Positions 1-43,613 of a stretch of 43,613 nt of DNA are shown here, in pieces; positions within the stretch are counted from its first letter, which is position 1; each line of letters starts with the position of its first letter. Below the pieces are notes generated by a model. That model ran no database searches. It was given only the letters and a program-made list of their open reading frames with translations, and was not told where the DNA came from. Position numbers and translations under genes: made by a program. Where the stretch lies: positions 1 to 43,613 of the IMG/VR virus record IMGVR_UViG_3300020459_000020; one strand, written 5' to 3'. This DNA comes from a virus.

Positions 1-67
1 TATATTGGTAATATGCAATATAATTAACTTAGTAAAAAATTAGCGTCTCAAAAAATCGAAATTCATT

Positions 68-448
68 ATGGAGACCCCTCAGTTTAACTCAGACGAAGAA
101 TTCTTTGCTTGGACATTCAAAAAAATTAGCGAGTCGATCACTAATCTAGCTCAGAGGATGGAGACTGTAGAAGAAGGAATAGGAAAAATCCCTCCCCCAG
201 GTCCTGATATGGTTAAGTATAAACCTCCAGGATCACCCGCATACCTAAACCTGAAAGAGTTATTAGATCTTATATTTAAGATAATGCAAGATCAAGAGAA
301 GAGATGGGTAGATGTAGAAGATATAGCGAGTAAGATAGAAGCACAGCTACAGCAAAGACTTAATCTAGAAATAGCAGAGCAGGTTGCAGATAAGATGGAA
401 GCTATAGAAGTGCGTCTAAATAAGATAGAAGATAAATTAAGTGACTAG
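68..448 (+). CDS. Small coiled-coil protein of unknown function
   Basis: I do not recognise a family for this 126-residue acidic protein. Residues about 1-35 form a predicted amphipathic helix with many Glu, Lys and Ile residues. A proline-rich linker around residues 40-55 (run of three prolines, then PPG) separates it from a second long helical part (about 60-126) with heptad-like Leu/Ile/Met spacing and alternating Glu/Lys, typical of a coiled coil. No signal peptide or membrane segment is visible. The ATG at 68 is the first start in this frame, but no clear Shine-Dalgarno sequence precedes it. The stop (446-448) overlaps the next gene's GTG by one base, so the two are probably translationally coupled. 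By position before a structural-protein operon it may be a small tail or baseplate assembly factor or oligomeric structural protein; that is inference. The preceding bases 1-67 show no recognisable gene. Confidence 0.75.
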   Translation: METPQFNSDEEFFAWTFKKISESITNLAQRMETVEEGIGKIPPPGPDMVKYKPPGSPAYLNLKELLDLIFKIMQDQEKRWVDVEDIASKIEAQLQQRLNLEIAEQVADKMEAIEVRLNKIEDKLSD

Positions 449-3400
449 TGCCAGCATATATCCAAGAGACTGGAAGGAGCTATCCTAATCCTGTAAAGGG
501 AGGAGGGTTTAACCAGACATTTAGACGACCTAGTAGTGGGAAGTATAGGACTTCTAGTGACTATCCTGGTCAACTTACTGGCATGGATTATAATATCACC
601 TTTGAAGATGGTGGTCCTGGTAGTATGCCTATGGGCAAGGACGTAATACATTACATTGGTGATGAAGAGCCTACTAATGTAAATTCTAGTGGAAACGAAA
701 GAGTAGGTATATACAGGTTTTATAGAGCACCTAAAGACGATCACAAGTATAGTAGAGATCCCCAGTTAATGAAGAGGGATTTTGGTTGTGAGAATGAGAG
801 CTGGCAGAAGGCAGCAGCTGGATATAACCCTGAGCCTAGAAGTGGTAAACCTGTTTTCCACATTATGATAGCACAGGTACCTAATTCTGTGCCATTAAAG
901 GCATTTTATTCCCATTGGCCTGATGATACACAATTATGTGCTGGTACAAATGTCCCTACTGGTCTATCTGGGGTAGGTTGTGGTAAAAATAAGTATAAAG
1001 AAGTAGATACTTTAGGATATGTCTTCACTTCAGAGGCAGATGCACGTGCATATTGCTCTACTGGTGAGGATCCAGTGCCACTCTATGAGTATTTACATCC
1101 AGATCCCGATCATTTCTATACTATAGACCCTTCTCAAGAAGTAAACTTAGCAGATAATAGTCCTATTCCACCAGCAGAGCCATTAGGAAAGCAATATTCC
1201 TACGTGGGTATCATAGGATGGGCATTCAAGACACGTGCGTTAGATAGTCCAACTGATCTCATCCGTGATATTGGTAAGATTGGACCTACTGGACAGTGTA
1301 TTGATAAGAGTGGTTGGTATGATTATAGTCATGGAGACCAATTAGACTATGATGAGTCAGGTGGTGGATGGTCTGAGTTCATGTATCGTCAAATGCGTGA
1401 CTCTAGTGGTGTTAGTGTAGAAGGTCCACCTAATGTTAATGGTTGGGGATATCCTGATAATGTAGACATAGAAGATAATGAAGCATTATTCGAGTGGTCA
1501 TATGGTCTAAGTGGTGCTGTAAAGGGTGCTATACCACGTTTCCTTGGATTCGAGGATATGTATGACTCCCAGTTTGTATTTTATTTGTATGATACTACTA
1601 ACCCTTGGAATGGTCCTATATTCTCATCACAGTATATACTGAGTAATGCTAAGTGTTGTCCTAATACTACTGACCCTGAAGGATGTCCTCACTGTGCTCC
1701 AGTATGGACGTATCATAGTCACTTCTATGAGATCAATGCTGATGTATGGAATACTACTAAGACTAAACTATCGATACATGATGCTAGTAGTACTGGTGTA
1801 AATGAATCATTCTGGACTGTAGATACTGAGACACCTATTGTATTCTTCCGCTATTTAACACGGACTGGTGACTTTGGACCAGGTGAAAAGATTAATGGTT
1901 GGGATATAGTATCCGTATATTACTTCGGTGATGAGCTTAAGTGCGGTATAATGGAGCTCACTTGGGATAATAGTAGAGATAATCTGTGGTATGTCAACCC
2001 TGCTTGCATAGCATGGCGGTTAACTACCGTAGGTGCTGTAGAGATAACTAACTCACTTGCGGAGAAAGGGTCATGGGTTGCGATAGGTACCCCTACTAAT
2101 ACCGCAGTGCCTTGGTCACAGTTGATGAAGGATTACAGTATATACCCAGTTAAACCCGCAGATGACGCAGAAGATCCTTATCTTAATACATGGCAGACGC
2201 ATACTGCGACAGTTACTATACCTAGTAATGGAGACTACTCTCTAGCAATAGAGTCTGATAACTACGGATACCTTAAGATTACTGACTCTGGTGGCACTGC
2301 CCTTATAGATCAGGAGATTACTTACGCTAGTGGTATGGGTACTCAGATATTCCCTATGACACTTGCAGCAGGTAATTACACCATAGAGACTAGAGTTAAG
2401 AATATTTCAAGGACTGTAGATCCTGAGCCATTTGTGTATGAGAGTGAATATAACTCTGCACCTGATGATGGTCCTGGCGGTAGTTTGATAGGTAAAGTGC
2501 AAATACTTGCTGGATACGGTATACCTAATAAGTCTGCATTCTGTGGTACATACGAATTCCCTAAGAAGATATCCTACTGGAAAGTTGAGATAGATCCTAA
2601 AGCACTGATACCGTATAGGAAGATGGATCAGGCAAAACTAGAAGCTATAGTTGACGATGACGGTAGTATTAAAGATGTAGTTATTATCAATGGTGGTAGA
2701 GGATACGTTAAACCTACCATACAGGTTATGGATCCACAGGGGTTAGATGAATTCTCACCTAATGATACCTCAGACTTCATGGCAGATAAACTGGGTATGG
2801 ATCCAGATTATGAAAAGGCACTTGCTGACCCTGAGAGGGAAGATACCTCATTCTCTACTGCGGAAATTAAGACTGCATCACGTAAGTGGGGTATTGCTAC
2901 AGAAACCATTGATACAGAAGATAAGAATAATGAGATATACAAGATGAAGAGAGCTGAGGTAGAGATATCTCTGTTAGATGATCTTGGTAGTATAAAGGCA
3001 GTGCGTGTCATTGACGGAGGATCTGGATATAGTCAAGCAAACAACCCTATAGTGCATGTAGTGGATCCAGAGCAGATTAAGTATGAGGGTGTGCGTGATA
3101 GTGATGATCAATTCCAAGCTGGTGGTAAACAGATGAAAGAAGCATCAGAGAAGATGGATGAAGCATGGGATCATACCTTTGAATCCTCTGAGGTGAATTA
3201 TTCTGTAAGAGAGGAAGCAACTACTAGTCAGTATACTATACAACCTATATCCACAATAATAGATGCAGAAGGATCTCAGACTAGGGATATAGTTAAGGAG
3301 GCAATGAATTATGATCCTGACAAACCTGCAAACAATGCTACTCAAGTGTACGTTGAGGTGCCAGATAGTTACATTCGTGCAGCGTCTGACGGAATAGATG

Positions 3401-4596
3401 ATGATGTAACAAAGCTTTGCTTTAATCTTCCCGCAAGTTGTATTGAGATTAATGGTAAGGCAGACATTAAGGCAGGTATGCCAGATCAAGAGCAGTTTGC
3501 TTATATCAATCAGGATGATGGAGTTAAGTCATATCAAGATAATGCTCATGGGTATGCATTGACTTCAGCAGTTGCTGTAGATGCCTATGCTAATAATATG
3601 TCTCACTTATATGGTCCTTTCGGACAGGATAAGTGCATAACAGTTGCACAACCTAAACTGTATAATATTACACGGTGGTTTGATATGCCTTGTGCGTATC
3701 TTGATTCTAATGAAGAGGGGGAGCGTAAAGCATTTGGATGGTTACCCTACAAGTATTGTGCATCTGAGGAAAAGGAAGCTACATTTAGAGTATCAATGGA
3801 AATAGATGGATATGTTGGCGGTAGTCAGGGACCAGCATTCATGGATTTCCTTAAAGAGATGCCAGTGCCTTTACTACAACAGAAGAGAGATATAACAACT
3901 AATGCTGGTGAGAAGACATGGAAATGTAAGAGGAGTAGTATAGATGGTAGATGTTACAGAGATCCTCAAGATCCTGGTAACATGGTCTTTGTTCCTGTGG
4001 GGTTAGATGAAAACACTTACGACTACAATAGATCTAACTATACAGAGCTGGAACAGTTACAGATGTGGGCTGGTCAGAATATTACCAGTAATGCAGCAGT
4101 GCAAACATGGTTAGGTCACCCTACGGCAGGTGACCCAGCAGGTACACCGCATTCTGTAGATTATACTGCATTAGTCGTATCACCATGCACTAACAATATA
4201 CCACCTAATGAATGTTGGGATACTTACGTGCGAGGAGTTAATGCATCTGACGGTCCTCTTACTGTATACTGTGGTTATGATGCAAATGGTAATGGTATAG
4301 CAGGTCAGACTTATTGTCAGGTACCTCAATTACAACCTAGTAATAGTTGTTTAGCATTAGATAAATGTATGGATGCTTCTATTGCTATTAATCCTCAACG
4401 TATGACTGGAGGTAGGTTGCAATTGGGTGCTTATAATGGTACCATGACTGTAAGAAACTGGTTAACAGGTGGAGTTATAGCCCTGGGTAGATCGTTGAAG
4501 AATTATGGTAACCCATTCTTTGATGAATGTAATGAGACTGAAAACTGGACTGATGGCACATCATTAAACGACACTATATTCCCTAAGAGGTTATAA
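448..4596 (+). CDS. Large virion structural protein with DUF5648-like and GxGY segments
   Basis: This is a 1382-residue protein with a GTG start at 448 that overlaps the previous stop in TAGTG. Around residues 90-270 there are repeated stretches of the form 'Y-x-Y/F ... D-H-F/K-Y-[ST]-x-D ... G-[WY]-x-F', resembling the DUF5648 family often found in secreted or surface repeat proteins. Residues about 580-660 look like a beta-sandwich (PA14/CBM-like) with alternating hydrophobic strands. Two GxGY motifs (near residues 750 and 860) match those in the giant gene and in gp8 of this window. The protein carries many cysteines, including a CC...C..C cluster followed by H-x-H near residues 408-430. 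The C-terminal third, rich in Cys, Asn and aromatic residues, has no family I can name. It sits immediately before a PAAR-like spike candidate and gp25, so a central baseplate or spike-associated structural role is likely but not shown. No signal peptide is seen. Confidence 0.8.
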   Translation: MPAYIQETGRSYPNPVKGGGFNQTFRRPSSGKYRTSSDYPGQLTGMDYNITFEDGGPGSMPMGKDVIHYIGDEEPTNVNSSGNERVGIYRFYRAPKDDHKYSRDPQLMKRDFGCENESWQKAAAGYNPEPRSGKPVFHIMIAQVPNSVPLKAFYSHWPDDTQLCAGTNVPTGLSGVGCGKNKYKEVDTLGYVFTSEADARAYCSTGEDPVPLYEYLHPDPDHFYTIDPSQEVNLADNSPIPPAEPLGKQYSYVGIIGWAFKTRALDSPTDLIRDIGKIGPTGQCIDKSGWYDYSHGDQLDYDESGGGWSEFMYRQMRDSSGVSVEGPPNVNGWGYPDNVDIEDNEALFEWSYGLSGAVKGAIPRFLGFEDMYDSQFVFYLYDTTNPWNGPIFSSQYILSNAKCCPNTTDPEGCPHCAPVWTYHSHFYEINADVWNTTKTKLSIHDASSTGVNESFWTVDTETPIVFFRYLTRTGDFGPGEKINGWDIVSVYYFGDELKCGIMELTWDNSRDNLWYVNPACIAWRLTTVGAVEITNSLAEKGSWVAIGTPTNTAVPWSQLMKDYSIYPVKPADDAEDPYLNTWQTHTATVTIPSNGDYSLAIESDNYGYLKITDSGGTALIDQEITYASGMGTQIFPMTLAAGNYTIETRVKNISRTVDPEPFVYESEYNSAPDDGPGGSLIGKVQILAGYGIPNKSAFCGTYEFPKKISYWKVEIDPKALIPYRKMDQAKLEAIVDDDGSIKDVVIINGGRGYVKPTIQVMDPQGLDEFSPNDTSDFMADKLGMDPDYEKALADPEREDTSFSTAEIKTASRKWGIATETIDTEDKNNEIYKMKRAEVEISLLDDLGSIKAVRVIDGGSGYSQANNPIVHVVDPEQIKYEGVRDSDDQFQAGGKQMKEASEKMDEAWDHTFESSEVNYSVREEATTSQYTIQPISTIIDAEGSQTRDIVKEAMNYDPDKPANNATQVYVEVPDSYIRAASDGIDDDVTKLCFNLPASCIEINGKADIKAGMPDQEQFAYINQDDGVKSYQDNAHGYALTSAVAVDAYANNMSHLYGPFGQDKCITVAQPKLYNITRWFDMPCAYLDSNEEGERKAFGWLPYKYCASEEKEATFRVSMEIDGYVGGSQGPAFMDFLKEMPVPLLQQKRDITTNAGEKTWKCKRSSIDGRCYRDPQDPGNMVFVPVGLDENTYDYNRSNYTELEQLQMWAGQNITSNAAVQTWLGHPTAGDPAGTPHSVDYTALVVSPCTNNIPPNECWDTYVRGVNASDGPLTVYCGYDANGNGIAGQTYCQVPQLQPSNSCLALDKCMDASIAINPQRMTGGRLQLGAYNGTMTVRNWLTGGVIALGRSLKNYGNPFFDECNETENWTDGTSLNDTIFPKRL

Positions 4597-4597
4597 T

Positions 4598-5131
4598 ATG
4601 GCATTTGGATATCTCTTACCTGTATCATCTTTAAACGGACTACCTTGTAGTGGGCATGGTTTATGCTTACCATCTACTGTGCACTCTGTACAGGCGTGTG
4701 GCACCCCTCCAATCCCCTACAGCATAGTCATTAAGGAATATACGTGTTGGTGGCCCCCTCAACCCCTAATTCCTATATTCCCTGTTACTCCATATAGGGC
4801 AACTGTGCAAGTAAATCGGATTCCGATTATGTTACACGGTGATACATTCATGCCACACATAGCGGTATGTACTAATATTGTTGTGTACATGTGTCCTTGT
4901 GGTAAAGCGACCTGTCCAACGCCCACTCCGATACCTTGTAGCACCCTTACAATCGAAGATGGGGGTGGTGTAGGACATACTAGGATCCTTATGGCAACAA
5001 CTTTGACAGTATTTGCTTTGAAATTACCAATTGCTCGTATCTTAGATCCTCTAGGTGTTGGTTTTTCAGGATTTAGTTACCCTTGTTCATCTGTGGTTGC
5101 CTGGGGGCATGCAACTGTGCTATCATCATAG
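4598..5131 (+). CDS. Cysteine-rich PAAR-like candidate spike-tip protein
   Basis: This 177-residue protein has ten cysteines, several histidines and many prolines, and no clear membrane segment. The C-terminal 60 residues follow the PAAR pattern: a short strand, 'LPIARILD' corresponding to the family's G-[KR]-P-[AV]-A-R-x-G-D turn, a loop with 'YPCSS', then 'VAWGHATVL' like the final G-x-x-x-V strand. A 'CPTPTPIPC' segment precedes it. PAAR proteins such as T4 gp5.4 cap the central tail spike with a metal-bound conical tip, and the T4 lineage and contractile injection systems keep this gene near the hub and gp25. Here it lies just upstream of gp25, which supports the call. The ATG at 4598 is one base after the previous stop, and AAGAGG at 4585-4590 is a good Shine-Dalgarno. 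The N-terminal 80 residues are unassigned. The PAAR assignment is by pattern, not by alignment. Confidence 0.6.
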   Translation: MAFGYLLPVSSLNGLPCSGHGLCLPSTVHSVQACGTPPIPYSIVIKEYTCWWPPQPLIPIFPVTPYRATVQVNRIPIMLHGDTFMPHIAVCTNIVVYMCPCGKATCPTPTPIPCSTLTIEDGGGVGHTRILMATTLTVFALKLPIARILDPLGVGFSGFSYPCSSVVAWGHATVLSS

Positions 5132-5148
5132 TAGTTTATTAACCAAAC

Positions 5149-5286
5149 ATGGCATTATACGGTACAAATGGAGATTGGGTTGCTCCTCCATCGAAGAAAA
5201 CAAGGCAAGGTAACTCAAAAAACACGAAGATTTCTCCCACTTCACGTAACGCTGCTAAGAAAAGGTATAGGGGTCAAGGAAAATAG
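5149..5286 (+). CDS. 45-residue basic protein, possibly conserved in marine T4-like phages
   Basis: The small frame runs from ATG at 5149 to TAG at 5284-5286 and encodes 45 residues. It begins MALYGTNGDWVAPP and continues with a Lys/Arg/Asn/Ser-rich stretch ending KKRYRGQGK. It fills most of the gap between the PAAR-like gene and gp25. The composition is not random: a conserved-looking aromatic/glycine N-terminus is followed by a strongly basic tail with about 13 Lys/Arg. I recall similar small basic proteins near gp25 in cyanomyoviruses, but cannot verify this here. Its function is unknown; a basic tail could bind nucleic acid or an acidic structural partner. No membrane or signal segment is present. 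Confidence 0.6.
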   Translation: MALYGTNGDWVAPPSKKTRQGNSKNTKISPTSRNAAKKRYRGQGK

Positions 5287-5297
5287 TCAAGAAACCC

Positions 5298-5305
5298 TAT
5301 AAATA
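5298..5305 (+). promoter_or_regulatory. T4-type late promoter octamer TATAAATA upstream of gp25
   Basis: A perfect match to the T4 late promoter octamer TATAAATA lies 40 bases before the gp25 ATG, in one of the few non-coding gaps. In T4-like phages the late sigma factor gp55 with clamp-bound gp33 recognises this element about 10 bp upstream of the start. It would drive gp25, gp6 and the giant gene as a late operon. Transcript start mapping has not been seen. Confidence 0.7.
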
Positions 5306-5329
5306 AAAGATATAACGATAAATATCTTT
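5306..5329 (+). other. 8-bp perfect inverted repeat (hairpin) in the gp25 leader
   Basis: AAAGATAT (5306-5313) and ATATCTTT (5322-5329) are exact reverse complements separated by 8 bases. The stem is almost wholly A/T, so it is weak, and only three T residues end it, which argues against an efficient terminator. It directly follows the TATAAATA octamer and contains a second late-like octamer in its loop and right arm. It could shape the 5' end of read-through mRNA or be fortuitous. Confidence 0.4.
5317..5324 (+). promoter_or_regulatory. Second late-promoter-like octamer GATAAATA
   Basis: GATAAATA differs from TATAAATA at the first base only and lies 21 bases before the gp25 start. That is nearly the same spacing as the CATAAATA before gp8 and the CTAAATA before the fibre-like gene. 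It is a candidate alternative late promoter; AT-rich chance matches are possible. Confidence 0.45.
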
Positions 5330-5345
5330 GCAAAGGTAGATAAGA

Positions 5346-5759
5346 ATGCCTTCTTATAGGTTCAGATCAGAAAAATATGTCAGTAGAGGGTTTAAAGACT
5401 TAGCAACTTCGTTTAATGCTAACCCTGCTACTGGTGATTTTGGTGTGGTTAAGAATGAGAATGCTATTAAGCAATCTGTTCGTAACCTCATCTTAACTAT
5501 GTTCGGAGAAAGACCATTTCAACCCTCCATAGGATCGAAAGTAAGAGAGCTTTTATTTGAACCATGGGATCCATTCAGTGTTGATGCCATGAAAAGTGAG
5601 ATCTATAACGTTATAAACCGACTAGAACCACGTGTTGTATGCACTGGTGTTAGTGTTCGTGATGATTCTGAGGTTAACTCAGTACAAATAGCAATAGATT
5701 ATACGATTGTTGGACAACAGGAAGTCCAAAATGTCGATTTTCTACTAGAAAGAGCATAA
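5346..5759 (+). CDS. gp25: Baseplate wedge protein gp25 (GPW/gp25 family)
   Basis: This 137-residue protein is close to T4 gp25 (132 residues). It has the family hallmarks in order: an N-terminal beta part, then near residues 40-75 'VRNLILTMFGERPFQPSIGS' followed by K-V-R-E-L-L-F-E-P, which is the conserved R-N-L-L-T-x-x-G-E-R-x-x-x-P-x-x-G-[ST] core. The C-terminal strands carry the I-D-Y-x-I pattern. In T4, gp25 binds the gp6 dimer and seeds sheath polymerisation by presenting a sheath-like handshake fold, so it acts at the inner baseplate wedge. The ATG at 5346 is preceded by AAAGG (5332-5336). Its stop is one base before the gp6 ATG, as in the usual gp25-gp6 pair. I am confident of the family. 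Confidence 0.95.
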   Translation: MPSYRFRSEKYVSRGFKDLATSFNANPATGDFGVVKNENAIKQSVRNLILTMFGERPFQPSIGSKVRELLFEPWDPFSVDAMKSEIYNVINRLEPRVVCTGVSVRDDSEVNSVQIAIDYTIVGQQEVQNVDFLLERA

Positions 5760-5760
5760 A

Positions 5761-7860
5761 ATGGCAGCAATTCCATCACAATTAACGTCGCTAGACTTCT
5801 TTGAGATCAAAGAATCCATTAAATCATACCTTAGAACTCGAAAAGAGTTTACTGATTATGATTTTGAGGGTAGTTCTGCATCATATCTGATCGACATACT
5901 AGCATATAACACATATTATACTGCCTTTAACGCTAACATGGCGTTGAATGAAGCATTTTTAGAGACTGCAACGGTTAGAGATAACATTGTAAGGATCGCA
6001 AAGCAGTTAAATTACACTCCAAGGTCAATTAAAGCACCTAGAGCATGTGTAAGAATGACAGCCCAAGCTACAGTTGGTCTAAATGGTACTACTTTTCCAG
6101 AATTTGCTACCTTAAAGAAGGGTGATGTCTTTGTTGCTGACAATGAATATGATACTTACACCTTTGCATTGACTCAGGACATCCAAGTACCTGTAGATAG
6201 TGGTACTGGATTAGCAATATTTGATAATGTCCTAGTATATCAGGGTAATTTATTAACTTACAACTATACAGTTGACTATACTAAGAAGCAAGACTTCGTT
6301 ATTCCCGATGAAAATGTAGATACTGGTCTTTTAACAGTAGATATTTCTCCAACTGCTCAATCATCAGAGACTGATACCTATAGTCCTGCTACAAATGTCA
6401 CAAATTCTGATGGTACATCCAGAATTTACTATCTGGAAGAGACAGATGACATGAGATACCGTCTAGTTTTCGGAGATGGGTCTATTGGACGTAAATTAAT
6501 TGATGGAGAATACATTACTATCACTTATGTCTCTACAGATGGGGTTGAAGCTAACGGTGCAAAGGGTTTTAACTTCATTGGTAACGTAGTTGACAGTGAT
6601 AATAGGGTTATTTCACCTAATTCTATAGCATTAACAACAAAAGACGCTGCTCAAGACGGTGAAGACCGTGAAACAGCACTTTCTGTCAAGTTTAGAGCAC
6701 CTAGAGCGTATGCTACACAAAATAGGGCGGTTACTGAGAATGATTTTGAGCATATTGTCTCTGAAATCTACCCTCAAGCAGCATCTGTAACAGCTTTTGG
6801 TGGTGAGAAGCTATCTCCACCTGTTTATGGTAAGGTTTATGTTGCAATCCGACCAAAAACAGGAAATAAACTCAATGAAACAACTAAACAGAAAATTAAG
6901 AAGGATTTATTGAAGTATTCTGTTGCTTCTATTGAGCCAGTCATCATTGACCCAACAACATTCTATGTTATTCCTAAATCTTACGTTTATTACAACGGAA
7001 ATGACACTAGTTTAACTGGTGCACAACTTGGTACTAAGATTTTACAAGGAATTGACCAATTTAACAGAAATGGTCAGACAGATAGGTTTGGAAATCGTAT
7101 CGATGGATCTAAATTCGGTGCGATGATTGATAATGCTGATAATTCCATATCTGGTAATGTTACTCAGATGACATTAGGTCAGAATTTGGATAAATTCGAG
7201 TTTGGAAGTGTATTTACTCAATGTTTAGACTTTGGTAACCCACTTTATGATCCATCCAACTATTCTGGTAGTCCAAAAGACGGAGATAACACTGGAGATG
7301 ACAATAAGTGTAAGCCATCCTTCTCAACAGTGAAATCTGGTACATTTTATGCTACTGGTTACACTGAAGACCTCGTAAACCTTACTTTAAGTGATGGAAC
7401 TACTTCAGCAGGAGTAACTTCTACTGGAGTATCATCAACTGCTGATAATCAGGTCTTGGTTCCTGTAAATATAAGAGATGACGGTCAGGGTAACCTAATT
7501 CTCGTGACAACAAGGGATGAAACCGAATTAACACTTAATCCTTCAGTAGGAAGTGTTAATTATGCAAGTGGTCAGGTCTGTGTTGGTCCTGTAGCAATAC
7601 AAGGCACCCCAGATGACACTACCAGGTTGCCTATCCAAGTTTTACCTGCTGGTGGATCAATTACGGTACCACCTGGAGTAGATCCTACAATCTTTAACCC
7701 AACAGTCAATCCAATTGACTACACAATCAACGATGTGTCAATTCCTACCTTCGATCCGAATAACTTTAACGGTTATAATTTCGGTGACACAACTGGGATA
7801 AATATTATCGATTATCCAACGGATACTTTCACATATCCAGTCAGCGAATCCTGTTTCTAA
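5761..7860 (+). CDS. gp6: Baseplate wedge subunit gp6 (phage J-like family)
   Basis: This 699-residue protein is slightly longer than T4 gp6 (660). The N-terminus (residues 1-110) carries the family signature: '[LF]DF.EIKESIKSYLR', then 'DYDFEGSSAS', then I-D-I-L-A-Y-N-T-Y-Y and a helix with A-N-M-A-L-N-E-A-F-L-E-T-A. This is the conserved helical segment that dimerises gp6 around the baseplate inner ring. A middle segment 'RLVFGDGSIGRKL' (about residue 235) and 'APRAYATQNRAVTENDFEHI' (about 315) are typical J/gp6 core motifs. The last 170 residues (Thr/Pro/Asn rich) are less conserved. gp6 contacts gp25, gp53 and gp7 in T4 and forms the iris that opens during contraction. It starts one base after the gp25 stop and ends five bases before the giant gene, so all three are likely one transcript. 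Confidence 0.95.
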   Translation: MAAIPSQLTSLDFFEIKESIKSYLRTRKEFTDYDFEGSSASYLIDILAYNTYYTAFNANMALNEAFLETATVRDNIVRIAKQLNYTPRSIKAPRACVRMTAQATVGLNGTTFPEFATLKKGDVFVADNEYDTYTFALTQDIQVPVDSGTGLAIFDNVLVYQGNLLTYNYTVDYTKKQDFVIPDENVDTGLLTVDISPTAQSSETDTYSPATNVTNSDGTSRIYYLEETDDMRYRLVFGDGSIGRKLIDGEYITITYVSTDGVEANGAKGFNFIGNVVDSDNRVISPNSIALTTKDAAQDGEDRETALSVKFRAPRAYATQNRAVTENDFEHIVSEIYPQAASVTAFGGEKLSPPVYGKVYVAIRPKTGNKLNETTKQKIKKDLLKYSVASIEPVIIDPTTFYVIPKSYVYYNGNDTSLTGAQLGTKILQGIDQFNRNGQTDRFGNRIDGSKFGAMIDNADNSISGNVTQMTLGQNLDKFEFGSVFTQCLDFGNPLYDPSNYSGSPKDGDNTGDDNKCKPSFSTVKSGTFYATGYTEDLVNLTLSDGTTSAGVTSTGVSSTADNQVLVPVNIRDDGQGNLILVTTRDETELTLNPSVGSVNYASGQVCVGPVAIQGTPDDTTRLPIQVLPAGGSITVPPGVDPTIFNPTVNPIDYTINDVSIPTFDPNNFNGYNFGDTTGINIIDYPTDTFTYPVSESCF

Positions 7861-7865
7861 GATAG

Positions 7866-10800
7866 ATGCCGATTACAAAGAATATTAACGTCTCTGATAG
7901 GGTCGAAAATCAGTTACCTGAGTTTATTCGTCAGGAAGACAGACAACTAGTCAATTTCCTGTTTGAATACTATAAGTCTCAGGAAAAAACAGGTAGACCC
8001 TATGATATACTCAATAATTTACTGAGATATCTTGATCTTGATAGTTATACCTCTGAGCAGCTCGCTAGTGAAACGAAACTGCTTAAAGATATCGGTGTGT
8101 ACGATCGTAAGATCGAGATTGAAAGTATAAATGGATTCCAGGAGCAGAATGGCTCCATAATGATTGATAATGAGGTAATTTACTATGAATCTGTTACTCG
8201 TGGTCCTGATGTCATCATTACTCCTGGCATCTCTTATCCACAATTCAATAAGAAGAAACAACAACTAGAAAATCCCTTTACACTGTTTGATGGGACTGAA
8301 AATGTCTTCCCATTAAGTTTTCTAGGTACTCCAGTCGCTCCTCCTTCAGCAGAGCACCTAATTGTGACTGCTTACAACACAATGATGGTGCCAAACGTAG
8401 ATTACTACGTTGAAGGGTTTAATTTACGTTTTCAGGATGCTCCAAGAGATCAGATCGGATCTGATGACTCAGAATTCACTTCTGTAACTTATTTGGTCGG
8501 ATATTCAGATCAAGTAATCAAAACTTGCGATTCTATTCCATATCAAGAGTGGCAGAATACAAAAATCTATCCATTACGAATAAGCACAGCACCATACACT
8601 CCAACTTCCGAAATTGGATTAATAATTAACAAAAATGGTCGTTTACAAGTTCCATACGTCGATTTTACAGTTTTTGAAGATAAAGTTGTTTTCAAGAATG
8701 AAATCGGAGCTGCTGATGCTATTCATATTAGGTCTGTTGAATATACTCCTCCTTCTTACGGTGCAGGAGCCACAGCAATTGCTAAGGTTGCTGATGATGG
8801 CACAATAGACAGTTTGATCCCCAAAACTGGTGGATCTAAGTATAGACTTGATTTTGCACCTAGAGTTACTATCACAAGTAACACTGGTACTGGATCTACA
8901 GCAAAATCACTAATTGGTGGTATTAAAGATATCAATTTGATTGATGGTGGTCAAGGATACACTTCTTACAACCCACCAATCCCTGTTGTTGTTTCACCTA
9001 CTAATTCTAACGGTACACCAGCACAATTATCACTTACAGTCAATGATGTGACTGGAATGGTTGATTCTGTCACTATTACTAATAGTGGTAGTGGATATGA
9101 CTTCATTCCTTCTATATCATTTAAGAATCCTGGTGGTGCAGTTATTGAGAATCCTACTATTGACTCTGAAGGTAGAGTTAACGTAGGATCTATCAATGTT
9201 AAGGAGATGGGTAGTGGATATAGTAATCCACCTTTAATTTACATCGATGAAGCACCTGATGGTGGAATTAATGCTCAAGCTATAAGTAGAATTAATCAAG
9301 ATGGACAAGTTTATGAAATTACTGTCACAAACAGAGGTCGTGGATATACTTCTGTTCCTAGGGTGGCAATTGTCAACCCAATTGGTGCTCAGGTACTAGA
9401 CGTTACTGTAGCATCTGGATCAGTTACAAATATTGAAATGTTGACTGGTGGTCAAGGATATACCGATGCACCTTCAGTTTATATTGTAGATGATAGAAAA
9501 GACGGATATGGAGAACCAATAGGTGGCACTGGTGCTTTAGCAGAAGCAACCATCTTTAATGGTGAGATTACAGATATTAATATTACTAGTTTTGGATCTG
9601 GTTATTCTACAGAGTTTCCACCTAAAATATACATCGCAGAACCAAAAGCAGCAAGGGCATCTGTAGATGTTGGTTTTGATCAAGTTACTGGATTTGACAT
9701 TCTGGAAGATGGAGCAGGATATGCCTCCAGTGCCTTCCTAGGATGCTCTAGAGGCGTTTCAGGAGCAGTTGAGTACGATAACCTCCATAATGAGGTATAT
9801 GCTGGAGAAGCAGCTCTAAGACAGTCAAATCACCTTGCTGGTGCTTATGTTTGCAATCTTGACTCTTTATTCATTAAAGAAGTTTTTGATAAGTTTAGAA
9901 GACAGTATCTTCCAACCTTAGATATTGATTTTAGTCAAGTTAACCCTGTACAGGTCATTAAAAATATTAGTGACTTCTATATCTCTAAAGGTACTAAATT
10001 ATCAACTCAATATCTCTTCAAAATTTTATTTGGTGAAGATGTTGATCTTTACTATCCAAAAGATGAGATCATTAGTCCATCTCATGCAACTTGGGTTGTA
10101 GACACCATCTTACGTGCTGATCTAATAGAAGGTGACCCATCAAACTTAATAGATTCTCAAATTAACCAATATGCTGATGATGTAGACCCTAGTGTTACTG
10201 ATGCATCTGCTTTGATTGAAAATGTCATTACTATCATCGAAGGTACTGACACTATCTACGAATTAGCAATATCTGAAGAAACTTTAGCTGGTAACTTCAT
10301 TATACCTTATAAAACTCGTCTGGTTGAGCCTTTAAGCACTACTGGGCAGATAATTACGGTTGACTCCACTATTGGATGGCCCGAAAGGAATGGTACCATT
10401 AGAATCAATGATGTAGAGCAAGTCCAGTATAAGGAGAAGTCCCTTAACCAGTTCATAGAGTGTACACGGTCTAAGAATGCAATCGTCGAAGATTGGGATC
10501 CTGGTACTATAATTCAGTCCGATATCTTCGTTTATGTCAACAGAGGCACTGCACAGGAATGTAAGTTAAGGATTTTAGGTATTGCTGAAGCAGGTACCAC
10601 AGTACTAAACGATACTGGTAGTTACTACCTTCAGGGTGATAAATTGAAGGTTGCTAACCTTGGATCGACTGCTGAGGAGCTAAGACTCCAATCTTGGTTA
10701 TATAACGTTAAGAAATTGATTCAGGTTGGTACTATTACTCCTGGTGGTGTTAATAACCAAACTGCGACTGTAGTTTGCGGTAACCCTCACGGATTACTAG

Positions 10801-13800
10801 TTTCTGACCAAGTTACGATATATGGTGCAAACCCAGTTGTGTACAACGGTACATTTACTGTAACATCGAGAATTGACCAATTTACCTTCTCATATCAGAT
10901 TAATACTCCTACTGAGCTAATACCTCAAGGAAACATCCTATTATCTGTTGACCTTAACAGAGGTAAGTCTGATACCACTTCTATCAATAATGTTGTTAGT
11001 GAATTCACTACAAACATCCAAAACTCGTTTTTCAACGATAATTACGTTTATGTCGCTGCATCTGGACTTCCTAACTACAAAATAGGTCCATTTACAGGAT
11101 CTGCTCTAATTCCAGGAAACCAGAGAAAATTACTCAGATTCCCTAGAAATGTCCAGACTATATCAGAAAGAAAGATTATAGACCCAGGAACACCAATTGG
11201 TGCTTGGGTTAACGGTGTTTCTATCTGGTCTTACAAATCAAGAGAATTTATCCAGTATGGTCCTCTTACTAGCATTGCAGTTACTAATATTGGTGAAGGA
11301 TATGATGCTGGTGCTAAACCCAACGTAGAGATCACTGGGGGAGGTGGTACAGGTGCTACTGCTGAAGTTATCGTTAATGGTAGTCTAACCTCCTTCGATA
11401 TGGTTACTGAAGGTACTGGTTACACAGAATCACCTCTAGTATCGATTGTTGGTGGTAATGGTAGCGGTGCTACTGCACAAGCAGTTATTACTGGTGGTAG
11501 GGTAACAAGAATTCTAGTTGAGCAACCAGGACAAAATTATACTACGCAACCCCTAGTTTCTATCACAGGTGGTGGAGGTAGTGGTGCTACTGCTACTGCT
11601 AACGTCCGTGGTGCTATTGCTAGTGTAAATGTCACAAACTTCGGTAATGGTTATACTTCGCTTCCTGCTATCAAGGTTAACTCTGGTGAAGGTGCTCTAG
11701 CACAACCAATCGTTATTAACGGTAGAATTGTTTCTATCGCTATTATTAACTCTGGTGAATCCTATACAACTGCACCTAACGTAATTATCAATGGTGATGG
11801 ATTTGGTGCTATTGCTAAAGCAACTATCGGTAGTATTGGAGAAGATAGAGGTCGTGTATTAGGGATAACTATTACCAACAAGGGTATTGGGTATATACAG
11901 GGTACAACAACTGTTAGACTCGAAGCAGTGGGTCAATTAGCAGCATTTACTCCTACTGTGTATCAGTGGAATAAAAACCTTCAATATGAATTAGTAGATA
12001 AATTTGACTTTGCAAGAGGATATGTATTTACTGGATATAACAACCAGTTTGGTGGAGAATATGCACACCTATCAGATCCTAAAGAATTAAGATATGTTGT
12101 TGGTGATAACGTATTCCTAAACCCTGTTACTCAACTCTTCCAAGAAGTTGCTGCTAACTTTGAGCACTCTCCTGTTATTGGTTGGGCATTTGATGGTAAC
12201 CCAATATATGGTCCTTATGGATATATTGATCCAACTGATCAGAATAGTGGTGTTAGAAGGATGCGTACATCCTTCAAATTGAAGACTAATGTTGTATTTG
12301 ATGCTGCTACCAATCCTAACCCTTCTAGGGTAGATGGTCCTCCTATTGCAACTTATCCTGCTGGTACATTCATCGATGACTACTATTATGACTTCCAGTC
12401 TGGTGATCTAGACAATTATAATGGTCGTTTCTGTAAGACACCTGATTTCCCAGATGGGGTCTATGCTTACTTTATAACCATCGATGCTAGTGATGCAGGT
12501 ATTGCTGAATTCCCATATATCATGGGACCACAGTTTAACTCACTTCCAGATAACTGGAACTTCTCTCAAGCAGCAACACAAGAGAATATTCCTGATGGTG
12601 TTGTCCGTTATAGAGATCCATACACTGATGTTGATATTGATGTTGATCGTCAACCAAACCAAGAAGCAGATGTCCTTACTACAGAGATAGAAGGATATCC
12701 TTTAATCTTTGAAATACAAGACAGTAATAATGACGGTTTGATTGATGCTAACGAGCAACAAGAAATATTAAAGCTGTCAGAAGAGGCAACTCTACAGATC
12801 TATGATTACTTCCCAAAAGTCTCAGAAGAGTCCAGAGTTGATATTGAAGTTGAGACAACTACCCAGTTTGAGAATGCAAAAATTGATGGATTCGTTGTTG
12901 AAAACCCAGGTGTTTCCTATCAGGTAAATGACACTGTATTCTTCGATAATGAAAATACTGGTGGATTTGGTGCTTCTGCTATTATCGAGTCTGTTAAAGG
13001 TCAGAAGATTACTGGTTACAATAAAGAAATCATTGGTGACCGTCCATATGGTAAGATCGTCACTGAGGTTGAGCATGAGTTGCGTCAACAGGATGAGATT
13101 ATTGTAAATTCACGTCCTGTCATTGATAACACCAATAAGACCTACAGAGTTAAGGTTGTTGCAGGTGTTGAAAGAATTAACGTAGTCCAAGGTGGTACTG
13201 GATATAATAGTGATATTCCACCTACATTTGAATTAATTACTGCATCTGGTAAAGATGCTGAGTTAGCTCTAGTCCTAGAAGGTACTGGTCAGATTAACAA
13301 TGTTAATATCATTAACTCTGGTAATGGATACGATGCTGACAATCCTCCTCAGATTAGGGTATCTCATCCACAGCAATATAAGAAAACTCGTTATTGGATA
13401 ACAGAGTTTAAAGAAGCAACAGGTAGTGTTAGTATACATCATACATTAACTACTGCTGAAAGATACACTTATATTTGTGGTAGTGTCCTTGAGGCAGATG
13501 GTGATCAAGCAGCATTTCTTGCTAAGTTTGACGATCTAGGCCAGAAGGTTTGGGAAAGAAACTTATTACCACAAAACTCTGGTACTAAGAAAGCAGAATT
13601 CATCAAGATGTATATTGATGAGTCTGAAGAGAATGATGTAATTTATGTTGTTGGTCAGACATATGATCCAAATAATTCTGCATATAACCCTGATATTTGG
13701 TTAGGTGTATATAAGTCTGGATTTAATAATGCTAATTCTCCTGATGGTATTCTACAGTGGCAGAAGGCAATTGCAGGTATCTCAGGTCTTTCTAGAAGGG

Positions 13801-16800
13801 ACTGGGTAACAAGTATTGCATTAGATCAAGAGAAAAGAATATACATTGCAGGTTATACCGATAGTAACTCACCTGATCCTAATGATATGTGGGTTATTCA
13901 GTGTGATCTTGATGGTGACCTTGTAGAGAAACGTAAGATTGCATCTGCTGATGATTCAGAGATGCTGAATCAGATCCAATGGATATCTGATGATAGATTC
14001 TTCTTTGTTGGTGTTAACGACCAAAATGATGACTGTATCTTCGGTGTATTCTTCTATGATGGTGCAAACATTGAGATTGAGTATATCAGACAAGTGCCAA
14101 CTCAAAATGGATATGTAAGAAATCCACAATTTGCTATTGATGAGTATGATGATGTAATCTTAATTTGGGATGTATTTAATGGTGCTACTCAGAAATTTGA
14201 GAAAGTCCAAGTTAATAAATTCCCAATATCAACTGCAAACAGTCAGTGGGAATGGAGTAAGACAGTTACTATTAGTGGTAACATTGAGGGTATCAATCAT
14301 GCAGGTATTAATGTAGATGTATTTGGTAACTATAGTATTGTAACTGATATTACAGAATCTGAGAATCAGAGATATGCTGTAATTCATTACCTCAAGTATG
14401 ATGGAAATGTTATTAAAGAAACTAAAGTTGATGATATTAACAGTATAGGTTTCCAAGCAAAAGATCATACTGTTGATAGTACTGGTGACACCATCATTGC
14501 TATAGATCGTAGACAACCTGACCAGATGGCATCATATCGTTTCAATAACGATACTGATATCGATGAAGATACTACAAAGCAAGAATTAGTAACACCAACA
14601 TTCCATACTCCAAGTAATAGCACTGTAGATACTGCAATTCAGAAATTTGGTACTGGATCACTTAAGTTAAGTGGTATATGCCCTGTTAAACTTCCTGGTT
14701 ATAATTTAACTACTAAGGAGTGGAGTGCAAGAGCATGGATGTCTATTGCTACTGGTCATCATTCAATTAATACTAAACCATTATTATTTGATGTAACACC
14801 TGTTGCTGGTGATTCTATTCAAGTTGAATTAGATGGTGATGCTACTAGTGGTAATTACGAGAAAGTAGTTTTATATGTAAACTCAGTTGAAGTGGCAACT
14901 TCTGCTACTGCTGTTAACTGGACTGCATTTGCTAGTGCTGCTTGGGTACATGTTACCTTCCAGAAGAGAGAAGAATCTCTTGGATTGTATCAGTATGAGG
15001 TATTCCTAAATGGTAACCTCGTAGTTAACTTCCAGACTACATCCGATATCAGTTTGGCAGATCTTACTCTTGCTGGTAAGTATAGTGGACCTAATACTGG
15101 TAACTCTTTAATTGGTTGGATTGATGATTTAGTCATCGATGATGTTGCTCCATATAACGGCACCTATACAATACCAACTGAAGAGATTCCTATCACTACA
15201 TCTATTTCAGATTCTGCTCTTATTAAGTTTGATAGACTTCATGATAAGAGAGATGCATATACTCTTACTGGTTTAACAAAATATACTAATATCACATTCT
15301 CTGATATTGAGATTCCTACTACTTGGGTTGACGTATCTGGTTCTGCTTTAAGTAACTGGGATGTTGGTGCTGGTGGTCTACAGATATTGGATATGTCTCA
15401 GGTTGTTTCTACTATGAATCCTGGTACGTATACATTCAGTACTGCTAAGACTGAGTATGCAACTAAGACTTCTACAATACCATCACCATTAGGTAAGAAA
15501 CTTAAGATTACTGCTGATGTCATAAGTAAATTCTATTTAAGAGATGCTTTATATCAGAAGATTGATAATGTCCTTGAATTTACTTTTAATCAAGATGTTA
15601 AGTTAACAAAGAATTCTATTCTTCAACAGTATACTAATACTGCTTCAGGACAGGTTGTTGGTGGATTTGGTACTATCGTTGATGTGCCTAATGCTGATGA
15701 TCTATTGAATCCTGGAGTAGGTAACAAGTATAAGGTTGGTAAGATATATGGTACATTTAATAATACAGATCTCTTTAAAACTGACGTTGCAGATGTAAAT
15801 CAGATTGCTGGTACATACTTCCAAGTTGAAGAGCCTGAGATACCTTGGGTAGCAGCAACTTCAGTTGTAACTGGTGAGAAGAGATATTATGATAAGAAGA
15901 TCTACCAGTCACAAGGTACAGGTACTACAGGTACAATTCCTCCAGTACATACTGGTGGTGTAGTAACTGATGGTCTTATTAACTGGGCGTTTGTAGATGA
16001 TGCAGGTAAGTTTACTGTTGATCTAACTCAACATCCATACCCAATGCCTCAGTATCTAAACTTAGATATGCCTGAGTGGGATTCTGGTAAGTTATATGTT
16101 GTAGGTCAAAAAGTATGGCATAAGTTGAATGTATATGTTGTCGGTGCAGGTGGTGCTGGTGTATCTGGTACAACTCCTCCAACACATACTTCTGCTACTG
16201 CATCAGATGGTGGTGTTACATGGACATGGGAATCTACATCTCAATCTATTAGTCAGTATGCTAGGACTCTTCCATATGACTTAGGTAACAACTATACAGT
16301 ACAGATTGTAGAGATTCAACCTGGTTCAACTTATATTCCAGAAGATGTTGTTTCTATTAATGCTGGTAATATAACAGAAGCAGAAGATCAGAAGAGTGTA
16401 GAGATATCTGGATTTGCATCTGTTAAGAAGATTCGTGTTACTGCACGTCTTGAGAAGGATATTCTTAGAACTGCTGATACAAGAACTAACTTAGTTTATG
16501 CAACATCTAATTCACCTCATAGATTCAACGATGGTGAAATTATATTTACTGAAGGATTCCAAGGTGATCAATTCAATGGATCATTCTTCGTAGATCAAGT
16601 TGTAGGATCTAGAGAGTTTACATATGCTATTAGAGCAAATGCTGTAAGTGATCCTGTATTTAATTCTAATGCTATTGCTAATGTCAACATATATGCGAAG
16701 CACCCAACTTTAGAGTTTACTAGAAATCATCAATATGTCTTTGATGTATCTGATCCTTCAAACCTTAACTACTACTTGTCGTTCTCACAAGACAACCAGT

Positions 16801-19800
16801 ATAAACTAGAATACTCATTTAACAATATTACAAGATCTGGTACACCAGGTATTCCTCTTGGTGGTAGTGCATACCCATTTGTTAAATTCTCTGTATTAGG
16901 TGATGTAACTAATATCTCTTACTACTTCGATCCATCAAGGACTGGATCAGATTCACCTGTTGGTGAAGGATCATTTATTGATGTTATTACAACTCCATTC
17001 CAAGGTACATTTAGTGTATCTGAAGTATTAAGTGATACTGAGTTTAGATTCCAGTTACTTAAGGAACCTGAAAGGACTAATGCTGAAGTAGGTACTGATG
17101 AATTTGATAATGTATATTCATACTATTCAACTACTTCTACAAGAGCAGTAGGTCCTATCAATACTATTCAACTAGTATCTCCAGGTGGTTTCTATCAGAA
17201 GCTACCTATTATTAGTGATATTGCATCATTCAGACAGATTGAGAAAATTACAATTAATGATGGAGGTACTGAATATGCTCCAGGTGTTTACTATGAAGTC
17301 CCTGTAGCAGGTGATGGTGAAGGTGGTAAAGCAACTATTACCGTTGAATTTGATGCAGAGGTTGGATCAGGCACAATCACTAATGCTCAAGTAGCAGACC
17401 CAGGTAAAGGTTATACTATTGCATCTATCGATATTGATTCTATTCCAGGAATCTTAGGTCAGACACTTGCTGGATCTGGTGGATCTGTAAATGTTGTTAT
17501 TCCTTCAGAAGGATCTGGTGCATCTGTATTCTTAACAGGTACTAATATTGGTAAGATTAAGAGACTGAAGAATAATGAATTTGGTTTCGGTTATTCACAT
17601 GACTATACCTTAAAACCAGAGATTACATTCCCTGTTAACCTTCAACTCTTTAATACATCAATACTAAGTCAGATCAAGATAACTGATCCAGGTTCTGGAT
17701 ATACTTCTACTCCTGCTGTTGTTATCGAAGGTGGTGGTGGATCAGGTGCTGAGGCAGAAGCAATTGTTAAGAATAATCGTCTTAGTGAGATTATCATTAA
17801 AAACAGTGGTGCTGGATATTCATCCGAACCAGTGGTTACTCTAAAATCAGAATTTAACTACGTTGTTAACTTAGACCTTAACTATCTACAGTTTAACTTC
17901 CCACATGGTATTACTACTGGTGCTGAAATACAGTTTAGAGCAGATGATATTGGTAGCACAGAAGGTGAATTACCAAAACCATCTACCGCAGGTTTAACCA
18001 GTTTGGTTGCAAATCAGACCTATTATGCTATTGCTGGTGAAGCAGCTGGTTTAGAAAGTGATCAGTTGAGATTCGGTCTTACTTCAGCATCTGCACAAGG
18101 TGGATCATTCATTACCTTCCTAACTCAAGGATCTGGTAGACAGACACTTTTGACTGAGGTATTTGGTGGTAAAGCAACTGCTGTTATTGAAACATCTCGT
18201 TTCCTTGAAGGAGAAGATGTATTCCAAGGATCTAATGTTGAGACTTCAACTGCAAGAGGTAAAGTTTCTACTAACACTGGTTGGCAGATTGGTCCTAAGA
18301 TTCTTAAGATTGTTGATTACACTGGTGATTGGGCTAATGGTGAAACTGTAACTGGTGAGATATCTAAAGCATCTGGTGTTATCGATAACTTCTCTATTGC
18401 TCGTGGTGTGCTGAATATCGGCTCCCTAACGAAGACACCAGGCCGATTTATTGATGACGTTGGTAAGCCTTCTGAGATTGTCCAGAAGATTCAGGATAGT
18501 TTCTTCTATCAAAACTTCTCATACGTTGTACAATCCCAGATTCCTATTACAGAGTGGAAGACTCAGGTCTTAGAAAATAACCACCCTGCTGGTTTCAATA
18601 TGTTTGGTCAGTTACAACTTACTGGTGGTAAGGACGTATCTGGAAGACGTATTGGTACTGAGTTTACAAAACAGGTTAACATTAACAACTATAGTAATGT
18701 AAACCAGATTACATCATTCGGTGCTGCACAACCAATCTATACTGATTACAACAATACTGAGGTTCTCTTCCGTAAGAAACGTTTAACATCTTCTGAGGAA
18801 ATCTTAACTTCTATTGTTAAGAAGATGGATAATATCCAAGGTCAGTTTGATGGTATTAAGAAGCAATTCCCAATAACTGTTGAGGGTGAAACTGTTATTG
18901 TTAAGCAAGACCAGTTGATGATTACTCTTAATGGTATCATTCAGTCTCCTGGTATTTCTTATCAAATCGTTGGCGGTAGTTTAGTATTTGATGAGCCACC
19001 AAAACCACCTTCTAAAGTTAATTACAGAACATTAGGAGTTACTCCTACGCCTATCTACAGAATCGCATTATATGATTCTGGTGGTACTTCAAACTATGGT
19101 ATCTTCCCAACTTTAGGGCAACAGGTACAGGGACAGCAATCTGATACAATTGCAACTATTATTGATTCAGGTACTAACCATATTGATGTTATTAACTTAA
19201 CTGGTACTTTTGATATTAACGAGCAGATTAAGAGAGGTGAATTGTTTGCTGCTCTAGTAGAATCAGTTACTCCACTTAATGCTCCTACTATATTTGAGTT
19301 TGGTGAAGCACTTACTAACTTAGACGGTGATACTGCATATGTTGAAGAAACTAACATTGATAATCAGGGTAATGTTACTGATAGACTGGTTGTAAGTAAG
19401 ACTTCAGGTACTCCTAGATTTGAAACTGGTATCTTCGACTTTAAACTTAACGAGTTCATCTATTCTGCCTCATCTAAGATCGCAGGCCAGATTACATTCA
19501 TTCAACCTTATACTGATCCTATTAATAATGAAGTTGTTGATGAATTAATTATTAACAAGGGAACAACATTCTTCGGATTACTCTTTGAGCGTTTAGTCAG
19601 TCTAACTAACCCTAATGTCATCCTAGATGATATTTCACAATCTTCAATTACTCCAACCGAGCTTTATAATTCAGATAACAGAATTAACGCTGACTTCTTG
19701 AATTTTGAGCAAGTTAAGACTACTGAAGTAACATATTCAAATGTTACTGGTGGTACTCTTACTGATGGTATGCTAATCCGTAATAAGAAGGCAACTTATG

Positions 19801-22800
19801 GAAATCCTGTTTCTACCTTCCACGGAATCGCTGCAAACAGATATCTTGATAGTAGACGTAATATTTTGAATAATAAGGATGAAATCATCGATTTTGCTGA
19901 AGCAAGTATTGCAATTGACTATCCTGATTATTATTTCCCAACTGATGTCATTACTAACTCTTGGAGTCGTTTTAAAGACGCTTACAGGATGATTCAGAAG
20001 AATAAGGCAATGATTGCTGGAATGGCGTTTGATGATATGAAAACGCAATATCCAGGATCCACTATTCCTTCAGATGCAAAATGTAAGAGAGATCTTGAAT
20101 ATTTTGTTGATGCAATCTCTATAGACATCTATGCTGGTGGAAACCGCTATTCTCGTAAGTTTGTCTCTCAGTATTTCGATACTAATGGAACATTCACTTA
20201 TGTTGATGGTGAAAAGGCAGAAACACGTTTTGCTTATGAAAAAGCAATTGATAGGATGAAGGCAGCAATTGCTAACCAATATTCAGGAACAATCAACGCT
20301 GTTAACTCTGGTGACTCTTGGACTGCATATCAAGATCTTACAATCACTGCTGACCCAAATCCAACTGGAAATTATGGATCTGCTGGATCTAATGTTGATA
20401 ATACTAATGCTGATAACTGCACAGACGTACAAGCTGCTATTACAACTCTAGGTGAGTTTATTGATGAAGTATTGAATAATTCAAGTTTGGTAGATCTTCC
20501 TGCTGAAACAGTAGGCACATATTCACCTCATCAAGAGAAGTGCCGTCGTGACCTTGGATACTTCATTGATGCCATCGCTGCTGACGTTGGTCAAGGTGGT
20601 AACTATAATACAATTGAATTTACTAAAAAATTCTTTAATGCAGATGGCACACCTCTAACTAACGGTATTGTTGGGGAAGAAGCAGAAGCAGTCCATGCAT
20701 TTACATCTGCTGGAACATTGATGCATAGTGCAATCAATAACCTAATGTATTGGAAGGATCTTAGTGGTAATGGATATAACCTTAATGATCCTACTACTTA
20801 CTCTGGTGGAGTTGCTCCTGCTAATAATTACGATGCAAACTATTCATCTGGTAATAATCAGAATATTAACAACTGTGCTAACGTTAAGTCATATATTGAT
20901 ACGCTGAAAGCGATTGCTACCACTGCAATGACAGCAGGTAACCTTACCAATGTTAATGCAATTGCATCTATTACAGACGGCACATTCCAATCTAATGAGA
21001 CAGTAAGGACAACTAAAGTTGGTTATAAGGATAAGTCAACTGGTCTATTCATAACTGGTGATCAAATTAAGGGTATGAGCTCTGGAGCAGTATTCTCTGC
21101 AATTGGAGTTAATTCTGGTCTTAAGTGGTTATTCGCTGGTCCTATTAGTGGTTCATTCACTGCTGATGAATATATCACTAATTCCACTTTAACCTTCACT
21201 AATTGCACCCAAAGTGTAATTGTTAAGAAAGCAGAATTGAGTGGATCTAAATCCATCTTTATTCCTTCAAATGGAGCATTAAGTAGTCCTGCATCTACAG
21301 ATTACGCTTTTGGTACTGGAGACTTTACTATTGAAGCATGGATCCGTCCTTCTGGTAATACTACCCTTCAAACCTTATTTGATTTCCGTCGTTTAAGTGC
21401 TGCTCAAGGATTAAGAATTGTCCAAGATTCACAAGCAATTAACGTATATAATGGTACTACACAATCTATCACTAGTGGTAACGTAGTTACAACAACTGGC
21501 ACATGGATGCATATCGCTGTTTCTAGAAAAGACAATGTTACTCAGTTGTATGTAAACGGTGCTCAAGTTGGTACCAACTATGTTGATAACAATGATTATC
21601 TCTATGCTGCATTATATGTTGGTCAAGACTTTAATGGATCTACCCATTGGACAGGACACATGGATAATGTGGTTGTCAAGAAAGGAGTTGGAGATTATAC
21701 AACTGGATTCCAAGCACCTAGTCAGGTAGATTATACTCAATCTAATATCGTATTTGGTTTAGATGGTGAAGCACCATTCTTAATATCTACTGAAGAAGTA
21801 TATGCTAAGTATAGCGGTCAGAGATCTTCTTCTGCTACTTCTAAGACTATTGACTATGATGGTTTAGCAATTATTGCTGAAGATATTGATTTAGGTCGTC
21901 AGGAATATAGAGACTGTGCTGATATTATTGACCTTAATGGTGCTTATATTGCTGAAGAAGCAGTAGGTCGAATGAAGGCAGCATTTAGTGACTTTGTTAT
22001 TCGTGGTGATGATCCTCAGAATAACAGATATGGTGGTACCGATACATGTATTAGAGATACTAAAGATTATATTCTTGGTGCTTTAATTAAAGACCTTAGA
22101 GAGGGCGGTAACTATCATACAATCTACACTGCAAGAACTTACTTAACAGTTGGCGGTCAGTTAGATCATATTGGAGAAGAGATTCTACAAGCATTATACA
22201 CTTGGAATCAGGTATCAGAATTAGCTAAAGAAGTTATAACAACTACCAGTGGTGATTTAACTGGAACATATAGTACTAGATTAAGAATACCTAATAACTT
22301 CTCATCTCCTGCTGCTACTGCTGTGCAGAATGAGCTTGATACTCTTATGGGTGATCTTCTTAAGGTTATTGCTCCTAACGATCAGAGATTTAGAGAGGGT
22401 GGATATCAACTCTGGAGAAATCGTAATTACATTGCAGAAGAAGTTGCTGGATACATTCAAGATAAGTATCAGACAACTATTGATAATGTAACAACTGACT
22501 TCCTTGAAATGCCTGGATATGGTCAACCATATTGTGAAAGAGATATCAAGGACTTTATACTTCCTGGTGTAATTGCTGACTTAGTTACTGGTGGTACATA
22601 TCAGACACAAGCTGTCATTGACAAGTATCTTGATAGTCAAAATAATGTCCTCCATGTTGAGCATGAATTAAATGCATTGAATGATTCTTTACATTTTGCA
22701 TCTATGCTTTGCATGAAGGCAATTAATAATCTTCTAATGTCTCCTGGTGAAGTTGCTGCTGCACTATTAGATAACGATGGTGTTGCAATGTCAGTACCTG

Positions 22801-25800
22801 GATGGGCACAAGAAGAATACTATACCCCTCTATTCACTACTCAGGTTGCATATAGAGATTCTACTATAGTTAAAGATACTGAAGGTTTCCCGAATACTAT
22901 TCAAAGAGGAAATAACGACAGATATCTTGATGCTGCTGACCAGATCTGGGCAAACAAAGATATCATTGCTAGAGAAGTCGTTAGCATAATGAATGACCTT
23001 TCTAAGTATGAAACTTTAAACATTCCTGGTGGTCATGTTAATTGTGAAGATGACGTATTAGATATGATTGAAGCGATGGTACATGACCTTCGTTTTGATT
23101 GTAACGAGAAGACATATGATGCTGCTGCATTATATGTTGAGACTGAAGATAATTCACTTAAGCATATTGAAACTGAGTGGGAAGCATCTATCACTGTAGT
23201 TAAGATTCTAAGAGATATCTTATCTGCAACAATGCGTAATGCATTTGGTAGAGATTATGACATGACTAAGGACTTACTTCAGGTACCAGTCCAGAGTTAC
23301 AATCAGAATCCTAAAGATACATTATATGCTGAATGTGCTGATGCTATTGATGGAAACATCAGATACATTGCAGAGCAAGCAGTTTCTGCTGGTTTAGTAC
23401 AATATCAAAACTTAGCAATTCCTGGTGGTCCTGTTAACTGTGTCCATGACGTTACTGATATACTCAGAGCGATGGTATTCAACCTTAAGTATGGTGGTAC
23501 CAATATGCTTCAGTATGCATCTGAATTCTATACTACTTACAATGGTAGTTTAGATCATGTTACTAACGCTTCTTCTGAAACTAATTGGATTATTAATAAA
23601 GCAAAAGAATTAGCAATTCGTGCAATGAAGGGTCAGGTTATTAGTAATAACGCTGGTTGGGAAGTAGATCAAAGATTCTATGATGCTGTCCCAAGACCTG
23701 TAACTGCATTATTCAATTCTAATGAAGATGGACTAATTGCTGGTCAACCTAATACTATTATTACTAGGTCATTTATAGCTGGTGAAGATAAGATATCAAC
23801 AACAGATAGTGGCACTGGTATAGTACCTGGTGAAGATGCTGTATTCCGTTGTATTGCTAAGTTACCAACTAATCCTCTTGATGGTGTTATCTGGGAAGCA
23901 GGTGGTGCTGGTAGTGGTGCTTGGTTTGGTATTAGAGATAGTGGCACATATTTAAGACTTCGTGCTGGTAATGGTGGTAATTCATATTCTGGTGGAGCAT
24001 CATCTACTTCTGATACTGGTCTTGCAATGCTTGACTTACAAATCAGTAACCTATCAACATACTTTGATAATGGAGATCATGAGCTAGTATGGGAGATTCG
24101 TATTGGTGGTAATATAACTGCTGGTAAGGGTAGAGTAGAATTATGGATCGACGGTATTTCTGTTGGATCTGCTGAAACACCTGGTGGTGGATATACTGGG
24201 TTAGCAGGTGGTAATGGTTTATTTGCTGATTCAAATTATGCTGGATTTGGTGTCCAAGGTGGAGATTCAATCTGTGCTGGTGAGCCTTCTACAATTAACA
24301 CATTTACTGTTAATGTCGGTCCTGCTCCTACTATTGCATATGATGTAACTGCTGCTGAATATGATTCATCTACTGGTGACCTAGTGATGGATGTTGGATC
24401 ACATAATCATACAGAAGGCACCTACTTAAGATTAAAGACTAATTCAATTAACTTCACTTGTGATCAAGATGGTAATGCTTCAACGCATTCTTATCCTAGA
24501 TCTGGTGATCCTGCTGGTAATACTGCTATAGAAGTTTTAGAAGTATTTGGTACTGAATGGAAAGCAACTGGTGCTACTTACACTCCAGATTCAGGTATTA
24601 TGACTTTGACAGTTCCTGGACATGGAATGGCAGATAATACAACACATACAGCAACTGATGCTGCATATGATCCTGATACAGGTGTGTTGTCTATTACTGT
24701 TGCTGATCATGGATTTACAACAGGTGATCAAGTTAGAATTCAAAATGGATCTTTAGTATTCACATGTGCTCAAGATAATCATGCTAGTAAGCATGGATAT
24801 CCAAGACCAGGTGATCCAGCTGGTGATCAGTGGTTGTTAGTTGAATCTATTGTTAATGATAATATATTCACTGTTAATGTAGGATCTACACCTAAAGTTG
24901 AATACGATGTTTCTGATGCTACTTACGATCAGAATACAGGTGAATTACAAATGGATATCGGTCAGCATCGTTTCGTTGGTGCTACTACCCATGTTGCAAC
25001 TTATGCTGAATATACTGCTGATAATGGTTACTTAAAACTTACAGTACCTGGACATAAGATTGCTCCTGGTGAGCAGATTCAGATCATGGAAAATTCCATG
25101 ACATTTACTTGCTCAATGGATAATCACTATAGTGATCATGTATATCCAAGAGCAACAGACCCTGCTACACGTAAGTGGTTAGATGTTGTTGAGTCTGATA
25201 TTGAAGGTGGCACATTTACTGTTAACGTAGGTCAATCTCCAATTAAAGGTTTCACACCTACTGCTGCTACATTCAACTCTTCTACTGGTGCTCTTACATT
25301 AACAATAGGATCACATAGTTTAGCAGTTGGCACAAATATTAAGTTAGCACAACAATCTTTAACATTTACATGTGACATGGATGACCATGCCACAAAACAT
25401 AGTTATCCTAGAGGTAACGATCCTGTACATAATGAGCCTATTGCTATTACTGCTGTTACTTCAGATTCTATTACTGTTAACGTAGGTACTACACCACAAG
25501 TTAACTATAATGTCCTTGGTGCTGCATTTAATCCTGCTGATGGTCATCTAAGTATGACACTTGACAGAAAGCATACTTTCAAGACTGAAAGTATTCACAG
25601 TGTTTCTGGTGCAGAATATAACGGTCAAACTGGTTTAATGAGATTAACCGTTGCAGATCATAATTTTGGTGAAGGAGACTTTGTTAAGATTGCTGACGGT
25701 GGAGTAAGTTTCACTTGCTCAATGGACAACTATGCTTCAGTTCATGCTTATCCTAGATCAACTGATCAGATGAGTGGTAAGTGGATGGCAGTGCAGAATG

Positions 25801-28800
25801 TATCCAAAGATCAGTTTGATGTACATGTAGGTAAGACACCTGCTATCCCATTCACAATTTCTGCTGCTGATTTTGACCCATCAACAGGTCTTATGAAGAT
25901 GACCATTGGAGATCATGATTTAAGAGCTGGTAACAGTGTAAGATTAGCGAAAGAATCAATAGTACTTACATGTTATTTGGATGCTCATAATAGCACTCAT
26001 GCTTATCCAAGATCTAATGGTAATGACCCATTCTATAATAAGCCTATCCCCATTCTATATGATGGATCACCTTTAACTGCTACATCTGGTACTTTCTATA
26101 ATCCTACTACAGGTATTATGAGAATTACTACAGATACAGCACATGGATTGCAAGAAGGTAGTGAAGTTAAGTTTGCTCTTAATTCACTTGTATTCCGTTG
26201 TGATGAAGATGGTCAAGCAACTGATCACCCATATCCTCGTGCTGGTGATCCATATGCAAATAGATGGCAACGTGTATTAGGTAGTAACTTAACTGCTAAT
26301 CAGTTTGAGGTACAAGTATTATCATATGCTCCTTCTACAAATACAACAACTCATGTATTCCAAGGTGCTACTGCAAATGGAATTAGTAAGAAAGATGGAA
26401 CAATAACTCTTAACGTAGGTAACGGTGCTATCTCAGATCAGAGTGCACATATCTACATTCCTAATACTGGAATGACTCCAACTAATGTTAATCATAATCC
26501 TACTACAGGTGTTATGACTATCACTGTTGTTGGTCATGGAATGGAAGATGGCGATATGATTAAGATTGCTGATAATGGTATAGTTCTTACTTGTGCATTA
26601 GATGAGCATCAAACAACTCATGCATATCCTCGTCCTTCTGATCCTGCTTCAGGCACATGGTTAAAGATATCGGGTGTAACTGCTGAAACATTTGATGTCC
26701 AAGTACTTGGTGGAAATGCTCCACAAAGTGATACATCAACTCACTTATTCTCTAGTGCTATAGGTAACTGTATTACTAGAGCACAAGTTGTAAGTGGTGG
26801 TATTTACGATCATACCTATTCAACTTCTACTGTTGATTGTTTACGTCATGCTGGCGATAGTATAAGGTTAGCGGATGATGCATTAACATTCACATGTGGT
26901 GCTGATGGAAATGGAAGCAACCATACTTATCCTAGATCTGCTACTACACAGCATACACCAACTGATGTAACTTACAATCCTAGTATTGGACATCTTAAGT
27001 TTACAGTTCCTGATCATGGATTCCTACCTTATTCATATGTCAAGATTGCAGATAATTCTTTGACATTTACATGTAAGAAAGATAATGATGCAACTGACCA
27101 CACATATCCAAGATCAACAGATCCTGTTTCTGGTAAGTGGGTAATGATTCATGATGTAAGTGCTAATACATTTACTGTTGAAGTATTAGATGTTATTCCA
27201 TCTACAAATACTACAGTCCATTCAATTAGTAATATTGCTGCAAACTGTATTACACACAAGAAGGATCACTTCTATGATACAAATATTCCTATTTACGAAG
27301 TAGGTAAGTCATCTCATAGTCCTACAAATATCAGTTACAATCCTACTCATGGTTACATGCAAGTTACTATGAGTCAGAGTTTCTCTGATGCGACAAACAT
27401 GTCACCAACTGGTGCTTCGTTTACTCCTACTACAGGTATTATGAGAATCAATCTTTCTGGTCATTCAGTTAAGAATGGAGATATGATACTTATCAATGAG
27501 GGAGCATTTGTATTCCGTTGTGATGAAGATGGTCAATCATCTGATCATGCATATCCAAGAGCAACAGACCCTGCAAGTAATAAGTGGTTGAAGGCATTTA
27601 ACGTTGGTAGTAATTCATTCGATGTTAACGTTGGTAACTTCTTAGGTGAAGGTGCTATCTCTAACACTACAACTCATGTCTGCACAAACGTCGTTGGATC
27701 AGTTTATAAGGCAAATGACTATGTAATGTTTGACGAGAATGCAATTACATTCCAGTGCACTAAAGATAACAATGCAACTAATCATTCTTATCCTAGAAGA
27801 TCAGATCCTACATTTGGAGATTGGTTACCTATCGCTAATGTAACAAATACTAGTTTCACTGTTTGGATTGGTAAGTCTGGTGTTAACGATGTTTACGATC
27901 ATACATTTGTATCTTGTGCAAATAATGGAATGAAGAGACAGACTGGCACCATCACATTAGATGTTGGTAATGGTCAAATTACTAACCCAACTGCCCACTC
28001 ATTTGTATCTGCTGCAAGTAATGCTGTAAGATCTGGTGGTGCTTATAATCATACATTCGTTGCATCAACTGAGAAGTATACTCCAACTACTGCTAACTAC
28101 AATCCAACAACAGGTTGGATGACTCTAACAGTACCTAATCATGGATTCCTAGATGGTGAGAGTATCATGATTCAGACTAACTCCTTGGTATTCAACTGCC
28201 TAGCAGATAGTAACGCAACTGATCATGCATATCCTCGTGGTGGTGATCCTGCTAGTAACAGATGGTTAACAATCTATAACGTAACTGATGACACATTTGA
28301 TGTTAAGGTACTTGATGAAACACCATCTACTAATCAAAGTCTTCACTTATTTAAGAGTGCTCTTTCTAATTGTATTACAAGAGCAACCGTAGCTACTGGT
28401 GGTAACTACAGTCATAAGTTTATTGCTCCTGCACAACTCACTCCAACGAATGCTACATATACTCCTTCTACAGGTATTATGACATTGACCATTTCTAATC
28501 ATGGTATTAAGAATGGTGGTAGAGTTAAGGTGGAAGATGGATTCGTAACATTTACATGCACACAGGATAGTAATCAGACTAATCATTCATATCCTAGAGC
28601 ATCCGATCCATTTAGTGATGAGTGGATGACAGTTAAGAATGTAACTAAGGATACATTTGATATTCAAGTATTATTCAACATACCTTCTTCTAACACTACA
28701 ACTCATACATTTGTATCTGCTAGACCTCAGAGTGTAACTGTTGCAACTCTAATGAAGGGTAATGATAGTATTAAACTTGCTGCTAATGGATTAACATTTA

Positions 28801-31800
28801 CATGCTCTAAAGATGGTAATTCTACTGATCATGTTTATCCAAGAGCATCAGATCCTGCATACAATAATTCACTTAGAATCATTGATGATGGTGTAACAAG
28901 ACACACTCCAACTGCTGCTTCTTACACACCAGGAACAGGTGTGCTATCACTAACAGTATCCAAGCATGGATTCTCAAATGGAGACTACATTAAGATTGAA
29001 GATTATGCATTCTCCATGTCATGTGATATGGATAATGATTCTAGCAGTCATGCATATCCTAGAGGTACAGATCCTATCAGTGGTAAGTGGGTACAAATTT
29101 CTAACGTATCTACAGATGGTTTTGATGTTGAAGTAGGCACAACTGCTGCTGTTAGTTACACTCCAACTGATGCATCTTACGAACCAACAACAGGTGAGAT
29201 GGAAGTTACCATTGGTAACCATGATCTTAAGGTTGGTCAAAGTGTCCAGATTGCTACAGGTGGTATAACCCTAGAATGTAGTCAGGATAGCTATGGATCT
29301 ACACATGCATATCCAAGAAATACAATTGATAATTTCACACCTACTGATGCTGATTACAGTGGAGAGACAGGTTACTTAACAATCACATCTGCTGCTCATG
29401 GATTAGATAATGGATCACTTGTTAAGATTGATGACAATGCAATAACCTTGCGTTGCACAATGGACGGAAGTACCAGTGACAAGACTTATCCTAGATCTAC
29501 TGACCCTGTAAGTGGTAAGTGGAAGCCTATTGAAAATGCTGCCACAGATACATTTGATATCTTCGTCGGTAAATCTGAATTCAAGAGTTTCGATCCTCAA
29601 AATGTAGACTATAATCCTTCTAACGGTAATATGGTAATTACTGTTGGTCCTGACCACGGTATTACAACTGCACACAGTGTTTATATTAACCGTGAATCAA
29701 TGTGCTTTACTTGTGGGCAAGATTCCTACGGTAGTGATCACTTCTATCCACGTCCTAATGGTAGTGGTGGTGCAACAGGAGATGATCCTGCATACGCTGA
29801 TGCTGTTTCTGTAACTGCTGTTAGTGATAGCACAATTACTGTTAACGTTGGTACTTCTTCTAATACTACTACTCACGTATTCAAACCTGCTGTAGGTAAG
29901 ACACCAACTGGAATTTCATATAGTGGTGCTACTGGTCTTATGACTGTTACTATGGCAAGTCATGGAATGATAGATGGTGAGCAGATCATGTTTGAAGATA
30001 ATTCATTGATCTTCACATGTGGTAAAGATGATCATGCTACTGAGCATGCTTATCCTAGACATGGAGATAATGCAAGTAATAAGTGGTTGACTATTGATAA
30101 TGTAACAAATAATACATTTAGAGTCCAAGTATTAGATAAGATTCCTTCTACAAATACTTCTGCTCATACATTTAAGAGAGCAGTACCTGGTGCTGTTAAG
30201 AGAGGATCAATCAGAGCTGGTGGATCATTCACTCATAGTTTCCAATCATTTGCTTCTAACGGACTTAAGGCAAAGAGAGATAGATCATACGATCATGCTA
30301 TTGAAATTAAGAAGGTAGGTCATGCTAAGTACTCTGCTAGTGGTGCTGCATACAATGCTGCTACTGGTGTATTGACACTGACAGTTGCTAACAACCCATT
30401 TGCTAATGGTGACCATGTAAGAATTGCTGACAATTCATTAGTAATGACTTGCGATATGGATAACAATGCAACTAATCATTCTTATCCAAGAGCAACAGAC
30501 CCTTCATCAGGCAAGTGGTTAGAAATATCTGGTGTTTCTGGTAACAACTTTAATGTTAATGTCGGAACTACACCTCGTGCTAACTACCTAGTTTCTGCTG
30601 CTGATTATACACCTACTACAGGTGATATGGTATTAACTATCGGTAGTCACAGCTATAACGGTGGATCATCACATACAGTAACAGGTGCTAACTATAATCC
30701 TACAACTGGTGTAATGACAGTAACAGTTGCTGATCACGGATTCGTGATTGGTGACAGAGTTAAGTTTGATGATAATTCAATAACCTTCCGTTGTGATGAA
30801 GATGGTCAAGCATCTGATCACTCATATCCAAGATCTACTGACCCAGTTAGTGATAGGTGGTTGGATGTTACTAACATTACTACAGATACATTTGATGTTA
30901 CTGTATTAGATTCAACTCCATCAAATAACACTACAACTCATGCATTCCAGTCTTCTGTCCCTAATGGTCTTAAGGTTGCTCATGAAGCAGTATACATTGA
31001 GAATCAATCATTAGTATTCAAGTGTCAAGCAGATAACTTTGGTAGTGAGCACAAATATCCTCGTGCTAATACACAGGGTGGTGCTACTGCTGATGATCCA
31101 TTCTATGATGAGTCATGTCCTATAGTATCTTCAACTGCTAATACAATTACAGTGCATGTTGGTAAGTCAAGTAACACTACAACTCACCAATTTGTAAGAT
31201 CTGAAAATGCATTTACTCCATCAACTGCATCTTATGTCCCAACAACAGGTGTGATGACAATTACACTTAATGGTCATCCATTTGAAAATGGAGATAAGGT
31301 ACAACTTAAGAATGAGAGTTTCGTATTCCAGTGTCAGCAAGATAATTATAATAGTGATCATGCTTATCCAAGAGCACAAGATCCTGCTGCTAATGATTGG
31401 TTAACAATTTCCAATAAGCAGACAAATACATTTGATGTTAATGTAGGAGTTTCTTCTAATACTACAACTCACCAAATTGAAACTATTCAATCAGGTGCAG
31501 TTATCAGAGGTACAATCAGAGGTGGTGGTGAGTACACACACGCATATGTAAGTGCTACTGCTAATGGATTAGAGAAGAAGAATTCTACAATTACTGTTAA
31601 CGTAGGATCTACAGTTAATGGTAACCATACACATAGATTTGCTTCTGCATCATCAGGTGCTATCACTGCTGGTGGTAACCATACTCATACATTTGAATCA
31701 TTTAAGAATAACACATTACACAGACAGAGTGGTAAGATTACAATTGATGTAAATATCGCTGCTACTGCTGATCTATACGATCATACATTTGTAAGAGCAT

Positions 31801-34800
31801 TACCTGGTGTTGTTATTGGTGGTGGTAATTATCAACATACCTTTATATCTGCTGAGGCAGGTGCTATATGGAAAGCACAAGATTATATTTCTATTAAGGA
31901 TTATGCTTTATCATTTACATGTGATTTAGATGCTCATGGTACTGAGCACTTATATCCAAGACCTACTGACCATGCTCATAACGAATGGTTAGCAGTATCT
32001 AATGTGACTACAGATACTTTTGAAGTCCAAGTACTTAAGGGTGTCCCATCTACCTTCTTAGGATCACATACATTTAAGTCATGTATTGATGATGGTATTA
32101 AGATACAAAATGGTAAGATAAGAATTAACGTAGGTATATCACCTGCTGGTAATACCTATCAACATACATTTGTAAGTGCTAACTCTGGATGTATAATACA
32201 GGGTGGTAATTATAAGCATAACTTTGTAAGTGCACTTTCAAATTCTATTAACGTAGTTAATGATGGTACACAACTTACACCTACTGATGCATACTATGAG
32301 CCAACTACAGGTCAGTTAACTCTAACTGTTTCTGGTCACTCACTACGCACAGATGATGCTATAACAATTGACACTAATGGATTAACATTTACATGTAGTC
32401 AGGATGCTAACCAGACAAACCACGCATATCCTCGTGTGACAGATTATGCTGACGGTAAGATACTACCTGTCCAATCTGTAATGTCTTATGCATATCCATT
32501 CAGGACAGAATTAGCTTACTATCGTTCACGTAGAGTTGATCCTACTTACACAGGTAATGAAGGTTCTATTGTAGAAGGTGAAATTGGCACTCTAATGCAA
32601 TTGGTAACAGATGCTATTAGTAGTCCTAATAGTATTGAAGGTAGATCCTATACACAACCTATATGTTGGCCCGTCAAGTATACACCAGATGTTGTTAAGA
32701 GAGATCTAACAATAACTTATGATAGTGCTGCTGGTGGAGATAATGAGAATGGCACATGGAATCAGACTTGCTCTGAAACTGCATCTGCTATTGCTACATT
32801 GTCTGATATTTACATTGAAACAATTAGTAAAGCAGCAAATGGTCAAGGTAATCATTTATCTACTATAAGCAAGACAAATGCATATAATAATAACAATGAT
32901 TATCAAGAAGGTACATGTTATAACGTAACTTCAAACATTGATACATTGTTTGAAATTATGACTGATACCCTTGGTGCTGGTGCATACAATAGTAGATATG
33001 TTTCTAACATCATACTCTTTAATAAAGATAATATTGCTGGTAGAGCATTTGCTGACTGTCAAGCAAATTATCCAACTACCAATTTAACTATAGACTTTGC
33101 TAATGGTGTCGTTAAGGCATTACGTTATGATTTAGTTACTGGTGGTAATGCTGGAGCATTTAAATACTCACAAGATTGGTTTGATGGTGAAGGTAACTTC
33201 ATAGCATTTACTAATGTAACTAGGACTCATATTCTATTCTGCTTAACTAAGATACGTGAATATTCTAAGAGTATAATTTATGATGCTGAAGCAACTGGTT
33301 GGAATTCATATGCTGTTTATATCCCAGAAACATTAGAGTGGAATAAGGAAGCTGCTGAGTTTATGATTGACACATCACTCAACCCACTTGAATATGCATT
33401 AGAAATGTCTCAGTATCCTACTGAATCAAGAGTAACATTCGTAGCATCTACTGATTGCACAAACAGAGTTACTAAGTATGAGATGGGTGTTGACTATAAC
33501 ACTGATCCTGATCTAGTAAGTCTAACACCTGAAGTTGATGTAGGATTTGACCGTGCTGAATATAGGATTAGAATTGAGCGTCCTAATAACTTCAGACGAG
33601 GGGATGTTCTTACATACATTCCTGCATCTGAGAATGCATTACAAGGTCTTACTAAGCAACCATACTTCTATGTGTTAACTGGTACTGCTCAATGGTTTGA
33701 AATTGGTGCTGAGCCAATTCACGATGGTAGATTTAGATTATTACAAGTAGATAAGTCTAACTCTGGATCTCAGATATTGGCAGTTGAAAGAAGAAGTGGT
33801 ATTACAAGAACTGCTCCTACATATCCAACAGACAATTCAGCATGCCCAATCCAAGGTGGATTTAATGCTGCTGATGTTGTATACGGTAGCACATCTGGTG
33901 CTAATGCTGAGATTGCATCTGTCCTAGCAAATGAAGGTAAGATTTACAAACTCTATACTCATTATCCAACGGTTGCTGGTCAGACTGCTGGTGCTTACGA
34001 TCAATTTAAGAATGGTGAGCAAGTTGCTGTTTCTGGTGCACCTGCTAACACAGGATATGTCCTACAGACATTAACACCTGATTCTGAAACTGGTGCATCT
34101 ATAGTTAAATTAAATACTATTGCTGGTACCATCGCTGATGGAGATGTAATTGAAGGTCTTGATAGTGGTGCAGAACATACAGTCGGTCTTCCATCTGATA
34201 GATTCTTAATCAATGTTAAGAGTGGATCATTCGCTACAGGTGATTGGTTCTTCAGTAAGGTTGGATCCTTAGAAGGATACATGGAAAATTATGTAAGTAA
34301 GTCTGGATCACTAACAGGTAATGAAGGTGGTAGAATTACAATTGATGTTGAAACTTTAGAAGGGGCATGGACTCCTGGTGATGTTATTTACGGTAGTGTT
34401 ACAGATTACATCTTAACCATTAAAGGTATCACTGGACAGCAACTTCAACTTAATCAGTGGATACATGGTACACAAACTCTAGAATTAAATCTAGGTGTAG
34501 CAATCATTGACACAGGTATTTCTGATACATTCAACGTAGGTGATGAAGTATCACTCCTACAAGGTACTGTGCAGAAGAATCCAGGATTTACTGCTGTAGT
34601 AACCAAGTATGTTAATGACACTGAAGCTGGAATCCATAAACTTTGGATTGCTAATTTGAATGATGTTGGTGTTGGTGCTCCTTTAACAGATCTAACTGCT
34701 GGTGGTAATAACATTGGTAAGATAGAAATAGGATCTAACTTCCCAACAATATATGCTGGTGTCCAAACATACACTGAGACCTCATATACATCTTACGCAC

Positions 34801-36251
34801 AGGTAGTTGCTATAGAGCAACAAGGTATTACAGGTACAATCTGGGTACAGTCTGCTAATGGTAACTTCCTTGATAATATGACACTTAAGTCTGACTTTAA
34901 CTGGGGTGCAGGTGTTTCTTCTGCTCGCACACTTGAAGGACGTGTTGACAGATACTTCAGAGGATTCGATGGCACTCAATCAACATTCGACTTAACCATT
35001 TCTAATGGTCAGGCATACTTCCCAGATCCTGCTGGACACTTACTTACATTTGTAAATGGTATCCTACAACCTCCAGGTGGTAATGCTTCTTATGTTGCAT
35101 TCTCTGACAAGATACAATTCTCTGAGGCACCTGAAATTGGATCTGACTTTATTGGATACTATGTTGGTAAGTTACGTCAGTTAGATGATATCTCCTTCGA
35201 GTTTGACTCATTGAGATCTTCATTCAACCTTAAGCGTGGTGGATTATTCTACTCACTGACATTGACTGAAGGTGTTTCTTCTAACACTATACGTCCTGAG
35301 AATAACATTATCGTATCACTTAACGGTATTATTCAGGAACCTGGACTCGCATATGAGATCGTTGGTTCACGTATAATTTTCGCTGAAGTTCCACGTGCGG
35401 GATCAACTTTCGTTGGTTTCTCATACATTGGATCTGACGCAGACGTTATCGCAGCAACCGTTGTCCCACCAATTGAAGCTGGTGATAAATTAGACATTGA
35501 GGGTGAAGAATTTGCAAGAGAAGTTGCTCTAATTGAATCTTCTAACTCACTAATCACATTTGAATATACTGGATCTGTTAAAGGTAGAAATGCTCAGGCA
35601 ATTTCTAACATAATATCTGGTCAAATCGTTAACGCAGTACTAACCAATCCTGGCGATGGTTACACAACACGTCCTAACGTGGATGTCATTTCATCTTCTG
35701 GATTTGATGGTAAGTTGAAAGCGTTGATGGGTATTACTAGAATTGATGTTAAGACACCTGGTGTTGGTTATGCTGCTCCTGTTGTCGCAATCGATAACGT
35801 AGTTCCAGATGATTTCGTACCACCTGTAGGTGGTCCAATTAATGGTGGATTTGACGTACTCGCTGGCGAAGGTAGCGAATACACAGGTGGTGGTGCTGGT
35901 GTTGATGCTGGTACTATTGCAATTACACAGGATCCAGTTAACGTAACTGTTAACCAAGGTCAGACTGCTGCATTCACAGTTGTCTCTACTGTAACTAATG
36001 ATCAGACAATGAATTATCAGTGGCAGAAGAAGGAGTATGGTACACAAACTTGGGGTAACATCATTGGTGCTAACCAAGCAACATACAATACAAATGCAAC
36101 ACAACAGGCAGACGATGGTGACGAATATAGAGTCGCAATCACTGCTGCTGGTGCAACTCCAGTCTACTCATTATCCGCTATCTTAAGCGTCCAGACAGGT
36201 GCTACTGTAATCAGTAACTTCACACCGAATCTGATCTTTGACGACATCTAA
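7866..36251 (+). CDS. Giant 9461-residue multidomain virion/baseplate protein
   Basis: This is one uninterrupted frame, ATG 7866 to TAA 36249-36251, of roughly 1 MDa. It occupies the place of T4 gene 7 (1032 residues) between gp6 and gp8. Residues 1-750 resemble a marine-phage baseplate protein head: 'QLPEFIRQED..LVNFLFEYY' near residue 17 and 'NISDFYISKGTK...LFKILFGEDVDLYYP' near 700. Approximate later modules are: GxGY repeats (297-626, 1134-1352, 1680-1840, 3122-3330), YHYH-type domain (1429-1555), propeller-like (1839-2220), LamG-like (2240-2437, 4458-4620, 5297-5477), carbohydrate-binding-like pair (2662-2793), helical repeats (3935-5262, again 8205-8508), 26 Cys/His 'YPR' repeats (5478-8203), a repeated 'LNGIIQ' module (3680, 9140) and an Ig-like domain (9352-9447). 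There is no signal peptide or membrane segment. The start follows gp6 by five bases with weak Shine-Dalgarno. The virion role is inferred from context and modules; its individual function is unknown. Confidence 0.88.
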   Translation: MPITKNINVSDRVENQLPEFIRQEDRQLVNFLFEYYKSQEKTGRPYDILNNLLRYLDLDSYTSEQLASETKLLKDIGVYDRKIEIESINGFQEQNGSIMIDNEVIYYESVTRGPDVIITPGISYPQFNKKKQQLENPFTLFDGTENVFPLSFLGTPVAPPSAEHLIVTAYNTMMVPNVDYYVEGFNLRFQDAPRDQIGSDDSEFTSVTYLVGYSDQVIKTCDSIPYQEWQNTKIYPLRISTAPYTPTSEIGLIINKNGRLQVPYVDFTVFEDKVVFKNEIGAADAIHIRSVEYTPPSYGAGATAIAKVADDGTIDSLIPKTGGSKYRLDFAPRVTITSNTGTGSTAKSLIGGIKDINLIDGGQGYTSYNPPIPVVVSPTNSNGTPAQLSLTVNDVTGMVDSVTITNSGSGYDFIPSISFKNPGGAVIENPTIDSEGRVNVGSINVKEMGSGYSNPPLIYIDEAPDGGINAQAISRINQDGQVYEITVTNRGRGYTSVPRVAIVNPIGAQVLDVTVASGSVTNIEMLTGGQGYTDAPSVYIVDDRKDGYGEPIGGTGALAEATIFNGEITDINITSFGSGYSTEFPPKIYIAEPKAARASVDVGFDQVTGFDILEDGAGYASSAFLGCSRGVSGAVEYDNLHNEVYAGEAALRQSNHLAGAYVCNLDSLFIKEVFDKFRRQYLPTLDIDFSQVNPVQVIKNISDFYISKGTKLSTQYLFKILFGEDVDLYYPKDEIISPSHATWVVDTILRADLIEGDPSNLIDSQINQYADDVDPSVTDASALIENVITIIEGTDTIYELAISEETLAGNFIIPYKTRLVEPLSTTGQIITVDSTIGWPERNGTIRINDVEQVQYKEKSLNQFIECTRSKNAIVEDWDPGTIIQSDIFVYVNRGTAQECKLRILGIAEAGTTVLNDTGSYYLQGDKLKVANLGSTAEELRLQSWLYNVKKLIQVGTITPGGVNNQTATVVCGNPHGLLVSDQVTIYGANPVVYNGTFTVTSRIDQFTFSYQINTPTELIPQGNILLSVDLNRGKSDTTSINNVVSEFTTNIQNSFFNDNYVYVAASGLPNYKIGPFTGSALIPGNQRKLLRFPRNVQTISERKIIDPGTPIGAWVNGVSIWSYKSREFIQYGPLTSIAVTNIGEGYDAGAKPNVEITGGGGTGATAEVIVNGSLTSFDMVTEGTGYTESPLVSIVGGNGSGATAQAVITGGRVTRILVEQPGQNYTTQPLVSITGGGGSGATATANVRGAIASVNVTNFGNGYTSLPAIKVNSGEGALAQPIVINGRIVSIAIINSGESYTTAPNVIINGDGFGAIAKATIGSIGEDRGRVLGITITNKGIGYIQGTTTVRLEAVGQLAAFTPTVYQWNKNLQYELVDKFDFARGYVFTGYNNQFGGEYAHLSDPKELRYVVGDNVFLNPVTQLFQEVAANFEHSPVIGWAFDGNPIYGPYGYIDPTDQNSGVRRMRTSFKLKTNVVFDAATNPNPSRVDGPPIATYPAGTFIDDYYYDFQSGDLDNYNGRFCKTPDFPDGVYAYFITIDASDAGIAEFPYIMGPQFNSLPDNWNFSQAATQENIPDGVVRYRDPYTDVDIDVDRQPNQEADVLTTEIEGYPLIFEIQDSNNDGLIDANEQQEILKLSEEATLQIYDYFPKVSEESRVDIEVETTTQFENAKIDGFVVENPGVSYQVNDTVFFDNENTGGFGASAIIESVKGQKITGYNKEIIGDRPYGKIVTEVEHELRQQDEIIVNSRPVIDNTNKTYRVKVVAGVERINVVQGGTGYNSDIPPTFELITASGKDAELALVLEGTGQINNVNIINSGNGYDADNPPQIRVSHPQQYKKTRYWITEFKEATGSVSIHHTLTTAERYTYICGSVLEADGDQAAFLAKFDDLGQKVWERNLLPQNSGTKKAEFIKMYIDESEENDVIYVVGQTYDPNNSAYNPDIWLGVYKSGFNNANSPDGILQWQKAIAGISGLSRRDWVTSIALDQEKRIYIAGYTDSNSPDPNDMWVIQCDLDGDLVEKRKIASADDSEMLNQIQWISDDRFFFVGVNDQNDDCIFGVFFYDGANIEIEYIRQVPTQNGYVRNPQFAIDEYDDVILIWDVFNGATQKFEKVQVNKFPISTANSQWEWSKTVTISGNIEGINHAGINVDVFGNYSIVTDITESENQRYAVIHYLKYDGNVIKETKVDDINSIGFQAKDHTVDSTGDTIIAIDRRQPDQMASYRFNNDTDIDEDTTKQELVTPTFHTPSNSTVDTAIQKFGTGSLKLSGICPVKLPGYNLTTKEWSARAWMSIATGHHSINTKPLLFDVTPVAGDSIQVELDGDATSGNYEKVVLYVNSVEVATSATAVNWTAFASAAWVHVTFQKREESLGLYQYEVFLNGNLVVNFQTTSDISLADLTLAGKYSGPNTGNSLIGWIDDLVIDDVAPYNGTYTIPTEEIPITTSISDSALIKFDRLHDKRDAYTLTGLTKYTNITFSDIEIPTTWVDVSGSALSNWDVGAGGLQILDMSQVVSTMNPGTYTFSTAKTEYATKTSTIPSPLGKKLKITADVISKFYLRDALYQKIDNVLEFTFNQDVKLTKNSILQQYTNTASGQVVGGFGTIVDVPNADDLLNPGVGNKYKVGKIYGTFNNTDLFKTDVADVNQIAGTYFQVEEPEIPWVAATSVVTGEKRYYDKKIYQSQGTGTTGTIPPVHTGGVVTDGLINWAFVDDAGKFTVDLTQHPYPMPQYLNLDMPEWDSGKLYVVGQKVWHKLNVYVVGAGGAGVSGTTPPTHTSATASDGGVTWTWESTSQSISQYARTLPYDLGNNYTVQIVEIQPGSTYIPEDVVSINAGNITEAEDQKSVEISGFASVKKIRVTARLEKDILRTADTRTNLVYATSNSPHRFNDGEIIFTEGFQGDQFNGSFFVDQVVGSREFTYAIRANAVSDPVFNSNAIANVNIYAKHPTLEFTRNHQYVFDVSDPSNLNYYLSFSQDNQYKLEYSFNNITRSGTPGIPLGGSAYPFVKFSVLGDVTNISYYFDPSRTGSDSPVGEGSFIDVITTPFQGTFSVSEVLSDTEFRFQLLKEPERTNAEVGTDEFDNVYSYYSTTSTRAVGPINTIQLVSPGGFYQKLPIISDIASFRQIEKITINDGGTEYAPGVYYEVPVAGDGEGGKATITVEFDAEVGSGTITNAQVADPGKGYTIASIDIDSIPGILGQTLAGSGGSVNVVIPSEGSGASVFLTGTNIGKIKRLKNNEFGFGYSHDYTLKPEITFPVNLQLFNTSILSQIKITDPGSGYTSTPAVVIEGGGGSGAEAEAIVKNNRLSEIIIKNSGAGYSSEPVVTLKSEFNYVVNLDLNYLQFNFPHGITTGAEIQFRADDIGSTEGELPKPSTAGLTSLVANQTYYAIAGEAAGLESDQLRFGLTSASAQGGSFITFLTQGSGRQTLLTEVFGGKATAVIETSRFLEGEDVFQGSNVETSTARGKVSTNTGWQIGPKILKIVDYTGDWANGETVTGEISKASGVIDNFSIARGVLNIGSLTKTPGRFIDDVGKPSEIVQKIQDSFFYQNFSYVVQSQIPITEWKTQVLENNHPAGFNMFGQLQLTGGKDVSGRRIGTEFTKQVNINNYSNVNQITSFGAAQPIYTDYNNTEVLFRKKRLTSSEEILTSIVKKMDNIQGQFDGIKKQFPITVEGETVIVKQDQLMITLNGIIQSPGISYQIVGGSLVFDEPPKPPSKVNYRTLGVTPTPIYRIALYDSGGTSNYGIFPTLGQQVQGQQSDTIATIIDSGTNHIDVINLTGTFDINEQIKRGELFAALVESVTPLNAPTIFEFGEALTNLDGDTAYVEETNIDNQGNVTDRLVVSKTSGTPRFETGIFDFKLNEFIYSASSKIAGQITFIQPYTDPINNEVVDELIINKGTTFFGLLFERLVSLTNPNVILDDISQSSITPTELYNSDNRINADFLNFEQVKTTEVTYSNVTGGTLTDGMLIRNKKATYGNPVSTFHGIAANRYLDSRRNILNNKDEIIDFAEASIAIDYPDYYFPTDVITNSWSRFKDAYRMIQKNKAMIAGMAFDDMKTQYPGSTIPSDAKCKRDLEYFVDAISIDIYAGGNRYSRKFVSQYFDTNGTFTYVDGEKAETRFAYEKAIDRMKAAIANQYSGTINAVNSGDSWTAYQDLTITADPNPTGNYGSAGSNVDNTNADNCTDVQAAITTLGEFIDEVLNNSSLVDLPAETVGTYSPHQEKCRRDLGYFIDAIAADVGQGGNYNTIEFTKKFFNADGTPLTNGIVGEEAEAVHAFTSAGTLMHSAINNLMYWKDLSGNGYNLNDPTTYSGGVAPANNYDANYSSGNNQNINNCANVKSYIDTLKAIATTAMTAGNLTNVNAIASITDGTFQSNETVRTTKVGYKDKSTGLFITGDQIKGMSSGAVFSAIGVNSGLKWLFAGPISGSFTADEYITNSTLTFTNCTQSVIVKKAELSGSKSIFIPSNGALSSPASTDYAFGTGDFTIEAWIRPSGNTTLQTLFDFRRLSAAQGLRIVQDSQAINVYNGTTQSITSGNVVTTTGTWMHIAVSRKDNVTQLYVNGAQVGTNYVDNNDYLYAALYVGQDFNGSTHWTGHMDNVVVKKGVGDYTTGFQAPSQVDYTQSNIVFGLDGEAPFLISTEEVYAKYSGQRSSSATSKTIDYDGLAIIAEDIDLGRQEYRDCADIIDLNGAYIAEEAVGRMKAAFSDFVIRGDDPQNNRYGGTDTCIRDTKDYILGALIKDLREGGNYHTIYTARTYLTVGGQLDHIGEEILQALYTWNQVSELAKEVITTTSGDLTGTYSTRLRIPNNFSSPAATAVQNELDTLMGDLLKVIAPNDQRFREGGYQLWRNRNYIAEEVAGYIQDKYQTTIDNVTTDFLEMPGYGQPYCERDIKDFILPGVIADLVTGGTYQTQAVIDKYLDSQNNVLHVEHELNALNDSLHFASMLCMKAINNLLMSPGEVAAALLDNDGVAMSVPGWAQEEYYTPLFTTQVAYRDSTIVKDTEGFPNTIQRGNNDRYLDAADQIWANKDIIAREVVSIMNDLSKYETLNIPGGHVNCEDDVLDMIEAMVHDLRFDCNEKTYDAAALYVETEDNSLKHIETEWEASITVVKILRDILSATMRNAFGRDYDMTKDLLQVPVQSYNQNPKDTLYAECADAIDGNIRYIAEQAVSAGLVQYQNLAIPGGPVNCVHDVTDILRAMVFNLKYGGTNMLQYASEFYTTYNGSLDHVTNASSETNWIINKAKELAIRAMKGQVISNNAGWEVDQRFYDAVPRPVTALFNSNEDGLIAGQPNTIITRSFIAGEDKISTTDSGTGIVPGEDAVFRCIAKLPTNPLDGVIWEAGGAGSGAWFGIRDSGTYLRLRAGNGGNSYSGGASSTSDTGLAMLDLQISNLSTYFDNGDHELVWEIRIGGNITAGKGRVELWIDGISVGSAETPGGGYTGLAGGNGLFADSNYAGFGVQGGDSICAGEPSTINTFTVNVGPAPTIAYDVTAAEYDSSTGDLVMDVGSHNHTEGTYLRLKTNSINFTCDQDGNASTHSYPRSGDPAGNTAIEVLEVFGTEWKATGATYTPDSGIMTLTVPGHGMADNTTHTATDAAYDPDTGVLSITVADHGFTTGDQVRIQNGSLVFTCAQDNHASKHGYPRPGDPAGDQWLLVESIVNDNIFTVNVGSTPKVEYDVSDATYDQNTGELQMDIGQHRFVGATTHVATYAEYTADNGYLKLTVPGHKIAPGEQIQIMENSMTFTCSMDNHYSDHVYPRATDPATRKWLDVVESDIEGGTFTVNVGQSPIKGFTPTAATFNSSTGALTLTIGSHSLAVGTNIKLAQQSLTFTCDMDDHATKHSYPRGNDPVHNEPIAITAVTSDSITVNVGTTPQVNYNVLGAAFNPADGHLSMTLDRKHTFKTESIHSVSGAEYNGQTGLMRLTVADHNFGEGDFVKIADGGVSFTCSMDNYASVHAYPRSTDQMSGKWMAVQNVSKDQFDVHVGKTPAIPFTISAADFDPSTGLMKMTIGDHDLRAGNSVRLAKESIVLTCYLDAHNSTHAYPRSNGNDPFYNKPIPILYDGSPLTATSGTFYNPTTGIMRITTDTAHGLQEGSEVKFALNSLVFRCDEDGQATDHPYPRAGDPYANRWQRVLGSNLTANQFEVQVLSYAPSTNTTTHVFQGATANGISKKDGTITLNVGNGAISDQSAHIYIPNTGMTPTNVNHNPTTGVMTITVVGHGMEDGDMIKIADNGIVLTCALDEHQTTHAYPRPSDPASGTWLKISGVTAETFDVQVLGGNAPQSDTSTHLFSSAIGNCITRAQVVSGGIYDHTYSTSTVDCLRHAGDSIRLADDALTFTCGADGNGSNHTYPRSATTQHTPTDVTYNPSIGHLKFTVPDHGFLPYSYVKIADNSLTFTCKKDNDATDHTYPRSTDPVSGKWVMIHDVSANTFTVEVLDVIPSTNTTVHSISNIAANCITHKKDHFYDTNIPIYEVGKSSHSPTNISYNPTHGYMQVTMSQSFSDATNMSPTGASFTPTTGIMRINLSGHSVKNGDMILINEGAFVFRCDEDGQSSDHAYPRATDPASNKWLKAFNVGSNSFDVNVGNFLGEGAISNTTTHVCTNVVGSVYKANDYVMFDENAITFQCTKDNNATNHSYPRRSDPTFGDWLPIANVTNTSFTVWIGKSGVNDVYDHTFVSCANNGMKRQTGTITLDVGNGQITNPTAHSFVSAASNAVRSGGAYNHTFVASTEKYTPTTANYNPTTGWMTLTVPNHGFLDGESIMIQTNSLVFNCLADSNATDHAYPRGGDPASNRWLTIYNVTDDTFDVKVLDETPSTNQSLHLFKSALSNCITRATVATGGNYSHKFIAPAQLTPTNATYTPSTGIMTLTISNHGIKNGGRVKVEDGFVTFTCTQDSNQTNHSYPRASDPFSDEWMTVKNVTKDTFDIQVLFNIPSSNTTTHTFVSARPQSVTVATLMKGNDSIKLAANGLTFTCSKDGNSTDHVYPRASDPAYNNSLRIIDDGVTRHTPTAASYTPGTGVLSLTVSKHGFSNGDYIKIEDYAFSMSCDMDNDSSSHAYPRGTDPISGKWVQISNVSTDGFDVEVGTTAAVSYTPTDASYEPTTGEMEVTIGNHDLKVGQSVQIATGGITLECSQDSYGSTHAYPRNTIDNFTPTDADYSGETGYLTITSAAHGLDNGSLVKIDDNAITLRCTMDGSTSDKTYPRSTDPVSGKWKPIENAATDTFDIFVGKSEFKSFDPQNVDYNPSNGNMVITVGPDHGITTAHSVYINRESMCFTCGQDSYGSDHFYPRPNGSGGATGDDPAYADAVSVTAVSDSTITVNVGTSSNTTTHVFKPAVGKTPTGISYSGATGLMTVTMASHGMIDGEQIMFEDNSLIFTCGKDDHATEHAYPRHGDNASNKWLTIDNVTNNTFRVQVLDKIPSTNTSAHTFKRAVPGAVKRGSIRAGGSFTHSFQSFASNGLKAKRDRSYDHAIEIKKVGHAKYSASGAAYNAATGVLTLTVANNPFANGDHVRIADNSLVMTCDMDNNATNHSYPRATDPSSGKWLEISGVSGNNFNVNVGTTPRANYLVSAADYTPTTGDMVLTIGSHSYNGGSSHTVTGANYNPTTGVMTVTVADHGFVIGDRVKFDDNSITFRCDEDGQASDHSYPRSTDPVSDRWLDVTNITTDTFDVTVLDSTPSNNTTTHAFQSSVPNGLKVAHEAVYIENQSLVFKCQADNFGSEHKYPRANTQGGATADDPFYDESCPIVSSTANTITVHVGKSSNTTTHQFVRSENAFTPSTASYVPTTGVMTITLNGHPFENGDKVQLKNESFVFQCQQDNYNSDHAYPRAQDPAANDWLTISNKQTNTFDVNVGVSSNTTTHQIETIQSGAVIRGTIRGGGEYTHAYVSATANGLEKKNSTITVNVGSTVNGNHTHRFASASSGAITAGGNHTHTFESFKNNTLHRQSGKITIDVNIAATADLYDHTFVRALPGVVIGGGNYQHTFISAEAGAIWKAQDYISIKDYALSFTCDLDAHGTEHLYPRPTDHAHNEWLAVSNVTTDTFEVQVLKGVPSTFLGSHTFKSCIDDGIKIQNGKIRINVGISPAGNTYQHTFVSANSGCIIQGGNYKHNFVSALSNSINVVNDGTQLTPTDAYYEPTTGQLTLTVSGHSLRTDDAITIDTNGLTFTCSQDANQTNHAYPRVTDYADGKILPVQSVMSYAYPFRTELAYYRSRRVDPTYTGNEGSIVEGEIGTLMQLVTDAISSPNSIEGRSYTQPICWPVKYTPDVVKRDLTITYDSAAGGDNENGTWNQTCSETASAIATLSDIYIETISKAANGQGNHLSTISKTNAYNNNNDYQEGTCYNVTSNIDTLFEIMTDTLGAGAYNSRYVSNIILFNKDNIAGRAFADCQANYPTTNLTIDFANGVVKALRYDLVTGGNAGAFKYSQDWFDGEGNFIAFTNVTRTHILFCLTKIREYSKSIIYDAEATGWNSYAVYIPETLEWNKEAAEFMIDTSLNPLEYALEMSQYPTESRVTFVASTDCTNRVTKYEMGVDYNTDPDLVSLTPEVDVGFDRAEYRIRIERPNNFRRGDVLTYIPASENALQGLTKQPYFYVLTGTAQWFEIGAEPIHDGRFRLLQVDKSNSGSQILAVERRSGITRTAPTYPTDNSACPIQGGFNAADVVYGSTSGANAEIASVLANEGKIYKLYTHYPTVAGQTAGAYDQFKNGEQVAVSGAPANTGYVLQTLTPDSETGASIVKLNTIAGTIADGDVIEGLDSGAEHTVGLPSDRFLINVKSGSFATGDWFFSKVGSLEGYMENYVSKSGSLTGNEGGRITIDVETLEGAWTPGDVIYGSVTDYILTIKGITGQQLQLNQWIHGTQTLELNLGVAIIDTGISDTFNVGDEVSLLQGTVQKNPGFTAVVTKYVNDTEAGIHKLWIANLNDVGVGAPLTDLTAGGNNIGKIEIGSNFPTIYAGVQTYTETSYTSYAQVVAIEQQGITGTIWVQSANGNFLDNMTLKSDFNWGAGVSSARTLEGRVDRYFRGFDGTQSTFDLTISNGQAYFPDPAGHLLTFVNGILQPPGGNASYVAFSDKIQFSEAPEIGSDFIGYYVGKLRQLDDISFEFDSLRSSFNLKRGGLFYSLTLTEGVSSNTIRPENNIIVSLNGIIQEPGLAYEIVGSRIIFAEVPRAGSTFVGFSYIGSDADVIAATVVPPIEAGDKLDIEGEEFAREVALIESSNSLITFEYTGSVKGRNAQAISNIISGQIVNAVLTNPGDGYTTRPNVDVISSSGFDGKLKALMGITRIDVKTPGVGYAAPVVAIDNVVPDDFVPPVGGPINGGFDVLAGEGSEYTGGGAGVDAGTIAITQDPVNVTVNQGQTAAFTVVSTVTNDQTMNYQWQKKEYGTQTWGNIIGANQATYNTNATQQADDGDEYRVAITAAGATPVYSLSAILSVQTGATVISNFTPNLIFDDI
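8755..9745 (+). repeat. GxGY beta-repeat cluster 1 in the giant gene
   Basis: About eight units of 35-45 codons appear, each with the pattern 'I/V-x-x-I-x-[IV]-x-x-x-G-x-G-Y-[TS]-x-x-P-x-[IV]-x-I' followed by a Gly/Ala-rich turn. Motifs include GQGYT, GSGYD, GSGYS, GRGYT, GQGYT, GSGYS and GAGYA. The alternation of strand and Gly turn suggests a stacked beta structure (solenoid, prism or triple-stranded helix). Confidence 0.8.
11265..11925 (+). repeat. GxGY beta-repeat cluster 2 in the giant gene
   Basis: Six regular units with long Gly runs (GGGGTGATA, GGNGSGATA, GGGGSGATA) alternate with GEGYD, GTGYT, GQNYT, GNGYT, GESYT and GIGYI motifs. The period is about 36-40 codons. Three further looser units (GVSYQ, GTGYN, GNGYD) follow at about 12900-13350, after the YHYH-type domain. 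Confidence 0.8.
12150..12530 (+). other. YHYH-type domain inside the giant gene (lacks the YHYH tetrad)
   Basis: The stretch contains 'SPVIGWAFDGNPIYGPYGY', then M-R-T-S-F, 'GTFIDDYYYDFQSGDLD', N-G-R-F and a F-P-Y-I-M-G end, which is the core of the YHYH family (PF14240) around residues 1435-1555. The same core recurs in the next gene (36266-37861). Here the upstream tyrosine/histidine tetrad that names the family is absent; only 'FEHSP' precedes the core. Confidence 0.75.
13380..14525 (+). other. Beta-propeller-like segment of the giant gene
   Basis: Roughly 380 residues show repeated blades of the kind 'IYVVGQTYD...DIWLGVYK...G..QWQKAI', 'IYIAGYTDS...DMWVIQCDLDGDLVEKRKI', 'FFFVGVNDQ', 'FGNYSIVTDIT'. 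Each has a hydrophobic strand, a Gly-containing turn and Trp or Asp at blade ends. This resembles SBBP/PQQ-type propeller repeats. Blade number cannot be fixed by eye. Confidence 0.55.
14583..15175 (+). other. LamG-like jelly-roll domain 1 of the giant gene
   Basis: 'KFGTGSLKLSG' is followed by 'EWSARAWMSI', a 'VHVTFQK' strand, 'YEVFLNGNLV' and 'GWIDDLVIDDVAPYNG'. This is the order of conserved strands in the concanavalin A-like/Laminin_G_3 fold, including the terminal 'I-D-D-[LV]-x-I' strand. Such domains often bind glycans in phage fibres. Confidence 0.75.
15850..16245 (+). repeat. Tandem pair of small carbohydrate-binding-like modules
   Basis: Two copies share the layout 'G-[EK]-x-x-Y-x-x-[GK]-[KQ]-[IV] ... 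Y-x-x-x-G-x-[GS]-x-x-G-T-[IT]-P-P-[VT]-H-T ... [TS]-D-G-x-[IV]-x-W'. This resembles the short CBM5/12-like modules common in phage tail proteins. Copy 1 is near 15865-16005 and copy 2 near 16072-16240. Confidence 0.55.
17230..17860 (+). repeat. GxGY beta-repeat cluster 3 in the giant gene
   Basis: The motifs GTEYA, GKGYT, GFGYS, GSGYT and GAGYS are separated by 30-60 codons with Gly-rich turns such as GGGGSGAEA. This is the same unit type as the earlier clusters. A fourth mini-cluster (GDGYT, GVGYA) lies at about 35640-35790 near the C-terminus. Confidence 0.75.
19670..23650 (+). repeat. Helical repeats of the 'C-x2-D ... GGNY' type (six copies)
   Basis: Six units of roughly 130-180 codons carry C-x-[RD]-D-[LIV] then an amphipathic helix, D-[LI] and a G-G-N/T turn, followed by 'Y..E..L.H...E'. 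The anchor cysteines lie near 20083, 20541, 22048, 22534, 23044 and 23440. A partner helix 'N-[KR]-x-[YI]-I-A-E-E-[AV]' precedes most copies (for example near 21940, 22420, 22945, 23350). A LamG-like domain interrupts the array between copies 2 and 3. I recall similar repeats in cyanophage structural proteins; their function is unknown. Confidence 0.75.
21240..21725 (+). other. LamG-like jelly-roll domain 2 of the giant gene
   Basis: The ordered motifs are: 'DYAFGTGDFTIEAWIRP', 'QTLFDFR', a 'WMHIAVSRK' strand, 'TQLYVNGAQV', 'LYVGQDFNG' and 'GHMDNVVVKKGV'. These fit Laminin_G_3/concanavalin A-like domains closely. This is the clearest of the three copies. Confidence 0.85.
23757..24297 (+). other. 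LamG-like jelly-roll domain 3 of the giant gene
   Basis: Gly-rich strands 'WEAGGAGSGAWFGIRD' and 'LRLRAGNGG' are followed by 'HELVWEIRI', 'GRVELWIDGISVGSA' and a final 'YAGFGVQGGDS'. The 'V-E-L-W-I-D-G' strand corresponds to the L-Y-V-N-G strand of the other copies. The match is weaker than for domain 2. It directly precedes the YPR repeat array. Confidence 0.55.
24298..32475 (+). repeat. Array of 26 Cys/His 'YPR' protein repeats
   Basis: I count 26 occurrences of C-x2-D-x3-[ST]-x-H-x-Y-P-R between Tyr5543 (24492) and Tyr8188 (32427), a mean spacing of about 106 residues. A full unit reads approximately: [ST]-P-T-x-A-x-Y-x-P-x-T-G-x-M-x-[IL]-T-[IV], then H-G-x-x-x-G-D, K-[IL]-x-x-x-[SA]-[LIV]-x-[FL], the Cys/His/YPR block, D-P, a K-W-L-x-I-x-N-V strand and 'T-F-x-V-x-V' ending. 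Copies near 26928 and 29310 lack the segment after YPR. The copy near 29487 has Lys in place of the His. I cannot name a described family for the unit. Confidence 0.9.
31521..31870 (+). repeat. His-rich 'Y-x-H-T-F' sub-repeat run without YPR blocks
   Basis: Five consecutive short units occur here: GGGEYTHAY, NGNHTHRF, GGNHTHTF, LYDHTF and GGNYQHTF. They are spaced about 17-30 codons apart and interleaved with strands such as 'STITVNVG' and 'GKITIDVN'. Single or paired units of the same type (YDHTF, YNHTF, YSHKF, FTHSF, YQHTF, YKHNF) lie between YPR blocks elsewhere in 26800-32230. Two units have the His-x-His pattern. Confidence 0.7.
32480..33390 (+). other. Further helical repeat after the YPR array
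   Basis: The stretch includes 'TASAIATLSDIYIETI', 'LFNKDNIAGRAFADCQANYP', then 'VVKALRYDLVTGGNAGAFKYSQDWF' split over a turn, followed by 'ILFCLTKIREYSKSI'. The order matches the helical repeats at 19670-23650 (partner helix, Y-D-L, G-G-N turn, Tyr/Phe-rich helix). The large YPR array therefore sits inside, not beside, this helical family. Confidence 0.65.
34960..35450 (+). other. 'LNGIIQ' beta module of the giant gene C-terminal part
   Basis: Two adjacent copies have the pattern '[LV]-x-x-[FL]-[VL]-N-G-I-[IL]-Q-x-P-G', then A/S-Y and I-x-F/F-[SA]-E-[AV]-P-x-x-G-S, with 'F-x-G-F/Y' ends. A third copy occurs near 18900-19020 ('LNGIIQSPG', 'LVFDEPP'). The module is common in marine-phage structural proteins as far as I recall; its function is not established. 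Confidence 0.6.
35920..36210 (+). other. C-terminal Ig-like domain of the giant gene
   Basis: 'ITQDPVNVTVNQGQTAAFTV' leads into Y-Q-W-Q-K, 'GANQATYNTNATQQADDG', E-Y-R-V-A-I and 'LSAILSVQ'. This is the I-set-like order: Q-x-P-x-x-x-x-V-x-x-G-x-x-A-x-F, W, and a D-G-x-x-Y/E-Y-R strand. A homologous domain ends the next gene. Ig-like domains are frequent surface-exposed additions in tailed-phage structural proteins. Confidence 0.8.
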
Positions 36252-36254
36252 ATA
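36248..36254 (+). promoter_or_regulatory. CTAAATA late-promoter-like element overlapping the giant gene stop
   Basis: CTAAATA includes the TAA stop (36249-36251) of the giant gene and lies 11 bases before the YHYH gene ATG. It resembles the cyanophage late motif. The spacing would leave a very short leader, so the call is tentative. Confidence 0.4.
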
Positions 36255-36265
36255 AAAGTAAAACA

Positions 36266-37861
36266 ATGGCAGCAACAGCTACCTATAATAACGCAACTAA
36301 TGTAATCACAGTAGCATCGACTTTGCTCCCTGCTCCTGTGCTTACTGGTACGTTCCCTAACGATAATAACCCTAACACTATTCAGGAGAAGGATTGGGAC
36401 CATGACTTCTTATACCGTGGAGGAACATTTGGAATTGCTCGCACATTTGATAATACTGGATATACGCACGATGGATTTGTTAGAAGAGTTACTATAAGTG
36501 CTAATGATTTAACTCTTTTTACTGGAAATGCTCCAGATATAAGAGCAGAAGATAATATATTTGTCAATTTTAGTGATGGATTGAAGCAAAAATTCGTATT
36601 TAAGAGCACTACATTCACTTCAATTGATGGTGAGTGTTGGTTATCTTCAGATACAACATTAGATTTCATTGTAGAAGAGCAAGCAACTACTCCTGTAAGT
36701 GGTACATGTCAATATTTTGATCAAAGAAACGGAAGAATTGCTACTCCACTAGGTAAAATTGGTATTGCTGGTAATGGAGTTGCCATTTTTAACCCTTCTG
36801 CTGGTACAGGACTCAACCCACCATCAGGTTTTAGTTGGGTTGCTGCTGGTGACCTACCTTTTGTTAGTTCTGGAGAGGATTCTTGTGGTGGACACCCCAA
36901 TCAACAAGGAGTTTACCACTATCATGACCCACATTTCCTAGATTGTTGGAAAGCAGGGTCTGCAATGGCATCTTATAACGATTATTTTGGTGCAACTCAG
37001 TTTAATGGAGACAATATTCGTCATCCTGACGGTCATTCTAAGATAATTGGTATAGCATTTGATGGATTTCCCATCTATGGACCTTATGGATATAGCACAC
37101 CATTCGATAATTTGAGTGGTACTAGGACAATGAGGACTTCATATGCAGTAAGAGACAGTGAAATAGCTGGGAGACCTGATTATGGGTCTACTACTGACAA
37201 TCCTCCTGCTGGTACATTGATGGAGGACTATGAATATATTGAAGGGACAGGTGATTTAGATACTCATAATGGTAGATTCGCTATTACACCTGAATATCAA
37301 GATGGTACATACGCTTATTTTTTAACTGTTGATGAAACCAATGTAGATAACACTAAGTTTCCATATATTATGGGACTTACAACTAGAGAAACCATTGATA
37401 CTAACTACACACAGGAGAATGTCTCTGAAGGTGGTGGTGGAGATGGTGGTGGAGGCGGTCCTTTACCTATATTATCATTTACATTACAACCACAGAATGC
37501 AACAATCAATGCTGGTCAAACTGCAACGTTTACAGTCCAGAAACTTGTCAGTCCAGAGGACGGACCTGTAGCATTCCAGTGGTATAGATCTACAGATGGT
37601 GGATTTGCCTTTGCTGCTATAACTGGAGCAACAACTAACTCATACTCAGTGACTGCATTGTCTTATATGACTGGGTATAGGTATCGTTGTAGGATCGCTG
37701 GACCTGTGGGAGCACCCGCAGCCGCAGACAACTCACCATTAGATTCAACAGCTGCAACTCTTACTGTTACTGGATCAGGTAGCGGTGGTAGCACAGATAA
37801 TAGATTCGATAGTACTCAGTCTACTCTTGATTCTACATTACAAACTTATGATGGCACCTAA
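36266..37861 (+). CDS. YHYH-domain and Ig-like virion protein
   Basis: This protein has 531 residues. The YHYH tetrad is at residues 217-220 ('GVYHYHDPHFLDCW'). It is followed by 'HSKIIGIAFDGFPIYGPYGY', M-R-T-S-Y, 'GTLMEDYEYIEGTGDLDTHN', G-R-F and 'KFPYIMG', the complete core of the YHYH family (PF14240), a family of unknown biochemical role whose His cluster suggests metal binding. After a poly-Gly linker near residue 393 an Ig-like domain (about 402-505) with 'QPQNATINAGQTATFTV', F-Q-W-Y-R and 'YRYRCRI' follows, then a short Ser/Thr/Asp tail. The N-terminal 200 residues, including 'DHDFLYRGGTFGIAR', are unassigned. The gene lies 14 bases after the giant gene, which carries its own YHYH-type core and C-terminal Ig-like domain. 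A virion surface role is likely by context. No Shine-Dalgarno is evident. Confidence 0.85.
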   Translation: MAATATYNNATNVITVASTLLPAPVLTGTFPNDNNPNTIQEKDWDHDFLYRGGTFGIARTFDNTGYTHDGFVRRVTISANDLTLFTGNAPDIRAEDNIFVNFSDGLKQKFVFKSTTFTSIDGECWLSSDTTLDFIVEEQATTPVSGTCQYFDQRNGRIATPLGKIGIAGNGVAIFNPSAGTGLNPPSGFSWVAAGDLPFVSSGEDSCGGHPNQQGVYHYHDPHFLDCWKAGSAMASYNDYFGATQFNGDNIRHPDGHSKIIGIAFDGFPIYGPYGYSTPFDNLSGTRTMRTSYAVRDSEIAGRPDYGSTTDNPPAGTLMEDYEYIEGTGDLDTHNGRFAITPEYQDGTYAYFLTVDETNVDNTKFPYIMGLTTRETIDTNYTQENVSEGGGGDGGGGGPLPILSFTLQPQNATINAGQTATFTVQKLVSPEDGPVAFQWYRSTDGGFAFAAITGATTNSYSVTALSYMTGYRYRCRIAGPVGAPAAADNSPLDSTAATLTVTGSGSGGSTDNRFDSTQSTLDSTLQTYDGT

Positions 37862-37864
37862 ATA
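37858..37864 (+). promoter_or_regulatory. CTAAATA late-promoter-like element before the fibre-like gene
   Basis: CTAAATA covers the TAA stop of the YHYH gene (37859-37861) and ends 20 bases before the next ATG, a spacing nearly identical to that of the CATAAATA before gp8. The same stop-embedded arrangement occurs at 36248, suggesting compact late promoters at gene joints. Confidence 0.5.
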
Positions 37865-37884
37865 ACACTGTAAAGACTACTATC

Positions 37885-39363
37885 ATGGCAAAGCAAAACC
37901 TTAATATCGGATCATCGGCAAACGATGGGACTGGTGACAGTCTGAGAGATGGTGCTATCAAATTAAATAGCGTCATCGATGAATTGTACACCAATCTTGG
38001 TAATAATACCAATCTACAAATTAACGTAGGCACTCCGTCTACTGGACAACTACTTAAATGGAATGGTGCTCAGTTTGCTGAGGGAAATTTTGATGCTTTT
38101 TCTTCTGATGTAGATGTTAATGGTAATAAAATTGTATCAACAGCAAATGGTGACATAACTATCCAACCACATGGTAGTGGAGATATTAAGCTATGGGCTG
38201 GCGGTACGGGATCTGCTTTAACATACATCGATGGTGCTGATGGTAAGTTAAAATATACTAATGCTTTCCCTACTACTGGAGATCTTCCTGACAATGCAAC
38301 TCATGAAGGTATGTTTGCGTATGTATCTGCTGATGGTGCTGCAAGATATGCAACAAGTGGTGGTTGGAAGAAAATTATAGGTGAAGATCATAGTATTGGT
38401 GATCTTACTGATGTAGATATGACTGTTGGAGGTGGACCTTCTGACGGACAGGTGATAAAATGGAACACTGCAACTAGCAATTGGGAACCTGCTAATGATG
38501 ACTCATCAGGTGGGGGTGGTGGAGGCACTACTCAAAACTTATTTGAAACTATTAATGCTGACACTGGTACAACAACAGCATCTGCTGCTACAGACACATT
38601 AATATTCGCTGGTGGTACGAATATTTCCACCGCTATCACAGGAGATACCGTCACTATTACTATGACTGGTGCTCTTGGAGATGCCAACCAAAATGCTTAC
38701 GGAATTATAGGAAGTGACTCAGGAAACAAAACCGCAGCCAGTGCAACTGCTACTATTAACCTCATTGGTGGGACTGGTGTTAGTACTGCTATCAATGGAG
38801 ATAATCTCACAATTACTAATGACTCGCCAAATATAGCACAAAATATATTTGCTACTGTCACTGGTGATACTGGCACAACTACTGCTAACACTACAACAGA
38901 TACATTAACTATTGCTGGTGGTACTGGAGTTACCACAGCAGTGTCTGGTGATACATTGACAATAAATGCTGATTCTGCACTGCCATCAGCTAATGGCAAC
39001 GATAATATCATCTATAACGGATCTAGTTGGGATGCTGTAGAAAGTCCTACAATAGGATTTGATGTTACTTCTAATGGATCATCAGCATATAGATTTGCTG
39101 GTGGTGGTGTTAATGCTTCTACAGATGATCCAACAATCTATGTGTATAGAGGATTTACATATAGATTTAATAATATAACTGGGGCAGGTCACCCATTTGC
39201 TTTAAGGCAAACATCAGGTGGTACAGCAGTAACAGAAGGTGTTACTGGTAGTGATCAAGGTGTCCAGTACTGGACAGTCCCAATGGCTTTAGCAGCTGGT
39301 ACAACTTATGTTTATCAATGCACATTACACCCAGCAATGGTAGGAAACTTAACGGTAGTCTAA
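37885..39363 (+). CDS. Tail-fibre-like protein with C-terminal cupredoxin-like domain
   Basis: This is a 492-residue protein. Residues 5-40 contain 'LNIGSSANDGTGDSLRDG', a signature common at the start of phage fibre proteins. A 'IGDLTDVDM...GQVIKWN...W' segment near 170-200 is also typical of fibres. After a poly-Gly linker come three repeats of about 48 residues (about 217-365), each 'QN-x-[FY] ... D-[ST]-G ... GGT-[GN]-[IV]-[ST]-T-A-[IV]-[ST/N]-G-D-x-[LV]-T-I'. Residues about 388-492 look like a small cupredoxin: strands 'IYVYRGFTYRF', then His436 (GHPF), 'YWTVPMALAAGTTYVYQC' with Cys479, His482 and Met485, ending M-V-G-N-L-T-V-V. His, Cys, His and Met are the type-1 copper ligands, with C-x2-H-x2-M spacing. 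No signal peptide is present. Copper binding is inference. Confidence 0.82.
   Translation: MAKQNLNIGSSANDGTGDSLRDGAIKLNSVIDELYTNLGNNTNLQINVGTPSTGQLLKWNGAQFAEGNFDAFSSDVDVNGNKIVSTANGDITIQPHGSGDIKLWAGGTGSALTYIDGADGKLKYTNAFPTTGDLPDNATHEGMFAYVSADGAARYATSGGWKKIIGEDHSIGDLTDVDMTVGGGPSDGQVIKWNTATSNWEPANDDSSGGGGGGTTQNLFETINADTGTTTASAATDTLIFAGGTNISTAITGDTVTITMTGALGDANQNAYGIIGSDSGNKTAASATATINLIGGTGVSTAINGDNLTITNDSPNIAQNIFATVTGDTGTTTANTTTDTLTIAGGTGVTTAVSGDTLTINADSALPSANGNDNIIYNGSSWDAVESPTIGFDVTSNGSSAYRFAGGGVNASTDDPTIYVYRGFTYRFNNITGAGHPFALRQTSGGTAVTEGVTGSDQGVQYWTVPMALAAGTTYVYQCTLHPAMVGNLTVV
38533..38970 (+). repeat. Three tandem 'DTGTTTA ... GGTG ... GDT' protein repeats
   Basis: Three units of about 48 codons begin with QNLF, QNAY and QNIF and contain D-[TS]-G, a [TA]-[TA]-T-[DI]-[TN]-L strand, G-G-T-[GN]-[IV]-[ST]-T-A and G-D-[TN]-[VL]-T-I. 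They are clearly homologous but diverged at both protein and DNA level, so they are an old tandem duplication. They resemble beta-stranded fibre-shaft repeats. Confidence 0.75.
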
Positions 39364-39364
39364 T

Positions 39365-41266
39365 ATGGCAGTAAGAACAGTCCCAGGTAGCGGTGCTTCT
39401 ATTATCCCAATATTCAATAGTATATTTGGGGTAAGGGATGTTTATGTACAGAGTGGTGGTAGTGGTTATGATGCTAATGATCCTCCTAGACTGAGGATAG
39501 AAAATTGTGGCACTCCTATTAGGGATGCTGTATTAAGAGCAGTTATTGAAGGAGATGGTGGTGAGATTACTGCTGTAGAAGTATTAGATCCAGGTGAAGG
39601 ATATGACCCTCTAAGATTACAAATTCAAGATACTAGTAGTGATGGATCTGCTAAAGGTAATATCTACCTGAAAGCAGATGGTTCCGTAGACTTCATTCAG
39701 ATGACGGTACCAGGTGATAATTATTTTGATGCTAATGCTGCTGTTATAGGTGGTGGTGGATCTGGATCTGAATTGGTACCAGTTACGGGGTTGATTACTA
39801 GTCTTGCTATTACAGATGAAGGTCGTAACTACACAGAGGAAGACGTAAATCTTATCATTAGCGGTGGAGGTGGCCAAGGTGCTACTGGTGTTGCTAATGT
39901 CAATCAGTTTGGTCAAGTTTCTTCTATTACATTAACTAATCAAGGTGAATTCTTTGAGACTCCTCCACTTATACAGTTGATTAAAGGTGGTGGATCGGGT
40001 GCTACTGCTGAGGCATTCATTAACCTTGGTAAGATCACCAACATAGATCTATTGACAGGTGGTGGAGGATATGTTACACCTCCAGAGGTTATCTTTACTA
40101 GAGATACTGATCTTATTCGTGAAGCGAGAAATAGACAGTCATTAAACTCAACTGTTTATAATATAACTGGACTAACCCAGAATGTTAACTCAAGCACAGG
40201 TACTTTATTTGTCCAGACTACTGATCCATATGCAGGTTCTGGTAAAATTCTCCTTGGTAGAGAGATAATAAGGTATACAGGTAAACTTGCGGTATCTAAT
40301 GGTGATGCTTATGATGCATTCACTGGTTGTGATAGGGGTGTTAATTTCCGTTTTGACCAAAAGGTTATACTTGATAACTTACAGGATAATCCTGATACAG
40401 GATTGACTGCATATAGTTTCCAAGTAACTGACAAAGTTAGAAGAGTTGTTGAATCTTCAAACAACCGAGTTGCTATTGTATATGACTGGGATGTTGCTCA
40501 AAGAGCATTATATCTTACCTTTGAAATTGATGAATTGGCATTCATTGATGGAGGTAGATCTAACGAGAAGTCAACTATAGTTGCATTCGTTGCAGGTGTT
40601 GCTGGATCTAGTGGCACTGGTATAGAACCACATGTTTTAGTTGAGGTTGATGGAGAAGATATTATTGCATTTACCGATCCTTTAAGTCTTATTCTTAACA
40701 GAAGGTTTGAAGATGATGATGAGGAATATGAAGATGAAAATGGTGTGATGCAACAAGGTGATGGTATTATCGATTTAGTTAATACTGGTACTGAGTATGA
40801 AAATCAAATTAATTTAGACGGTGGTATTGCATCATCTAAATATGGTATAGAGGAAACTCTTGGTGGACAAAATACTACGCTATTCCAAGCAGGTGATCAG
40901 ATATATGATGGTAACGCTAACTCATTAGTCGCTACTATTCAGTCTGCTGGTGCATTAGGTGATGGGGATGCTCATACATCTACTGCTGATATTATTGTTG
41001 AGTATTTAAATACTCAAACATTTAATGCTGATGAAGCATTACTAGGTAGTACTACAGCAATGTCTGCTAGGTCAACTGCCATCGTTAGTGGACCTGTTAT
41101 TGGTACTAACGAAAATCTCCATACATTATCAATAAAAGATATTGTAGCAAATGATCCGAATTACTTGTGGGCGGTTGGAGAAAATATACAAGGAGCTACA
41201 TCTGGTGCTGTTGGCAAGATATATTCTGTTGAATATACTAGTGCCGTCAGAAACGAAGATGAATAA
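39365..41266 (+). CDS. GxGY-repeat virion structural protein
   Basis: This is a 633-residue protein starting one base after the previous stop. Residues about 20-250 hold GxGY-type repeats (GSGYD, GEGYD, GDNYF, GRNYT, GEFFE, GGGYV) alternating with Gly-rich turns such as GGGGSGSE, GGGGQGATG and GGGSGATA, the same unit as in the giant gene. Residues about 270-335 contain the small beta module 'LFVQTTDPYAGSGKILLG', E-I-I-R-Y-T and 'AFTGCDRG', related to 'IIRINDVEQVQY ... ECTRSKN'-type segments of the giant gene. An acidic run (DDDEEYEDE, near residue 455) and a final 'GENIQGATSGAVGKIYSVEY' module follow. No enzyme motif, signal peptide or membrane helix is seen. Position before gp8 and shared modules indicate a baseplate or fibre-associated structural protein; the exact role is unknown. 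Confidence 0.8.
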   Translation: MAVRTVPGSGASIIPIFNSIFGVRDVYVQSGGSGYDANDPPRLRIENCGTPIRDAVLRAVIEGDGGEITAVEVLDPGEGYDPLRLQIQDTSSDGSAKGNIYLKADGSVDFIQMTVPGDNYFDANAAVIGGGGSGSELVPVTGLITSLAITDEGRNYTEEDVNLIISGGGGQGATGVANVNQFGQVSSITLTNQGEFFETPPLIQLIKGGGSGATAEAFINLGKITNIDLLTGGGGYVTPPEVIFTRDTDLIREARNRQSLNSTVYNITGLTQNVNSSTGTLFVQTTDPYAGSGKILLGREIIRYTGKLAVSNGDAYDAFTGCDRGVNFRFDQKVILDNLQDNPDTGLTAYSFQVTDKVRRVVESSNNRVAIVYDWDVAQRALYLTFEIDELAFIDGGRSNEKSTIVAFVAGVAGSSGTGIEPHVLVEVDGEDIIAFTDPLSLILNRRFEDDDEEYEDENGVMQQGDGIIDLVNTGTEYENQINLDGGIASSKYGIEETLGGQNTTLFQAGDQIYDGNANSLVATIQSAGALGDGDAHTSTADIIVEYLNTQTFNADEALLGSTTAMSARSTAIVSGPVIGTNENLHTLSIKDIVANDPNYLWAVGENIQGATSGAVGKIYSVEYTSAVRNEDE

Positions 41267-41271
41267 ACTCG

Positions 41272-41279
41272 CATAAATA
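41272..41279 (+). promoter_or_regulatory. CATAAATA late promoter before gp8
   Basis: CATAAATA lies in the 34-base gap before gp8, 21 bases from its ATG, and differs from TATAAATA at one base. A purine-rich AAGAAGG (41282-41288) follows as a possible, rather distant, Shine-Dalgarno. The arrangement suits a separate late transcript for gp8 and the next gene. Confidence 0.6.
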
Positions 41280-41300
41280 AAAAGAAGGCAATCGTTAACA

Positions 41301-42836
41301 ATGGCGTTACTTACCGACCAATTTAGAATCTTTACTGCCGAGAGGTTTAGAAAGGCACTAGAAGGACCAGATCCTACACAGTCAGACCTGTTGGCAGGTA
41401 GTGCTAGAGATCGTCTTTATGTGTTCATAGGCAGACCCCAACCTTGGGATAATGAGAATGCACCTCCAGACCCAGTAGATTCATTCCAAGAATTCTCGGA
41501 TGACTATTCGGATATGATCTCTCTGAAGAGAGTGTTAGCAAATGACACTATTCAGGTGGTCAGGCGTACCGACTGGATTCCCCCAGAGCAAACCACTGGT
41601 GGATTGGGTTACGTTTATGATATGTATCGTCATGATTACTCCTCGACTAAAACTGCATCATCGGGTGCGACTAAACTTTACGACTCTGATTTCTACGTTG
41701 TTAACTCGTCGTATCAGACTTATAAATGCATTTACAACGGGACATCTCCTTCTGATCCTAACGGTAAACCTTCTACTGTTGAGCCCACAGGGACATCAAC
41801 ATCTGTTATCACGACTGCTGATGGCTACCGTTGGAAGTATATGTACACGATCCCTGTTGGTCAAGTCTTAAAATTCTTCTCTAATGAATATATGCCAGTG
41901 TTGACAGACACTGCTGTTGTTGCTGATGCTATCGGTGGAGAGATTGACACTATCATTATCGGTTCATCTGGTAGTGGTTATAACAATGGTACCTACGAAA
42001 ACGTTCCTATTAAAGGAGACGGTGTAGGTGGTAGAGTTTCACTTGTTGTAGATGGTGGTCGTATTGCTTCTGCTACTGTTACATCTGGTGGATCTGGATA
42101 TACTTTTGGTAAGGTTGTGATCGATGAAGTCAACGGTATTGGTGCTGGAACAGGTACTGGTGGATTCGTTGAAGTTGTTATCCCACCATCACTAGGACAT
42201 GGTGCTTCTCCAGCAACAGAGTTGGGTGGTTTCCGTGTAATGATTAACACGAAGTTTACCTACGATGAAGGATCTGGTGACTTCCCAACTGATAACGACT
42301 ATCGTCGTATTGGTTTGGTAATTAATCCTAACAAGTTTGGTACTCAAGAGTTAACCTCAGATTTAACATTGAGTGCAACAAAAGCGTCTATATTTGCACC
42401 TACGTTTACTGGTAACTTCCAAACAGATGAGATTATCACACAATCTCGTACTGTTGGTGGACAGCAGGTAACAGCAAGAGGACGTGTCATATCATGGAAT
42501 AGTACCACTAAAGTACTTAAATATTATCAGAATAGAGTTGACGGTATCTTCCCTGAATTTACTGGTAACCTAATCGAGTTTGAAGGCGGTAACCCAATTG
42601 TGGGTGCTACTTCAGGTGCATCTGCTGACCCAGACATCAACTTCCCAATTGTTTCAGGATCCTCAACAAGGGTTATAAACAATGCAGAATATGATCTAGG
42701 TATGGCATTCACTAATGGTTATGCAAAAGCAGAAGTAGATCCAAACTCAGGTGATGTGATCTACATAGATAATAGAGGTGCGATTACTCGTGCTGGTGAC
42801 CAGATAGAAGATATCAAAATCGTAATCGAGTTCTAA
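41301..42836 (+). CDS. gp8: Baseplate wedge subunit gp8, enlarged
   Basis: The T4 gp8 signature is clear: 'YVFIGRPQPWDNENAPPDPVDS' split as G-R-x-x-P-W then P-P-x-P-x-D-S (about residues 46-65), 'SDMISLKRVL', V-x-R-x-D-W (about 86-92), the I/V-E-P-x-G motif near residue 160 and 'DGYRWKYMYTIPVGQ' with N-E-Y near 175-200. T4 gp8 (334 residues) forms a dimer in the wedge with gp7, gp10 and gp53. At 511 residues this protein is markedly longer. The excess includes a GxGY insertion at about 211-310 (GSGYNN, GSGYTF, Gly-rich turns), exactly the repeat type of the neighbouring structural genes. The C-terminal part ends with a beta segment 'GDVIYIDNRGAITRAGDQIEDIKIVIEF', comparable in position to the T4 end 'NRPPI...EEINILF'. 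I am confident of the family; the insertion's role is unknown. Confidence 0.92.
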   Translation: MALLTDQFRIFTAERFRKALEGPDPTQSDLLAGSARDRLYVFIGRPQPWDNENAPPDPVDSFQEFSDDYSDMISLKRVLANDTIQVVRRTDWIPPEQTTGGLGYVYDMYRHDYSSTKTASSGATKLYDSDFYVVNSSYQTYKCIYNGTSPSDPNGKPSTVEPTGTSTSVITTADGYRWKYMYTIPVGQVLKFFSNEYMPVLTDTAVVADAIGGEIDTIIIGSSGSGYNNGTYENVPIKGDGVGGRVSLVVDGGRIASATVTSGGSGYTFGKVVIDEVNGIGAGTGTGGFVEVVIPPSLGHGASPATELGGFRVMINTKFTYDEGSGDFPTDNDYRRIGLVINPNKFGTQELTSDLTLSATKASIFAPTFTGNFQTDEIITQSRTVGGQQVTARGRVISWNSTTKVLKYYQNRVDGIFPEFTGNLIEFEGGNPIVGATSGASADPDINFPIVSGSSTRVINNAEYDLGMAFTNGYAKAEVDPNSGDVIYIDNRGAITRAGDQIEDIKIVIEF

Positions 42837-42840
42837 TTCA

Positions 42841-43613
42841 ATGCCACAGAATACCAATCTAAATATTAGTCCTTATTTTGACGATTTCGATAAGGATAAA
42901 AACTTTTACAGAGTCTTATTCCGACCAGGATATCCGATTCAGGCAAGAGAGCTCACGACTATGCAGTCGATTCTCCAGAATCAAATGGAGTCGATTGGTC
43001 AGCACTTCTTTAAAGAAGGCTCTATGGTCATACCAGGTCAAGTAGGTTATGACCTTCAAGTACAAGCAGTTGTAGTACAACAATCTTTCCTAGGGGTAGA
43101 TGTTGAGACTTATCGTACCCAGTTAAATGGACAGATTATTGAAGGTATTACAACAGGTATTAAAGCAAAAGTATTATATTCAATCCCAGCTACAGAGTCA
43201 ACCAAGGGATACGTGACTTTCTACGTTAAGTATGTTGAATCAGGTGACACTGTTAGTGGCACATCCCTTAAGACTTTTCAGCCCAACGAGCAACTATTGG
43301 CCGAAAATGAGATAACATTCGGTACTACGTTGATTGAGGTTGGATCACCATTTGGACAACTACTACCAGTAGATGCAACTGCAATTGCATCAACAGCATA
43401 TATTAATGCTGGTGTATATTTCATCAGAGGGCATTTCGTTGACATTCCATCATCATATCTTATACTGGATCAATACAGTAACAACCCTTCATATAGAGTT
43501 GGACTTGAGGTCAGCGAGTCAATCGTTACGCCAGAAGATGATCCATCACTTAATGATAATGCAGCTGGGACATCAAACTATTCTGCTCCAGGTGGTCATA
43601 GGTTTAGAATTAA
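42841..43613 (+). CDS. DUF4815-type virion structural protein (3' end outside window)
   Basis: The frame opens at ATG 42841, four bases after the gp8 stop, and remains open to the window edge (257 codons), so the protein is truncated here by the window. Residues 10-60 read 'SPYFDDFDKDKNFYRVLF', R-P-G-Y-P-I-Q-A-R-E-L, then 'TTMQSILQNQMESIGQHFF', K-E-G and 'SMVIPG'. This is the start of the DUF4815 family of phage tail proteins: Y-D-x-F-D-x-x-K-N-[FY]-x-R-V-L-F-R-P-G, an [AQ]-R-E-L helix and a long Q-rich helix. In this position after gp8 it is likely a baseplate-rim or fibre-attachment protein comparable in place to T4 gp9/gp10, though homology to those is not claimed. The remaining residues (about 80-257) are beta-rich, including 'AGVYFIRGHFVDIPSS'. 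Confidence 0.85.
   Translation, partial: MPQNTNLNISPYFDDFDKDKNFYRVLFRPGYPIQARELTTMQSILQNQMESIGQHFFKEGSMVIPGQVGYDLQVQAVVVQQSFLGVDVETYRTQLNGQIIEGITTGIKAKVLYSIPATESTKGYVTFYVKYVESGDTVSGTSLKTFQPNEQLLAENEITFGTTLIEVGSPFGQLLPVDATAIASTAYINAGVYFIRGHFVDIPSSYLILDQYSNNPSYRVGLEVSESIVTPEDDPSLNDNAAGTSNYSAPGGHRFRI

Follow-up and report, generated by a model that had tools for sequence, protein, structure and literature searches.

The 43,613-bp stretch of DNA analyzed here (the window), which is an entire IMG/VR record and a linear fragment, carries one gene of about 28.4 kb that encodes a 9461-residue protein with a well-supported homologue of the T4 baseplate wedge protein gp7 at its core. On balance, we infer that the product is a giant gp7 homologue anchored in the wedge, with a putative role as a peripheral adhesin or apron that partly replaces missing tail fibres. 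The gene is of a kind already known, the gp7-like "baseplate wedge initiator" of marine cyanophages. What is added here is the assignment of the gp7 core with controls, a size series of proteins at the same locus and a rule by which a backbone and a repeat array make up their length; the literature searched held no paper with any of these three, although such an absence is not proof.

The open frame and its surroundings

The window represents a cyanomyovirus baseplate wedge cluster of T4-like, Kyanoviridae type, and its nearest named relatives are Kyanoviridae. Genes for gp25-, gp6-, gp9/gp10-type and gp8-like proteins surround the giant gene (Table 1), in agreement with the T4-like baseplate region named in the original prediction. 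The giant gene follows gp6 immediately, and gp7 of T4 likewise comes after gp6 (T4 comparisons refer to record NC_000866.4). The counterpart of the truncated DUF4815 protein in P-TIM40 has about 2480 aa. A YHYH domain (PF14240) was encountered twice, within the giant (12051-12488) and in the next gene downstream (36266-37861). GxGY motifs are common to several structural proteins (8763-9770 and 11253-11915 in the giant, 39365-41266, 41301-42836 in gp8, and 448-4596), a distribution resembling that of a building module in common.

Table 1. Genes of the window and modules of the giant protein (aa, residues of the giant).
Feature	Position	Strand	Evidence
gp25-like wedge protein	5346..5759	+	PF04965, E 1.8e-13
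gp6-like wedge protein, immediately 5' of giant	5761..7860	+	phrog_219, E 2.7e-200
Giant gene of gp7 type (baseplate wedge), 9461 aa	7866..36251	+	frame and single-CDS homologues
gp7 core, N-terminal helices, aa 9-60	7890..8045	+	register with T4 gp7 644-690, weak alone
Two tail-fibre/tailspike-type beta domains, aa 124-217 and 218-299	8235..8762	+	VIA-align, profile A6
GxGY block 1 (beta repeats), aa 300-635, within gp7 core	8763..9770	+	motif positions; pLDDT about 90
gp7 core part 2, aa 655-814, DFYxSKGT helix pair and beta domain	9828..10307	+	hhalign, fold match
GxGY beta-repeat block 2, aa 1130-1350	11253..11915	+	PHROG matches, motif positions
YHYH domain (PF14240)	12051..12488	+	E 5e-28
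Beta-propeller (SBBP) repeat	13785..13868	+	E 1e-4
LamG/ConA-like lectin domain, weak	14685..15137	+	E 8e-4, below curated cut-off
Tail-fibre-type beta domain 3	18816..19056	+	alignment A6
Conserved backbone block helA, aa 3960-4370, CxxDL motif	19743..20975	+	block comparison; repeat site A next to it in relatives
LamG (Laminin_G_3, ConA-like) domain	21303..21677	+	E 1.2e-19, above cut-off
Conserved backbone block helB, aa 4680-5270	21903..23675	+	block comparison
YPR beta-barrel array, about 26 repeats, aa 5477-8235	24294..32570	+	HMM matches, model
Conserved backbone block helC, aa 8240-8540	32583..33485	+	block comparison
Conserved C-terminal part, aa 8560-9300	33543..35765	+	alignment A2, 74% mean column identity, five phages
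Two tandem tail-fibre-type domains	34917-35441	+	alignment A6
Ig-like domain, weak	35922..36119	+	E 0.1; PHROG tail-protein match
YHYH virion structural protein, next gene downstream of giant	36266..37861	+	domain and PHROG profiles
gp9/gp10-type connector	37885..39363	+	PF07880, phrog_677
gp8-like wedge protein	41301..42836	+	PF09215, phrog_438
DUF4815 protein, start only, cut by contig end	42841-43611		

In the ORF listing of the window, the giant frame starts with ATG and runs for 9461 codons with zero stops, and the record holds no ambiguous bases. The mass computed from the translation is 1025.8 kDa (pI 4.69), which bears out the earlier estimate of about 1 MDa. By base composition alone, the probability of so many stop-free codons is ~10^-294; the five other frames of the same stretch contain 474-1432 stops each and no open run longer than 158 codons. 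Along the entire frame, a coding pattern is maintained in the G+C content of the three codon positions.

An uninterrupted phage gene of this length had been predicted, and the same frame was found in nine other IMG/VR records, with 9458, 9553, 9559, 9560, 9581, 9914 (three times) and 9922 aa. One of these is a 199-kb contig (G041) with a frame of 9914 codons, and the three 9914-aa frames may stem from one virus assembled from different samples. Distinct lineages are nevertheless represented among the long-frame contigs (G001, G002, G005, G011, G012 and G014), several of which differ at 70-85% DNA identity. Furthermore, a contig from another sample (L158) matches positions 25221-34799 of the window at 99.9% over 9579 contiguous bases. 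Codon comparison with six IMG/VR relatives gave dN/dS between 0.11 and 0.37 for all segments, with somewhat higher values in the array, so that selection on the giant gene is purifying along its whole length, as the original prediction had supposed in speaking of strong selection. Given the recurring frames, the 99.9% match and the low dN/dS, we conclude that the gene is real, recurrent and translated in-frame over its full length.

A sharp mosaic was observed in the giant gene of one relative, G013 (loci L124-L125, IMGVR_UViG_3300006329_000009), in which aa 1-~3000 share 98% DNA identity with G012 and aa ~3500-9000 share 99-100% with G002; this reflects either intragenic recombination or a chimeric assembly.

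As the window is a metagenome contig, and as the mosaic relative could be chimeric, it was considered that assembly had fused separate genes or inflated a repeat. This is extremely improbable and was rejected: several lineages hold the long frame in nine other contigs, cultured phages carry homologous single genes of 6.6-8.6 kaa, 9.6 kb of the frame reappear at 99.9% in another sample, and orthologous repeats stay in register while paralogues are only 31% identical in amino acids. Copies within the frame average 48% DNA identity (maximum 65%), so that the earlier arguments that the domains diverge at the DNA level and that a simple assembly duplication is not the source both hold.

The gp7 core and its relatives

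To place the giant relative to known wedge proteins, a core profile built on the DFYxSKGT segment of the giants and their shorter relatives was compared with a T4-type gp7 profile. It matched T4 gp7 725-758 (hhalign Prob 95.6, E 1.3e-8), over only about 35 columns, whereas the controls T4 gp6, gp8, gp9, gp10, gp11, gp12 and wac reached a Prob of at most 0.8. As the match is short (34 columns), its strength is moderate. A bridge is provided by the wedge protein of Sinorhizobium phage phiN3 (1006 aa), which matches both T4 gp7 640-829 (89%) and residues 671-819 of the window protein (97.6%); the short gp7 of Moby is a second bridge to the core.

The AlphaFold model of aa 1-870 has a mean pLDDT of 81, with the core helices less certain (about 55-70). 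In a Foldseek search of 350,542 chains, gp7 of a KP1-type phage, 5hx2 and 5iv5 (T4 gp7) were placed on ranks 1, 3 and 4, with a best E of 2.7e-4 and low probability. VIA-align superposed residues 746-814 on T4 gp7 767-823 (57 residues, rmsd 2.1-2.3, Z 5.0), an arrangement that could be a common one, and the fold and sequence alignments agree in register. The helices of aa 9-60, taken alone, were aligned with T4 gp7 in register at a Prob of 1.6, by which kinship of this segment is not proved. gp7 was reached only by the narrower core profiles and by fold comparison: a search of PDB sequences with the N-terminal profile A1 gave no match at E up to 10, and no counterpart of the N-terminal ~640 aa of T4 gp7 was detected in the first 900 aa of the giant. 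Taken together, homology of the core to T4 gp7 is well supported by position, profile, bridges and fold, each of which is modest by itself. T4 gp7 (1032 aa, PDB 5IV5/5HX2) aligns in register over the core motif and the beta domain and occupies the slot after gp6, but it is nine times shorter and its match to the giant is limited to the core.

A tblastn search with the first 800 residues returned 482 phage records, nearly all of them cyanophages. At the same locus, single annotated CDSs of 6619, 6737, 7351 and 8573 aa are present in S-SZBM1 (S-SZBM1_208), S-WAM1 (gp159), P-TIM40 (gp099) and P-RSM6 (CPXG_00128), annotated as virion structural protein or baseplate wedge initiator. Their N-terminal ~3800-5270 aa are collinear with the window protein at 54-61% identity and the C-terminal ~1250 aa are conserved, so that collinear homology to named wedge-initiator members holds at both protein ends. 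The "baseplate wedge initiator" gp7 of P-SSM4 (AAX46881.1, 7312 aa) shares 890 N-terminal aa at about 45% identity and the gp6-gp7 order of the window, but is 2149 aa shorter and more distant in sequence. Proteins at the gp7 slot thus form a size series from Moby (503 aa), phiN3 (1006), T4 (1032), Vibrio phage K571 (1164) and S-CRM01 (1454) through S-SSM7 (3007), S-SM2 (4156) and P-SSM4 (7312) to the window (9461) and G014 (9922 aa).

In S-SSM7 (NC_015287.1, L156) two genes are annotated as gp7 (3007 and 3001 aa) with one small gene between them. The gp7 core match lies only in the first and YPR-type repeats lie in the second, and the phage appears to carry parts of the giant as two genes. The giant gp7 N-terminus was also found at 63% identity on a 188-kb contig of Nonlabens xiamenensis 1Q3 (NZ_RMVE01000006.1, L237), probably a contaminating phage genome in the assembly of a flavobacterial isolate; MAGs of Flavobacteriales and Euryarchaeota contain phage contigs with giant gp7 too.

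Modules and the YPR array

Outside the core, the ~8600 residues consist mostly of beta modules of phage-fibre/tailspike and lectin-like kinds. The gp7 core itself is split, with ~600 residues of beta domains between aa ~60 and ~655, and the gp7s of Moby and phiN3, which are short, lack GxGY block 1. The beta domains of aa 124-299 were aligned by VIA-align with CBA120 TSP4 264-334 (Z 7.6, rmsd 1.9) and with the N-terminus of T7 gp17 (Z about 6). A joint profile of five tail-fibre-type domains (A6) matched a depolymerase of the K1 capsule at E 3.9e-6; a weak match was the fibre of cyanophage P-SCSP1u. PHROG 701 ("virion structural protein", 6136 positions) was matched piecewise from 3 to 6121. 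The C-terminal profile A2 had no match among PDB sequences at E up to 0.1, and an NCBIfam search gave none. A tape-measure ruler was considered and rejected as ill-fitting, given the position, the gp7 core and the beta-rich make-up.

The YPR array accounts for the size of the giant. By HMM, 26 YPR repeats were counted in the window, 18 in P-RSM6, 5 in P-TIM40 and 0 in S-WAM1 and S-SZBM1, partly at another site than in the window. Among 20 full-length proteins, length follows 6737 + 103 x copies with r = 0.997, a value that is descriptive and carries no test because the proteins are related. The order of blocks is identical in 20/20, and repeats are restricted to the gap between helA and LamG, the gap between helB and the next block, and the position directly past that next block. 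In S-WAM1 the residues that flank the array of the window adjoin (window 5271 and 8208 correspond to S-WAM1 5463 and 5459). The giant is therefore a roughly constant backbone of ~6.7 kaa with 0-30 repeats of ~103 aa at two or three permissive sites, and array copy number determines protein size. Members of the array pair mostly one-to-one between relatives of the window at about 80% identity, as against ~31% aa identity within an array, indicating that the array is old and maintained, with no recent expansion.

A two-repeat model showed a small beta barrel (domain pLDDT mostly 83-94). Its best PDB match is the barrel of phi92 endosialidase (Z 7.1, rmsd 2.7, 83 aa, 19% identity), a likeness below the level of kinship; Foldseek of the repeat against the PDB gave nothing significant (best E 0.0095), the repeat profile found only weak, chance-level matches among PDB sequences, and the catalytic propeller of endosialidases was not found in the giant. 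In BFVD, the repeat occurs in cyanophage baseplate wedge initiators, in tail fibres and in one annotated endosialidase, while the GenBank phages that carry it are all cyanophages or unnamed marine viruses, in which tail-fibre genes also contain it.

Virion location and proposed role

A chain of this size could be a polyprotein that is translated as one and cut into several virion proteins, in which case the particle would hold no 1-MDa polypeptide. T4-like phages cleave head proteins, and the many separable domains would suit such a fate; we know, however, of no processing of T4 tail wedge proteins. In LC-MS of CsCl-purified virions of S-SZBM1, the homologue S-SZBM1_208 (6619 aa) was detected with 71 peptides (PMC9146016). 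These span just 13.5% of the protein, as might be seen with fragments, but it was reported as a single 724-kDa entry, and we regard cleavage as improbable.

In T4, six copies of gp7 lie at the wedge periphery in contact with gp6 and gp8, and a domain of gp7 binds the protein that attaches the long fibres, gp9 (PMC3004832). Cyanomyoviruses are without g10, g11, g12, g34, g35, g37 and wac (PMC2984593), and S-SZBM1 has no visible long fibres, which is likewise stated for S-WAM1, P-RSM6 and P-TIM40 (PMC9146016). A gp9/gp10-type gene is nonetheless present in the window and its relatives. If every one of the six wedges incorporates a gp7 core, about six copies, or ~6.2 MDa, would surround the tail tip. 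Their long acidic arms of ~8600 residues would form a peripheral apron able to bind the cyanobacterial surface and could take over the work of the tail-fibre and pin proteins absent from cyanomyoviruses, with repeat number setting the reach or the count of binding modules. The modules common to the giant and to known fibres and tailspikes (CBA120 TSP4, T7 gp17, K1 depolymerase, the fibre-borne repeats) are consistent with such a role.

The arm might instead be purely structural, making up a large rim of the baseplate or stiffening the tail tip, and binding no receptor. T4 gp7 is a structural protein (PMC3004832), and GxGY repeats recur in other structural proteins of the window, including gp8, both in favour of a scaffold. 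We consider this rather unlikely in view of the LamG lectin domain, the tail-fibre-type domains, the repeats in common with annotated tail fibres and the fibre genes missing from the group (PMC2984593), and prefer the wedge-anchored adhesin.

In a 2021 survey of viral proteomes, the largest bacterial-virus protein listed was the 7312-aa baseplate wedge initiator of P-SSM4 (PMC8553790). The window protein is longer than this and the P-RSM6 record, and IMG/VR holds still longer ones, to 9922 aa. The giant thus ranks with the largest known virion proteins (virion location is known for the S-SZBM1 homologue), and its gene of ~28 kb would take up some 15% of the genome if this is like the 190-200 kb of relatives. 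Tentatively, host attachment may have moved from separate fibres into the wedge protein, and changes in the number of repeats (0-30 at defined sites) might then have tuned, in the course of evolution, the reach or avidity of a six-armed baseplate adhesin of ~6 MDa. The natural length series of 6.6-9.9 kaa can be used for testing the role of the array, and the module map, with a fixed gp7 core, a fixed C-terminus and expandable repeat sites, indicates where the adhesins of cyanomyoviruses are to be sought.

Follow-up and report, generated by a model that had tools for sequence, protein, structure and literature searches.

On a 43.6-kb fragment, a marine T4-like cyanophage encodes a gp9-type baseplate protein that ends in a cupredoxin domain with a predicted type-1 copper site. 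We consider it probable (roughly 70%) that this copper site is functional, sits on the virion and is maintained by selection. The fragment (IMG/VR record IMGVR_UViG_3300020459_000020) was analysed over its whole length of 43,613 nucleotides, hereafter the window. It contains a baseplate wedge cluster, with the following features.

5346-5759: gp25
5761-7860: gp6
7866-36251: single ORF of 9461 aa within the baseplate cluster
36266-37861, plus strand: YHYH-domain virion protein, immediately 5' of gp9 (YHYH domain ~36746-37345; PF14240, 128.3 bits; phrog_25852)
37885-39363, plus strand: gp9-type baseplate wedge/tail-fibre connector (492 aa, ORF intact)
37891-38100, plus strand: T4 gp9/gp10-like N-terminal baseplate-binding region (aa 3-72, PF07880 match)
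39037-39360, plus strand: C-terminal cupredoxin domain (aa 385-492, ~108 residues; fold prediction and profile match)
39365-41266: baseplate protein without a name
41301-42836: gp8

The ORF at 37885-39363 matches phrog_677 (baseplate wedge tail fiber protein connector) with E=4e-148, and its N-terminal region scores 38.3 bits against PF07880 (T4_gp9_10_N), for which the cut-off is 25. It shares this baseplate-binding region with gp9/gp10 of phage T4 and has the gp8, gp6 and gp25 neighbours in common with it. The ORF is the T4 gp9-type connector between baseplate wedge and tail fibre of a marine T4-like cyanophage. The initial annotation had placed the domain at the C-terminus of a fibre-like virion protein; the C-terminal position and the assignment to the virion stand, while "gp9-type connector" describes the protein more exactly than "fibre". 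The same gene is found in P-TIM40, S-SSM5, S-SM1 and other phages, its neighbours in the P-TIM40 and S-WAM1 isolates resemble those in the window, and for the proteome of S-SM1, taken as a whole, there is direct virion evidence. Elsewhere in the window, positions 4598-5131 encode a protein of 177 aa that contains 10 Cys and has a PAAR-like match (phrog_281).

The C-terminal domain lies where it had first been placed (39046-39360) but is slightly longer, starting at about 39037 (aa 385). AlphaFold2, using an alignment of 86 sequences, modelled residues 385-492 as a Greek-key β-sandwich of the cupredoxin fold with a mean pLDDT of 96.3. In a Foldseek search of the PDB, the top matches were amicyanin, rusticyanin, plastocyanin and copper nitrite reductases. 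The best VIA-align match, after leaving out those with Z below 8, was the N-terminal cupredoxin domain of a Hyphomicrobium nitrite reductase (Z 10.3, 91 residues aligned, rmsd 2.2). The cupredoxin-like fold that had been proposed from the sequence was thus predicted with high confidence, and its clearest structural matches are blue-copper proteins.

A relationship to proven blue copper proteins was also found at the sequence level. When a profile built from 65 phage domains (profile A1) was compared with the PDB, it matched amicyanin with E=4.1e-7, the phage ligands being in register with those of amicyanin, followed by plastocyanins (1e-4), rusticyanin and auracyanin. Searched on its own, the domain sequence from the window reached amicyanin only marginally (E=0.54). 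The Pfam family PF00127 (Copper-bind) scores 14.5 bits on the window domain, below its gathering cut-off of 21.2, and we therefore file the domain under the cupredoxin superfamily, outside PF00127 proper; a homologue (L089:6035-6376) clears the cut-off with 23.6 bits. Together, the profile match and the fold evidence rule out a chance motif. In a monomer model of full-length gp9, the C-terminal domain is confident and most of the rest is weak, except for part of the middle, which agrees with the domain being a separate terminal module. Scoring the 9461-aa ORF and the other ORFs of the window for further cupredoxin copies gave background only, with none significant.

Four residues of the domain had been singled out as ligands, and each lies at the position given for it, in the order and spacing of a type-1 site (His...Cys-x(n)-His-x(n)-Met), aligned on the ligands of amicyanin.

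39190-39192, plus strand: His436 codon, predicted Cu ligand 1; invariant in 125 gp9 domains, at least 18 synonymous changes
39319-39321, plus strand: Cys479 codon, predicted Cu thiolate ligand; invariant in 125, at least 13 synonymous changes
39328-39330, plus strand: His482 codon, predicted Cu ligand 3; invariant in 125, at least 25 synonymous changes
39337-39339, plus strand: Met485 codon, predicted axial Cu ligand; invariant in 125, single codon and hence no synonymous test

The spacing, H-x42-C-x2-H-x2-M, is of the amicyanin type, and Cys479 is the only Cys in the gp9 protein of the window. The 125 gp9 domains compared are distinct at the DNA level, and the wider set of relatives extends down to ~32% identity. 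On the tree of these 125 domains, the median site underwent 12 amino-acid changes and the four ligands 0. Since the ligand residues did not change once despite the many synonymous changes in their codons, it is selection, not recent descent, that has preserved them. The annotation had made its case depend on homologues not freely losing the Cys or His ligands, and none was lost in the 125 domains. Because our earlier scan pattern had included Cys and His, we also fetched gp9 by its N-terminus, so that the sequences were not chosen by their ligands. The ligand set HCHM was kept in all 44 distinct complete proteins obtained in this way, and the fetched gp9 proteins of cultured phages agree. We did not count L132, L133 and L136, three ORFs of 238 aa whose N-terminus is gp9-like but which have no cupredoxin and look like another short protein.

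The residue after the first His sets the phage domain apart. In small blue copper proteins this position is usually held by Asn or Ser, which forms a hydrogen bond to the Cys sulphur. Amicyanin has His followed by Asn (HN), whereas the phage domain has His followed by Pro (HPF), and this Pro437 is invariant in the 125 gp9 domains. The predicted copper site may therefore be unusual, and from what is generally known of such sites Pro437 predicts an altered potential or colour.

An internal control is provided by the YHYH protein. Several cyanophages have an insert in the YHYH protein adjoining gp9 that is a related cupredoxin-like domain; the YHYH protein of the window is without one. The insert has kept C-x2-H-x2-M in L081, L082, L090 and the freshwater actinobacterial phage DSL-LC01 (L263), and is without the ligands in L076, L079, L141, L148, L152, L067, L080 and L259. 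In the loci with ligandless inserts, gp9 kept its ligands where examined. The weakest inserts match the intact profile with E of only ~1e-2 to 1e-5, so that their homology rests also on position and length. Since inserts have often lost the ligands, the cupredoxin fold does not need them, and the contrast between gp9 and the inserts points to a fold that can do without a metal site and to a specific requirement for that site in gp9. The insertion point is near the same position of the YHYH profile (~155-172 of 218) in cyanophages and in DSL-LC01 (L263:1646-3016).

Using tblastn (E<=0.01), we found the domain in 331 phage records. Going by organism name, 326 of these come from Synechococcus phages, cyanophages or Prochlorococcus phages; the other five comprise four marine single-cell viruses and a record called simply "Phage". 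Enterobacterial T4-like phages share the N-terminus of gp9, but the cupredoxin domain found no match in them by tblastn. More distant queries added the actinobacterial phage DSL-LC01 and the podovirus P-SCSP2. This host restriction is partly confounded with the shared descent of the phages. Other proteins that bear copies of the domain are proximal tail fibres, tail spikes with S74 chaperones, collagen-like fibres and S8 protease proteins, and cyanophages without a detectable PF07880 gp9 (S-H9-1, ACG-2014i, P-SSM5 and P-HM1) carry it on those other tail or S8 proteins.

A longer gp9 of ~638 aa (L019, L020, L021, L025, L026, L028 and L093) has a second, upstream cupredoxin-like domain in which a CHHHTGQ loop replaces C-x2-H-x2-M. 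Cyanophage virion-region proteins in L085, L086 and L088 (L242, L243) combine an S8 protease of the subtilisin type with either one cupredoxin domain or two. A 188-kb Bacteroidota contig in the Nonlabens xiamenensis assembly (NZ_RMVE01000006.1; L149, L266 and L269) encodes gp9 and YHYH proteins at cyanophage-like identity (70%), for which reason it is probably a phage contig within that assembly.

The YHYH gene lies directly 5' of gp9 in 169 of the 182 loci with enough upstream sequence. Among the 30 best-scoring YHYH loci of Bacteroidia (L271-L300), which are mutually related and do not count as 30 independent cases, 23 have a neighbour with two CxxCH haem motifs, and all three of these neighbours that were scanned with Pfam proved to be CCP_MauG. 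YHYH repeatedly accompanies redox metalloproteins, and the MauG-like di-haem protein is a possible redox partner for it. A zinc-dependent hydrolase is what PMC7824862 predicts YHYH to be; the company it keeps is a reason to doubt this prediction, without excluding it. The YHYH context slightly favours a redox role for the copper site over a purely structural one. The axial Met, dispensable in a purely structural site, is strictly retained, and this tips the balance slightly in the same direction.

Copper binding is predicted from the fold, the ligands and the selection acting on them, and we think it likely that the site holds copper in the virion. On this reading the C-terminus of gp9, a true cupredoxin, bears an intact type-1 site of the amicyanin kind and is located on the baseplate where gp9 joins the tail fibres. 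Copper would be picked up after assembly or release, because free copper is scarce in the host cytosol. The Cu(I)/Cu(II) centre may work together with the adjacent, probably metal-binding YHYH protein at the baseplate as the virion meets the cyanobacterial envelope. A redox role with the YHYH protein is the most likely of the roles, and we favour it tentatively; its more specific form, in which the gp9 cupredoxin and YHYH make up a copper-dependent redox pair acting on the host envelope at infection, is doubtful. The adjacency in 169 of 182 loci, the cupredoxin within the YHYH protein of other phages and the di-haem MauG-like neighbours in 23 of 30 loci hint at redox use. On the other hand, adjacency within a baseplate operon may be structural only, the window's own YHYH protein is without the insert, and the prediction of a zinc-dependent hydrolase (PMC7824862) points elsewhere. 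Type-1 sites are moreover rigid, contrary to what a redox-driven shape switch would call for.

The copper might instead be purely structural, stabilising a rigid docking or adhesion module at the junction of gp9 and the fibre with no electron transfer. Among the metals of the T4 tail, zinc in gp12 and iron in gp37 would be comparable in use. The modular domain, recurring on proximal tail fibres, tail spikes, and S74 chaperone and S8 protease proteins, would suit such a part. Many blue-copper proteins tolerate a change of the axial ligand, and a structural site should do so as well, yet Met485 is constant in gp9; the ligandless YHYH inserts also show that the fold stands metal-free. Metal-bearing fibre tips are known, T4 gp37 with its iron being the case cited in PMC11705849. 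On balance, we regard a purely structural copper as possible but on the unlikely side. Copper capture, in which copper-loaded virions would bind a copper receptor of the host outer membrane or a copper-binding protein, would carry over to copper the "Ferrojan horse" idea put forward for the iron of phage tails. It fits with nearly all records being phages of marine picocyanobacteria and with the proposal that marine phage tails are carriers of metal ligands (PMC11705849), but the host restriction is confounded with common phage ancestry, the host receptor would be a hypothetical one, and type-1 copper, tightly held and partly buried, is poorly suited to display. We find this improbable.

There is a similarly slim chance that the conserved site binds another metal or serves metal-free, for instance as a reactive Cys/His pair. 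Cys-His2-Met sites are generally known to accept Zn, Co or Ag in vitro; however, all four ligands including the Met are kept together with an amicyanin-like loop, and a reactive pair would have no need for both His436 and Met485. The annotation had also offered a retained fold without metal as an option. The ligandless relatives within YHYH proteins show that such a state occurs, but for gp9 a functionless site is hardly credible, with 0 ligand losses in 125 domains against many synonymous changes at those codons, intact ligands in 44 of 44 proteins selected by their N-terminus, and no complete gp9 homologue with ligand loss.

A functional type-1 copper site on the virion thus remains our preferred reading, and it can be set against several known systems. 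Amicyanin of Paracoccus (PDB 1aac/1sfd) shares the cupredoxin fold and the ligand order, with the loop CTPHPFM as against CTLHPAM in the phage, but is a free periplasmic electron carrier, whereas the phage domain forms the C-terminus of a virion baseplate protein. The N-terminal cupredoxin of the Hyphomicrobium denitrificans nitrite reductase (2dv6, 6tfo) is part of an enzyme and has ~25% identity. The window protein is a member of phrog_677, and the profile of this family itself holds the domain at positions 302-409 of 412; its description speaks of a connector only and does not mention copper or cupredoxin. Cyanophages are also known to carry petE (plastocyanin) as an auxiliary metabolic gene (noted in PMC3037559). 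This is a phage-borne blue copper protein associated with the same hosts, but a soluble electron carrier of host type and not a virion domain. In the open-licence literature, we found no description of this domain, nor of a phage virion that bears a cupredoxin or a copper site. The gp9 domain, a cupredoxin whose predicted type-1 copper site is under selection, presents a known fold in a new setting on a virion protein. To our knowledge, a gp9-YHYH redox pair, if real, would be the first electron-transfer module on the virion of a tailed phage.

As the domain is small and conserved in cultured phages such as P-TIM40, S-SSM5 and S-SM1, the site is directly testable. The YHYH domain is itself unexplained, and its link to MauG-like proteins offers a lead on its function that can likewise be tested. 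The hosts are the most numerous photosynthetic bacteria of the ocean, and T4-like cyanophages themselves belong to the commonest viruses of the sea. Should their baseplates hold copper, a new kind of redox metal would be added to iron and zinc among the tail cofactors, the virions would constitute a small pool of copper ligands in the ocean, and infection of the Prochlorococcus and Synechococcus hosts could depend on the speciation of copper.
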